This document shows positions 1 through 64,000 of a stretch of 64,000 bases of DNA, piece by piece. The stretch's first letter is position 1. Each line of letters begins with the position of its first letter. The translations under genes were made by a program, and so were the position numbers. Under the pieces are notes generated by a model. It did no database searches, was not told the DNA's origin, and saw nothing but the letters and a program-made list of their open reading frames with translations. Origin of the DNA: Nereocystis luetkeana (lineage: Eukaryota; Sar; Phaeophyceae; Laminariales; Laminariaceae); NCBI GenBank assembly GCA_031213475.1, contig JARUPZ010000025.1:2306077-2370076 (forward strand), in the 5' to 3' direction.

Positions 1-466
1 TTGTCTTACTCTGTTTACGAGTAGTAGTGGTGTTTTTTTTTTTTTTTGCTTTTTTTTCCACCTCGTTCTTTTCAAGCGTTGGCCACCTCGCATGCGGGAG
101 GGCACGACAGATTGATTCCTCTTTGTTTTCTTTCATTTTTAATCCTTTTCTCTTTTTATTTGTCTTCTTTGTTTTGTTTTCTCTTTGATTGTTTCCTTTC
201 GTTTCTCTAGTTCATAGAATATGTATGTCGTTCCTGTCGTATATAGTAAGATGACATGACGTTGCATTGCCCACTGCTGTGTTTACTGAATACCAGGTAC
301 CTGGTAGCTGGTAGGTGGCAACGTACAGCAGTATCTCTGTGGCGTAGCTTTGCGACCACAGAACTTGTATCTCTTCTAAGATTGAAGAATCGGCACGGGC
401 ACTGGTTGTGCTGGATGTCGACGGGTAAAAATACTCGTATAACGGTTCGTTGTGAAGAACACACAC
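1..466 (+). mobile_element. 5'-truncated LINE 3'-UTR copy (window-edge)
   Basis: This segment matches the 3' UTR of the LINE at 24-28.9 kb. In order it shows the 'tctttgtcttactctgtt' pyrimidine tract, 'cacgacagattg', 'gtcgtgcctgtcgtat', 'gtggcgtagctttg', 'ctggatgtcgacgggta' and the terminal 'gaagaacacacacag'. It is cut by the window start. Unlike other copies it carries TACCAGGTACCTGGTA at 291-306 and a 5-bp insertion that creates TACAGCAGTA near 324-333. ORFs on either strand are incidental. Confidence 0.85.
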
Positions 467-474
467 AGATAGAT

Positions 475-2105
475 GTGGTTCTATCTCGGGGATGGCCACG
501 CAAGAATTGTCACGCATCCTCGCTCACTGTTCATTTTAATCTTAATACAGGGGTGGTTTCGGCAGACACGAACTATCCATCTACTCATAGCCGCGGAAAA
601 TGACGCAACCATGCCAGACGTATTACCGGGCTGGATAAGACGGTTGAGCATACAAACGAGACTTACTTAAGATCGATATTAACGAGGAGTTGTTTTGTTT
701 TCTAAGTAATTTTCCCGAACTTCCGGTGTTTTCCTGAATTATTTTCGGGAAAAGTCGAAAACCTTCACCCCCCCCAAAAAATCGCCTCGACGATTTCAGG
801 TATTCCTTGCATTTTTACGGTTTTTAGGTACAAGGATCGGGCAGCTCCGCCGTGCTAGCCATGCTACCCCTCACGAGCAGGTAAGGTCGGCCAGCAGACC
901 GCAGCACGCGCAAAGTATCCATGGGACTCCCTTCTGCAAGTCGACGAAGCCGCACCGACGAAGAATACAGAAGCCACCTGATGACAGTAATCACCGCTAT
1001 ACTCGTAGTGGAACTTTGTTTCACCGAGCGTTGTAGCGTAACGAGTTGGTGATGAATCTTACTCCCCAAGGCGCGGAAACCTGCTTACAAGTCAGACCGA
1101 TACAAGTGTGGGACCACCGCACGGATGGTTTCCGCGAGCGCTGCTGCTGTAGTGACGGTTCTCTACCTGGTGGACGACTTTTCGCGAGCCGACCGAGACA
1201 CGTACTCGGTACGATTCAACCCTGGCTGAATTTGGTGAAACGACGATATTTGATTTCAGAAAAGAGCGATATATAATACGTATCGTTAAGATCGGCCCTT
1301 ACGGCTACTACTGTAGTCGTTGACGAATACTTTTCATCGGAGATGAAACACTGCCAGTCGGACTCTCGGTGCTTATGGAGTTTTCGTGTTTGTTTTCGTG
1401 TTGGTCAGTTGGGTAGGGCGTAAACACTGAGCCGGACCTTGACAAACCAATATATATGCTGTGGTCTACGTCAGCCTTAGCTGGGGACTTAGTCTGTGGG
1501 ATATGTACTCTATAGGTCAATGGGTTCGACGGGGTAGGATGTCGTAGTCGATTCGCTTATGGTCCTTTGGGCTGATGCCGTTGTGTGTATGATATATTGC
1601 TCCACCCTTGCGCGTGCTGAAAAACGTGTTGGTGAGAGGTAGCCTGCATTTTGTAGCGAACGACAGAAGAAGATGTTTGCCCTTATTCTTACGAACATCA
1701 CCTGCAAATACTCCAATATCACCCGGTTTCATCGTCACCGCGCCCTTCCATCCTCTGCCCAGTTCGTTTGTTGGCATCCATCAGTACAAATGGTCACCCT
1801 TTCGTTGGAATATATCTCACCCAGTCCTTCAGGTTCTTCCAGATTGTTTTTTTCGTTCGGCGTCCTTGGTGCAATCGGTTGGAGATTTCGCTCGCAACGA
1901 CAAAAATAAACTGCCTCGCATTTCCCAGCCTGCTCCAAGCGCATAGACGTGAATCGTTCGCCAATTAGCTGTTGGGTTTTCACAGACTTACTGCTACACG
2001 ATTCCTTGACGTCTACAGAGTGTAGAGACCTACTCCGTGCAGCCCTTGCCTGGCATCTGCCATTGCTGACAAGAAAAAACACGCAAATCCTGCTGGCCAT
2101 CTGTG
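475..2105 (-). pseudogene. Degraded LINE copy, endonuclease domain and linker
   Basis: Read on the minus strand, 2105 down to 1320 is colinear with the endonuclease region of the LINE at about 24750-25500. Recognisable pieces are KESCSSKSV, MRLEQAGKCEAV, SFATK..LPLTNTFFSTRKGG, KRIDY and SPAKADVDHSIYI. The segment 660-475 continues with the part equivalent to about 25545-25740 of that LINE. Many frameshifts and stops split it, so no protein is possible. It is far more diverged than the 24-28 kb element and is an old insertion. About 650 bp (667-1318) of unrelated sequence interrupts it. The LINE 3' end at 1-466 is in the opposite orientation and is a separate insertion. Confidence 0.8.
667..1318. 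other. Unclassified insert inside the LINE relic
   Basis: This ~650-bp sequence sits between two colinear parts of the degraded LINE. It shows no similarity to anything else in the window and no convincing coding region. Near its left end is a short inverted repeat ('ttttcccgaa' near 710 against 'ttttcgggaaaa' near 742) followed by a C8 run. I see no clear terminal repeats or target duplication. Confidence 0.4.
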
Positions 2106-2224
2106 CAGTGTGTAGTGTCGATGTGGACGCGTAGAAAGAGAGCCGAGAACACAAACACTGGGAACCTTGTAGTTATTTGGTTTTTCCCATCGAGACGAAT
2201 TTTATATTTTACCTGTTAGTCTGG

Positions 2225-2700
2225 TTGGCGAGAGGTTCGTGGCGGTTGAAACATTCCGGCACAGTCTATTGCGTCGGTAGGAGGCTGGATTCGACGAAGG
2301 AGGAGGGCGACGTAGCGTCGACGAGTGGGGAAGAGACGGATTGTACTCACCGTGCGCGAGAATGTTTGTTATTTTCAGATCAGAACCACAAGTGCGAGGA
2401 GCATTTTGTTTTTCGGGACGGGACGGAAGAGGAACCGACTGGAAGGGAGCGGGAACGAAAGCACGTGCAAAGGAGCGAAAGCACGTGCAAAGGAGCGGGC
2501 GGATTGGGCTAAGGCGATGAGGCGGCCACGAAGAAACGGCAGCTGGGCGGCACACGGCGACCCATGACCCGGCGCGCACACATTCACGAGAGAAGCAGTC
2601 ATCGTTTTTTTCTGGTTTTTGTTTGTTACGAGGGCGTATGTACTTGTCATTAACGTAACTGGCCTCTATAGTGTTGGCGAGGTTTATACCCTTCATGGGG
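2225..2700 (+). repeat. Repeat family E, old truncated copy
   Basis: It matches the 5' half of the E elements at 9853, 12038, 44302 and 50311: 'cggcacagtctattgcg', 'ggtaggaggctggattcgacga', 'ggggaagagacggatt', 'cagatcagaacc', 'gagaagcagtcat' and 'tatacccttcatggg' occur in the same order. It is more diverged than the others and lacks both ends. Minus-strand reading frames here (up to 190 codons) are not conserved in the other copies, so I do not call them genes. Confidence 0.7.
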
Positions 2701-2709
2701 AAAGACTGG

Positions 2710-3188
2710 CAGAGAGCCGTGCTGTACGTGTATCGAGCCTGGAGGTGCAGTAGTGTTGCCTGCATGTACATCACACACGATAGGACCCCGTTTGGGCAAT
2801 TAACAAGATCATATACCCTAAAACACTGTGTTTCGTATTATTTCCAGAGGGGCAGTCCGTGCCATGCGCCGGACCTGCCAACAAGACACGTTCACGCTTT
2901 CGCTGAGTTCATGCAAAGACTGACCATTGTGCCACGCAGGCTGTTGTCTTTGCTGGTGAGCCATCGTCTTGCGTGGTTTCTCCGCGCGGTACGCTCCTTG
3001 CGCAGTATAGCACCGATGATACCAGAACGAACTACCAGAGCTACAGGTTTTGCGCGCCCGAGAGGCCCCCATCACTAAACTCCGTCTCTATGGGCAGGCG
3101 TTATTCTCCGGGTTCAATTCGCATTGTCCCCTTTTATTGTTACGCCGTGCCCTTCTCTGGAAACCCGTCGGATCCTTGCAACACCGTC
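2710..3188 (+). repeat. Repeat family F, copy 1
   Basis: About 480 bp matches 23416-23890 at high identity, beginning at 'gagagccgtgctgtacgtg' and ending near 'aaacccgtcggatcc'. Both copies keep an open frame of about 98 codons in the same phase (for example SPCHAPDLPTRHV, LLSLLVSHRLAW, ERTTRATG, ARPRGPHH). I do not recognise the product. An 'atttccag' just before the conserved part could be a splice acceptor, but nothing else supports splicing. Confidence 0.65.
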
Positions 3189-3189
3189 G

Positions 3190-3697
3190 TAACATCCTCC
3201 CCAGCTGGTTAGGCCTGGAAAGGCCAATCACGCGGCATCGTCGACGGTGGGTCCGAAATACTCTAAGCCAACCAAACTGAAGAGAGAAAACCCGGCCTCC
3301 AGGAAAAACCCCTTGCAAAACGCACACTCATGCGCCGCCTTACTCACTAACGCGGTAACTGGGCACAGGATGCCCCTTTTAACAGGGTGGGACCTTCCTG
3401 GTCGTTTGCCGCGAGCATTCTCCACGGGACCTCCCCGGTCACGAACGCTAGGAGGGGGCTCCCGCCATCGTGCAATGACTGCGCACGAACCCCATACAAC
3501 CCCTTCCACCCGTCAACCACGACGTCACACCCTGTTGACTCCTAAAACCCCAGTGGTCGAGCATCAACAACTACAAGATCGCCGCCTTGCGCCGGGGCCT
3601 GGAAAGTCCCGAAAGCCGAATCAATCGCGAAAATGACAGAGGGTGTCGCCTTCCTCATCACCACCCCCAAAAATAGTAAACACTTCAATTCTCCCCA
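3190..3697. other. Unclassified region
   Basis: I see no recognisable element here. Open frames such as 3247-3636(+) and 3228-3509(-) overlap on both strands and have no homologue in the window. Confidence 0.4.
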
Positions 3698-3803
3698 ACA
3701 CAGAACTTGTATCTCGTCTAGGATTGAAGGATCGGCACGGACTCTGGTTGTGCTGGATGTCGACGGGTAGATAGAACGGTTTAATGTGAAAGGACACACA
3801 CGC
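3698..3803 (+). mobile_element. Very short LINE 3'-end copy
   Basis: It carries only the last ~100 bp of the LINE 3' UTR: 'acagaacttgtatctcg', 'ggattgaaggatcggcacgg', 'tgctggatgtcgacgggtag', 'acggtttaatgtgaa' and 'acacacac'. The short length suits extreme 5' truncation. It abuts the satellite that follows. Confidence 0.75.
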
Positions 3804-3837
3804 CCGTTCACAAGGGGGGCGCATCGAAAACCGCATC

Positions 3838-5360
3838 GAAAATGATCAACACTCCAATCCTCTCTACGTCAGAAGGCGGCGCCCGTCCACGAAGGCGACG
3901 CCCGGGATTCACCCTCGACCTTTCCCGAAAACTAAATAATCTCTAAAATACCAGAAGATGCCACTCTCCTAATCGACACCATATTAAATAGTCGACACCC
4001 TCATCAATAATCAACACTGCAAGCAGAGGATACACCTCTCATAATCAACACCACCATGAATAATCAATACTGCAAGCAGAGGATGCTAGATCCTAATCAA
4101 CACCATAAAATATAGTAATCACTTCATCCTGCCCACGCCCGAGGGCAGCCATCGTGAAACGAACAGAGGATGTCACTCTCTTAGTCAACACCATCACTCT
4201 CCTCATCAACACCATCATCAACAATCAACACATATCATAAGTAATCAACACTCCAAGCAGAGGATGCCACTCTCCTAACCGACACCATCATAAATAATCA
4301 ACACTGCAAGCAGAGGGTGCCACACTCTCCTAATCGACACCACCATGAATAAGCAACACCGCAAGCAGAGGATGGTATGAATAATCAACACTATCCAAAA
4401 TAGTCAACACTCCAAGCAGAGGATGCCACTCTCCTAATCAATACCATCATAAAAAATCAACACTGCAAGCGGAGGGTGCCACACTCTCCTAATCAACACC
4501 ACCATGAATAAGCAACACCGCAAGCAGAGGATGGTATGAATAATCAACACTATCCAAAATAGTCAACACTCCAAGCAGAGGATGCCACTCTCCTAATCAA
4601 TACCATCATAAAAAATCAACACTGCAAGCGGAGGGTGCCGCACTCTCCTAATCAACACCACCACGAACAAGCAACACCGCAAGCACAGGACGGTATAAAT
4701 AAACAACACTATAAAAAAAATATCAACACTGCAAGCAGAGGATGCCACTCTCTTAATAAACACCATCATAAATAATCAACACTGCAAGCAGAGGGTTCCA
4801 CTCTCCCAGTCAACACCATCAAAGCTATTCAACACGGCAATGAGAGCATGCCAATCTCCTCATCAACCGCATCGAAAATAATCAACACTCCAATCCTCCC
4901 CACGCCCGAGGGCGGCGCCCGTCCACGCAGGCGGCGCCCGGGATTCCCCCTCGACCTCTCCCGAAAACCAAAGTAACAGGGGGCGCATCTTTTCTAATCA
5001 ACATCGTAAAAAAAATAATAACAGAGGGTGCCGCTCTCCTAATCAACACTATCATAATAATCAACACTGCAACCAGAGGATGCTACTACTGGCAATGCGG
5101 TCCCCCCCGGTAGCCCGAGGGCGGCGATTTTACCTCAAAGATTTTCCGAAGATCCAACCGTACAACCAAGCCACGACAAACAAAAAACACAGAGGATGCC
5201 ACCCTCCCCAAACGTAGTGTTCTAAATTCGCCCGAGCTTTCCCCAACAACCAAGTCACCGCTAAAATAATCGATAGCATCGAAGACAACCAACACTGCAA
5301 TCCTTTCCGACGCTCGAGGGCGGCGTCCGTCCGTGAGGGTGGCGCCTGGAATTTCACCTC
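3838..5360. repeat. AT-rich satellite, ~80-bp half-units, 159-bp higher-order period
   Basis: The region repeats the phrases 'aatcaacactgcaagcagagg', 'tgccactctcctaatc' and 'aacaccatcataaataatc'. In the centre the order is regular: 'gatggtatgaataatcaac' starts at 4371 and again at 4530, a 159-bp period made of two ~80-bp half-units, with a third decayed unit near 4689. GC-richer spacers ('gcccgagggcggcgcccgtccacg') occur near 3880, 4905, 5105 and 5310 and look like boundaries of a still larger unit. It encodes nothing credible. Confidence 0.8.
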
Positions 5361-5367
5361 GAAACTT

Positions 5368-5662
5368 AACAGACAAATAAATCGGAAAAATGGGAACGAA
5401 GCCTAAAATGAGAACCAAGCCGTATCTCCAGAACCATGTGGTGTATCAGAGAACCAAAATGATCCTGCGAAACCCCTTGGCCAGCCCTGTGAGAGGAGCT
5501 CGTCAGAACGGTCATGCTCCATCTCGTGCCTTCGGGTGGGCGCAAAAAGCGATATACGCTGGCTCTATTGTGATTTCTCTAGATCCTGGCTACCGCGGCG
5601 ATGCCGAGGACTTCCAGCCTGAGCGACAACTCATTCGTTCCCATTTTTCCGTTTTGTCTGTT
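5368..5662 (+). mobile_element. 295-bp inverted-repeat element with an 80-codon frame
   Basis: The left end AACAGACAAA...CGGAAAAATGGGAACGAA is mirrored at the right end (TTCGTTCCCATTTTTCCG...TTTGTCTGTT), giving terminal inverted repeats of about 27-30 bp. ACTT lies on both sides and the flanks join into a normal satellite junction, so it is an insertion into the satellite with a likely 4-bp target duplication. An open frame starts at ATG 5390 inside the left repeat (MGTKPKMRTKPYLQ, then AFGWAQKAIYA) and runs beyond the element to 5707. The copy at 10708-11090 keeps the same frame, but four of the five differences I see change the amino acid. The frame is therefore probably incidental. Confidence 0.7.
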
Positions 5663-6320
5663 ACTTCCCGAAAACCAAACCATACAACCAAGCCACCACG
5701 AAAATAATAACCACCACAATAAATATCCAACACTGCAATTCTCACAAGAAATTAATGCAAATAAAGAAAAATATCCCCTTGGTCATGCCCATCAACAATT
5801 AATGAGAATTGAGCCAAGAAATTCAATGCTGGGATCAAAACGCACAGGGAGGCATACCGTAATACCCCCAACCATACAAAATACACATACGAACCACGCG
5901 AGGAAAACACCTCAAACACACGAGAAGGACGGAAATCTAAGAACCAGTACATATAATATACGACAGGGTTCCCTCCCCAGCGTCTGTCCTTCCCACGTCA
6001 TCAACAACAATACAAAAACACCCAATACAAGCATCCTAAATACCTACGAAGGGGGCGTACCACATCGAACCCCCCGATCGCATGTCCTCATGCCGGGAAA
6101 AGCATCCCTCATCCACACAAAAATACGAGAAACGAACAGAAATGCAAACCAGCATGATCTACAACACGATACCCCTTGTAAATAACACAAGCAAAACAAC
6201 CACCAGCCACTCCGGAAGAAAACATCACAGGTTCCTCCCTCAGCGTCTGTCCTCCCCAAAATAAATCCGAAAATATCCTCCAACCACCCTCTCGCCGAAA
6301 TAAATCATGGCCCGAGAGCT
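5663..6320. repeat. Continuation of decayed satellite
   Basis: After the inverted-repeat element the satellite resumes ('acttcccgaaaaccaaacc') and decays. The phrase 'cagcgtctgtccttccc' (about 5978) recurs near 6241 as 'cagcgtctgtcctcccc'. It is A/C-rich on this strand. No gene is supported. Confidence 0.45.
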
Positions 6321-6329
6321 TCCACACAT

Positions 6330-6530
6330 TGTCGGTCAGGGGGTGAAGAAACCCTCGCCAAAATAACGCATGACCCCGAAAGTTTGAGCAAACTGTAGGC
6401 TAGGGGGTTTGATGCCTCCCGTGAGGGAGCCCCCCGGAAGCCCTCGCCAAAGTAACGCATGCCCCCAAAGGTTCGAGCAAGCTGTTTGCTAGGGGGTTTG
6501 ATGCCTCCCGTGAGGGAGCACCCCCCTCTC
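6330..6530. repeat. Two tandem ~88-bp repeats
   Basis: 'cctcgccaaaataacgcatg' near 6353 recurs as 'cctcgccaaagtaacgcatg' near 6441. Each is followed by 'gagcaa(a/g)ctgt', 'ctagggggtttgatgcc' and 'tcccgtgagggag'. A third partial copy precedes them near 6340. On the minus strand the units read as repeated GAPSREASNPLA peptides, which is a by-product of the repeat. Confidence 0.75.
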
Positions 6531-7400
6531 CCCCTTTTCTTCGACGAGACCAAGGCCAGTGTGCAGGTGGTACGTGCTGCCGTATTGATTCCGAATTCCT
6601 CGCCGCTGTGTCGCGTAGCAATGCAGCGTGCGCGCCGGTACTCAACGAACACCGATACTCGACGATCGAGTCGATACATATTTAGCGGGTCACTCCTGCG
6701 CCTGAACCGATACCTGGTATTGTTTTGCAATCATAAGCTGGACGTCTCAGATGAAAGGTTTGTTTAGTGTGCTACCCTCAGCGCCATAGCCGCGACTTCC
6801 AAATCCGCACTCTCTATATCGTAGGGTGCAAAAATGTGTGGTATGGGGGTTAGTATACCTGGGCTAAATAAACCGCGCTGAAATACACATGTGAGGTATT
6901 TTTCACAGTAAATGCCGTCCCAAACCGGCGTTGTACCCCGATTACTGTTGCTTCCTCCAGACATAAAACATACCAGGAATGATGCACCTGAATGCTGGTC
7001 CTCGACGCTATGCCAGTTACGCAATCGTTTGATGGTGCTGCAAGTGACCATATTGTCTGCCGACGAGCGAATAACTGCTGGCGTCGCTAGCCGATGATGG
7101 ACGCATGATTAAATCAGACAATGTGAGTTGGCCACAAGGAAGGCATAATCACTACTACTTATTCATCAATATATCAATCCGACCTCATCACCACACGGCT
7201 CCTGCAGCGCACAAAGTTAGCGTCAAGCACCTAACAACGTACCCACGTATCTGGTAAAATATTTGCCAACATATGAGACATGCACCCGCACCGATAAGCG
7301 TCGAGTATACCTGCCCACCTGCCAAATTCTTTGGTTTTATGAGTATGCAGTCGATTGACAGGGAACCAACATCCATCTAACTCATTGACAGGCGTGGCAC
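6531..7400. other. Unclassified region
   Basis: I recognise no element or gene in this stretch. The open frames are short and overlap on both strands. Confidence 0.35.
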
Positions 7401-8350
7401 GATCACACGGGATCACCGAGCAACGGGATCAGGGATTGAAGCTGGCCATGGAAAAGAATAGGCGCACTCACTGCTTGAACGCCTACAACTTGATCACAGA
7501 CAATCGTGGAGTCGATTCGACCCCGGCAAAACATGGCTGCGGCTACTAGCAAACATCTCCAGGTTGATCATAAGCAACTCTCGCCTAGATTGCAAAGGGT
7601 CGACGTGTCATGGTCACCCGGGAACATGGCTTTCATGTGACCGCGGGCGAACATAGGTGTGATAGCTAGCGACCGCCTCCAGCTTGATCACAAGCAAGCA
7701 CGAAGTCGATAGCAAATCGCAGGCGTGCAATAATCACACAGGATCAGGGAGTGAAAAAAACTAACCACGGAAAAGCATAGTGGCGTTCACTACTTGATCG
7801 CCTAAAGCTTGATCACAAGCAAGCGTGGAGTCAATTCGACCCCGACAAAACATGGCTGCGGCTACTATTAATAGCAAACACTTCTAGGTTGATCACAAGC
7901 AACTCTGGCCTAGATTTCCAAAGAACCGACGTGCCATGGTCATCCGGGAACATGACGTTCATGTGACCACGGATGAACGTAGGTGTGATCGCTAGCGACC
8001 GCCCCCAGCTTGATCACAAGCAAGCATGGAGTCGATAGCAAATCGCGGGCGTGCGAGAATCACACGGGATCAGGGAGTGAACAAAGCTAACCACGGAAAA
8101 GCATAGTTGCGCTCACTACTTGAACGCCTAAAGCTTGATCACAGGCAAGCGTGGAGTCGATTCGACGCCGACAAAACATGTCGTTTATTTGCCTACGTAC
8201 GGGTAAACATGGGTGTCATCATTAGCAATCGTCTCCAGCTTCATCGTAAGCAAGTACAAAATTGATCGCGAATCGCAAGCATCCCATGGTAACATGAAAA
8301 TATGGCATTAGCCTACCACGGGCAAACGGACGTGATCAGTAGCCAACGCC
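7400..8350. repeat. ~320-bp tandem repeat, nearly three units
   Basis: 'gacaaaacatggctgcggctacta' occurs near 7525 and 7845 and in decayed form near 8168, a spacing of about 320 bp. Between them recur 'gttgatcacaagcaactc', 'catgtgaccacgg', 'gcgaccgcc(t/c)ccagcttgatcac' and 'cacacgggatcagggagtg'. The word 'cttgatcacaagcaa' also repeats within each unit, suggesting an older ~80-bp unit. Unit 2 has a 6-bp insertion turning 'ctactagc' into 'ctactattaatagc'. Confidence 0.8.
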
Positions 8351-9850
8351 ACTCAGACTAAACCTGGTCCTCGAGAGAGTGTCTTCAACGTGATCGGAGG
8401 TGACTTCAGCGTTGATCTGATACCTCGAGCATCACTTCCTTGAATATACCAACATGATGTACGATTACTAATATACAACGCGAGCGTATTGCACACCTAA
8501 CTGGCGACCAATGTATACGCCGATCAAGCATCATATTTTTGAGTCTTGTATCGGCACCAGGCATACCAGGTACCGACCCCGAAGGCGAACAGCTAATCCC
8601 AGCCCAATCCTACGTACACCGGATATATATTCCTGTGTCCTAGGGGGAGAGAGACGACCTGGAAATGGAGCGGCTGCCCTCAGCCCAATCCCATGTGTTG
8701 CAAGTATCATCGTTTCCTAGAAGGCTTGCATAGTCACCTTGGTTTCAGTTCATGGCCTTGTCTATGTCGTCGCGTTGTTTCCTTGTTCGTTGTCTTTGGG
8801 ATTATTTCGCGGGGTTTGATCTCATCTTCTACTCCATTGCCGTGGTTTCGAATGGAGTTAATTCATACCGGGTACACATCTATCGTGGCCCGCGACCTCA
8901 TCTCTTGTATATATTCGCACAGACTGTAGTAATAGCAACAGGCAGATAGAGTCCGTGTACTACAGTAGGGGTGTCGATAGGCATGCACGGAGGCGCGACG
9001 CTCATAGTGCCACACATAGTATGCACTGTGCCTGCTTACAGGTATATATGTGGTATATACCTACCAGGTACAGCAGTAGTATCTCTTAAGTACAATATAC
9101 AACTCAACCCCCGTTGATATATCTATATATATAAATAGCGGCTGTTCGATGGTCATGGATGTTGGACGCCCATCAGAACTGGTACGATGATGTCTAACGG
9201 GTAAGAGTATGTGTATATACATCAAAGGAATGTCTCTCCTATTTTGCTCTCCTTCTCTTCTTATTCATTGTGCGTTTTGTTGCTCCTAACCTTGTTTTTA
9301 ATCCCGCCCTTCTTGATCCTCCTCCCTTTTGTAACGATCTTATTTCCGATCTGGGGCCTAAAAACTATTTTTAGCCCTCGCTACTACAGTTGGTGCGTTG
9401 CCTTTCAATCGCCACCCGATCCCTAACCCTTGTTTTTTGTTTCCTCGACAAATTGTGCCTAACCACGATACACCTTTAGTAGTAGGCGCTTAGTTACTGC
9501 AGTTGGTGTTTTGTTTGGATGATCGAAACATATCATAAAGAAAGATTCAAACTGACGCTTTCGGGTTCTTCCTTCACCCGTGGAATTCAACCTTTATAGC
9601 TTTAGAGGTAGCCACGATATACCTTATTGATATTTCAATATTTTATTTTATTTTTGCCTTCCGAAAATAAATGTGCAGGGCGTTGTTCATTTCAAATAAA
9701 TGAGAAAGCTGACATAATTCGTCGAATACCACCAAATTCCTCCAACCAATTATCCTTCCCTGCGTATACTCCATTGATTACGTACTACCACCATTTACCA
9801 AGATATTTCACCAACCAGCCACCAGGTACTATATATGCATTTTTCTGCAT
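8351..9850. other. Unclassified AT-rich region
   Basis: I see no coding or repeat structure I can name. TACCAGGTA occurs at 8564 and 9062, the second adjoining 'cagcagtagtatctct'. The region 9200-9850 is pyrimidine-rich. Open frames at 9211-9426 and 9627-9947 are low-complexity. Confidence 0.35.
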
Positions 9851-9852
9851 AC

Positions 9853-10707
9853 TACTTCCGTTCCCCTCGCTGCCTCGGCAAGGAATGCTGAGAGGCATGC
9901 CATATCAGGCTAAGAGCGAGTGGGGTAGGTCTTTCTGGCGGGTGTAAGGCCGGAATCACCCTCAAGGAGTGATACCTTCTTGCTGCTGCCTGTGGCCGCG
10001 AGGCTCGGGCGGTGGTAGAAGAGTTGGGTCGTACGTGGTGCGTCAGGCACGGAGACCTACGATTCGCGCGTCTTTTTTTGGCAGCTGCGGCAGAGCAGCA
10101 ATGATGCTCAATCGGGGTATCCGTGTGCGGAGGCAGGCGCCACCACAGGCCACACTACGGCACAGTCTATTGCGCCGGTAGGAGGCTGGATTCGACGACG
10201 AGGGAGGAGGGAGACTGAGCGTCGACGTGCGGGGAAGAGACGGATTGACCTCGCCCTGCGCGAGATTTGTTTTTTTTTCAGATCAGAACCGCAAGTGCGA
10301 GGAGCGTTTTGTTTTTCATTATGACGGAGAAAGGGAATCGACTGGAAGGGAATGGCAACGAGTGCACGCACAAAGGAGCGGGTGGATTGGGCCAAGGCGA
10401 TGAGGCGGCCATGAAGAACGGCAGGAAGACGGTGCGCGGAGACCCATGATCTGCGCGCACACTACTATCATCACGAGAGAAGCAGTCTTAGTTTGTTTCT
10501 TCCTGGTATTGTTTTTCACGAGGCAGAATAGTATCTACCGGTACTTGTTATTAACGTCGTCACTGGTATTTGTAGTTTAACGAGTTGTATACCCTTCATG
10601 GGGAGTAACCTACACAATTATGAGGGACGTGGTATCATAACCATGCTGCACCTTTTGGTCTAAGACAGTCGAGAAAGAGATGACGATCGTTGATATTCAT
10701 GTGGTAG
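9853..10707 (+). mobile_element. Repeat family E, copy E1 (3' truncated)
   Basis: It begins 'tacttccgttcccctcgctg' as in the copies at 12038, 44302 and 50311, and follows them through 'ggtaggaggctggattcgacgacg', 'gacggagaaagggaa', 'gagacccatgat', 'tatctaccggtacttg', 'taacgtcgtcactgg' and 'catgtggtagtaag'. At 10708 it stops against an inverted-repeat element, and the E 3' portion does not resume beyond it. Confidence 0.8.
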
Positions 10708-11090
10708 TAAGGGAACGAAACAAAAAATGGGAACGGACGTTTTTTTTTAGAAAGCAAACCAATTGTGTACAACTCCAAGAAAAAAACTTGACAGTCCTGT
10801 GGGGCTGTACAGCAGCCTTCGAATGAGCTGTCGCTTAGGCTGGAAGTCCTCGGCATCGCCGCGGTAGCCAGCATCTAGAGAAATCACAATAGAGCTAGCG
10901 TATATCGCTTTTTGCGCCCACCCGAAGGCACGAGATGGAGCATGACCGTTCTGACGAGCTCCTCTCACAGGGCTGGGCAAGGGGTTTCGCAGGATCATTT
11001 TGGTTCTCTGATACACCACATGGTTCTGGAGATACGGCTTGGTTCTCATTTTAGGCTTCGTTCCCATTTTTCCGATTTGTCTGTTAGGTG
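10708..11090 (-). mobile_element. Second copy of the inverted-repeat element, internally altered
   Basis: On the minus strand, from 11090 to about 10815, it is nearly identical to 5368-5640, including the frame starting MGTKPKMRTKPYLQ at 11067. Beyond the CATTCG near 10815 it diverges through ~70 bp of other sequence before a decayed terminal repeat ('gggaacgaaacaaaaaatggg', 10708-10728). It lies where repeat E1 is broken off. The element has therefore moved at least twice in this window, with this copy rearranged at one end. Confidence 0.65.
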
Positions 11091-12037
11091 TTAGAAGTAT
11101 ACTGGTGGCATACGGCCAGTATTATAATGGAATCATGGCAGTCATACGGCCAGTATAATTGTATCCTGGCAGTATTGAGAGCTTGCAGTATAATACGTGA
11201 CGTGCGCAGTAGACCCCGATTCTACTGCTGCTGTAGACGGCCTTTCCTCCGTAGTCTATCACAGTTCCCGTACCAGAGTACATAGACCCCCCCACCACAA
11301 TACCTGGTAGATGTTTCGCGTATATATGCTATGTCATGGTTGAGCTCAGGCAGCATACGAGCTACCAGGTACTCAATAGTGCTACTTATACCTACCTGCT
11401 ACGGCGGGCTCTCTTAACCCCTTTAGTGCCGCAGTCCCAATTTGGGGACAAACCAGTCTGATTCCGAGTGATTGGTCCCCAAAACGGGACTAGGGTCCTA
11501 AAAGAGTTAATACCTGGTAGCGACGAATATGTCCTATGTCGCGTATTTTTTTGAATCGGAGTATTTATTACAATATAGCGACGAGCGCACGGGTACAGCA
11601 GTGTACGTCGCGTACCCCTGCCAAAATACGAATTCATGCTGTATATTTTTTTAGCAGCGGACTACCGGTAGTACGATATATATAGCGACGAGCGTACGTA
11701 CTGGTATCACCTTGCTTGAGCACACTTGGATACCATATACATCCATCGAGTATGTTACGGGCAGTACATTCTGACAGCGGGCTGCATGGTATTTAATAGC
11801 GGTAAACATTATACATTGAGTGCATGGTTCCCACGTCGAGTACCATAACACTCCCATGCAGCGGGTTTCAGGATCAGGACAGACATCATACGTCGCATAC
11901 CCCGGGCATGACACAAATACGATACAGCAACAAGCGTAAGGGCTCATTACGTCGAAAGTATGACACCCTAAATCTACTCGTACCCACCTGCTGACGATGG
12001 ATAGCGACGGACATACTTGGATACCATACTCGTATAT
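11091..12037. other. Unclassified region rich in TACCWGGTA words
   Basis: No gene is supported. TACC(A/T)GGTA occurs at 11301, 11363 and 11511. The region also holds an 89-bp TTAA-flanked MITE (annotated separately) and recurrent 'atagcgacg' phrases near 11574, 11683 and 12001. Confidence 0.4.
11414..11510. mobile_element. piggyBac-like mini-MITE, 89 bp with TTAA on both sides
   Basis: TTAA at 11414-11417 and 11507-11510 bracket an 89-bp near-palindrome. The left arm CCCCTTTAGTGCCGCAGTCC pairs with the right arm ending GGGACTAGGGTCCTAAAAGAG, and 'tttgggga' pairs with 'tccccaaaa' in the centre. TTAA target sites and CCCTTT-type termini are typical of the piggyBac superfamily. It has no coding capacity. 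Confidence 0.75.
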
Positions 12038-12713
12038 TACTTCCGTTCCCCTCGCTGCCTCGGCAAGGAATGCTGCGAGGCATGCCCTATCAGCCTAAGA
12101 ACGAGTGGGGTAGGTCTTTCTGGCGGGTGTAAGGCCGGAATCACCCTCAAGGAGTGATACCTTCTTGCTGCTGCCTGTGGCCGCGAGGCTCAGGCGGTAG
12201 TAGAGTTGGGTCGTACGTGGTGCGTCAGGCACGGAGACCTACGATTCGCGCGTCTTTTTTTGGCAGCTGCGGCAGAGCAGCAATGCTCAATCGGGGTATC
12301 CGTGCGCGGAGGCAGGCGCCACCACAGGCCACACTACGGCACAGTCTATTGCGCCGGTAGGAGGCTGGATTCGACGACGAGGGAGGAGGTAGACTGAGCG
12401 TCGACGTGCGGGGAAGAGACGGATTGACCTCCCCCTGCGCGAGATTTGTTTTTTTTCAGATCAGAACCGCAAGTACGAGGTTTCTCAGGATGACGGAGAA
12501 AGGGAATCGACTGGAAGGGAATGGCAACGAGTGCACGCACAAAGGAGCGGGTGGATTGGGCCAAGGCGACGAGGCGGCCATGAAGAGCGGCAGGAAGACG
12601 GTGCGCGGAGACCCATGATCTGCGCGCACACTATCATCACGAGTGGAGTAGTCTTAGTTTGGTTTTTCTTGATATTGTTTTTCACGAGGCAGAATAGTAT
12701 CTACCGGTACTTG
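12038..12713 (+). mobile_element. Repeat family E, copy E2, 5' part (split by LTR element A)
   Basis: It starts 'tacttccgttcccctcgctg' and runs to 'tatctaccggtacttg', where LTR retrotransposon A begins. The rest of E2 resumes at 20867. Together the two parts make a ~1.25-kb E element equal in structure to 44302-45557. Confidence 0.85.
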
Positions 12714-13152
12714 TGAAACGGATGCTGGCTGCCTGGGCTGAGGTCTTAAGTCATTTTCACAAGGCACCACTTGTAGGGTTCTGCAATAGTTGGTAGGAGT
12801 GGCAGCTGGGGACCCCAGGTTACCACTCAGAGGTGCATAACCCAAAAGGAGAACACAAAGACGAGACATGAATGACCAACCTCAGTGACAGAGCAGAGCT
12901 AGAGTCCGACCGAGTCGAGAGGTGCGCTCCTAGGTCTCCAGGAGGGTAGGGCGAGCTTGTGGTTCTTCTGTGAAGAGGCTCCAACTGGAGATGGCTAGAT
13001 GGTAAGTGATTGCTTGTTCCGTGACCGTGGCGATGGTCGCGGGAACTGAGTGAGACGGAAGGGGGATGAAACCTTCCGTCCGGAACGGAGCTACAATATG
13101 AAAACGCCTCTATGTCATCATAACTCCTGAAACGGTCAACCGAACCGTAACA
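12714..13152 (-). repeat. LTR of element A (3' LTR)
   Basis: 439 bp running TGAAACGG...CCGTAACA on the plus strand, that is TG...CA in both orientations with imperfect TGTTACGG/TGAAACGG ends. It matches both LTRs of element B with scattered substitutions and one indel near its left end. Immediately inside, 'tgccccctagc' is the complement of an AGGGGG polypurine tract, as expected for a minus-strand element. Confidence 0.85.
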
Positions 13153-13554
13153 TGCCCCCTAGCATAATGCGAATGACGAAATGAGCATTATGCTATCGCA
13201 ATCTTGTGACTATAACCAAGTTTAAAGAGCCGCAAAGCCCTTTAACAAAAATAACGGCCTCAGCGATAAACAACCAAACCGAAATCGCAAAGGCCATCAG
13301 TGGGAAATACCTGAGAAAAACCCCCACCCTTGCTTTTTCACTGCGTGTTTGGTTGCCCGACCACTATTCCATGGTTAAAGTCCCCCCACGCTCATTCAGC
13401 GATGAAATAAGCGCAATGTCCCCTAACGCCAAAGCATATAAATCGCTTATATTGCGTCCTCAACAATTCAACGAAAATCGAACACAACAGAGAAGGCAAC
13501 TCCGCCTCCTCGGTTAAAACCATAAGCTAGCCTACAAGGCAAGGCGAAAAGCAA

Positions 13555-14185
13555 CGCAAAACTAAAATCCAAAACCACGAGAACTAAACGGAAAAGAACC
13601 AACACGGCCTCTTCGGTTGAAACACGACACACCAAAAGCAAGCAGAAACACTAGACAAAAAAAATCGAAAACCACGAGAACTGAACGGAAAAGAACCAAC
13701 ACGGCCTCTTCGGTTGAAACACTGGATAAATAAAATCGAAAACCACGAGAACTAAACGGAAAAGAACCAACACGACCTCTTCGGTTGAAACACGACACAC
13801 CAAAAGCAAGCAGAAACACTAGATAAATAAAATCGAAAACCACGAGAACAAAACGGAAAAGAACCAACACGGCCTCTTCGGTTGAAACACGACACACCAA
13901 AAGCAAGCAGAAACACTAGATAAATAAAATAGAAAACCACGAGAACTGAACGGAAAAGAACCAACACGGCCTCTTCGGTTGAAACACTAGATAAATAAAA
14001 TCGAAAACCACGAGAACTAAACGGAAAAGAACCAACAGGGCCTCTTCGGTTGAAACACGACACACCAAAAGCAAGCAGAAACACTAGATAAATAAAATCG
14101 AAAACCAAGAGAACTAAACGGAAAAGAACCAACACGGCCTCTTCGGTTGAAACACGACACACAAAAAGCAAGCATAAACACTAGA
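13555..14185. repeat. Minisatellite inside element A
   Basis: 'aaccaacacggcctcttcgg' followed by 'ttgaaacac' recurs seven times. The repeat takes two lengths depending on whether a 'gacacaccaaaagcaagcag' block is present, giving ~63- and ~90-bp steps. The equivalent array in element B (31985-32530) has a different order of long and short units, so the array has turned over since the copies separated. Confidence 0.85.
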
Positions 14186-14306
14186 TGAATTAGATAGATG
14201 TTTGCAGGGGAAGATCTTGGCAGGGGAAGGTCTTCGCAGGGGAGGATCCTCGCCGGAATTGCCGGATGAAGGAGCAGATATTCGTCTATGCAGAGCGTGG
14301 ATCGTT

Positions 14307-16175
14307 TCAGTCCTGCAACCGTTCCATCTCGCGACGGGTCAGTTCTTCCCAGTTGTTATCGGTGTAGCGCACTCGCCAGTAGCGGTCTCTGTAATCGTAC
14401 ACTTGCCCCTGCAGTCGCAACCCACCGCCAAAGTCTTTCCAGATGGTAAACCCTATCGGAACCAGCGTCAAGGCTTCGCGGCGACGAAGGGCGGGCGTAC
14501 GAGGGGTGACTGAGACTGGGGTCGTGTCTTTAGTCGGGTCGGGGTTGTACAAGTGCCAGAGTGCGATGAAACCGTCCAACTGCAAGGGTGTAAAACTCTG
14601 TAACACGTCATTCTCAGTTCGCCATCCTGTCTCTACTCCCTCTCTCGATCTCCCCTTGTACTCCCATCTAGTGGTGCGGGAGGCAGTGGTCGATCTGCGG
14701 CAGCTCACGAGCGAGTCTAACACTGACGAATTGACTCCTTCAACTGGCAGTTTGAAATCCGCGCCCCACGCATACTGTGCAAACTCGTCTGATATCGAGT
14801 GTCTTAGTGTCTTAGGTCTGAGGTGGTACGGCTTCACATCTGCGGTGAATACATTTCGGGTACGTTGTTTTCTGCCTCGCATCGTTACTTGTACGCTTAG
14901 GCCTGTCTGTAATACTTCCGTGACCTTCCAAGGGCCTGTGTAGTGGTCGTGCTGCAGCTTCTTCCCTCTGCTGTCGCGGTGTTTGCTGCTATCGGACTCG
15001 CGCACCAGCACGAGGCTACCCTTCTCAGCGATAACTCCGGCTGATGGTCTCGAGATGGCAGCGTTGGCTCGGGCCCGCGCCCTTACTCTTTGGCTGTCGC
15101 GCTTCTCGAGCGCCAGGCGGACTTCTCGGAGGTTCTGTCTGCTGCGCTCCACGAAGTTGTCCAGGCCGCCGCTCTGATCTGTCTCTTCTGACAAGGGTAC
15201 CAAAGAGTCTAAAGACGTGCGAGGCTTGCGACCGAACAACAACTCGAAAGGTGTCATGTTAGAAGGCAGTGACACGTCTGGTACGGTGCGTTTGATCCAT
15301 ATTGCCGGTGATACGTACTCGTCCCACCTCTCGGGCCACGATCTACATATCTCTGCCAACAGCTCCTGCAACCAACCTCCTAGTCTCTCTACAGAACCCT
15401 GTCCTCGCGGGTGGTCGGCTGGGCCAAACTTTATGTCCGCATTCATCCAACGGCATAAGTGTGTCACTACTTCTGCTCTGAACTCTCTGCCGCCGTCGCA
15501 ACGTACTGTCTTGGGTACACCGAACGTTAGGCACAGCTCGGTAAGCGCTTGTGCTACGCCTATTGCTTGCTTAGTTTCTAGAGGGATACCGAAACTTGGA
15601 GGCTCGATCTACTACCAGCAGAACGTACTTGTTACCTGAAAGGGAAGGCGTGTCTTTTTTCGGGATATCCATCTGTAGTTCATCCCACGGTTCTAGTGCG
15701 CGTCCGGGAAACATTGCGACGCGTCTGCTGTTGGGTCGTTTACGTCTCCTGCACCCGCATGACAACACGTATTGTCGCGTGTCGCGAATGACTGAAGGCC
15801 AGTGAAAGTGCTGAAGACTAGCGCTAACGTGGCTCCTACTCCAGAGTGACCATGCAGAGTGTGTACCAACGCGAGTACATCGGCAACCATGGATTCGGGT
15901 ATGGCTGGCAGGTTCCTACCTTTTCCGTCGGCAAACCTGATTACATCGTTATCGTCTAGACTATGCCCAGTCTCATCTACTTCCGCAGCGTTCGCATTGC
16001 TATCCTCCCGCAGACGCTTGCTAACCTGACCCAGATGAGCGTCGTTCCGTTGCCTTCTCGCGAGGGATGCCGGATTGGTGAGTACCTCGACTGCCCGGTG
16101 GATGCCCGGCGTCCTCCTACCCGACGACAGCGGAACCTGCCCCCCTGCTGAAAGCACCTCTTTCAACAGCTCCAT
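14307..16175 (-). pseudogene. Ty3/gypsy integrase and C-terminal extension, broken (element A)
   Basis: The minus strand encodes an integrase in pieces. 16175-15800 holds an N-terminal region with the start of an H2C2 zinc domain (HTLHGHSGVGATLALV). After a frame change, 15768-15590 gives FPGRALEPWDELQMDI and YVLLVVDRASKF with the first catalytic Asp. A 5-bp deletion relative to copy B near 15590 breaks the frame. The rest is open from 15467 to 14307 (386 codons): DHPRGQGSVERLGGWL with the catalytic Glu, then PFELLFGRKPRTS, a basic linker, KLQHDHYTGPWKVTEVL, and a C-terminal YDYRDRYWRVRYTDNNWEEL module reminiscent of the small chromo/Tudor-like folds at the ends of some integrases. The family normally inserts element cDNA into the genome. 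Here it cannot be intact. Confidence 0.8.
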
Positions 16176-16360
16176 TTAGCGGCTGGTCGACTCCTGACCC
16201 AGATGAGCGTCGTTCCGTTGCCTTCTCGCGAGGGATGTCGGATTGGTGAGTACCTCGACCGCCCGGTGGATGACCGGCGTCCTTCTACCCGACGACAGCG
16301 GAACCTGCCCCCCTGCTGAAATCACCTCTTTCAACAGCTCCATATAGCGGCTGGGACTCC
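16026..16360. repeat. 168-bp tandem duplication in the integrase N-terminal region
   Basis: The segment from 'gacccagatgagcgtcgttccg' to 'caacagctccat(t/a)tagcggctgg' occurs twice in direct succession. The same duplication is present in element B (34376-34715), so it predates the separation of the two copies. On the minus strand it repeats a peptide containing YMELLKEVLSAGGQVPL. Confidence 0.8.
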
Positions 16361-16389
16361 TTCAAGATCTGGTCGTTGGGTAGTACGAT

Positions 16390-16670
16390 CAAGGCATCGG
16401 GGCGATAGAGCAGAGCCCGGACACGGCTTCCGAGCGAGCAAACGACGGACGAGCAAGACGCCGGAGCGAGGAAATGCACGGCGTCGTAGCGGGGGAACGA
16501 CACAGCGGGCGGCGGGCGAACAAGACACTGGAACGGGCTAACGCACGGCGTCGGAGCGAGGGAGCGGCGCAGCGAGCGGGGGACAGGCAAGACACCGGAG
16601 CGAGGGAACGCACCGCGTCGGAGCAAGGGAGCGGTGCAGCAAGCTGTGCACGAGCAAGACACCGGGACAT
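16390..16670. repeat. Low-complexity GC-rich repeats
   Basis: Degenerate ~50-bp units share 'gagcaagacgccggagcgag', 'gcacggcgtcg(t/g)ag', 'cgggcgaacaagacac' and 'gaacgcaccgcgtcggagc'. All reading frames are open and rich in Arg, Ser and Ala, which explains the overlapping long ORFs on both strands. The array is shared with element B at 34740-35025. Confidence 0.7.
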
Positions 16671-17027
16671 GGGAGCTGCGCACGGGCAAGGGAGGTAGAG
16701 AGGCAACGGGGCACGGAATAGCGATGGAACGGCGTAACAGCAAAGCGAGACAAGAGAAGAAACGGCGCACGGGAAAGCGAGGGTCCACTGGGCGTGATGC
16801 TCAATAATCGCTCCACGTCTCAACTGCTCCATCTCGCGGCGGGTTATCTCCTCCCGATCCTGGTCGCTGTAGCGTATTCGCCAGTAGCGGTCTCTGTAAT
16901 CGTACACCTGATTCTACGGTGTGAGATCGCTACCCAAAGTCTTTCGTAGAGCGATTCCTATCGGAAACAGGGGCAAGGCGGATCCGGGTTGGTGATATCT
17001 GAGCCGGTCGGTTGATCTCGGTGACTT
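16668..17027 (-). repeat. ~360-bp segment present only in element A, with a second C-terminal module
   Basis: Element B goes directly from 'cgggacatgggag' to 'atgtcatgccgtcgcagg'. Element A has ~360 extra bases between these points. On the minus strand near 16907-16800 the extra part encodes YDYRDRYWRIRYSDQDREEI, a diverged version of the integrase C-terminal module at 14307-14420, followed by sequence like 14420-14480. It is either a partial duplication or the remnant of a related element. Confidence 0.7.
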
Positions 17028-17489
17028 CATGCCGTCGCAGGCTTCCGACGAACGCGTCGCCCTCCCCCCGTCAACGAGAATGGAAGCGAAAAAACGAGGC
17101 GAAGGGGAGGAAGAGAACTGGAGAGCCTAACAGTCAAGCAAAGGCAAAAAGACACATACATGTCAGGGCAAGATCCTCCTTGATGTGTCTTTTTCACGGC
17201 CAACAATTAAAGAGAAAACAACAAAGCGGTAAGGAAAAAAATAACTACGATGAACACGAACATACACAGCGAACACGGGACGCAGGTAAACTGCTGGACA
17301 CATGCGACAGAGTACGGGTGTCAGTAAAAGTCATAGCCAGCGCAGTCGGGTGCACGGGCATGCGGGTTTGCAACAAACACACCAGCAAACAAACGACCGA
17401 ACTATCCGCTTTAGCGAACAGAATAAACAACAAGATCAAACATGACAGCCACTAAACGGACGAACGACAAAGAACTGAATAGAAACTGG

Positions 17490-18960
17490 CAGCAAGCCCC
17501 GTGGCAAGGCTCGGACCTAGAGGGGCCTGGTTGCTGTCTCCCTTCAGCATGGGCGACAGCAACGAAGGTCCCAATAGGTACAGACCCGACCATTCTGTTC
17601 ATTCACCCCGTCTAAAGAAACAAACAACGAGCAGACAAACAAAAGAAGGCGGAAAAAAAGAAACAAAAGAAAAGAAAACAGGTATAAGCCCCGTGGCTAA
17701 GGCACAGGCCTAGAGGGGCCTGGTTGCCGTCTCCCTTCAGCATGGGAGGCAGCAACAACGGTCCCATTAGGCGCAGACCCAACCAATCTGGGCATCCACT
17801 CTCTATCCGAGAAATGAAGCGAACACAACGAACACAAAACATACAACAAAATGTGCTGCGTTCCCAGCAAACGCAGAGCAAAGCGTCGCGGATTTGACGA
17901 GCGGCGTACGGCGAGAGCAGCCGGTACGCAGACAGGCAAATAATAAGCGAATGTCAAGATAAGATATAGGACGAGTACAGCAGCAGTGGAACACGGGACG
18001 TCAGCAAAATAGCAGCCGGTAAGCACATATATACATGTACGCGGTATACGAGAGTGTGTTAATCTCCTGCTGCCCGCACAGCGTGTTGAAATCGGCGGTA
18101 CAGATCAGCCGAACATATTAGTATTCCAGAGAGACCTCGTTGTTATCTCTCTGCCGGATGGAGACGGCAACAATAGTCCTCTCAGGCTCAGACAAACCCA
18201 TATATATGTTATGCATGCGCCAACAAGGTGAGATAGGAAAATCATAATGCATCCGGCCGTTCCTGCCTCCCGCTCGCCCTTCGTTGCAGGAACATGTTGC
18301 GATGGCGGAGCATAGAAAATAGTACAAATATCAACTCCAATAAAAGCGGGAAAATCAGTACAACCAGCAGCAGAGCAGCAAAATGAGATAAGTGCAGATA
18401 TCAGCACCGATACAAGCGTGAAAATCAGTATAACCAAACTGAAGCAGAGTAAGATGTTGAGCGCGACTCACACCTGTAATGAATAAGCGGATCGACAACT
18501 AATTGTATTCCAGGTGGCAAGTGCATACACTGGATACGCTCAGCAGCTGTACGCCCACAAAATAAACGAAGTAAAATTGTAGACAGCATACTAACAGACC
18601 GTGTAGGTAGGACAGTAGACAGCATACTAACAGACCGTGTAGGTAGGACGGGCACAGACCTCGTGGAACTTCGTCTCTGTCTTCCACGACGGGTGAAGAG
18701 ACAACACCGCTCCCACGAGGCACATACCTATCTCTTCTATACTATATTTGACAAATACAGGTAGGAGAGGCACAGGCCCTATGGAGGCTCGGATCAGAGA
18801 CCGTAACCACGTCCCCAAAAGGCACAGACCCATCTCCAAAAAAACAGAACGCATGCTAGGTAGTAGGTAGGATAGGGGCGGACCTTGTGGAGGCTCGGTT
18901 CAAGACCATAATGGCACAGCAGTACCGTAATGCATCCAGGAAAGGCGCAGACTCGAAAGA
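17490..18960. repeat. Diverged tandem repeats in the leader of element A
   Basis: 'ggcacagacc' or 'ggcgcagaccc' recurs many times between 17580 and 18960, usually followed within ~40 bp by 'gtggaggctcgg' or 'aggggcctggttgc' and 'ctcccttcagcatggg'. The pair at 17493-17585 and 17686-17775 is the clearest. Element B shares the array. It lies between primer-binding site and integrase on the minus strand, where gag would be expected, but has no sustained reading frame. Confidence 0.6.
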
Positions 18961-19149
18961 CGTGGTCGTCCTTCGACCGCAGACCCATCCGGTTATTACG
19001 ACAGTGGCGTAAAATCACGGCACAGTAGTACAGTAATGTAACCAGGACAGGCGCAGACTCAATAGACTTGGATGTCGTTCAAGTGCAGACCCATTTATTA
19101 CGACAAGAGTGAGGAAATTAGCATAGGATCAGCGAGAAATCTCCGCATA

Positions 19150-19680
19150 ATAACCGTACTACCGCCGTGGCGTGAAATCACGGCACAGTAGTACAGTGGC
19201 GAAAAATCAAAAGTGAAAAAATGAAGAAAACAAAAATAATAATAATGATCAGAGTAAAAAAAAACAACAGCGGCAAAACGTGCAGAAGACGAAAGAACAT
19301 ACCGTTAACAGACACACCGCAGTACAGCAGTACAGGAAATTAGCAAAGGATCAGCGAGAAAACCACGCATAACCGTACTAAGGCAGTGGCGCGAAATCAC
19401 GGCACAGCAGTAGTCAGTCGGGCGGTAGCAAAATCGCAGTACAGCAGCAAATCGCAGTACAGCAGCGCACACGGTTCTGTTAAGACATTAAAATGAATAG
19501 CAAAAGTGAACAAAAATAAATAATGATCAGAGTAAAAAAAAAAATAACAACGGCGGCAAACGAAAAAGCAAAATCGCAGTACAGCAGCAAAATCGCAGTA
19601 CAGCAGCAAAATCGCAGTACAGCAGCGGTTGTGGTGGCCAAAACGCAGTACAGCAGTAACATCGCAGTACAACAGCGGTA
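19150..19680. repeat. Leader repeats with CAGTACAGCAG motif (element A, short version)
   Basis: Units contain 'cggcacagcagtagtcag', 'tcgcagtacagcag' (up to four times in a row), 'aagacattaaaatgaatagc', 'aataatgatcagagtaaa' and 'cgtgcagaagacgaaagaac'. Element A has about one and a half units. Element B has about five (37230-38700). No coding potential. Confidence 0.75.
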
Positions 19681-20845
19681 GGCCGGTACCGTGAACCTAC
19701 TGAAGAGAGAGATAGAGAGGTCGACGTGCAATAACACAGTGTATACTCGTACGTACGTAATTTTGCCTACTGTAGTCCACTAAAAATGATCTGACTCACA
19801 GTGATAACATTATTACCAAGACACATAAAAATGAAAAACGTGGCTTGCAAGGTTTGCAGGGATGCTTATCGACCTCTAACTTGCCAGAACAATAACTAAG
19901 AAAGGGGGATGGAAAAGGACGTGCCTTAAATTTGTGTGTTGCGTTAGCCGTGACGCATTTTTATTTCACAGATAACAGCAGCAACGAAGCGTGGCGAAGC
20001 GGCGACGGCAGCGGCAACATACACGCAGGTGGTAAGGGCAGCACACAAGCATGTGACGGCAAGCGACGGCAGTAACGACGTACGTGACAGCAGCTGGCTT
20101 GTGGAACACGGGCCTGAGAGTCTCAGCGAGCGCACTTGGACACTCGCGCTCTCAAACCCCGCATCATCGTCAGGCTTACGCTTATTTTTCATTCATTTTT
20201 TATTTTGGCTGCTGTGTGGAAGAGGTGATGGGGGTCTGACAAGTGCGCTGCCAGCTTAAAGACTCCCACCTGCGCCATTTGTTCAATACACGTCGAGCCA
20301 AGCACGCAAACTCAGGGTACCAGAGTGAGAATCAACGATGTGGACACGCGCCAGGGAGCAAGTCGCTTCCTGGTTGTGTCATGCATCATGAATTTACCAG
20401 GTACTCAGGCATTCCCCACCGAAATAAAATAATTAATTGAGTACAGACCCCCTAAATAATGAGCACCCGTTCAGAGTCATGGGTGTTATCGTACGCGCGG
20501 GACGCGCAGTACTGCTGCTGCTGTATCCGTGATACAGCCTACCCCGTAGTAGGTACCAGTAGGGTTGAGTTTCCACGTGGTCCATGGTTGCATGTGGTCA
20601 GCGGTGGGTCAGAGTTGCTTGCAGGAAGAGCGCTATCAGCGCGTGTGCCCCCCGTAGAGGCAAAGGAAAGGCGAGGTGCAACACACAAAAAAAAAAAACA
20701 ATAAAACGCTGCCACCCGCAGCTACCAAAAAAGTTACTCAAGATAAAAAATAAAATCGAAAGGAACAGGTCGGAGGCGCGAAGGCCGCCGCTCGTTCCGG
20801 CACGGGAAAATTTAAATGCAAACCCATGCAGTAAGCGCGCAGCAT

Positions 20846-20864
20846 GTACAGGGACTGAACACCA
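20846..20864 (-). promoter_or_regulatory. Primer-binding site of element A
   Basis: On the minus strand it begins TGGTGTTCAGTCCC, then TGTACATGCTG, starting with the TGG that pairs with tRNA CCA. In element B the same sequence lies directly inside the 5' LTR. Here it is the end of the element, with no LTR outside it. Confidence 0.65.
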
Positions 20865-20866
20865 TG

Positions 20867-21437
20867 TAACGTCGTCACTGGTCTTCGTAGTTTAACGAGT
20901 TGTATACCCTTCATGGGGAGTAACCTACGCAATTATCAGGGACGCGGTATCATAACTCTGTGCTGCACCTTTTTGTGTCAGACAGTCCAGGAAGAGATGG
21001 CGATCATTGATATTCGTGTGGTAGTAAGGTTCGACTGCTCCTTTTTTCTCTGCATATCCGCGAGTCTTCACTCTGACAGCACTCCAGATAGCAGACAGGT
21101 GTATTCCTCTTTCGTTTTCACGACTACCGTGCGTTTCGTACGGTGCAGGCAGCACTTCAGACAGCATCCGCTGTAGTCAGCAGCCACGAGTTGGATAGTG
21201 GTGGGAACGGGAGTACTCTATGTTATAGTTGAGAGGATATACCCGCGGCCATGTTAGTTCAGTTTGCACGTTGGCTTTAGCTCGTGTGCGCTTTCTTCGT
21301 CTCGTGTATTTTGAGGCAGGCGAATTTTCGTTTTTTTTTTTTCGGATTTTCCTAGGGCTCCAGCACCTTTGTGTGACCACGGACTCCTTCGTCAGAGAGT
21401 TATGTGAGAACAACAACAACAACAACAACAACAACAT
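20867..21437 (+). mobile_element. Repeat family E, copy E2, 3' part with (AAC)n tail
   Basis: E2 resumes with 'taacgtcgtcactggtcttcg' and ends with 'gaccacggactccttcgtcag', 'gttatgtgagaac' and nine AAC repeats at 21410-21437. A 3' microsatellite tail and a fixed 3' end suggest copying by target-primed reverse transcription. I find no conserved protein in the family, so it is probably non-autonomous. Confidence 0.8.
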
Positions 21438-22920
21438 CGAACACGCCGGCCTCAGAAGACACCGACTATTTAATACCAGGAGCACGCATCATCAAGCAAG
21501 AGCCGGACTTACATGCGATAGGAGCAGGCAGGATAGCAGGCATGGGTGAGAGGCGGCAGTGGAAATGGCAAGTGGAATTGGCATTGCTTGTTCGTGGAGT
21601 TACTCCCTCTCCTCTCCTTTCCTCCATGTCCCGTGCCTCCGTTGCTCTCTTGGGCGTGCGTAACTTACTACTTGTAAGCGTATCTGTACTTTTCCTGTAT
21701 GATGTACCCCACCGCAGTGTGCACGTGCACTATTAATACTATTACCACTGCTGTATACATACTAACTGGTATAATACACGTAGTGGTACGCAAACCAAAG
21801 GCACTGCTGCTGCTGTGCTGCTGTATCCGTGATCTCTGTGCTGAACGTAGTGTGCTGTTGTCTCATTTTTCGGTCTCCTTTATGTATGATTTTTTCGTAC
21901 TCGTCGGGGGCGGAATTTGCCTGCATCTATAGGAGAAAAGGAACGAGTCACCCACCCTCGCCTGGGTTTGCGAGACCCGTGTGACGTAGGGTGAGTGCTC
22001 GTGCGCTAGAAAGAGGCGGTGCGTCGCGGCAGCTTGCAGGATCAACCCACGAAACAGAACTGCCGTTGGACGCCCGAGAGGCATGTGTGGGGCTACTGCA
22101 CTCGCGCGTACCAAAATGTGAGTCCAGGCTCCGCTGGTCGAGGTCTACCGCACAACCCTCGGCAAGGTGACGGGCTCGGCTCTCGCCCACCCACACTACG
22201 CCTTTCACGGCGTACATACTCGGGGCCCACGTGGTGTACCCTCAACCAACGTGGTGTGCTGCCCCACGAACCGATCGTGAGGTGCACTGATCATCAGCTA
22301 CCGAAGGTCCCCTTTGGACGACGGGCTCAGCAAATGACCGCTCGGCTGCACGTACCGTCGCCTTCTTTGCTCGAGGCTACCTGGTAGGTTTCACTAATGC
22401 TGTTTGTTCCTGTGTTAAATCAATAACTATAACCGTTTTAGACTAGGATTCAACGGGACTAGGCGACCTCGCCCTCCCTGTGTTTAGAGTTTTAGAGAGG
22501 GCTCGTCGCCAAAACATGAACGGAAGTGTGTTGCGATATACAGGGGCCGGCCTCCAAACACCGGACCCCGGCAGAAGCGTGCGAGGTGTGCGTGGGACTA
22601 CTCCACTCGTGCCTACTGAATCACCTAGGGCTCGGGCTCAGCCGATCGACACCTACCGCTCAACCCCTCCTGGGGGCGGGCTCGGTCCCCGATCGCTCGT
22701 GGTACATCTCACACAGCACAGTCAGCCTACAGGCGTAGGGTTGGTCGTCGCCACCACGACGACCACCCTCTGTGGCCACTGTGCTATCGACCCTTTCGTA
22801 AAAACTCGGGAACCTCCCTCCCCTCTCGGCACACGGGTGGGTTGCAACCCCACGGGTGTTACGGAGGAGGTGGTGGTAGAGATCCCGCTGGACACGTTCT
22901 GTCGGTGACGTGAAAATATC
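21438..22920. other. Unclassified region with a diverged internal duplication
   Basis: The stretch near 22083-22280 ('gtggggctactgcactcgcg', 'gctcggctctcgcccac', 'tcggggcccacgtggtg') loosely matches 22580-22720 ('gtgggactactccactcgtg', 'ggctcgggctcagccgatc'). Reading frames are open on both strands because the sequence is GC-rich. I cannot support a gene. TACCTGGTA is at 22378. Confidence 0.4.
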
Positions 22921-23415
22921 AAAACCAAAAACGACACAAACACACAAAAACGATGAAAACACGAGAACACTACCAATAATATTCCTACCAGAGCCACACT
23001 ATTAGTAACAGAGAAAGGGAAGGGAAGGCCATCCCTAATCAGTCGGTGAGTCTCTAGTTGGTGCCAAGCACAGGGAGGCGCGTCACCGCCTTAGACCGGT
23101 AGCGCTATCAGGTTGCCCTCGTTCGTGACAGTAGGTCGACCAGCTACTTGTGGGGTCACCCCTGGTATCAATCCACCCAGCTCCTGCTACCGCTGCTGTG
23201 ACCAGCAGTGGTAGCAAGAGGCAGCTGGGTGCTCGCCTTCTGTCATCCAACGAGCGATGCTGTACATGCATGGCATTTGGTCAAAGGCGTATTAAAGTGG
23301 CGACTTCCCCTTGTTTTTCTCCTCTTTTTTCTTTGTGTTGGCCTGGTGCTTATGGCGCGGCAGCCTGCTCAGGTCGCGTACAAGCTCACTCTATATGCCA
23401 CGGAGTGGACACCAT
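22921..23415. other. Unclassified region
   Basis: I see no recognisable gene or repeat. ORFs at 23150-23461 and 23208-23510 overlap in different frames and extend into repeat F. Confidence 0.35.
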
Positions 23416-23890
23416 GTCAGAGAGTCGTGCTGTACGTGTATCGAGCCTGGAGGTGCAGTAGTGTTGCCTGCATGTACATCACACATGATTGGACCCCGTT
23501 GGGCCAGTAACAAGATCATATACACTAAAACTCTATTGTTCATATTATTTCCACAGGGGCAGTCCGTGCCATGCGCCGGACCTGCCAACAAGACACGTTC
23601 GCGCTCTCGCTGAGTTCATGCAAAGACTGACCATTGTGCAACGCAGCTTGTTGTCCTTGCTGGTGAGCCATCGTCTAGCGTGGTTGCTCCGCGCGGTACG
23701 CTTCTTGCGCAGTAAAGCACCGAGGATACGAGAACGAACTACCAGAGCTACAGGTGTTGCGCGCCCGAGAGGCCCCCATCACTAAACTCCGTCTCTATGG
23801 GCAGGTGCTATTCTCCGGGTTCAATTCGCGTTGCCCCCTTTTATTGTTACGCCGTGCCCCTCCCTCGAAACCCCTCGGATCCTGTGCAAC
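23416..23890 (+). repeat. Repeat family F, copy 2
   Basis: Close match to 2710-3188, including the ~98-codon frame 23489-23785 (MDPVGPVTRSYTLK, then SPCHAPDLPTRHVRALAEF and ARPRGPHH). The flanks of the two F copies are unrelated, so F is a dispersed repeat. I do not recognise the encoded peptide. Confidence 0.65.
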
Positions 23891-24492
23891 ACGTTAATTA
23901 AATAACACGGGCCAGAGTAGACGCCAGCTATCTTCCAATAAAAGTGGCTGAAAGAACGCGAACAACGGGAGCCATCTTCCAATGAAATCGCTGTATTAAC
24001 GGGATCCACGGGAACCACGCGAAATCACGCTGCACACAAACAAGGTGAAAAAAGGCACAACTCGCAGCTGCCACACCTTCTACTAGCCTGTTTCGGCCTG
24101 CCCCGTCCTTGGGGTGGGCCGAGGAAGTCTGCCAGGACCTGCAGCGGTCTAGCGACAGTCACACGAACATCGAGCTTCGGACTACGTAGGTAGGGAACCT
24201 TGCGCAGTCCGGCTGGTGGCCTGCTCGCTTTAAGGACCGCGTGGGGTGGTGGTGATGTTTTTTCTTCTTAACCCCGACGCCGAGGAGTTCATCCCTCAGG
24301 CGGGACGGGTACATCACCACAGCAGAGAGCGCTACGTGGGCAGCCGGTGGAGTGGAGAGGCTGGCCACAGCGTGGGTATGCATGCACGACAGGAAGGATG
24401 GGATTGTCGGCGTGGGTTGGGACGGCTGCACCCAGCCAACGGAAACCAAGGCGCGTACCGGGCTACGAAACGGAGAGCCACTTTCGCCATAG

Positions 24493-25423
24493 AGAAAAAA
24501 AAGAAACAAAAAAAGAAAAAAAAGAAGGCGGGGACGAGCCTCACGTCGGCTGGCAAAGAAAGCAGCACGCGAGGCTCGTAAGAGACAGAAGGAGGCACTT
24601 GTGACGGTAGCGACCTACAATGTGCGCACCCTGGCTGTAAAGGGGAAGAACGGGTACGGACATGACGAGCGGGTACTGGCGAAGGGAACGCAACTCGGCT
24701 GTGACTTCATTGGCCTGCAAGAAACTCGGAGGTCCGGCAGCACGACGTTCCGTGCGGCAGGGTATCGTGTTTTCTGTTCAGGACAGGAAACAACAGCCAC
24801 CAGGCAAGGGCTGTACGGAGTAGGCCTAGCTGTCAAGGAATCGTTGTGCAGTAAGTCTGTGTATACTCATCAGTTCGTTGACGAGCGGCTAATGTCTATG
24901 CGCTTTGAGCTGGCTGGCAAATGCGAGGCAGTCAATTTCGTCGTTGCGTATGCTCCAACTGATTGCACCAAGGACGCCGAACTGAAACGTATTTTCTGGC
25001 AGAAGCTGGAGTACTTGGTGGAAAAAATCCCGACGAAAGAGTGTCTGTTTGTACTGATGGATGCCAACGCGCGAACTGGACAGAGGAAGGAAGGGTGCGG
25101 TGATGATGAAAGCAGAGTGCTGGGAGCGTATGGACGTGATGTTCGTAACGATAATGGCAGACGGCTCCTGTCGTTCGCCACCAATTGCAAGTTGGCTCTC
25201 ACCAACACGTTTTTCAGCACGCGCAAGGGTGGGATATCGCATACTTACAACGGCACCGGCCCGAATGACCGTAAGCGGATTGACTACATCCTAACCCGTC
25301 AAGTCCATCGACCTAGAGTACAAGATGCGAAAGTCGTCCCACAGCCTCCTGCCCCAGCTAAGGCTGACTCAGACCACAACATCTTGTATATCAAAGTCCG
25401 ACTCGGTGGTCATTTTGCGCCCA
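24493..25423 (+). pseudogene. LINE endonuclease domain (EEP/APE family)
   Basis: The frame is open from just after a TAG at 24490-24492. No ATG is evident near the domain, so the natural start is unknown. A Lys/Arg-rich leader (RRLAKKAAREARKRQ) precedes the endonuclease. Family motifs in order are ATYNVRTL (catalytic Asn), GLQETR (Glu), NFVVAYAPT, LMDANARTG (Asp/Asn), LTNTFFSTRKGG, KRIDYIL and ADSDHNIL (Asp-His). These are the residues that nick target DNA to prime reverse transcription. Near 25420 an extra base shifts the frame. The relic at 475-2105 shows that the protein should continue in the next frame. Confidence 0.88.
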
Positions 25424-27368
25424 ACAGACAAATACGTAGATCGACGAAACGCCGAAGAGTTCGACAGGCAGCTTTTTATGTCCGATGGAAATTGTCGTGA
25501 ACGAGTAGTCTCCAGGATCATCTCCACTCTCAACCAGCCTATCCAGCCCCGTAATACGTCTGGTATGGTTGAGATTTTCACTACGGCTGTTATTGATGCG
25601 GTCGAAAAAGAGGTACCACCCCCTGCACGTCGCCACCGCAGACATGGATGGTGTGAGTCTGCCGAAACCTTGGCCGCATTCATGCCAGCATGGACAGCGA
25701 GGGAGGATGCACGACAATTCTTGCGTGCCCACCCCCGGGACAGAACCGCGTGGAAGACCCTGAGATCTGCGTGTGCGAACCTGCAGAAGGTGATTGCCGC
25801 AGGACTGCATGCGTACTTCGAAGCGTACCTTGCCGAAACCAAACGACTCCTAGCGAACAACGACCAAAGAGGCTTTTACAAGCACCTTAAGAGTACGGTA
25901 GGATTGGAAGGGACTAAAGCGAGGAGCGAACAGTTCATTAGGGACGAGGATGGCACGATCCTACGGGATAAGGTGCGAATTCGTGAACGATGGGCGGGGT
26001 TTTACCACAAACTCTTGAACACGAAGTCGCTGAAACTCGATCCCACGATCATCGACCTCTTGCCACCGCGACCGCCTAAACTGTAGCTTGAAGATGAACC
26101 ATCCATAGACGAGATGACCGAAGCACTTAAGGGGATGTCGAATTGAAAAGCTGTCGGGCCAGATGGTCTCCCGGTCGAACTCCTAAAAATCGACCACCCG
26201 GCATTCGCCCAGCGCTTTCACAACATCCTTGTCAATGTTTGGTTAACAGGAGAAGTCCCTCAGCAATGGAAAGATGCGATCATCAAGGTCCTTCACAAAA
26301 AGAAGGATCGAACTGACTGCAACAACTATAGAGGGATTTCGCTTGTTGCCCACGCAGGCAAAGTGTTGTTGAAAATCGTCGCGTCCCGCCTCAGCAACTA
26401 CTGCGAGACCGAGGAACTACTCCCCGAGGAACAGTGCGGCTTCCGCCCCGCACGATCAACGATTGATATGTTGTTCGTCGTGCGCCGGCTGCAAGAGCTC
26501 GGACGACAGAGGAAAATCCCCTTATACGTGTGCTTCATCGATCTGCAGAAAGCGTACGACTCTGTCGACCGAGAGCTGTTATGGAAGGTACTCACACGCT
26601 TTGGCGTACCAACCAAAATGCTGAGAATTATCCGTAATTTCCACGATGGCATGCGGCCTCGCGTGCGTACTGATGACGGCGAGCTCTCGGAATGGTTTGA
26701 TGTCACGCAGAGGCTGCGGCAAGGCTGTGTACTATCACCGTTACTGTTCAACGTGTTCTTCGCTGCTGCGTTACACGTCGTACTAGTACGCTTCAGCCAA
26801 GACGAAGCCATTGTAAGGGATTTGGTCCAACTCTGGGAAGCTGGAGTAGTTCGAACAGGGAAGGAGGAGCCATTGGCGTGCGTGCGAAGGTCTGTATGGG
26901 GCATGTTTTACGCCGACGATGCAGGAATTGTCTCGAAGTCGGCTGAAGGGCTCGCAAAAATGATGACAGTCATCGTGACTGTCTTCGAAGCAGCAGGCCT
27001 CACGGTGTCGGAAAAGAAGACTGAGACAATGGTCCTACAAACACCAGACCGGACAACCCTCGCACCACCGCTCGTCATCGAAGCGGCAGGTCAGAGGTAT
27101 AAGCAGACGACCCACTTCTTATACCTAGGCGGCGTTATCCACGAAAACGCTGACCTCTCGCTCGAAATCGACCGACGGATCCGCCTCATGCGAGCATGCC
27201 TCAAACGGTTCGGCCCGGAGTTGTATGATAGGACGACCGCCCCCCTTAGCCTTAAAGTCCGAATGCTGAAGGCCGAGGTGATTGAGACCCTGCTGTACGG
27301 GTGTGTGACGTGGACCCTCAGAGCGGAACACTTTGCCAAGCTTCGAACGGCTCACCACCAAGTAAGTC
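25424..27368 (+). pseudogene. LINE linker and reverse transcriptase domain
   Basis: In frame 2 the protein continues PTDKYVDRRNAEEFDRQLF through a linker with RAHPRDRTAWKTLRSA to a TAG at 26084-26086 and a TGA at 26144-26146 ([17 protein letters not shown]). RT motifs follow: [52 protein letters not shown] (first catalytic Asp), [26 protein letters not shown] (catalytic Asp pair) and [10 protein letters not shown]. The enzyme would copy element RNA at the nicked target. The two stops look like single-base changes. The catalytic residues are intact, so decay is recent. Confidence 0.9.
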
Positions 27369-27992
27369 CTGTTGCGAGTCATTGGCTTCCAGCGCCGACT
27401 TCATACTGACCATGCCACCCTCTCGTACGCGAAGACCCTCAAGATGACACGTTGCGAGAGCATCGAAACGACCATTCGTAAACGGCGGCTCTTCTTTGCG
27501 GGGGGCGTGGCACGGCAAAGCAAGGAGCGATTACCCAATCGGGCAATGCTCGGGACGATAGCTGGTGGGGAGAACCCGAGACCAGGCGGACAGTGTAAGA
27601 CTTGGCATAGATGCATAGTCGAAGACCTTAGGGAGTTCCGAGCCACCGAAGGGTCAACGGAAGTTGCCCCCTTGGTGTTTGGAGTTGAGACCGCGTTGTG
27701 GTCCACTGCAGCCAAAAAGGTGGGGAAGTGGTACCGGGGGATCCTTGAAGCAGCTGAACGGTTCATGGTGAGGTGGCACAAGGCTGAGGCTGAGATGAGT
27801 AGACAGCGCCGCGCATCCGCCGTGGATGGTGCCCAAAGGAACGGGGGGGGAGGGGGCAACAGGAGAAGTGGCATAAAGCCCGACCGAGGGAATGCGGAGA
27901 GGGGGGGGAACAGGAGGGGTAGAAGGGAAACGGCGGTAGACGAAAGTAGGAAGGAGATGGCAGACAGGGTAGCAAGGCACCAAGTCGACTAG
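27369..27992 (+). pseudogene. LINE C-terminal region after frameshift
   Basis: After [13 protein letters not shown] the frame shifts at 'caagtaagtcctg', where four extra bases fit a small AGTA duplication, and continues [20 protein letters not shown]. Next are an RRLFFAGGVARQ segment, PRPGGQCKTWHRCIVEDL and a basic Gly-rich tail (GGGGGNRRSG) that ends at 27990-27992. Homologous 3' fragments at 47565-48074 and 53571-54080 start within this region at GGCGGCTC and keep the frame open. In related LINEs this part is a nucleic-acid-binding tail. Confidence 0.8.
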
Positions 27993-28866
27993 GAAGTAGA
28001 ATATGACCATACTACTAGTGCTACCAACTGGTGCAGCTGGCTCGAACGTGGTCTTCCCTTGTCTTCTCTTTTAGTTTTTTTTTTTTTCTTTCTTGCGCTG
28101 ACTCTCCGTGATTTTCATTTCATTTTTTCTCTTCCTCTTCCTTTTCTGATTGATAAGCCGTACTCAAGGAGCCGTGTGGCGTGGTTGGAAGACGAACCTG
28201 CTCTACTCGGCTCGTATTGTCTGACGCCAAGGGGCTGGGCATAGTTGACGAACGCAGGGCGGAGACGGCAGTCTGGGTAGCAAGGTACCAGGCGGATTAG
28301 CAGGGAGAACCTGGCTATACTACTCGTACCACAAGCTGCTGCCGCCACCTGGAAGGTGCTTTGGGCTTTGGTCTGCCTGTTATTTCCCCTTTGTTATTTT
28401 TCCTTGTTACTTTCTCCTTGGTTCTTTGTCTCACTCTGTTCACAAGCAGTGGTGTTTTATGTAATTTCTTCTTTTTTCCAGCTCGTTCTTTTTCAAGTGT
28501 TGGCCACCTCGCCTGCGGGGGGGGGGGGACGACAGATTGTTTCTCTTAGATTTTGCTTTCATTTTTCTTCTTTTTCTTTTTCGATTTGTCTACCTTGTTT
28601 TTGTTTTCTCTTTGATTGTTTCTTTCGTTTCACTATTTCATAGATTGCGTATGTCGTGCCTGTCGTATCTAGTATGATGACATGGCTTTGCATTGCCCAC
28701 TCACTGCAGTTCACACTGCACACGTGGCAACGTAGTATCTCTGTGGCGTAGCTTTGTGACCACAGAACTTGTATATCTTCTAGGATTGAAGAATCGGCAC
28801 GGACACTGGTTGTGCTCGATGTCGACGGGTAGAAAGAACGGTTTAATGTGAAGAACACACACACAC
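27993..28866 (+). other. LINE 3' UTR (source of the window's commonest repeat)
   Basis: It has two parts. 27993-28340 contains an imperfect duplication of the ORF end: 'cagggtagcaaggcaccaag' near 27965 recurs as 'gggtagcaaggtaccaggcg' near 28275, with 'catactactagtgctaccaac' recurring as 'tatactactcgtaccacaag'. 28340-28866 is the widely copied part: 'ccacctggaaggtgctttgg', a T-rich tract with 'ttttttccagctcg', a G run followed by 'acgacagattg', 'gtcgtgcctgtcgtatctag', 'ctggatgtcgacgggtag' and 'gaagaacacacacac'. Confidence 0.85.
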
Positions 28867-29790
28867 CCACAGTCACGCAACGATTGACCTTCGATCTAGA
28901 CATGCAATCCAACGATGGTTAACGATCTTCGTACCGGGCAAGGCCAATGAGTGAAAATTATGGCCTCGGAGGTATCATTGGCATCCGTGGTCTAGGTGGC
29001 GAGAGGTTGGCCACGGCGTCCTACGCCCTTCGTCAAAACTTTCAAAAAGTCCTATTTTGTGCCAACGGAGAGGAATCGAGAGTTTTTGTCGTCTGTTTTC
29101 CACATACCACCTGCCAAATATGTTTTTAGTAGACGCCTAGCCCACCCACGTCACATTGTTGTTGTTGTTGTTCTCACATTATTAACTCACAATACAATGC
29201 AGTCCGTGGTCGCAGGACAGGCTCCAATAACCCTGGAGTGGAAGAAATACCTCAAGTAAAACAGAGGCAAAAGTACAGTAGCAGACAAAAACCTAAAACA
29301 TATCACCGACCGTAGTGTGAGAACTGTGATACTAGTGTGGGGCGGAGCCTCTAATCAGCGCGCTTCATTCTGAGTTCGTGGCGCAATCGTTGGGTTTGTC
29401 GATCGATGTGAAACCTGAAAAATTGTCGATTTCTTGGGGCGGAGAGGGGTCAAGATTTTTTGTCGTCTGTCTTGCACAGACCAGCGCCAAAATGTTTTTT
29501 TATCAGACGCATGGTCGGCCCGCGCCACATATCACCGACCGAGGTGTGAGCACTGTGACACTAGGGTGGGTCGGAGACCTTAACCAGCGCATTACGTTCA
29601 GATTTCATGACGGTGTCGTTGGTTTTGTCGATTGATGTCTGCCGAGGATCTAAAAAAAGTTGGCTTATTATGTCAATGGGAATGACTCCAGTGCCTACCT
29701 GAAAAGTTTTTTTATACCTTGCGCGGCGCACAATTAAAGTCCGCGTGAGCTGTCCCGTGACGTAAAAAAATTGCCGTGCAACACCGTCGT
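28867..29790. other. Unit-specific sequence with internal diverged repeats
   Basis: It is shared by the three amplified units (also 42940-44190 and 48948-50200). 'ggagaggaatcgagag' with 'tttttgtcgtctg' near 29067 recurs as 'ggagaggggtcaagat' with 'ttttttgtcgtctg' near 29442, followed by similar sequence, so a ~375-bp module is imperfectly duplicated. The 60-codon frame at 28947-29129 is the same in all units because the units are recent copies. That is not evidence of selection. Confidence 0.6.
29155..29235 (-). repeat. Short inverted tail of repeat E
   Basis: Read on the minus strand it is 'gaccacggactgcattg', then 'aatgtgagaac' and five AAC repeats: the E 3' end and tail with a small internal change. 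It is in the opposite direction to the older E copy just downstream, and is also present at 43230-43310 and 49238-49318. Confidence 0.6.
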
Positions 29791-30760
29791 AACATGACCC
29801 CCGCAATTTTCAGGGGCGTCGTATCCTAGCTGTCCGGGGTTCGATTGCTCCTTTTTTATTGCACATCCGCGAGTCGTCACTCCGACAACACCCCACACAT
29901 CAGGCGTGTTTCTCTTCGTGTTGACGACAACCGTGTGTTTCGTACGGTGCAGGCAGCACTCCAGACAGCAGCCGCTGTAATCAGCAGACACGAGTTGGTT
30001 AGTCGTGGGAACGGGGGGACCTCTATGTTGTATAGTCCAGAGGATTATACGCGCGGGCATGCTATTAAAAGTTCCGTTTGCACGTTGATTTCATCTTGTG
30101 TGCGCCTTCTTCGTATTTTGTGTTCTTTTGTTTTAGGCCGCGGAATTTCGACTATTATTCATGTTTTTCGGATCTTCCAGGGCTCCTGAACCTTTGTGTG
30201 ACCACGGACGCCTTCGTCAGCGAGTTAGGTTCATTCTTATCAGAAAGCGTATTTTCCAATTGGAGATATGTATCAATATACGGAGGCGTTCTGTCACTAT
30301 TCGTGAAATTCTCCAGCCCCAAAAATATCAAGAAGTTCGAATAAAAAAAGCGTCCTTTTCAAAATTTCCAAAGTTCGGAAATAATTGGAGATATATATCG
30401 ATATACGGAGGCGTTCTGTCACTACTCGTGAAATTCTCCAGAAGCAAAAATATCAAGTTCGTTAACTTTCCAATATTTGAAAAAAAAAAACAGAAAAATA
30501 TGGAAGATTGAAAGGTTGCGCGAAAAAATTGTCGACAATTTGGAAAAAAAGCTCTCCGATACTATTTTTCCCAAACATTCGAATGTTACCGAAATCGATA
30601 TTTTTGAGTTTGGAGAATTTCACGAATAGCGACAAAACGCCATTGTATATCGATACACATCTTCATTATTATTCCCAAACTTTTGGATTTGTAAAAAACG
30701 CTCTCCGATAAGAATGAGCCTAAGAATGACCCTTCATGCGAGAATAACAACAACAACAAT
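29788..30760 (+). mobile_element. Older E copy (3' part), interrupted by a TA-flanked MITE
   Basis: From 'ttcgattgctcctttttt' onward it parallels E2/E3 ('catccgcgagtc', 'cgtttcgtacggtgcaggcagcac', 'cagacacgagttggttag', 'ctttgtgtgaccacggacg', 'cttcgtcagcgagtta') and ends after the MITE with 'gcgagaataacaacaacaac'. In the units at 42.7-54.7 kb this same old E contains a younger E (44302-45557, 50311-51565). Confidence 0.75.
30228..30720. mobile_element. 493-bp MITE with long inverted repeats, TA target
   Basis: The left end GG(T)TCATTCTTATCAGAAAGCGT and the right end, read inverted, GG(C)TCATTCTTATCGGAGAGCGT, match over ~100-125 bp apart from one indel. Both arms include 'ctattcgtgaaattctcc' next to 'aaaaatatc'. 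TA flanks both sides (30226-30227, 30721-30722) within the E motif 'gagtta|tgtgag', as for Tc1/mariner-type elements. The left half also holds an internal direct repeat: 'ttggagatat(g/a)tatc(a/g)atatacgg' at 30260 and 30382. It has no transposase. Copies are at 45887-46379 and 51893-52385. Confidence 0.8.
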
Positions 30761-30849
30761 AATAAATAATAATATCACCGTATTCATGATTGCACGTAGC
30801 GCAGGGAGAATCTTCAGTTGAACCCGTCAAGACAACTATAATATAGCCG

Positions 30850-31010
30850 GCGTCCCTGGTGGCTTGGTAGGTGGCCCGTGTGCCCACTACTGCTTTAAAA
30901 TTTATTGCGTTGGTTCCAGTACACCGAGTGCAAACTCGCACGAGGGACTTTTTCTTGCGTAAACATTGATCAGCGGAGAGAATGAGAGCATGACGCAGTG
31001 GCATTCGATT
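30850..31010 (+). mobile_element. SINE2: tRNA-derived SINE with decayed B box
   Basis: A tRNA-like head GCGTCCCTGGTGGCTTGGTAGG carries a good pol III A box (TGGCTTGGTAGG) and a degraded B box (GGTTCCAGTAC instead of GGTTCGANNCC). It is followed by 'caccgagtgcaaactcg', 'ctttttcttgcg' and 'ttgatcagcggagagaatgagagc'. The minus-strand copy at 59985-60139 shows the same order with an intact B box, which establishes this as a family. Duplicates are at 46516 and 52522. Confidence 0.7.
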
Positions 31011-31152
31011 CAACGACGAGCAATGGGAATGCTGAGCACTATGCGCGATAACTACTAAGGCACGCAGGGGGGCGGGAAAGAGGTTTCAGGAAAAACCTCT
31101 GTGCGCAGGGGGACGTTTCTGCAAAAGTTTGGGAATTTCTCATATATATATA

Positions 31153-31592
31153 TGAAACGGAAAGCTGGCTGCCTGGGCTGAGGTCTTAAGTCATTGTCAC
31201 AAGGCAACACATGTAGGGTTCTGCAATAGTTGGCAGGAGTGGCATCTGTGGACCACAGGTTACCACTCAGAGATGCATAACCCAAAAGGAGAACACAAAG
31301 ACGAGACATCAATGACCAACCTCAGTGACAGAGCAGAGCTTGAGTCCGACCGAGTCGAGAGGTGCGCTCCTAGGTCTCCAGGAGAGTAGGGCGAGCTTGT
31401 GGTTCTTCTGTGAAGAGGCTCCACCTGGAGATGGCTAGATGGTAAGTGATTGCTTGTTCCGTGACCGTGGTGATGGTCGCGGGAACTGAGTGAGACGGAA
31501 GGGGGATGAAACCTTCCGTCCGGAACGGAGCTACAATATGAAAACGCCTCTATGTCATCATAACTCCTGAGACGGTCAACCGAACCGTAACA
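31153..31592 (-). repeat. 3' LTR of element B
   Basis: 440 bp, TGAAACGG...CCGTAACA on the plus strand. My base-by-base reading finds one difference from the right LTR ('gctccacctgg' here, 'gctccaactgg' at 39990-40429). The adjacent plus-strand 'tgccccctagc' at 31593 is the complement of the AGGGGG polypurine tract that primes plus-strand synthesis. Confidence 0.92.
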
Positions 31593-31984
31593 TGCCCCCT
31601 AGCATAATGCGAATGACGGAATGAGCATTATGCTATCGCAATCTTGTGACTATAACCAAGTTTAAAGAGCCGCAAAGCCCTTTAACACAAATAACGGCCT
31701 CAGGGATAAACAACCAAACCGAAATCGCAAAGGCCATCAAAGGGAAATCCCCGAGAAAAACCCCTACCCTTGCTTTTTCACTGCGTGTTTGGTTGCCCGA
31801 CCACTATTCCATGGCTAAAGTCCCCCCACGCTCATTCAGCGATGAAATAAGCGCAGTGTCCCCTAACGCCTAAGCATATAAATCGCTTCTATTGCGTCCT
31901 CAACAATTCAACGAAAATCGAACACAACAGAGAAGGCAACTCCGCCTCCTCGGTTAAAACTGTAGGCTAGCCTACACGGCAAGA

Positions 31985-32530
31985 CTAAATCGAAAACCAC
32001 GAGAACAAAACGGAAAAGAACCAACACGGCCTCTTCGGTTGAAACACTGGATAAATAAAATCGAAAACCACGAGAACAAAACGGAAAAGAACCAACACGG
32101 CCTCTTCGGTTGAAACACTGGATAAATAAAATCGAAAACCACGAGAACAAAACGGAAAAGAACCAACACGGCCTCTTCGGTTGAAACACGAGATAAATAA
32201 AATCGAAAACCACGAGAACTTAAACGGAAAAGAACCAACACGGCCTCTTCGGTTGAAACACGAGATAAATAAAATCGAAAACCACGAGAACTAAACGGAA
32301 AAGAACCAACACGGCCTCTTCGGTTGAAACACTAGCTAAATAAAATCGAAAACCACGAGAACTAAACGGAAAAGAACCAACACGGCCTCTTCGGTTGAAA
32401 CACGACACACCAAAAGTAAGCAGAAACACTAGCTAAATAAAATCGAAAACCACGAGAATTAAACGGAAAAGAACCAACACGGCCTCTTCGGTTGAAACAC
32501 GACACACCAAAAGCAAGCAGAAACACTAGA
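31985..32530. repeat. Minisatellite inside element B
   Basis: Seven units built on 'aaaatcgaaaaccacgagaa', 'acggaaaagaaccaacacgg' and 'cctcttcggttgaaacac'. Only the last two include the 'gacacaccaaaag(t/c)aagcag' block. On the minus strand the units translate to repeated FNRRGRVGSFPF and STEEAVLVLF peptides, which explains the ORFs here. Confidence 0.85.
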
Positions 32531-32651
32531 TGAATTAGAGAGATGTTTGCAGGGGAAGATCTTCGCAGGGGAAGGTCTTCGCAGGGGAGGATCCTCGCCG
32601 GAATTGCCGGATGAAGGAGCAGATCTTCGTCCATGCAGAGCGTGGATCGTT

Positions 32652-35014
32652 TCAGTCCTGCAGCCGTTCCATCTCGCGACGGGTCAGTTCTTCCCAGTTG
32701 TTATCGGTGTAGCGCACTCGCCAGTAGCGGTCTCTGTAATCGTACACTTGCCCCTGCAGTCGCAACCCACCGCCAAAGTCCTTCCAGATGGTAAACCCTA
32801 TCGGAAACAGCGTCAAGGCTTCGCGACGACGAAGGGCGGGTGTACGAGGGGTGACTGAGACTGGGGTCGTGTCTTTAGTAGGGTCGGGGTTGTACAAGTG
32901 CCAGAGTGCGATGAAACCGTCCAACTGCAAGGGTGTAAAACTCTGTAACACGTCATTCCCAGTTCGCCATCCTGTCTCTACTCCCTCTCTCGATCTCCCC
33001 TTGTACTCCCATCTAGTGGTGCCGGAGGCAGTGGTCGATCTGCGGCAGGTCACGAGCGAGTCTAACACTGGCGAATTGACTCCTTCAACTGGCAGTTTGA
33101 AATCCGCGCCCCACGCATACTGTGCAAACTCGTCTGCTATCGAGTGTCTTAGTGTCAGAGGTCAGAGGTGGTACGGCTTCACATCTGCGGTGGATACATT
33201 TCGGGTACGTTGTTTTCTGCCTCGCATCGTTACTTGTACGCTTAGGCCTGTCTGTAATACTTCCGTGACCTTCCAAGGGCCTGTGTAGTGGTCGTGCTGC
33301 AGCTTCTTCCCTCTGCTGTCGCGGTGTTTGCTGCTATCGGACTCGCGCACCAGCACGAGGCTACCCTTCTCAGCGATAACTCCGGCTGATGGTCTCGAGA
33401 TGGCAGCGTTGGCTCGGGCCCGCGCCGTTACTCTTTGGCTGTCGCGCTTCTCGAGCGCCAGGCGGACTTCTCGGAGGTTCTGTCTGCGGCGCTCCACGAA
33501 GTTGTCCAGGCCGCCGCTCTGATCTGTCTCTTCTGACAGGGGTACCAAAGAGTCTAAAGACGTGCGAGGCTTGCGACCGAACAACAACTCGAAAGGTGTC
33601 ATGTTAGAAGGCAGTGACACGTCTGGTAGAGTGCGTTTGATCCATATTGCCGGTGATACGTACTCGTCCCACCTCTCGGGCCACGATCTACATAGCTCTG
33701 CATAGCTCCTGCAACCAACCTCCTAGTCTCTCTACAGAACCCTGTCCTCGCGGGTGGTCGGCTGGGCCGAACTTTATGTCCGCATTCATCCAACGGCATA
33801 AGTGTGTCACTACTTCTGCTCTGAACTCTCTGCCGCCGTCGCAACGTACTGTCTTGGGTACACCGAACGTTAGGCACAGCTTGGTAAGCGCTCGTGCTAC
33901 GCCTATTGCTTGCTTAGTTTCTAGAGGGATACCGAAAGGGAACTTGGAGGCTCGATCTACTACCAGCAGAACGTACTTGTTACCTGAAAGGGAAGGTGTG
34001 TCTATTTTCGGGATATCCATCTGTAGTTCATCCCACGGTTCTAGTGCGCGTCCGGGAAACATTGCGACGCGTCTGCTGTTGGGTCGTTTACGTCTCCTGC
34101 ACCCGCATGACAACACGTATTGTCGCGTGTCGCGAATGACTGAAGGCCAGTGAAAGTGCTCTTAAGACTAGCGCTAACGTGGCTCCTACTCCAGAGTGAC
34201 CATGCAGAGTGTGTACCAACGCGAGTACATCGGCAACCATGGATTCGGGTATGGCTGGCAGGTTCCTACCTTTTCCGTCGGCAAACCTGATTACATCGTT
34301 CTCGTCTAGACTATACCCAGTCTCATCTACTTCCGCGGCGTTCGCATTGCTATCCTCCCGCAGACGCTTGCTAACCTGACCCGGATGAGCGTCGTTCCGT
34401 TGCCTTCTCGCGAGGGATGCCGGATTGGTGAGTACCTCGACCGCCCGATGGATGACCGGCGTCCTCCTACCCGACGACAGCGGAACCTGCCCCCCTGCTG
34501 AAAGCACCTCTTTCAACAGCTCCATATAGCGGCTGGTCGACTCCTGACCCAGATGAGCGTCGTTCCGTTGCCTTCTCGCGAGGGATGCCGGATTGGTGAG
34601 TACCTCGACCGCCCGGTGGATGACCGGCGTCCTCCTACCCGACGACAGCGGAACCTGCCCCCCTGCTGAAAGCACCTCTTTCAACAGCTCCATATAGCGG
34701 CTGGTCGACTCCTTCAAGATCTGGTCGTTGGGCAGTACGATCAAGGCATCGGGGCGATAGAGCAGAGCACGGACACGGCTTCCGAGCGAGCAAACGACGG
34801 ACGAGCAAGACGCCGGAGCGAGGAAATGCACGGCGTCGTAGCGGGGGAACGACACCGCGGGCGGCGGGCGAACAAGACACTGGAACGGGCTAACGCACGG
34901 CGTCGGAGCGAGGGAGCGGCGCAGCGAGCGGCGGACAGGCAAGACACCGGAGCGAGGGAACGCACCGCGTCGGAGCAAGGGAGCGGTGCAGCAAGCTGTG
35001 GACGAGCAAGACAC
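32652..35014 (-). pseudogene. Ty3/gypsy integrase region, broken (element B)
   Basis: The frame 34116-33688 carries the complete DDE core: WDELQMDI (Asp), VRCDGGREF (Asp) and GQGSVERLGGWL (Glu), with 35 residues between the second Asp and the Glu, the usual DD35E spacing. A 2-bp deletion relative to copy A near 33705 ends this frame just after the Glu. Downstream pieces (33620-33162, 33068-32652) hold PFELLFGRKPRTS, KLQHDHYTGPWKV and the YDYRDRYWRVRYTDNNWEEL module. Upstream, 35014-34150 in another frame is Arg/Ser-rich low complexity, then twice YMELLKEVLSAGG, then the start of the zinc domain. Copies A and B are broken at different points. Confidence 0.82.
34376..34715. repeat. 168-bp tandem duplication (element B)
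   Basis: The same duplication as in element A at 16026-16360. The two units here are nearly identical to each other. Confidence 0.8.
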
Positions 35015-35489
35015 CGGGACATGGGAGATGTCATGCCGTCGCAGGCTTCCGACGAACGCGTCGCCCTCCCCCCGTCAACGAGAATGGAAGCGAAAAACGA
35101 GGCGAAGGGGAGGAAGAGAACTGGAGAGCCTAACAGTCAAGCAAAGGCAAAAAGACACATACATGTCAGTGCAAGATCCTCCTTGATGTGTCCTTTTCAC
35201 GGCCAACATTTAAAGAGAAAACAACAAAGCGGTAAGGAACAAAGTAACTACGATGAACACGAACATACACAGCGAACACGGGACGCAGGTAAACTGCTGG
35301 ACACATGCGACAGAGTACGGGTGTCAGTAAAGGTCATAGCCAGCGCAGTCGGGTGCACGGGCATGCGGGTTTGCAACAAACACACCAGCAAACAAACGAC
35401 CGAACTATCCACTTTAGCGAACAGAATAAACAACAAGATCAAACATGACAGCCACAAAACGGACGAACGACAAAGGACTAAATAAAAAC

Positions 35490-36960
35490 AGGCAGCAAGC
35501 CCCGTGGCAAGGCTCGGACCTAGAGGGGCCTGGTTGCTGTCTCCCTTCAGCATGGGCGACAGCAACAAAGGTCCCAATAGGTACAGACCCGACCATTCTG
35601 TTCATTCACCCCGTCTAAATAAACAAACAACGAGCGGACAAACAAAATAAGGCGGATAAAAAGAAACCAAAAGAAAAGAAAACAGGTATAAGCCTCGTGG
35701 CTAAGGCACAGGCCTAGAGGGGCCTGGTTGCCGTCTCCCTTCAGCATGGGAGGCAGCAACAACGGTCCCAATAGGCGCAGACCCAACCAATCTGGGCATC
35801 CACTCTCTATCCGAGAAATGAAGCGAACACAACGAACACAAAACATACAACAAGATGTGCTGCGTTCCCAGCGACGCGGAGCAAAGCGTCGCGGGTTTGA
35901 CGAGCGGCGTACGGCGAGGGCAGCCGATACGCAGACAGGCAAATGATAAGCGAATGTCAAGATAAGATATAGGACGAGTACAGCAGCAGTGGAACACGGG
36001 ACGTCAGCAGAATAGCTGCCGGTAAGCACATATATACATGTACGCGGTATACGAGAGTGTGTTAATCTCCTGCTGCCCGCACAGCGTGTTGAAATCGGCG
36101 GTACAGATCAGCCGAACATATTAGTATTCCAGAGAGACCTCGTTGTTATCTCTCTGCCGGATGGAGACGGCAACAATGGTCCTCTCAGGCTCAGACAAAC
36201 CCATATATATGTTATGCATGCGCCAACAAGGTGAGATAGGAAAATCGTAATGCATCCGGCCGTTTCTGTCTCCCGCTCGCCCTTCGTTGCAGGAACATGT
36301 TGCGATGACGGAGCATAGAAAATAGTACAAATATCAACTCCAATAAAAGCGGGAAAATCAGTACAACCAGCAGCAGAGCAGCATAATGAGATAAGCGCAG
36401 ATGTCAGCACCGATACAAGCGTGAAAATCAGTATAACCAACTGAAGCAGAGTAAGATGTTGAGTGCGACTCACACCTGTAATGAATAAGCGGATCGACAA
36501 CGAATTGTATTCCAGGTGGCAAGTGCATACACTGGATACGCTCAGCAGCTGTACGCCCACAAAATAAACGAAGTAAAATTGTAGTCAGCATACTAACAGA
36601 CCGTGTAGGTAGGACAGGCACAGACCTCGTGGAACTTCGTCTCTGTCTTCCACGACGGGTGAAGAGACAACACCGCTCCCACGAGGCACATATCTATCTC
36701 TTCTATACTATATTTGACAAATACAGGTAGGGGAGGCACAGACCCTATGGAGGTTCGGATCAGAGACCGTAACCACGTCCCCACAAGGCACAGACCCATC
36801 TCCAATAAAACAGAACGCATGCTAGGTAGTAGGTAGGATAGGGGCAGACCTTGTGAAGGCTCGGTTCAAGACCATAACGGCACAGCAGTAACGTAATGCA
36901 TCCGGGAAAGGCGCAGACTCAAAAGACGTGGTCGTCCTTCGACCGCAGACCATCCGGTTA
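35490..36960. repeat. Diverged leader repeats of element B
   Basis: This is the counterpart of 17490-18960, with recurrent 'ggcacagacc(c/t)' and 'aggggcctggttgc' phrases. Element B lacks one copy of the 'cagacagcatactaacagac' step that is doubled in A near 18590-18640. No sustained reading frame. Confidence 0.6.
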
Positions 36961-37229
36961 TTACGACAGTGGCGTAAAATCACGGCACAGTAGTACAGTA
37001 ATGTAACCAGGACAGGCGCAGACTCAATAGACTTGGAGGTCGTTCAAGTGCAGACCCATTTATTACGACAAGAGTGAGGAAATTAGCATAGGATCAGCGA
37101 GAAATCTCCGCATAACCGTACTACCGTGGCGTGAAATCACGGCACAGTAGTACAGTGGCGAAAAATCAAAAGTGAAAAATAATAAAAGTGAACAAAAATA
37201 ATAATGATCAGAGTAAAAAAATAACAACA

Positions 37230-38700
37230 GCGGCAAAACGTGCAGAAGACGAAAGAACATACCGTTAACAGACACACCGCAGTACAGCAGTACAGGAAAT
37301 TAGCATAGGATCAGCGAGAAAACCACGCATAACCGTACTAAGCAGTGGCGCGAAATCAAGGCACAGCAGTAGTCAGTCGGGCGGTAGCAAAATCGCAGTA
37401 CAGCAGCAAAATCGCAGTACAGCAGCGCACACGGTTTTGTTAAGACATTAAAATGAATAGCAAAAGTGAACAAAAATAAATAATGATTAGAGTAAAAAAA
37501 AATAACAACAGCGGCAAAACGTGCAGAAGACGAAAGAACATACCGTTAACAGACACACCGCAGTACCAGGTACAGCAGTACGGGAAATGAGCATAGGATC
37601 AGCGAGAAAACCACGCATAACCGTACTAAGGCAGTGGCGCGAAATCACGGCACAGCAGTAGTCAGTCGGGCGGTAGCAAAATCGCAGTACAGCAGCAAAA
37701 TCGCAGTACAGCAGCGCACACGGTGTTGTTAAGACATTAAAATGAATAGCAAAAGTGAACCAAAATAATAATGATCAGAGTAAAAAAAAATAACAACAGC
37801 GGCAAAACGTGCAGAAGACGAAAGAACATAACGTTAACAGACACGCCGCAGTACAGCAGTACAGGAAATTAGCATAGGATCAGCGAGAAAACCACGCATG
37901 ACCGTACTAGGGCAGTGGCGCGAAATCACGGCACAGCAGTAGTCAGTCGGGCGGTAGCAAAATCGCAGTACAGCAGCAAAATCGCAGTACAGCAGCAAAA
38001 TCGCAGTACAGCAGCGCACACGGTTTTGTTAAGACAATTACAATGAATAGCAAAAGTGAACAAAAATAATAATGATCAGAGTAAAAAAAAATAACAACAG
38101 CGGCAAAACGTGCAGAAGACGAAAGAACATAACGTTAACAGACACGCCGCAGTACAGCAGTACAGGAAATTAGCATAGGATCAGCGAGAAAACCACGCAT
38201 GACCGTACTAGGGCAGTGGCGCGAAATCACGGCACAGCAGTAGTCAGTCGGGCGGTAGCAAAATCGCAGTACAGCAGCAAAATCGCAGTACAGCAGCAAA
38301 ATCGCAGTACAGCAGCGCACACGGTTTTGTTAAGACAATTACAATGAATAGCAAAAGTGAACAAAAATAATAATGATCAGAGTAAAAAAAAATAACAACA
38401 GCGGCAAAACGTGCAGAAGACGAAAGAACATAACGTTAACAGACACGCCGCAGTACAGCAGTACAGGAAATTAGCATAGGATCAGCGAGAAAACCACGCA
38501 TGACCGTACTAGGGCAGTGGCGCGAAATCACGGCACAGCAGTAGTCAGTCGGGCGGTAGCAAAATCGCAGTACAGCAGCAAAATCGCAGTACAGCAGCGC
38601 ACACGGTTTTGTTAAGACAATTACAATGAATAGCAAAAGTGAACAAAAATTAATAATGATCAGAGTAAAAAAAAATAACAACGGCGGCAAACGAAAAAGC
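37230..38700. repeat. Expanded ~284/301-bp tandem array in element B
   Basis: 'cggcaaaacgtgcagaagacg' starts near 37232, 37516, 37800, 38101 and 38402. The last two full units are almost identical and 301 bp long. Unit length varies with the number of 'aaatcgcagtacagcagc' steps (two or three). The unit beginning near 37516 carries a 7-bp CCAGGTA insertion at 37566-37572. Element A has only about one and a half units. Confidence 0.88.
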
Positions 38701-39970
38701 AAAATCGCAGTACCGCCGCAAAATCGCAGTACAGCCGCAAAATCGCAGTACAGCCGCGGTTGTGGTGGCCAAAACGCAGTACAGCAGTAACATCGCCGTA
38801 CAACAGCGGTAGGCCGGTACCGTGAACCTACTGAAGAGAGAGATAGAGAGGTCGACATGCAATACCACAGTGTATACTCGTACGTACGTAATTTTGCCTA
38901 CTGCTGTAGTCTACCAGGGTATTAAAAATGATCTGACTCACAGTGATAACATTATTACCAAGACACATAAAAATGAAAAACGTGGCTTGCAAGGTTTGCA
39001 GGGATGCTTATCGACCTCTAACTTGCCAGAACAATAACTAAGAAAGGGGGATGGAAAAGGACGTGCGTTAAATTAGTATGTTGCGTTAGCCGTGAGGCAT
39101 TTTTCTTTCACAGATAACAGCAGCAACGAAACGTGGCGAGGCGGCGACGGCAGCGGCAACATACACGCACGTGGTAAGGGCAGCACACAAGCACGTGACG
39201 GCAAGCGACGGCAGTAACGACGTACGTGACAGCAGCTGGCTTGTGGAACACGAGCCTGAGAGTCTCAGCGAGCGCACTTGGACACTCGCGCTCTCAAACC
39301 CCGCATCATCGTCAGGCTTACGCTTATTTTTCATTCATTCTTTATTTTGGCTGCTGTGTGGAAAAGGTGATGGGGGTCTGACAAGTGCGCTGCCGGCTCC
39401 CACCTGCGCCATTTGTTCAATACACGTCGAGCCAAGCACGCAAACTCAGGGTACCAGAGTGAGAATCAACGATGTGGACACGCGCCAGGGAGCAAGTCGC
39501 TTCCTGGTTGTGTCATGCATCATGAATTATACCAGGTACTCAGGCATTCCCCACCGAAATAAAATAATTAATTGAGTACAGACCCCCTAAATAATGAGCA
39601 CCCGTTCAGAGTCATGGGTGTTATCGTACGCGCGGGACGCGCAGTACTGCTGCTGCTGTATCCGTGATACAGCCTACCCCGTAGTGGGTACCAGTGGGGT
39701 TGAGTTTCCACGTGGTCCATGGTTGCATGTGGTCAGCGGTGGGTCAGAGTTGCTTGCAGGAAGAGCGCTATCAGCGCGTGTACCCCCCGTAGAGGCAAAG
39801 GAAAGGCGAGGTGCAACACAAAAAAAAAAACAATAAAACGCTGCCACCCGCAGCTACCAAAAAAGTTACTCAAGATAAAAAATAAAATCGAAAGGAACAG
39901 GTCGGAGGCGCGAAGGCCGCCGCTCGTTCCGGCACGGGGAATGCAAACCCGTGCAGTAAGCGCGCAGCAT

Positions 39971-39989
39971 GTACCGGGACTGAACACCA
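39971..39989 (-). promoter_or_regulatory. Primer-binding site of element B
   Basis: Directly inside the right LTR the minus strand reads TGGTGTTCAGTCCCGGTAC. It starts with TGG with no gap from the LTR, as expected for pairing with a tRNA 3' end ending in CCA. This fixes the direction of the element as minus. I cannot name the tRNA. Confidence 0.75.
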
Positions 39990-40429
39990 TGAAACGGAAA
40001 GCTGGCTGCCTGGGCTGAGGTCTTAAGTCATTGTCACAAGGCAACACATGTAGGGTTCTGCAATAGTTGGCAGGAGTGGCATCTGTGGACCACAGGTTAC
40101 CACTCAGAGATGCATAACCCAAAAGGAGAACACAAAGACGAGACATCAATGACCAACCTCAGTGACAGAGCAGAGCTTGAGTCCGACCGAGTCGAGAGGT
40201 GCGCTCCTAGGTCTCCAGGAGAGTAGGGCGAGCTTGTGGTTCTTCTGTGAAGAGGCTCCAACTGGAGATGGCTAGATGGTAAGTGATTGCTTGTTCCGTG
40301 ACCGTGGTGATGGTCGCGGGAACTGAGTGAGACGGAAGGGGGATGAAACCTTCCGTCCGGAACGGAGCTACAATATGAAAACGCCTCTATGTCATCATAA
40401 CTCCTGAGACGGTCAACCGAACCGTAACA
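39990..40429 (-). repeat. 5' LTR of element B
   Basis: 440 bp, one difference from 31153-31592. The element's promoter is expected here. Outside it the (AT)n tract and 'gaatgacccgtagagtc' continue exactly as in the uninterrupted units at 46829 and 52835. Confidence 0.92.
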
Positions 40430-41016
40430 TATATATATGAATGACCCGTAGAGTCATCCCCCTGCGTACGGGTTAGGTTTGGCCGACGTCTGGACTGGGT
40501 GGTGTTCCCGGCGGATCACACCCTGGCTCAATCGAGCTATTCATCTACCATTCAACAGTCGAACCACTTGAGGACCAGGTAAAAGGAGATAGTGATCCAC
40601 AAGCAAGGTGCCGTACCCAGCATCGACGCCCAAGTGCTTCTTATGAGCATCCACCTCAACATACTACCTTCACACCTCGCAACGTAGCTCAGGGCTGGTC
40701 AACACTGAGGTAGGCCCACAAGCTTTTCTAGCCTTCGTCTACCCTCCCCGATCCCGGTCTACCGTGTGAGCATCATAATGAGAGGCTTTCTATGTTTCAG
40801 GGTCCTTTGCATTGTTTAATTATGCATAGGTTTATGTATGCACCCCCACCGGCATTCAAGACCCGTCACGGTAGTCGCCTCAACAAACCTCCGCGACCCC
40901 CTCGTAGCCCCGTTTTCTTCCCGTTTGCGGCGGTGCGATCGCCCGCCTGACAAAGTCGACCTCTGACAATGAATGGTCGACGGAAGGCCCACATTGTAAG
41001 GCCGCGAAGTAAGAGC
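40430..41016 (+). other. Amplified-unit segment right of element B
   Basis: It is the same sequence as 46808-47403 and 52814-53409: 'gaatgacccgtagagtcatc', 'gccgacgtctggactgggtg', 'caacgtagctcagggctgg', 'gcattgtttaattatgcatag'. I recognise no gene or element. Together with 27482-31152 it forms the first copy of the amplified unit. Confidence 0.6.
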
Positions 41017-41326
41017 CTTTCTCTTACTTTTCTTCTTTTTCTCTTTCGATTTGTCTACCTTGTTTTTGTTTTCTCTTTGATTGTTTCTTTTCGTTTCACT
41101 CTTTCATAGATAGCGTATGTCGTGCCTGTCGTATCTAGTATGATGACATGGCTTTGCATTGCCCACTGCAGTGCACACTGCACACGTGGCAACGTAGTAT
41201 CTCTGTGGCGTAGCTTTGTGACCACAGAACTTGTATCTCTTCCAGGACTGAAGAATCGGCACGGACACTGGTTGTGCTGGATGTCGACGGGTAGAAAGAA
41301 CGGTTTAATGTGAAGAACACACACAC
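41017..41326 (+). mobile_element. 5'-truncated LINE 3'-UTR copy
   Basis: It runs from 'cttacttttcttctttttctc' to 'gaagaacacacacac' and includes the full 'gtcgtgcctgtcgtatctag' to 'ctggatgtcgacgggtag' section. It is followed directly by segment S1. Confidence 0.85.
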
Positions 41327-42054
41327 TAAATAATATAGAAGTAGATTAGTACTCCTAATATCAGTTCTAAAAGTAGATTTTTCTTTTGGGTTTTCGAATG
41401 TACTATTACGAGGAGATTTATCTTCTCGTTCTTCGACCGCCTTTCTAGATTCCACTTGGAAATGACTACTTCGTTGCTTGTCTACAATAGGGCCATGATG
41501 AGTGGTAGCTCTCCCACTCGTCACCTCTTGGAGTACATGACTTATATCCGTGGGGGATATCCGTGGGGGATATCCGTGGGGGATATCCGCGGGTCTACAA
41601 GGCGCTCAAGCTCACCGTGACACAGGTGTTGTCTTTACAGCATTCCCTGGCTCTCTTTTTCATACGGTGTACACCACCCCCTGGGCAATCGGCTGCTCCC
41701 TGCTATATAGGAATCGGATAGAGTGCAATAATGGACGCGTCTATTGTCGTCGGTGATTGTATATCGATCTGTTCGTTCCCCATGGCAATGGTCAGGCGAG
41801 AGTGTGCTAAAAGTGATCAATCCAAAGCCATTGCCCGGCAAATGGCTATCGACGTGAAACTTGCAAAATGTATCGCGGCCGGCGGTGTCTATCGACCTCT
41901 GACGTTGCCAATGATGATGTGTTGCGGTCGACAGCAGTGTCTTTTGATATTAATCGACAAAGTTTCCAATATACTGCAGTCGATAGTTCACATCGATACG
42001 CAAGGTTTCCAATCTGTTGTGGTCGACCAAAAAAGTGATCACGGGATCCCAATA
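41327..42054 (+). other. Segment S1, with 13-bp GGATATCCGT tandem repeats
   Basis: It is duplicated at 55108-55843 (offset 13784). Four tandem copies of a 13-bp unit containing 'atatccgtggggg' lie at 41542-41594. A frame from 41731 (MDASIVVGDCISIC) runs through 'gtcgacagcagtgtc' and 'gtcgatagttcacatcgatac' phrases, which look like a decayed repeat, and then into the next LINE copy. I do not accept it as a gene. Confidence 0.55.
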
Positions 42055-42440
42055 TGCCGCCACCTGGAAGGTGCTTTGGTCTTTGGTCTGCCTGTTATTT
42101 CCTCTTTGTTATTTTTCCTTGTTACTTTTTTCCTTGGTTCTTTGTCTTACTCTGTTTACAAGCAGTGGTGTTTTTTCTTCTTGTTATTTTTTTTCGTTTC
42201 TTTTTTTTTTCCAGCTCGTTCTTTTTCAAGTGTTGCCCACCTCGCCCGCGGGGGGGGGCACGACAGATTGTTTCTCCTAGATTGTGCTTTCATTTTTTGC
42301 TTTTTCTCTTTCGATTTGTCTACCTTGTTCTTGTTTTATCTTTGATTGTTTCTTTTTGTTTCACTATTTCATAGATTGCGTATGTCGTGCCTGTCGTATC
42401 TAGTATGATGACATGGCTTTGCATTGCCCACTGCAGTGCA
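42055..42440 (+). mobile_element. 5'-truncated LINE 3'-UTR copy, 3' end cut by the next copy
   Basis: It starts at 'gccgccacctggaaggtgc' and continues to 'cccactgcagtgcatactg', where a second UTR copy joins in the middle of the motif. Its last ~190 bp, including the (AC)n tail, are missing. Confidence 0.8.
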
Positions 42441-42938
42441 TACTGCCTGTTATTTCCCCTTTATTATTTTTCCTTGTTACTTTCTCCTTGGTTCTTTGTC
42501 TTACTCTGTTCACAAGCAGTGGTGTTTTTTGTTATTTCTTCTTTTTTCCAGCTCGTTCTTTTTCAAGTGTTGGCCACCTGGGCTCTCGGCTGCGGGGGGG
42601 GGCACGACAGATTGTTTCTCTTAGATTTTGGTTTCATTTTTCTTCTTTTTCTTTTTCGATTTGTCTACCTTGTTTTTGTTATATCTTTGATTGTTTATTT
42701 TCGTTTCACTCTTTCATAGATTGCGTATGTCGTGCCTGTCGTATGTAGTATGATGACATGGCTTTGCATTGCCCACTGCAGTGCACACTGCACACGTGGC
42801 AACGTAGTATCTCTGTGGCGTAGCTTTGTGACCACAGAACTTCTATCTCTTCTAGGATTGAAGAATCGGCACGGACACTGGTTGTGCTGGATGTCGACGG
42901 GTAGAAAAAACGGTTTAATGTGAAGAACACACACACAC
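42441..42938 (+). mobile_element. 5'-truncated LINE 3'-UTR copy
   Basis: It begins at 'cctgttatttcccctttatt' directly behind the preceding copy and ends in 'gaagaacacacacacac'. A 'gggctctcggctgc' insertion near 42580 distinguishes it, and its twin at 56226-56722, from the others. Confidence 0.85.
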
Positions 42939-43345
42939 CCACAGTCACGCAACGATTGACCTTCGATCTCGACATGCAATCCAACGATGGTTAACGATCT
43001 TCGTACCGGGCAAGGCCAATGAGTGAAAATTATGGCCTCGGAGGTATCATTGGCATCCGTGGTCTAGGTGGCGAGAGGTTGGCCGCGGCGTCCTACGCCC
43101 TTCGTCAAAACTTTCAAAAAGTCCTATTTTGTGCCAACGGAGAGGAATCGAGAGTTTTTGTCGTCTGTTTTCCACATACCACCTGCCAAATATGTTTTTA
43201 GTAGATTAGACGCCTAGCCCACCCACGTCACATTGTTGTTGTTGTTGTTCTCACATTACTAACTCACAATACAATGCAGTCCGTGGTCGCAGGACAGGCT
43301 CCAATAACCCTGGAGTGGAAGAAATACCTCAAGTAAAACAGAGGC

Positions 43346-43677
43346 AAAAGTAAGGGATCAATTCGTGCACCGGGTGCGCTTGGGTGATGCGCGGGTGAGG
43401 CTTGCCATGAGGCGGTGGGTAGAAGAAGTAGAAAGGTATCAATTATTTTTAGTGTACTGAGAGCAAGGGGGCCACGTTCCCCTAGACTCTACAAGACCCC
43501 TGAAAGCAGGTCAAACACAATTTTATGCAACCCCTCGGGAAACATAGTTATCATCACAATCTCCGTAAATGGATTGCAGTGACACAACAGTTACTCAAGA
43601 CACTTGAACTAATACGACAATGACACGTATCAGACATGTGTACGGCTACATCATACGACCATGTCCGACAAAAAGTA
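43346..43677 (-). mobile_element. 318-bp insertion flanked by AAAAGTA, absent from unit 0
   Basis: Unit 0 reads 'ggcaaaagtacagtag' at 29268. Units 1 and 2 have 318-319 bp between two copies of AAAAGTA (43346-43352 and 43671-43677; 49354-49360 and 49680-49686). On the minus strand the insert begins TGTCGGACATGG. It has no coding frame and no obvious inverted ends. A solo LTR or a non-autonomous element would fit. Confidence 0.65.
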
Positions 43678-44301
43678 CAGTAGCAGACAAAAACCTAAAA
43701 CATATCACCGACCGTAGTGTGAGAACTGTGATACTAGTGTGGGGCGGAGCCTCTAATCAGCGCGCTTCATTCTGAGTTCGTGGCGCAATCGTTGGGTTTG
43801 TCGATCGATGTGAAACCTGAAAAATTGTCGATTTCTTGGCAGCGGAGAGGGGTCAAGATTTTTTGTCGTCTGTCTTGCACAGACCAGCGCCAAAATGTTT
43901 TTTTATCAGACGCCTGGTCGGCCCGCGCCACATATCACCGACCGAGGTGTGAGCACTGTGACACTAGGGTGGGTCGGAGACCTTAACCAGCGCATTACGT
44001 TCATATTTCATGACGGTGTCGTTGGTTTTGTCGATTGATGTCTGCCGAGGATCTCAAAAAAGTTGGCTTATTATGTCAATGGGAATGACTCCAGTGCCTA
44101 CCTGAAAAGTTTTTTTTATACCTTGCGCGGCGCACAATTAAAGTCCGCGTGAGCTGTCCCGTGACGTAAAAAAATTGCCGTGCAACACCGTCGTAACATG
44201 ACCCCCGCAATTTTCAGGGGCGTCGTATCCTAGCTGTCCGGGGTTCGATTGCTCCTTTTTTATTGCACATCCGCGAGTCGTCACTCCGACAACACCCCAC
44301 A

Positions 44302-45557
44302 TACTTCCGTTCCCCTCGCTGCCTCGGCAAGGAATGCTGCGAGGCATGCCCTATCAGGCTAATAGCGAGTGGGGTAGGTCTTTCTGGCGGGTGTAAGGCC
44401 GGACTCACCCTCAAGGAGTGATACCTTCTTGCTGCTGCCTGTCTGTGTGGCCGCGACGCTCAGGCGGCAGTAGAGTTGGGTCGTACGTGGTGCGTCAGGC
44501 ACGGAGACCTACGATTCGCGCGTCTTTTTGGGCAGCTGCGGCAGAGCAGCAATGCTCAATCGGGGGGTCCGTGCGCGGAGGCAGGCGCCACCACAGGCCA
44601 CACTACGGCACAGTCTATTGCGCCGGTAGGAGGCTGGATTCGACGACGAGGGAGGAGGGAGACTGAACGTCGACGTGCGGGGAAGAGACGGATTGACCTC
44701 CCCCTGCGCGAGAATTTTTATTTCCCAGATCAGAACCGCAAGTGCGAGGAGCATTTTGTTTTTCAGGATGACGGAGAAAGGGAAACGACTGGAAGGGAAT
44801 GGCAACGAGTGCACGCGGAAAGGAGCGGGTGGATTGGGCCAAGGCGATGATGCGGCCATGAAGAGCGGCAGGAAGACGGTGCATGGAGACCCATGATTTG
44901 CGCGCACACTATCATCACGAGAGAAGCAGTCATAGTTTGTTTTTTCCTGGTATTGTTTTTCACGAGGCAGAATAGTATCTACCGGTACTCGTCACTGGTC
45001 TTCGTAGTTTAACGAGTTGTATACCCTTCATGGGGAATAACCTACGCAATTATCAGGGACGTGGTATCATAACTGTGCTGCACCTTTTTGTGTCAGACAG
45101 TCCAGGAAGAGATGGCGATCGTTGATATTCGTGTGGTAGTAAGGTTCGATTGCTCCTTTTTTCACTGCATATCCGCGAGTCTTCACTCTGACAGCACTCC
45201 AGATAGCAGACAGGTGTATTCCTCTTTCGTTTTCACGACTACCGTGCGTTTCGTACGGTGCAGGCAGCACTTCAGACAGCATCCGCTGTAGTCAGCAGCC
45301 ACGAGTTGGTTAGTGGTGGGAACGGGGGTACTCTTCTATATTATAGTTGAGAGGATATACCCGCCGCCATGTTAGTTCAGTTTTCCACATTGGTTTTATC
45401 TTGTGTGCGCTTTTTCCGTCTCGTGTATTTTGAGGCAGCCGAATTTTCGTTTTTTTTTTTGTTTTTCGGATCTTCCTAGGGCTCCAGCACCTTTGTGTGA
45501 CCACGGACTCCTTCGTCAAAGAGTCAATGTGAGAACAACAACAACAACAACAACAAC
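44302..45557 (+). mobile_element. Repeat family E, copy E3 (complete, inside an older E)
   Basis: It runs from 'tacttccgttcccctcgctg' to 'caatgtgagaac' with (AAC)n. Unit 0 preserves the empty site 'caccccaca|catcaggcg' at 29892-29905, so the limits are exact to a few bases and E is 1.26 kb long. It interrupts an older E in the same orientation. No conserved long ORF was found on comparison with E1 and E2. Confidence 0.85.
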
Positions 45558-45886
45558 ATCAGGCGTGTTTCTCTTCGTGTTGACGACAACCGTGTGTTTC
45601 GTACGGTGCAGGCAGCACTCCAGACAGCAGCCGCTGTAATCAGCAGACACGAGTTGGTTAGTCGTGGGAACGGGGGGACCTCTATGTTGTATAGTCCAGA
45701 GGATTATACGCGCGGGCATGCTATTAAAAGTTCCGTTTGCACGTTGATTTCATCTTGTGTGCGCCTTCTTCGTATTTTGTGTTCTTTTGTTTTAGGCCGC
45801 TGAATTTCGACTATTATTCATGTTTTTCGGATCTTCCAGGGCTCCTGAACCTTTGTGTGACCACGGACGCCTTCGTCAGCGAGTTA

Positions 45887-46379
45887 GGTTCATTCTTATC
45901 AGAAAGCGTATTTTCCAATTGGAGATATGTATCAATATACGGAGGCGTTCTGTCACTATTCGTGAAATTCTCCAGCCCCAAAAATATCAAGAAGTTCGAA
46001 TAAAAAAAGCGTCCTTTTCAAAATTTCCAAAGTTCGGAAATAATTGGAGATATATATCGATATACGGAGGCGTTCTGTCACTACTCGTGAAATTCTCCAG
46101 AAGCAAAAATATCAAGTTCGTTAACTTTCCAATATTTGAAAAAAAAAAACAGAAAAATATGGAAGATTGAAAGGTTGCGCGAAAAAATTGTCGACAATTT
46201 GGAAAAAAAGCTCTCCGATACTATTTTTCCCAAACATTCGAATGTTACCGAAATCGATATTTTTGAGTTTGGAGAATTTCACGAATAGCGACAAAACGCC
46301 ATTGTATATCGATACACATCTTCATTATTATTCCCAAACTTTTGGATTTGTAAAAAACGCTCTCCGATAAGAATGAGCC
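45887..46379. mobile_element. TA-flanked MITE, unit 1 copy
   Basis: Same element as 30228-30720, carried along by the segmental duplication. Confidence 0.8.
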
Positions 46380-46515
46380 TAAGAATGACCCTTCATGCGA
46401 GAATAACAACAACAACAATAATAAATACCTGGTAATAATATCACCGTATTCATGATTGCACGTAGCGCAGGGAGAATCTTCAGTTGAACCCGTCAAGACA
46501 ACTATAATATAGCCG

Positions 46516-46680
46516 GCGTCCCTGGTGGCTTGGTAGGTGGCCCGTGTGCCCACTACTGCTTTAAAATTTATTGCGTTGGTTCCAGTACACCGAGTGCAAA
46601 CTCGCACGAGGGACTTTTTCTTGCGTAAACATTGATCAGCGGAGAGAATGAGAGCATGACGCAGTGGCATTCGATTCAAC
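46516..46680 (+). mobile_element. SINE2, unit 1 copy
   Basis: Same as 30850-31010 (A box TGGCTTGGTAGG, decayed B box). Upstream, at 46426, the unit has gained TACCTGGTA relative to unit 0. Confidence 0.7.
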
Positions 46681-47564
46681 GACGAGCAATGGGAATGCTG
46701 AGCACTATGCGCGATAACAACTAAGGCACGCAGGGGGGCGGGAAAGAGGTTTCAGGAAAAACCTCTGTGCGCAGGGGGACGTTTCTGCAAAAGTTTGGGA
46801 ATTTCTCATATATATATATATATATATATGAATGACCCGTAGAGTCATCCCCCTGCGTACGGGTTAGGTTTGGCCGACGTCTGGACTGGGTGGTGTTCCC
46901 GGCGGATCACACCCTCGCTCAATCGAGCTATTCATCTACCATTCAACAGTCGAACCACTTGAGGACCAGGTAAAAGGAGATAGTGATCCACAAGCAAGGT
47001 GCCGTACCCAGCATCGACGCCCAAGTGCTTCTTATGAGCATCCACCTCAACATACTACCTTCACACCTCGCAACGTAGCTCAGGGCTGGTCAACACTAAG
47101 GTAGGCCCACAAGCTTTTCTAGCCTTCGTCTACCCTCCCCGATCCCGGTCTACCGTGTGAGCATCATAATGAGAGGCTTTCTATGTTTCAGGGTCCTTTG
47201 CATTGTTTAATTATGCATAGGTTTATGTATGCACCCCCACCGGCATTCAAGACCCGTCACGGTAGTCGCCTCAACAAACCTCCGCGACCCCCTCGTAGCC
47301 CCGTTTTCTTCCCGTTTGCGGCGGTGCGATCGCCCGCCTGACAAAGTCGACCTCTGACAATGAATGGTCGACGGAAGGCCCACATTGTAAGGCCGCGAAG
47401 TAAGAGCCTTTCTCTTACTTTTCTTCTTTTTCTCTTTCGATTTGTCTACCTTGTTTTTGTTTTCTCTTTGATTGTTTCTTTTCGTTTCACTCTTTCATAG
47501 ATAGCGTATGTCGTGCCTGTCGTATCTAGTATGATGACATGGCCTTGCATTGCCCACTGCAGTG

Positions 47565-48942
47565 CGGCGGCTCTTCTTTGCGGGGGGCGTGGCACGGCAA
47601 AGCAAGGAGCGATTACCCAATCGGGTAATGCTCGGGACGATAGCTGGTGGGGAGAACCCGAGACCAGGCGGACAGTGTAAGACTTGGCATAGATGCATAG
47701 TCGAAGACCTTAGGGAGTTCCGAGCCACCGAAGGGTCAACGGAAGTTGCCCCCTTGGTGTTTGGAGTTGAGACCGCGTTGTGGTCCACTGCAGCCAAAAA
47801 GGTGGGGAAGTGGTACCGGGGGATCCTTGAAGCAGCCGAACGGTTCATGGTGAGGTGGCACGAGGCTGAGGCTGAGATGAGTAGACAGCGCCGCGCATCC
47901 GCCGTGGATGGTGCCCAAAGGAACGGGGGGGGAGGGGGCAACAGGAGAAGTGGCATAAAGCCCGACCGAGTGAATGCGGAGAGGGGGGGGAACAGGAGGG
48001 GTAGAAGGGAAACGGCGGTAGACGAAAGTAGGAAGGAGATGGCAGACAGGGTAGCAAGGCACCAAGTCGACTAGGAAGTAGAATATGACCATACTACTAG
48101 TGCTACCAACTGGTGCAGCTGGCTCGAACGTGGTCTTCCCTTGTCTTCTCTTTTAGTTTTTTTTTTTTTCTTTCTTGCGCTGACTCTCCGTGATTTTCAT
48201 TTCATTTTTTCTCTTCCTCTTCCTTTTCTGATTGATAAGCCGTACTCAAGGAGCCGTGTGGCGTGGTTGGAAGACGAACCTGCTCTGCTCGGCTCGTATT
48301 GTCTGACGCCAAGGGGCTGGGCATAGTTGACGAACGCAGGGCGGAGACGGCAGTCTGGGTAGCAAGGTACCAGGCGGATTAGCAGGGAGAACCTGGCTAT
48401 ACTACTCGTACCACAAGCTGCTGCCGCCACCTAGAAGGTGCTTTGGGCTTTGGTCTGCCTGTTATTTCCCCTTTGTTATTTTTCCTTGTTACTTTCTCCT
48501 TGGTTCTTTGTCTTACTCTGTTCACAAGCAGTGGTGTTTTTTTGTTATTTCTTCTTTTTTCCAGCTCGTTCTTTTTCAAGTGTAGGCCACCTCGCCTGGG
48601 GGGGGGGGGGCACGACAGATTGTTTCTCTTAGATTTTGCTTTCATTTTTCTTCTTTTTCTTTTTCGACTTGTCTACCTTGTTTTTGTTTTCTCTTTGATT
48701 GTTTCTTTTCGTTTCACTATTTCATAGATTGCGTATGTCGTGCCTGTCGTATCTAGTATGATGACATGGCTTTGCATTGCCCACTGCAGTTCACACTGCA
48801 CACGTGGCAACGTAGTATCTCTGTGGCGTAGCTTTGTGACCACAGAACTTGTATCTCTTCTAGGATTGAAGAATCGTCACGGACACTGGTTGTGCTGGAT
48901 GTCGACGGGTAGAAAGAACGGTTTAATGTGAAGAACACACAC
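47565..48942 (+). mobile_element. LINE 3' fragment (ORF end plus 3' UTR), unit 1
   Basis: It begins abruptly at 'ggcggctcttctttgcgg', equivalent to 27484 in the full LINE, fused to a LINE UTR fragment. The coding part stays open to 48074 (RRLFFAGGVARQ, PRPGGQCKTWHRC, RHQVD). The junction is the breakpoint that joins tandem units. Confidence 0.85.
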
Positions 48943-49353
48943 ACACCCACAGTCACGCAACGATTGACCTTCGATCTCGACATGCAATCCAACGATGGTT
49001 AACGATCTTCGTACCGGGCAAGGCCAATGAGTGAAAATTATGGCCTCGGAGGTATCATTGGCATCCGTGGTCTAGGTGGCGAGAGGTTGGCCGCGGCGTC
49101 CTACGCCCTTCGTCAAAACTTTCAAAAAGTCCTATTTTGTGCCAACGGAGAGGAATCGAGAGTTTTTGTCGTCTGTTTTCCACATACCACCTGCCAAATA
49201 TGTTTTTAGTAGATTAGACGCCTAGCCCACCCACGTCACATTGTTGTTGTTGTTGTTCTCACATTACTAACTCACAATACAATGCAGTCCGTGGTCGCAG
49301 GACAGGCTCCAATAACCCTGGAGTGGAAGAAATACCTCAAGTAAAACAGAGGC

Positions 49354-49686
49354 AAAAGTAAGGGATCAATTCGTGCACCGGGTGCGCTTGGGTGATGCGC
49401 GGGTGAGGCTTGCCATGAGGCGGTGGGTAGAAGAAGTAGAAAGGTATCAATTATTTTTAGTGTACTGAGAGCAAGGGGGCCACGTTCCCCTAGACTCTAC
49501 AAGACCCCTGAAAGCAGGTCAAACACAATTTTATGCAACCCCTCGGGGAAACATAGTTATCATCACAATCTCCGTAAATGGATTGCAGTGACACAACAGT
49601 TACTCAAGACACTTGAACTAATACGACAATGACACGTATCAGACATGTGTACGGCTACATCATACGACCATGTCCGACAAAAAGTA
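49354..49686 (-). mobile_element. 318-bp AAAAGTA-flanked insertion, unit 2 copy
   Basis: Counterpart of 43346-43677 with one extra base. Confidence 0.65.
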
Positions 49687-50310
49687 CAGTAGCAGACAAA
49701 AACCTAAAACATATCACCGACCGTAGTGTGAGAACTGTGACACTAGTGTGGGGCGGAGCCTCTAATCAGCGCGCTTCATTCTGAGTTCGTGGCGCAATCG
49801 TTGGGTTTGTCGATCGATGTGAAACCTGAAAAATTGTCGATTTCTTGGCAGCGGAGAGGGGTCAAGATTTTTTGTCGTCTGTCTTGCACAGACCAGCGCC
49901 AAAATGTTTTTTTATCAGACGCCTGGTCGGCCCGCGCCACATATCACCGACCGAGGTGTGAGCACTGTGACACTAGGGTGGGTCGGAGACCTTAACCAGC
50001 GCATTACGTTCATATTTCATGACGGTGTCGTTGGTTTTGTCGATTGATGTCTGCCGAGGATCTCAAAAAAGTTGGCTTATTATGTCAATGGGAATGACTC
50101 CAGTGCCTACCTGAAAAGTTTTTTTTATACCTTGCGCGGCGCACAATTAAAGTCCGCGTGAGCTGTCCCGTGACGTAAAAAAATTGCCGTGCAACACCGT
50201 CGTAACATGACCCCCGCAATTTTCAGGGGCGTCGTATCCTAGCTGTCCGGGGTTCGATTGCTCCTTTTTTATTGCACATCCGCGAGTCGTCACTCCGACA
50301 ACACCCCACA

Positions 50311-51565
50311 TACTTCCGTTCCCCTCGCTGCCTCGGCAAGGAATGCTGCGAGGCATGCCCTATCAGGCTAATAGCGAGTGGGGTAGGTCTTTCTGGCGGG
50401 TGTAAGGCCGGACTCACCCTCAAGGAGTGATACCTTCTTGCTGCTGCCTGTCTGTGTGGCCGCGACGCTCAGGCGGCAGTAGAGTTGGGTCGTACGTGGT
50501 GCGTCAGGCACGGAGACCTACGATTCGCGCGTCTTTTTGGGCAGCTGCGGCAGAGCAGCAATGCTCAATCGGGGGGTCCGTGCGCGGAGGCAGGCGCCAC
50601 CACAGGCCACACTACGGCACAGTCTATTGCGCCGGTAGGAGGCTGGATTCGACGACGAGGGAGGAGGGAGACTGAACGTCGACGTGCGGGGAAGAGACGG
50701 ATTGACCTCCCCCTGCGCGAGAATTTTTATTTCCCAGATCAGAACCGCAAGTGCGAGGAGCATTTTGTTTTTCAGGATGACGGAGAAAGGGAAACGACTG
50801 GAAGGGAATGGCAACGAGTGCACGCGGAAAGGAGCGGGTGGATTGGGCCAAGGCGATGATGCGGCCATGAAGAGCGGCAGGAAGACGGTGCATGGAGACC
50901 CATGATTTGCGCGCACACTATCATCACGAGAGAAGCAGTCATAGTTTGTTTTTTCCTGGTATTGTTTTTCACGAGGCAGAATAGTATCTACCGGTACTCG
51001 TCACTGGTCTTCGTAGTTTAACGAGTTGTATACCCTTCATGGGGAATAACCTACGCAATTATCAGGGACGTGGTATCATAACTGTGCTGCACCTTTTTGT
51101 GTCAGACAGTCCAGGAAGAGATGGCGATCGTTGATATTCGTGTGGTAGTAAGGTTCGATTGCTCCTTTTTTCACTGCATATCCGCGAGTCTTCACTCTGA
51201 CAGCACTCCAGATAGCAGACAGGTGTATTCCTCTTTCGTTTTCACGACTACCGTGCGTTTCGTACGGTGCAGGCAGCACTTCAGACAGCATCCGCTGTAG
51301 TCAGCAGCCACGAGTTGGTTAGTGGTGGGAACGGGGGTACTCTTCTATATTATAGTTGAGAGGATATACCCGCCGCCATGTTAGTTCAGTTTTCCACATT
51401 GGTTTTATCTTGTGTGCGCTTTTTCCGTCTCGTGTATTTTGAGGCAGCCGAATTTTCGTTTTTTTTTTTGTTTTTCGGATCTTCCTAGGGCTCCAGCACC
51501 TTTGTGTGACCACGGACTCCTTCGTCAGAGAGTCAATGTGAGAACAACAACAACAACAACAACAT
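50311..51565 (+). mobile_element. Repeat family E, copy E4 (unit 2 counterpart of E3)
   Basis: Same limits as 44302-45557, with fewer AAC repeats in the tail. Confidence 0.85.
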
Positions 51566-51892
51566 CAGGCGTGTTTCTCTTCGTGTTGACGACAACCGTG
51601 TGTTTCGTACGGTGCAGGCAGCACTCCAGACAGCAGCCGCTGTAATCAGCAGACACGAGTTGGTTAGTCGTGGGAACGGGGGGACCTCTATGTTGTATAG
51701 TCCAGAGGATTATACGCGCGGGCATGCTATTAAAAGTTCCGTTTGCACGTTGATTTCATCTTGTGTGCGCCTTCTTCGTATTTTGTGTTCTTTTGTTTTA
51801 GGCCGCTGAATTTCGACTATTATTCATGTTTTTCGGATCTTCCAGGGCTCCTGAACCTTTGTGTGACCACGGACGCCTTCGTCAGCGAGTTA

Positions 51893-52385
51893 GGTTCATT
51901 CTTATCAGAAAGCGTATTTTCCAATTGGAGATATGTATCAATATACGGAGGCGTTCTGTCACTATTCGTGAAATTCTCCAGCCCCAAAAATATCAAGAAG
52001 TTCGAATAAAAAAAGCGTCCTTTTCAAAATTTCCAAAGTTCGGAAATAATTGGAGATATATATCGATATACGGAGGCGTTCTGTCACTACTCGTGAAATT
52101 CTCCAGAAGCAAAAATATCAAGTTCGTTAACTTTCCAATATTTGAAAAAAAAAAACAGAAAAATATGGAAGATTGAAAGGTTGCGCGAAAAAATTGTCGA
52201 CAATTTGGAAAAAAAGCTCTCCGATACTATTTTTCCCAAACATTCGAATGTTACCGAAATCGATATTTTTGAGTTTGGAGAATTTCACGAATAGCGACAA
52301 AACGCCATTGTATATCGATACACATCTTCATTATTATTCCCAAACTTTTGGATTTGTAAAAAACGCTCTCCGATAAGAATGAGCC
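51893..52385. mobile_element. TA-flanked MITE, unit 2 copy
   Basis: Same element as 30228-30720. Confidence 0.8.
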
Positions 52386-52521
52386 TAAGAATGACCCTTC
52401 ATGCGAGAATAACAACAACAACAATAATAAATACCTGGTAATAATATCACCGTATTCATGATTGCACGTAGCGCAGGGAGAATCTTCAGTTGAACCCGTC
52501 AAGACAACTATAATATAGCCG

Positions 52522-52686
52522 GCGTCCCTGGTGGCTTGGTAGGTGGCCCGTGTGCCCACTACTGCTTTAAAATTTATTGCGTTGGTTCCAGTACACCGAG
52601 TGCAAACTCGCACGAGGGACTTTTTCTTGCGTAAACATTGATCAGCGGAGAGAATGAGAGCATGACGCAGTGGCATTCGATTCAAC
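52522..52686 (+). mobile_element. SINE2, unit 2 copy
   Basis: Same as 30850-31010. TACCTGGTA at 52432 precedes it, as in unit 1. Confidence 0.7.
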
Positions 52687-53570
52687 GACGAGCAATGGGA
52701 ATGCTGAGCACTATGCGCGATAACAACTAAGGCACGCAGGGGGGCGGGAAAGAGGTTTCAGGAAAAACCTCTGTGCGCAGGGGGACGTTTCTGCAAAAGT
52801 TTGGGAATTTCTCATATATATATATATATATATATGAATGACCCGTAGAGTCATCCCCCTGCGTACGGGTTAGGTTTGGCCGACGTCTGGACTGGGTGGT
52901 GTTCCCGGCGGATCACACCCTCGCTCAATCGAGCTATTCATCTACCATTCAACAGTCGAACCACTTGAGGACCAGGTAAAAGGAGATAGTGATCCACAAG
53001 CAAGGTGCCGTACCCAGCATCGACGCCCAAGTGCTTCTTATGAGCATCCACCTCAACATACTACCTTCACACCTCGCAACGTAGCTCAGGGCTGGTCAAC
53101 ACTAAGGTAGGCCCACAAGCTTTTCTAGCCTTCGTCTACCCTCCCCGATCCCGGTCTACCGTGTGAGCATCATAATGAGAGGCTTTCTATGTTTCAGGGT
53201 CCTTTGCATTGTTTAATTATGCATAGGTTTATGTATGCACCCCCACCGGCATTCAAGACCCGTCACGGTAGTCGCCTCAACAAACCTCCGCGACCCCCTC
53301 GTAGCCCCGTTTTCTTCCCGTTTGCGGCGGTGCGATCGCCCGCCTGACAAAGTCGACCTCTGACAATGAATGGTCGACGGAAGGCCCACATTGTAAGGCC
53401 GCGAAGTAAGAGCCTTTCTCTTACTTTTCTTCTTTTTCTCTTTCGATTTGTCTACCTTGTTTTTGTTTTCTCTTTGATTGTTTCTTTTCGTTTCACTCTT
53501 TCATAGATAGCGTATGTCGTGCCTGTCGTATCTAGTATGATGACATGGCCTTGCATTGCCCACTGCAGTG

Positions 53571-54960
53571 CGGCGGCTCTTCTTTGCGGGGGGCGTGGCA
53601 CGGCAAAGCAAGGAGCGATTACCCAATCGGGTAATGCTCGGGACGATAGCTGGTGGGGAGAACCCGAGACCAGGCGGACAGTGTAAGACTTGGCATAGAT
53701 GCATAGTCGAAGACCTTAGGGAGTTCCGAGCCACCGAAGGGTCAACGGAAGTTGCCCCCTTGGTGTTTGGAGTTGAGACCGCGTTGTGGTCCACTGCAGC
53801 CAAAAAGGTGGGGAAGTGGTACCGGGGGATCCTTGAAGCAGCCGAACGGTTCATGGTGAGGTGGCACGAGGCTGAGGCTGAGATGAGTAGACAGCGCCGC
53901 GCATCCGCCGTGGATGGTGCCCAAAGGAACGGGGGGGGAGGGGGCAACAGGAGAAGTGGCATAAAGCCCGACCGAGTGAATGCGGAGAGGGGGGGGAACA
54001 GGAGGGGTAGAAGGGAAACGGCGGTAGACGAAAGTAGGAAGGAGATGGCAGACAGGGTAGCAAGGCACCAAGTCGACTAGGAAGTAGAATATGACCATAC
54101 TACTAGTGCTACCAACTGGTGCAGCTGGCTCGAACGTGGTCTTCCCTTGTCTTCTCTTTTAGTTTTTTTTTTTTTCTTTCTTGCGCTGACTCTCCGTGAT
54201 TTTCATTTCATTTTTTCTCTTCCTCCTCCTTTTCTGATTGATAAGCCGTACTCAAGGAGCCGTGTGGCGTGGTTGGAAGACGAACCTGCTCTGCTCGGCT
54301 CGTATTGTCTGACGCCAAGGGGCTGGGCATAGTTGACGAACGCAGGGCGGAGACGGCAGTCTGGGTAGCAAGGTACCAGGCGGATTAGCAGGGAGAACCT
54401 GGCTATACTACTCGTACCACAAGCTGCTGCCGCCACCTAGAAGGTGCTTTGGGCTTTGGTCTGCCTGTTATTTCCCCTTTGTTATTTTTCCTTGTTACTT
54501 TCTCCTTGGTTCTTTGTCTTACTCTGTTCACAAGCAGTGGTGTTTTTTTGTTATTTCTTCTTTTTTCCAGCTCGTTCTTTTTCAAGTGTAGGCCACCTCG
54601 CCTGCGGGGGGGGGGGCACGACAGATTGTTTCTCTTAGATTTTGCTTTCATTTTTCTTCTTTTTCTTTTTCGACTTGTCTACCTTGTTTTTGTTTTCTCT
54701 TTGATTGTTTCTTTTCGTTTCACTATTTCATAGATTGCGTATGTCGTGCCTGTCGTATCTAGTATGATGACATGGCTTTGCATTGCCCACTGCAGTTCAC
54801 ACTGCACACGTGGCAACGTAGTATCTCTGTGGCGTAGCTTTGTGACCACAGAACTTGTATCTCTTCTAGGATGGAAGAATCGGCACGGACACTGGTTGTG
54901 CTGGATGTCGACGGGTAGAAAGAACGGTTTAATGTGAAGAACACACACACACACACACAC
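53571..54960 (+). mobile_element. LINE 3' fragment (ORF end plus 3' UTR), third copy
   Basis: Same breakpoint at 'ggcggctcttctttgcgg'. It ends in a longer (AC)n tail at 54941-54960, directly followed by another UTR copy. Confidence 0.85.
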
Positions 54961-55107
54961 ACTGCACACGTGGCAACGTAGTATCTCTGTGGCGTAGCTT
55001 TGTGACCACAGAACTTGTATCTCTTCTAGGACTGAAGAATCGGCACGGACACTGGTTGTGCTGGATGTCGACGGGTAGAAAGAACGGTTTAATGTGAAGA
55101 ACACACA
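54961..55107 (+). mobile_element. Very short LINE 3'-end copy in head-to-tail array
   Basis: It begins 'actgcacacgtggcaacg' directly after the (AC)n tail of the previous copy and ends in its own 'gaagaacacacacac'. Confidence 0.8.
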
Positions 55108-55843
55108 CACTAAATAATATAGAAGTAGATTAATACTCCTAATATCAGTTCTAAAAGTAGATTTTTCTTTTGGGTTTTCGAATGTACTATTACGAGGAGA
55201 TTTATCTTCTCGTTCTTCGACCGCCTTTCTAGATTCCACTTGGAAATGACTACTTCGTTGCTTGTCTACAATAGGGCCATGATGAGTGGTAGCTCTCCCA
55301 CTTGTCACCTCTTGGAGTACATGACTTATATCCGTGGGGGATATCCGTGGGGGATATCCGTGGGGGATATCCGCGGGTCTACAAGGCGCTCAAGCTCACC
55401 GTGACACAGGTGTTGTCTTTACAGCATTCCCTGGCTCTCTTTTTCATACGGTGTACACCACCCCCTGGGCAATCGGCTGCTCCCTGCTATATAGGAATCG
55501 GATAGAGTGCAATAATGGACGCGTCTATTGTCGTCGGTGATTGTATATCGATCTGTTCGTTCCCCATGGCAATGGTCAGGCGAGAGTGTGCTAAAAGTGA
55601 TCAATCCAAAGCCATTGCCCGGAAAATGGCTATCGACGTGAAACTTGCAAAATGTATCGCGGCCGGCGGTGTCTATCGACCTCTGACGTTGCCAATGATG
55701 ATGTGTTGCGGTCGACAGCAGTGTCTTTTGATATTAATCGACAAAGTTTCCAATATACTGCAGTCGATAGTTCACATCGATACGCAAGGTTTCCAATCTG
55801 TTGTGGTCGACCAAAAAAGTGATCACGGGATCCCAATATGCCG
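55108..55843 (+). other. Segment S2 (duplicate of S1)
   Basis: Matches 41327-42054 nearly base for base, including the 13-bp tandem repeat (55327-55379) and the frame beginning MDASIVVGDCISIC at 55515. Confidence 0.7.
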
Positions 55844-56225
55844 CCACCTGGAAGGTGCTTTGGTCTTTTGTCTGCCTGTTATTTCCTCTTTGTTATTTTT
55901 CCTTGTTACTTTTTTCCTTGGTTCTTTGTCTTACTCTGTTTACAAGCAGTGGTGTTTTTTCTTCTTGTTATTTTTTTTCGTTTCTTTTTTTTTTCCAGCT
56001 CGTTCTTTTTCAAGTGTTGCCCACCTCGCCCGCGGGGGGGGGCACGACAGATTGTTTCTCCTAGATTGTGCTTTCATTTTTTGCTTTTTCTCTTTCGATT
56101 TGTCTACCTTGTTCTTGTTTTATCTTTGATTGTTTCTTTTTGTTTCACTATTTCATAGATTGCGTATGTCGTGCCTGTCGTATCTAGTATGATGACATGG
56201 CTTTGCATTGCCCACTGCAGTGCAT
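55844..56225 (+). mobile_element. LINE 3'-UTR copy (twin of 42055-42440)
   Basis: It starts 'gccacctggaaggtgctttgg' and is interrupted at the same internal point as its twin. Confidence 0.8.
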
Positions 56226-56722
56226 ACTGCCTGTTATTTCCCCTTTATTATTTTTCCTTGTTACTTTCTCCTTGGTTCTTTGTCTTACTCTGTTCACAAG
56301 CAGTGGTGTTTTTTGTTATTTCTTCTTTTTTCCAGCTCGTTCTTTTTCAAGTGTTGGCCACCTGGGCTCTCGGCTGCGGGGGGGGGCACGACAGATTGTT
56401 TCTCTTAGATTTTGGTTTCATTTTTCTTCTTTTTCTTTTTCGATTTGTCTACCTTGTTTTTGTTATATCTTTGATTGTTTATTTTCGTTTCACTCTTTCA
56501 TAGATTGCGTATGTCGTGCCTGTCGTATGTAGTATGATGACATGGCTTTGCATTGCCCACTGCAGTGCACACTGCACACGTGGCAACGTAGTATCTCTGT
56601 GGCGTAGCTTTGTGACCACAGAACTTGTATCTCTTCTAGGATTGAAGAATCGGCACGGACACTGGTTGTGCTGGATGTCGACGGGTAGAAAAAACGGTTT
56701 AATGTGAAGAACACACACACAC
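56226..56722 (+). mobile_element. LINE 3'-UTR copy (twin of 42441-42938)
   Basis: Ends 'gaagaacacacacacac' and is followed at once by the next truncated copy. Confidence 0.8.
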
Positions 56723-56723
56723 A

Positions 56724-56870
56724 TACTGCACATGGCAACGTAGTATCTCTGTGGCGTAGCTTTGTGACCACATAACTTGTATCTCTTCTAGGATTGAAGA
56801 ATCGGCACGGACACTGGTGGCGCTGGATGTCGACGGGTAGAAAGAACGGTTTAATGTGAAGAACACACAC
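56724..56870 (+). mobile_element. Very short LINE 3'-end copy
   Basis: It begins 'actgcacatggcaacgtag' and ends 'gaagaacacacacat'. The UTR word 'ggttgtgctggatg' reads 'ggtggcgctggatg' here. Confidence 0.75.
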
Positions 56871-57468
56871 ATACGGGGATGTCATAGTATTACGTATTCC
56901 ATTTCCCATATCACTCCAGGGAATGTCTGACTGTGATTTACCACATACCTGGTGCACCATGTATAAACATATACCTGGTAGCTGGCACCAGTGGTTTTTG
57001 CTTTCAAGACTGTCTGTACGTAAAATATTGGTATTTATATATACCTGGTATGTAACTCTCAGGGATAGGAGATTCACCACAGACACTGGTTGTGCTGCTG
57101 TATGTCGACGTATAGGAAGAACGATTTAATGTGATGGAACAAGCACATATCTGTACAGCAGATATATGCTAAGCTGTAGTATACTGCTAGACTGCTGTTG
57201 TTTATACTGGTGGTTTGTATGTACTTTTCCTCACGTTTTGAAATGTCGGCGATATTGTGTTGTTCAAGGCACTCTACCCCGCCTACTACCTATTCATAAA
57301 TGGGTGAGGGCGTGACCACGAATATTATGAGTACGCTCTTCCAATATTATAGTAGAACGACCAATGAACGACCAATGTCGAAGACACGCACAGCTTGACG
57401 CAACCTTTTCAACCCCCAACATCCCGTCCCGAGAGACCGTCGTCACCGTGTCACGCCCACGTTACTTC
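56871..57468. other. Unclassified region with TACCTGGTA words and a decayed LINE tail
   Basis: TACCTGGTA occurs at 56972 and 57042 and 'tacctggtg' at 56946. A decayed LINE 3' end ('agacactggttgtgctgctg', 'tatgtcgacgtatagg', 'aacgatttaatgtg') lies at 57080-57137. The region 57240-57468 is unclassified and could hold 5' sequence of the gene that follows. Confidence 0.45.
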
Positions 57469-57930
57469 ATGAGTGGCTCGGGTCAGCAGCAGCCCGCAGA
57501 TATCAGTGGAAATTCTGTCGCGGCGCCTGCTGCGGTGTCTGCTCTTGCGCCTGCTGCGGTTGCACTGCATTCCATATATGGTTGGGGCAACATCCGAAGC
57601 ACGAGGAAAGGCAATGGTCATACGGGCAGTTCGACCACCGAGTTCCCCGCCGATATTCCGGACGTTGTGAAAGCCGCCACTGGCAACTGCGTGCCTAAGG
57701 ATGGCCACATTCTGGCGAGGGTGAACAACGGCAATCAAAATATCATCCACTTCTCGGATGGGCAACGGCCGTGTCTTCTTCAACGGCAAACCCAACAAGT
57801 GCAGTCAGCCTTGGGTTTGCCTCTTGGGCAATGATTGCCGTACCGCCCAGCGCACGATTAAAATCGCCGATAATCAAATATCCAGCGCCACCACGCCCTT
57901 GGACACCGAGCACAGGGTAGAGACCACGCG
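57469..57930 (+). CDS. Candidate host gene, exon 1 (contains one frameshift)
   Basis: From ATG 57469 the frame reads MSGSGQQQPADISGNS, an Ala-rich stretch (VAAPAAVSALAPAAVAL), SIYGWGNIRSTRKG, then DVVKAATGNCVPKDGHILAR and NNGNQNIIHFS. At GATGGG (57757-57762) the frame moves by one. Removing one G lets it continue DGNGRVFFNGKPNKCSQPW, VCLLGNDCRTAQRTIK and so on to 57930, where GTGAGA makes a good splice donor. Without the shift it stops at 57834. Codon bias, absence of repeats and the phase match with exon 2 argue that it is coding. I do not recognise the protein. The extra base could be a real mutation or a sequencing error. The start is uncertain because an earlier exon is possible. Confidence 0.5.
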
Positions 57931-58314
57931 GTGAGAAAAATTCTCCAAACGGCATACGCACGCTTGCGTTCGTGTGTTTTAGTTTCGTTGTCAGCTATGT
58001 ACCTTGTTGTTTCCGCTACCTTGATTTCACGAGTATTATTCTTGGTGGACTGCTCCTGTAGCAGATATCGTCGAGATAGTTTCCTCCGCTGTCACATGTT
58101 TAGAGTTTTTTTGGGGGGTTTTGTGAGATGAAAAAGAACGACCGCTACAAACAAACACCATGCAAAAAAGATACAACCATCCTTTTGAGAACTCTAACGG
58201 GGTATTATTTCGCGTCCCAGTTCTATTCTTATTCCTCTTGCCATCTGACAATGTGCAGCATGATCTTCACGATGGATCACTCCTAACTTTCCAGTTCTAT
58301 TGTTTGTGTTGCAG
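57931..58314 (+). other. Candidate intron 1 (GT-AG, phase 2)
   Basis: 384 bp from GTGAGAAA to a T-rich 'ttgtttgtgttgcag'. It joins CG of exon 1 to G of exon 2 to complete an Arg codon and keeps the frame open. Confidence 0.5.
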
Positions 58315-58507
58315 GGCGGCCGCAACTTCGGACGAAGTCGAAATATCGTGCGAATCAAACGTGTTCGGCACCGACGCAGACCCCATTTTAATGCTGGAGT
58401 TCGTCAAAGCAGTCCTTGCGCATGCCGCGTCTCCGTTAAGCCTCCCCGTGGCCGAGCCGGCCAACCCCCAAACGCCGCTTAACGCGGGAAGCCCCAACAC
58501 CAAGGCG
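58315..58507 (+). CDS. Candidate host gene, exon 2
   Basis: After the acceptor the frame reads AAATSDEVEISCESNVFG, then TDADPILMLEFVKAVLAHAA, SPLSLPVAEPANPQTPLN and AGSPNTKA. It ends at a codon boundary before GTGAGAATC, a second good donor. The acidic segment followed by a hydrophobic helix-like LEFVKAVLAHAA looks like folded protein rather than random translation. The region after 58540 consists of LINE and SINE insertions, which would lie in intron 2. No 3' exon is certain. Function unknown. Confidence 0.5.
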
Positions 58508-58604
58508 GTGAGAATCATAGGGGTAAAGTGTGTGTATTGTAAGTTGTCATTTATTTTCGTTTCACTATTTCATAGATTGCGTGTGTCGTGCCTGTCGTAT
58601 CTAG

Positions 58605-58953
58605 TTTTTTTTTTTTTTTTGCTCATCCCCTTTATTATCTTCGCCCATCTTCTTCTCTCTCTCCTTCCAACTCGTAACTCAGATCCGGGGTCATATAGCA
58701 GGCTCTTCTACCCCTTCCCCCTACGGTACGTGCCTTCATTTATTTTTATCGCGAGAAGATTTTAGCCTTTTCTTCCCTCGTCGACTCGCATCGAATTGTG
58801 CCTACCCACGCTGCAAGGCGCTCTCAACAATTGAATCCTTTTTTATTTTTATTTTTGCAAATAAAGTCAAAGTCCGACCCCCCTGGGGCTCGAACCCAGG
58901 ACTCAAACAAGTAGAATTCGAGGTTAACCACTTACTTGAACCACCGGGGCGAC
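58605..58953 (-). mobile_element. SINE1, tRNA-derived, copy 1
   Basis: On the minus strand it begins GTCGCCCCGGTGGTTCAAG with a pol III A box (GGTGGTTCAAGTAAGTGG, expanded by 'taag') and an intact B box (GGTTCGAGCCC) near 58883. Then come 'gggtcggactttgac', a ~250-bp body ending 'gggatgag'-like sequence, and a run of A (T on the plus strand, 58605-58620). 349 bp. It lies inside a LINE UTR copy whose uninterrupted form is known, so the ends are exact. The target duplication is at most 2 bp. Confidence 0.85.
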
Positions 58954-59020
58954 AGTATGATGATATGGCTTTGCATTGCCCACTGCAGTGCATACTGCAC
59001 ACGTGGCAACGTAGTATCTC

Positions 59021-59363
59021 TTTTTTATTGTTGTTTTTTTTTCTCATCCCATTTATTATCTTCGCACATCTTCTTCTCTCTCTCCTTCCAACTCGTAACT
59101 CAGATCCGGGGTCACATAGCAGGCTCTTCTCCCCCCTTCCCGATACGGTACGTGCCTTCATTTTTATCGCGAGAAGATTTCAGTATTTTCTTCCCTCATC
59201 GATTCGCATCGAATTGTGCCTACCCACGCCGCATGGCGCTCTCAACAATTGGATCCTTTTTTATTTTTGCAAATAAAGTCAAAGTCCGACCCACCTGGGG
59301 CTCGAACCCAGGAGGACTCAAACAAGTAGAATTCGAGGTTGACCACTTGAACCACCGGGCGAC
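59021..59363 (-). mobile_element. SINE1, tRNA-derived, copy 2
   Basis: Same element as copy 1. The head starts GTCGCCCGGTGGTTCAAG, with A box TGGTTCAAGTGG, B box GGTTCGAGCCC near 59300, the same body and an A-rich tail (59021-59040). 343 bp. It is inserted 68 bp further along the same LINE copy, in the same orientation. Confidence 0.85.
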
Positions 59364-59492
59364 CGTGGCGTAGCTTTTTGACCACATAACTTGTACCAGG
59401 TATCTTTTTTAGGATTGGAGAATCGACACGGACACTGGTTGTGCTGGATGTCGACGGGTAGAAAGAACGGTTTAATGTGAAGAACACACACA

Positions 59493-59870
59493 TGGATGAT
59501 ACAGTAGTGTACTGGTGAGTTGATGGTATCTGATCATTTTTTTCCAGAACGCAGAGGCCCCAAAACCGCGCTTGCCAATGGCCACTACTCCCATGACTAT
59601 TAATTGCCCACCACAATATGCCAGCAACGCGGTCATCGATGTATATCGTCGGTGCATCTATACATTTTGATCTCGTGTGCAGAGGCCGATTAGAATCAAG
59701 GGGTAGCCTACAACCCGCACAACAATATACCTCGTATATTGAGCTCATGGTTTTGTTGCGAGCAAGCTTCACATGTTCTTGCAAGAAGAGCAAATAAATA
59801 TCCCTGCCCCTTTCATAGCATAATTATGTTCACAACAAACATTCATTCAGTATCGGAACCGCTGCAGCAG
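59493..59870. other. Unclassified region
   Basis: I see no recognisable gene or repeat. A minus-strand frame (59242-59793) extends from SINE and LINE sequence and is not credible. Confidence 0.35.
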
Positions 59871-59879
59871 TAGGCCGCA

Positions 59880-59990
59880 GCGGCGGCCGCAGTAAGTAAG
59901 CCGCAGCCGCTGCAGCAGCAGCAGCAGCAGCAGGAGCGACAGCGGCCGCAGCAGCGGCAGGCAGCGCAGGAGGTGGAGCACCCTTTCATC
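59880..59990 (+). other. CAG/GCC-rich stretch, possible poly-Gln exon
   Basis: 'ccgctgcag' followed by CAG repeats reads QQQQQQ, then ERQRPQQRQAAQEV and EHPFIE up to 'gaaa|gtatag'. It could be exon 3 of the gene at 57.4 kb (after a TGCAG acceptor, phase 0) or simply trinucleotide-rich non-coding DNA. Evidence is weak. Confidence 0.25.
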
Positions 59991-60139
59991 GAAAGTATAG
60001 CTAACTCACGCTCTCGCGCTTTCCGCTAATCAATTTCATTTTTGCTAGAAAAAGCCACGATCATGCACTCGGTGGGACTCGAACCCAAGAAATTGATCTT
60101 GATAGGCACGCAGACCACCTACCAAGCCACTGGGGACGC
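59985..60139 (-). mobile_element. SINE2, tRNA-derived, with intact A and B boxes
   Basis: On the minus strand GCGTCCCCAGTGGCTTGGTAGG (A box) and TTGGGTTCGAGTCCCAC (B box) lie ~35 bp apart, then 'caccgagtgcatgatcg', 'ggctttttctagc' and 'attgattagcgg'. The acceptor stem would have mismatches and there is no functional CCA context, so it is a SINE head rather than a working tRNA gene. Confidence 0.7.
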
Positions 60140-60203
60140 CGCTATTGAAATACAACACTTATAAAACAGAGAGAATAGTTGTACAGGCGTATTAGGGCCC
60201 ATT

Positions 60204-60932
60204 TCAACGAACAACCTTTTTCATGATAGTATAATAGGAAAGAAAAATGATTTGATTCGAATAGAATTTCTTGAATAATATATATATATGCCTTTGGGTC
60301 CTATCGAGGAATGAGAATATACCTCGTATATACTTGTTAGATCGGATAACGCACAAGGGTCGACGAACACAAGAAGGTAACCAACGAGACGAGCGACGGC
60401 TCGCGTCCTCCCCGGGGCGCCGCGGGCACCAGCCGGTTATTTCTGCCGGGACCGCCGAAGAGGCTATATATAGCTCTTGGGATGTCTTGGGTGGCTGGCG
60501 CAACCACGAAGCCCCACGCAGGCAGCAGCGACGAGGATACAGCGATCGATTTTCTGAGCGAAGTCGTGGCCTGGTCGGTGCTCGTGTGGTTCGCGAGGCA
60601 AACAGGGATGAAAAACTGAGTTTGCGACGGCTCGTAAAAAACTGAGTTTGCGACGGCCTTGTAAATTTTTGAGGAGCCGTCGATGGTCTACTCTGTGCTA
60701 GGGACCGTCGGACCTCGCGCTGCGGCTGTTCCGATGGCCCTGTCTCTCGGGAATGGTGGACCTCATATGTGAAGCAGTCGACGGCACGGCTCAAGTTTGC
60801 GTGGCTTGCTTCGGTTTCAGGAATATGCCACGTCGAGTTGGACAAACTCCTCGGTTTGAATAACACGAAGAGCAAATGAAGGCCCAAAATATTTTTTGTC
60901 GAATTCGTTTTTTTCGTTTTAATTCCAATCAA
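60204..60932 (-). CDS. Uncertain 242-codon ORF
   Basis: A long uninterrupted minus-strand frame rich in Ser, Arg and Thr (for example SQTQFFTSRRKLSFSSLF, RRPGEDASRRSSRWL). It has no recognisable domain, and the opposite strand is also partly open (60271-60645). The GC-rich part (60360-60640) contains a direct repeat of 'aaaaactgagtttgcgacgg' at 60612 and 60636. I list it because of its length, not because I believe it is a gene. Confidence 0.2.
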   Translation of the reverse strand: MIGIKTKKTNSTKNILGLHLLFVLFKPRSLSNSTWHIPETEASHANLSRAVDCFTYEVHHSRETGPSEQPQREVRRSLAQSRPSTAPQKFTRPSQTQFFTSRRKLSFSSLFASRTTRAPTRPRLRSENRSLYPRRCCLRGASWLRQPPKTSQELYIASSAVPAEITGWCPRRPGEDASRRSSRWLPSCVRRPLCVIRSNKYIRGIFSFLDRTQRHIYILFKKFYSNQIIFLSYYTIMKKVVR

Positions 60933-61114
60933 ATATCAAAATGCCTGGTGGGTGATTAACTTTTCGACCAATCAGATGCAAATCAAATAAAACGGAAAAA
61001 AGGTCGACGGAGTATTATAAAAAAAGGTTCTTGTTAAGATGGGCCCTTACGCAGCTTGCAAAATTGAAAACTGAGTGAATCACCTACTACTCTAGAGTTA
61101 ACAACCAGTCGAAC

Positions 61115-61386
61115 TCACATATTTTTTCCTTTGTTATTTTTTCCTTGGTTCTTTGTCTCACTCTGTTTACAAGCAGTGGTTTTTTGTTTTTGTTTGTTCT
61201 TTTTTGTTTTTTTCAGCTCGTTCTTTTTCAAGTGTTGGCCACCTCGCCTGTGGTGGGGGGCACGACAGATTGTTTCCCCTAGTTTTTGCTTTCATTTTTG
61301 TTATTTTTCTCTTCAGATTTGTCCACATTGTTTTTGTTTTCTCTTTGGTGGTTTCTTTTCGTTTCACTATTTCAGAGATTGTGTAT
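61115..61386 (+). mobile_element. LINE 3'-UTR fragment, 3' end missing
   Basis: It runs from 'ttttttcctttgttatttttt' through 'ggccacctcgcctgtgg', 'cacgacagattgtttccc' and 'ttcactatttcagagattg', then stops before the 'gtcgtgcctgtcgtatctag' section. That section appears alone at 61948. Confidence 0.8.
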
Positions 61387-61947
61387 AGTTGCAGCGCTAC
61401 GGGCTTAAGGAGTCGCCCAGGTGGGCGACAGGGTATTCTGTGATGTACGTTGACTGACCTGACCAGTGACGCACGGAGGGTGCATCGTGTAAGGCAGCGA
61501 TAAAGCCGTAGGATGGCTCGCTGTCATATCGATGTAGGTATACAATGGAGTGTCCCCGGCGGGGGAGGCCATTTTCTGGGTCATGGAAACCCCGTATCGG
61601 CTGTAATGGTCGATACGGGTGCTCTCTGGCCCTACCTGGGGTTAGTCAATCCCACCAAAGAACGAAAGAAACAAGTCAAACTATATCCTGTTCACACACC
61701 GTGCATGACTGTTGCCCACCACGTTCATGTCAGTTGCCCATAACGTGCATGTCAGTTAATCCCACGTCGCATTCGCTGAGCATACCAACCCTCAACTCTC
61801 GTGGCGTCTGGCCACCCCGTGGCCAGAGAGGATTTAGGAGCGAGGAAAGGAGGAAATCCCCAGAAGGACTCTCTCAACGAACGACAACAGCTGGCTATCG
61901 AGGTGAGACCAAGCCGATAGCGGCACACAAGAGGAGGCAGCTGTAAC
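61387..61947. other. Unclassified insert or spacer between two LINE UTR parts
   Basis: The LINE UTR stops at 'agattgtgtat' (about 61386) and resumes at 'tatgtcgtgcctgtcgtatc' (about 61949), exactly where the consensus continues ('agattgcgtatgtcgtgcc'). The ~560 bp between may therefore be an insertion into one UTR copy. It contains 'tgcatgactgttgcccac' and 'cgtgcatgtcagtt' duplicates near 61710-61760 and two overlapping frames without homologues. Confidence 0.5.
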
Positions 61948-62486
61948 AGTATGTCGTGCCTGTCGTATCTTGTATGACGACATGGCATTGCATTGCCCAC
62001 TGCAGTGCTTGCTGCATACGTGGCTACGTTGTATCTCTGTGGCGTAGCTTTGTGACCACATAACTTGTATCTCTTCTGGGATTGGAGAATCGGCACGGAC
62101 ACTGAGTAGGTTTAGCAGGTTGGGAGAAGGGATCTTTAGGGATGTTTTTTACTTGAAAAATGTGTAGCGTGGTCTGCACTTCGGAATCGTCGTCCGCAAC
62201 TGAGAAATTTCCTGGTTCGATGCAAACTCGGCGCAGCCGCGTTTGTGGCGAGTCTTGGCCCGTTTTGGCTGCGGTTTGGGGTCAGGGTTAGGGTTAGGGT
62301 TAGGGTTAGAGTCAGGGGTGGGGTTGGGTCTTCGCCCGTATCTTGATCCCAACAGGAACCAAAACACCCGAAAAGCCTACCATCCTAAAGATCCCTTCTC
62401 CCAGATTGTTAAAGGTCCTCCGGACACTGGTTGTGCTGGATGTCGACGGGTAGAAAGAACGGTTTAATGTGAAGAACACACACAGA
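61948..62486 (+). mobile_element. LINE 3'-UTR end interrupted by a MITE
   Basis: 61948-62103 covers 'gtcgtgcctgtcgtatc' to 'cggcacggacact'. 62421-62486 resumes 'cggacactggttgtgctgg' to 'gaagaacacacacag'. The interruption is the MITE at 62104-62420. Confidence 0.85.
62104..62420. mobile_element. 317-bp MITE with 8-9 bp target duplication and internal TTAGGG repeats
   Basis: CGGACACT flanks both sides (62096-62103, 62421-62428; a shared G makes nine possible). The uninterrupted LINE sequence has it once. Terminal inverted repeats span 37 bp with 29 matches, including a perfect 20-bp core TGGGAGAAGGGATCTTTAGG. An 8-bp duplication is typical of hAT elements. The centre (62281-62310) contains four TTAGGG-type repeats. 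There is no transposase. Confidence 0.82.
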
Positions 62487-63290
62487 GGTGATGACTGATG
62501 AAGACGTATTTCCGTCGTTTTATCACTTTATTAATCTTGGGAAATATGAAATTGCTCCGCACCACCTTTAAATCTTTTTTTAGCACAAACAAGGGGTGCT
62601 GGCGTTCATGTTCAGCAGAGCTGCTGTATGGCTGGACTTTATGTTTATATATATGTTGAAATAAAAGTAGGTACTACCACACCGGTTTGTAGCCGCGAGC
62701 TCGCCACTACACACGAGTAGAACAGAGACGACACTGAACTCACGGCGACACCACCACCAGTATATACTGGTGTGGCCCAAAAAGATTTCAGGTGACCTGT
62801 CATCAAGCGAGACGCAAAGCGTGCGCTGTCAACGATGTAGGGCCGAGTGTTCCACACTAAACCTAGTGGTTTCGTGTCAGTCAAAATATATATGTATGTG
62901 TCATGAGGCAAACTTGCTGTCTGTCAAGGAATAATATTGCTGTCTCTTACCATGTAGCATATTTGGTATGACCGGTACGGACGCCATGGACGTTTATCTC
63001 ACGGGCGGAGTCGATCGATCAGCAACGAGCGGCGCTAGAATCACCTCCGCCGTCGCCACCACCTACGCCACCACCTACCTCCACAATCATCAGAACAGCC
63101 ACCACGAGCTGGCACCGCAACAGAAGAGTACTTGGTGCAGGGGTGGAAAAAAATCCGAAAAAAATGTCGCCCGTGTAGTGGTAGCACTTCTCGGAGCTTG
63201 TGGGCCGCGGGTCGAGCAGAACAACGCCTGCGTCGGGCCGGCTCCCTTCGCGCAATCAGCAGTGCGGGAAAATCTTCACGTACAACCGCG
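62487..63290. other. Unclassified region
   Basis: No recognisable element. Overlapping frames at 62968-63444 (+) and 63019-63255 (-) have no homologue here and run into the satellite. Confidence 0.35.
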
Positions 63291-63299
63291 CCGACCTTG

Positions 63300-63590
63300 C
63301 AGCCGGTGGAAAGAAATTACAGTCACGCCCCGTCGAAGAAAATCAAAATTACCGTCCCTTCCCGCCGAGGGAAAAAATGTTTACCGTCCCGTCCCACCGA
63401 GAAAAACGATAAGAATCGTTCCGCCCCGCTGGAGAAGAAAATAATTACCGTCCCGTCCCTTCGTGAAAATATATCCCGTTGAATTTGACCGTCCCGTCAC
63501 GTCGAGAAATTGTGCACCCGCCGTGCCGTCCCTCCAACTTTTTGAGTCTTCATTTTACTGTCCCGTCCCGTCCCGCCACGATTCTCAGTC
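63300..63590. repeat. Degenerate ~30-bp repeats, ACCGTCCCGTCCC...GAAAA
   Basis: 'accgtccc(t/g)tccc' followed by 'cgagaaaa'-like sequence recurs about every 30 bp, for example near 63351, 63388, 63447, 63489 and 63558. The repeats explain the open Pro/Arg/Lys-rich frames across 63132-63482. Confidence 0.65.
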
Positions 63591-63609
63591 ACTGTGATAA
63601 GCCTTGGAT

Positions 63610-64000
63610 TTTTCGTATCGGTGCGGTGCGGTTTGATGCGTTTAGCCGCATCGCAGCGCACCGTAGGATTTTTGCCTCTTGAAAACTGCACCGTAGGTTT
63701 TACGAAATTGAAATATGGAAACCGCGCCGAACCGCACCGTAGGATTTCGAATATAACCGAGAACCGCACCGCAGGGTTCCCGACATCTGAAAACCGAACC
63801 GAACCGCACCGAAGCATTTTTTAAGATATTATAAAACCGCAGAGGGCCGCATCGTAGGAGATATTACAGCACCGAACCGCTCCTTATTGACAACATCTGA
63901 AAAAAGCACCGAACCGCGCCTTAAGATTCCTGACTTATTTGTACCGCAAGGTAGGAATGCGATTGAAGTCGCACCGCACCGTGTACGTCAAGATACGGTG
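63610..64000. repeat. Degenerate GGTGCGGTTCGG satellite (to window edge)
   Basis: 'gaaccgcaccg(t/c)aggatttc' with spacers such as 'gacatctgaaaaccgaaccg' repeats with a period of roughly 45 bp and decays toward the end. The array continues past the window. Open frames on both strands are by-products. Confidence 0.65.

Follow-up and report, generated by a model that had tools for sequence, protein, structure and literature searches.

The window, the whole 64,000-nucleotide stretch of the Nereocystis luetkeana genome analysed here, contains 17 exact copies of the nine-base word TACCWGGTA, some of them in tandem or dispersed repeats. The copies and one variant, all candidate scars listed without strand, and the two plus-strand paralogues that lack the word are as follows.

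291..299: TACCAGGTA, exact word; unit 1 of a tandem triple, in a 21-bp gap relative to siblings
298..306: TACCTGGTA, exact word; unit 2 of the triple, same 21-bp gap
305-313: variant TAGCTGGTA; unit 3 of the triple, part of the 21-bp gap
6711..6719: TACCTGGTA, exact word; no paralogue within the window
8564..8572: TACCAGGTA, exact word
9062..9070: TACCAGGTA, exact word
11301..11309: TACCTGGTA, exact word
11363..11371: TACCAGGTA, exact word
11511..11519: TACCTGGTA, exact word; borders an imperfect palindrome at 11414-11510
20395..20403: TACCAGGTA; also present in the paralogue at 39530 (96.6% identity)
22378..22386: TACCTGGTA, exact word
37564..37572: TACCAGGTA; a single unit of a 301-bp tandem array carries it, and exactly 7 bp are absent from 5 siblings
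39530..39538: TACCAGGTA; paralogue of 20395, both with the word
46426..46434: TACCTGGTA; repeat unit 1, empty sibling at 30567-30969
52432..52440: TACCTGGTA; repeat unit 2, duplicate of 46426
56972..56980: TACCTGGTA, exact word
57042..57050: TACCTGGTA, exact word
59394..59402: TACCAGGTA; in a dispersed, putatively LINE-associated repeat, exactly 7 bp absent from about 10 siblings
30567..30969, plus strand: empty-TA paralogue of 46426/52432, from the paralogue alignment
61949..62104, plus strand: empty-site paralogue of the 291/298 triple, with the 21-bp gap

All 16 positions given in an earlier note proved exact, and the copy at 6711 was absent from its list. A chance origin of the window copies is ruled out by 100 dinucleotide shuffles, which yielded a mean of 0.24 copies and a maximum of 2; the order-3 Markov expectation is 0.44. 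By flank comparison, 15 of the 17 window sites are non-redundant, as are 63 of a larger set of 76. The word is also far above expectation genome-wide: in the 465-Mb assembly it occurs 182,395 times and its control, the word reversed, 1,744 times, a ratio of about 105, and its density is 59 per 200 kb, 17 per 64 kb and 27 per 50 kb in the sampled stretches. Copies with one mismatch exceed the control by about 120,000, as would be expected from the decay of scars. Searches of other kinds gave no matches to Rfam, no tRNAs and, for a Gypsy-like protein, no match in viral_contigs; the nested word was found in 9 stretches of viral_contigs, by rough estimate no more than random, and a LINE protein search returned two pattern matches and no relative.

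The three before-and-after cases described in the earlier note were borne out by sibling alignments. Exactly 7 bp are missing from five sibling units of the array at 37564 and from about 10 siblings of the repeat at 59394, and the pair at 46426/52432 has one copy without the insertion (30567-30969; 98.3% identity over 410 bp). Multiples of this gain were also seen: the 291 locus differs from six siblings by a 21-bp gap reading CCAGGTA-CCTGGTA-GCTGGTA, that is, a triple, and C1:38770 differs from its paralogue by a 14-bp gap holding a tandem pair of words. Among the 39 scars with a flanking paralogue, and hence testable, 16 have a paralogue exactly 7 bp shorter; for other words of the form TA-N5-TA, taken as controls, the figure is 15 of 406 (Fisher p 6e-11). 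On inspection by eye, two of these 16 gains were not clean and some were copies of one site, leaving 10 distinct loci. The remaining testable sites comprise 9 with the word in every paralogue and 14 classed as other, four of which are 14- and 21-bp tandem gaps. At 20395/39530 the word predates the duplication of that locus. CCAGG/CCTGG was the commonest TA[X]TA gain among 197 short indels between repeats (7 of 28 entries, 6 distinct events), and every other class occurred at most twice. In these alignments, TA sites have gained a short segment together with a second TA, and no loss of an ancestral word by varied deletions was seen. For other TA[X]TA words, exact gains numbered 4 of 18 for TTAA (3 clean), 2 of 28 for CGAG and 1 of 6 for CCGG (TA-N4-TA control, 26 of 428), 1 of 30, not clean, for CAGCAG (control, 27 of 439) and 2 of 36 for CWG (control, 22 of 459). 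CCWGG alone is therefore firmly a gain, with TTAA suggestive of another.

The word is symmetric and has a single sharp length. TACC-N-GGTA occurs 110 times, 103 of these with W at the center (A:T, 50:53), and the N0 and N2 spacings occur 18 and 19 times, respectively. Two kinds of one-base variant are also enriched, TACCGGTA (18 versus 3.5 expected) and TACCAGGGTA/TACCCTGGTA (8 versus 0.8 expected); both could be products left by end-joining, and TACCGGTA may instead be a separate scar family. The sequence around the target TA has a symmetric preference as well. With neighbouring scars taken out (57 sites), W stands at position 7 to either side of the TA at 84% versus 53% (p 5e-12); in the 76 sites, it is found on both sides in 56 and on neither in 2. 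T is in excess at position 6 (49% versus 25%) and, to a smaller degree, at position 1. Decayed neighbour scars were rejected as the source of the position-7 signal: of 123 arms that have no TA at 6-7, 101 still show W at 7. This symmetric target preference points to a transposase.

Head-to-tail tandem pairs number 15,917 in the assembly versus 2 for the control, showing that the same TA has been used repeatedly. Random TA choice would yield about 12.6-fold fewer such pairs. Among the plus-strand pairs listed, 19 of 59 have mixed A/T centers, and same-letter pairs outnumber mixed ones 40:19 (p 0.009); given this surplus and the overall excess, some tandems may be slippage duplicates.

Based on these observations, we propose that TACCWGGTA is probably the excision scar of a TA-target cut-and-paste transposon of IS630/Tc1/mariner/pogo-like type. 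The element would enter at TA, duplicating it, and its ends would begin with CCAGG or CCTGG. On departure, the transposase would cleave 5 nt inside both ends, so that each flank would be left with a 3′ overhang, CCAGG (or CCTGG), past its TA. The two overhangs could then anneal through two C-G pairs, a mismatch and two G-C pairs, and repair of the central A.A or T.T mismatch either way would give TACCAGGTA or TACCTGGTA. The earlier note had each end contributing CC or GG; all five bases of CCWGG from each end, with a central mismatch, provide a better fit. If decayed scars are included, a constant-rate model estimates about 400,000 excision events.

The search for the parent covered both its ends and its enzyme. 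No intact element of the form TA|CCWGG...CCWGG|TA was found by paired ends in 264 kb, none of 120 half-site pairs in 338 kb was convincing as an intact parent, and 105 half-sites shared no sub-terminal sequence except inside repeats. The earlier proposal of a TA-target transposon footprint keeps its gain of sequence, its TA target and its nearest analogue, Tc1/mariner, and lacks a matching-end element in 338 kb. Because no intact element with CCWGG ends was found in the sequence examined, we infer the excision origin from the scars themselves, as we do the overhang length and polarity, the transposase class and the derivation of the symmetric word from element ends. The parent must be rare relative to its scars, and its absence from 338 kb sets an upper bound of about 4,200 matching-end elements in the genome. 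Genome searches gave no DDE_3 (PF13358) match, with the positive control detected in 3 of 14, and no Transposase_1 (PF01359) match, for which the control was likewise undetected. DDE_1 (pogo-type) domains gave 28 matches, to which the CCWGG ends are not tied. Seven of these were inspected. Across the six loci that hold them (L043-L048), clear ends flanked by TA are confined to L046, a pogo-like element whose inverted ends match at 23 of 24 positions and are of the CAG kind (CAGTACCGGCC), not CCWGG. In L045, long inverted repeats run outward past the inspected stretch, and L043 and L044 have long open frames with no convincing TA-flanked inverted ends.

The same product would be expected of a transposon that leaves 3-nt CCA/CCT overhangs, as mariner-type elements do, with joining by a one-base overlap and fill-in and no 5-nt cut. 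The blunt fill-in product TACCATGGTA is indeed found 4 times versus 0.35 expected; however, by this route one would expect many simple 3-nt and blunt products, and 4 copies stand against 103 of TACCWGGTA, which makes this route unlikely. We also think it rather improbable that the word is a self-standing micro-insertion, in which an enzyme puts CCWGG and a copy of TA at TA with no longer element involved. Its 182,395 copies with no parent in 338 kb, sharp length and target preference would suit such an activity, but we know of no enzyme that adds CCWGG and TA at TA, the one-base variants resemble end-joining of cut ends, and the W center is directly explained by annealing of two identical near-palindromic overhangs.

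Two further explanations can be largely set aside. The word is palindromic and CCWGG is a known bacterial methylase site, as might be expected of a protein-binding or methylation motif maintained by selection; yet the copies originate as exact 7-bp gains, lie in repeats that have empty siblings and show a decay-like excess of one-mismatch forms, and since the paralogue data contradict a maintained site we regard it as very improbable. Hitchhiking within repeat families does account for some duplicates, such as 46426/52432 and the copies of one C1 repeat, but the largely non-redundant flanks argue against it as a general source, and an assembly artefact is opposed by sampled contigs longer than 20 Mb and by the density of the word in every sampled stretch; either is barely credible.

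The excision scar proposed here has relatives among known systems. Like Paramecium internal eliminated sequences, it would involve mass excision at TA; excision in Paramecium is developmental and leaves one TA and no scar. Pogo-type elements such as Passer and L046 likewise duplicate TA, and DDE_1 transposases are present in this genome, but Passer footprints are given as 0-4 bp (PMC9976928), and the L046 ends differ from those the scars imply. The closest likeness is to Sleeping Beauty, with its footprint C(A/T)GTA, and Frog Prince, whose TAC(A/T)GTA scars share the TA target and its duplication, the palindrome and the A/T center (PMC3878927). In contrast to the 2-3-nt 3′ overhangs described there for Tc1/mariner elements, 5 nt lie between the TAs here, implying a predicted overhang of that length, and 182,395 scar copies accompany an unseen parent. 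Ectocarpus, probably of the same algal group, hosts 17 Mariner-Tc1 families with almost 12,000 mostly non-autonomous copies; that work counts elements, and the words footprint and excision are absent from its main text (PMC12477816). Papers containing TACCAGGTA or TACCTGGTA number 119 and 109, respectively; among the 20 listed for each, no title concerned an excision scar. Among the papers listed in further literature searches, none reported mass scars like TACCWGGTA by its title or the start of its abstract. The 5-nt scar and its abundance are what is new here.

We speculate, with considerable doubt, that TA-specific excision with a 5-nt stagger removes nearly every insertion, leaving scars at least 40:1 over intact elements, in a process that would parallel ciliate DNA elimination but leave scars behind. 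If the excision reading is true, the transposase at work would make a stagger of uncommon length, and hundreds of thousands of transposon departures would be preserved in one genome as fossils that can be counted, their sequence revealing age, repair outcome and target preference. It would permit direct measurement of excision rates across evolutionary time, and would mean that a genome can be churned by cut-and-paste elements that are themselves nearly absent from it.

The word TACCWGGTA (W, A or T) occurs 17 times in the window, where 0.24 are expected from 100 dinucleotide shuffles; all 16 sites listed in an earlier note were recovered, and site 6711 was added to them. In the whole assembly (465,085,209 bases), where the window spans C25:2306077-2370076, we counted 182,395 copies, about one per 2.5 kb, against 1,744 for a control with the letters reversed. 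The word is real, and the excess first claimed for the window is genome-wide. The earlier note had also read the word as TA-CCWGG-TA, a 7-bp insertion at TA, and this exact gain was confirmed: the siblings of 37564, 46426/52432 and 59394 each lack exactly CCWGG and one TA, and the gain at 291/298 is 21 bp, or three units. We extended the comparison to 338,006 bases, comprising the window, 250 kb of contigs C1 and C2 and six transposase loci. Among 108 scar sites, 39 had a paralogue spanning the site; a paralogue was exactly 7 bp shorter at 16 of these, every paralogue had the word at nine, and 14 were classed as other, four of them being accounted for by gaps of 14 bp (C1:38770/38777) and 21 bp (291/298). 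The 16 include repeated copies of one repeat and two cases with unclean alignments (C1:87404 and C2 sample 6350), and reading the alignments by eye left ten distinct clean loci. By comparison, when 1,000 of 1,054 other TA-N5-TA words were tested, 15 of the 406 with paralogues, taken without inspection by eye, had one exactly 7 bp shorter (Fisher p 6e-11 against 16/39). Among 197 short indels catalogued between repeats in 264 kb, 28 were expressible as TA[X]TA gains; CCAGG/CCTGG was the commonest X (seven entries, six distinct events), with other classes at one or two each. Since the copy without the scar compared at 46426/52432 is 98-99% identical, that gain shows recent activity, and the word has been gained recently, at least in part.

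The length of the scar is sharp. TACC-N(k)-GGTA was found 110 times at k=1 in 314 kb, against 18, 19 and 9 times at k=0, 2 and 3, and the central base of the 110 was T in 53, A in 50, G in 5 and C in 2. One-base variants were also enriched (TACCGGTA, 18 vs 3.5 expected; TACCAGGGTA/TACCCTGGTA, 8 vs 0.8), although TACCGGTA could instead be a family of its own. With neighbouring scars removed (57 sites), the seventh base on either side of the restored TA was A/T in 84% vs 53% (p 5e-12), and no other position to 25 bp came close. Among 76 sites, W stood there on both sides in 56, on one in 18 and on neither in two; in 69 sites T was favoured, at 49% against 25% for the sixth base and 43% against 29% for the first. 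This is alike in kind to the limited, usually palindromic target preference that PMC5481204 describes for most DDE/D recombinases.

Head-to-tail scar pairs with a common TA numbered 15,917 genome-wide (control, 2), or 8.7% of scars, about 12.6 times the expectation from random choice of TA averaged over the build-up. The central letters of the 59 + strand pairs listed were AA in 23, TT in 17, AT in 14 and TA in 5; plain duplication does not account for the 19 mixed pairs. Same-letter pairs were nonetheless over-represented among the 59 (p 0.009), so local re-insertion, a target preference and a degree of slippage may contribute together. Allowing one mismatch raised the count to 367,383 (control, 66,255), so that, with controls subtracted, one-mismatch copies amount to 0.67 of intact ones. 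This ratio would fit constant activity spanning ~0.22 substitutions per site with ~404,000 events, or a single burst at 7.7% divergence.

Other TA[X]TA words are leads toward further scar families, not claims, because the gain test is weak for them:
TACAGCAGTA/TACTGCTGTA, window 324-333, 9069-9078, 37571-37580 and others
TATTAATA, exact 6-bp gains with clean paralogue sets, window 7866-7873; C1:90040; C1:116033
TACAGCAGTA numbers 42,001 genome-wide on both strands (control, 955). The mixed forms TACAGCTGTA and TACTGCAGTA occur 0 and 1 times beside 23 and 20 in 264 kb, and TACAGCAGTA/TACTGCTGTA is possibly a 6-nt scar family. TATTAATA, TACGAGTA and TACCGGTA are also in excess in that sample; TATTAATA shares with TACWGTA a sharp target preference, TAC-TA-GTA, and 4 of its 18 testable words have an exact 6-bp gain at TA, the three listed sets being clean.

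Other elements were seen in the window:
14307-15608, - strand, integrase-type retroelement frame whose relatives carry integrase domains
24493-27992, + strand, LINE whose frames encode endonuclease and reverse transcriptase
62279-62329, interstitial array of telomere-type GGGTTA repeats, 8.7 copies
Of the 56 protein matches to the retroelement frame, which is Gypsy-like by our reading of them, only two are named: one from Pylaiella (70%, over half the length of the frame) and one from Choristocarpus (49%). These point to a probable brown-algal host, or one closely related to brown algae. On C1, a 785-bp insertion inside a repeat (184185-184973) has inverted ends TCGAGGGCAAAATA matching 14/14 and a target overlap of ~8 bp.

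The DNA transposon with TA-flanked CCW ends that the earlier note envisaged was found neither among paired ends (264 kb) nor among half-site pairs (338 kb). No paired CCWGG ends in 264 kb had more than 12 of 20 sub-terminal bases matching. Half-sites, in which TA adjoins a CCWGG end, numbered 105 (57 expected) and had no common terminal family apart from repeats; where paralogues could be followed, most ran on through the half-site and a few alignments ended near it. Joined flanks matched across the joint in two of 120 half-site pairs (338 kb), and both were rejected, one as a self-match in which two half-sites are separated by a short AT-rich stretch, the other having a right flank that starts CCTGG, as does the sibling's own half-site. 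Because zero parents in ~330 kb bounds the genome at ~4,200 elements, scars outnumber elements at least 40-fold.

Domain searches of the genome returned no DDE_3 matches (the control was detected in 3/14), no Transposase_1 matches (its control was silent, so this zero carries no weight) and 28 DDE_1 matches, of which seven, in six loci, were read. One locus holds a pogo-like element:
L046:137-2324, ~2.2 kb, TA-flanked, DDE_1, inverted ends CAGTACCGGCC matching 23/24
Its transposase match has one stop inside, and L047 carries a sibling body at 94%. With ends of CAGTACCGGCC it was rejected as the scar parent; it shows that pogo-type TA-flanked elements are present in this genome. A further locus (C34:4443900-4449700) has a pair of DDE_1 copies in inverted orientation that share 99.5% identity across 1.9 kb, and inverted repeats of ~300 bp.

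The A/T alternative in the Sleeping Beauty footprint arises from a single central mismatch, and under the same geometry a 5-nt overhang CCAGG would yield TACCAGGTA or TACCTGGTA. According to PMC3878927, that footprint is C(A/T)GTA, and Tc1/mariner excision leaves 3′ overhangs of 2-3 nt, the repair product being the overhang plus TA. For the scar, we infer excision as the source and an overhang of 5 nt. The Tc1/mariner-like footprint proposed in the earlier note stands in its footprint-like behaviour and 7-bp gains; because a 2-3 nt overhang does not fit and no parent transposase is linked to the scar, we keep the scar out of Tc1/mariner proper. TACCWGGTA behaves as an excision footprint of the Tc1/mariner type would if the overhang were longer.
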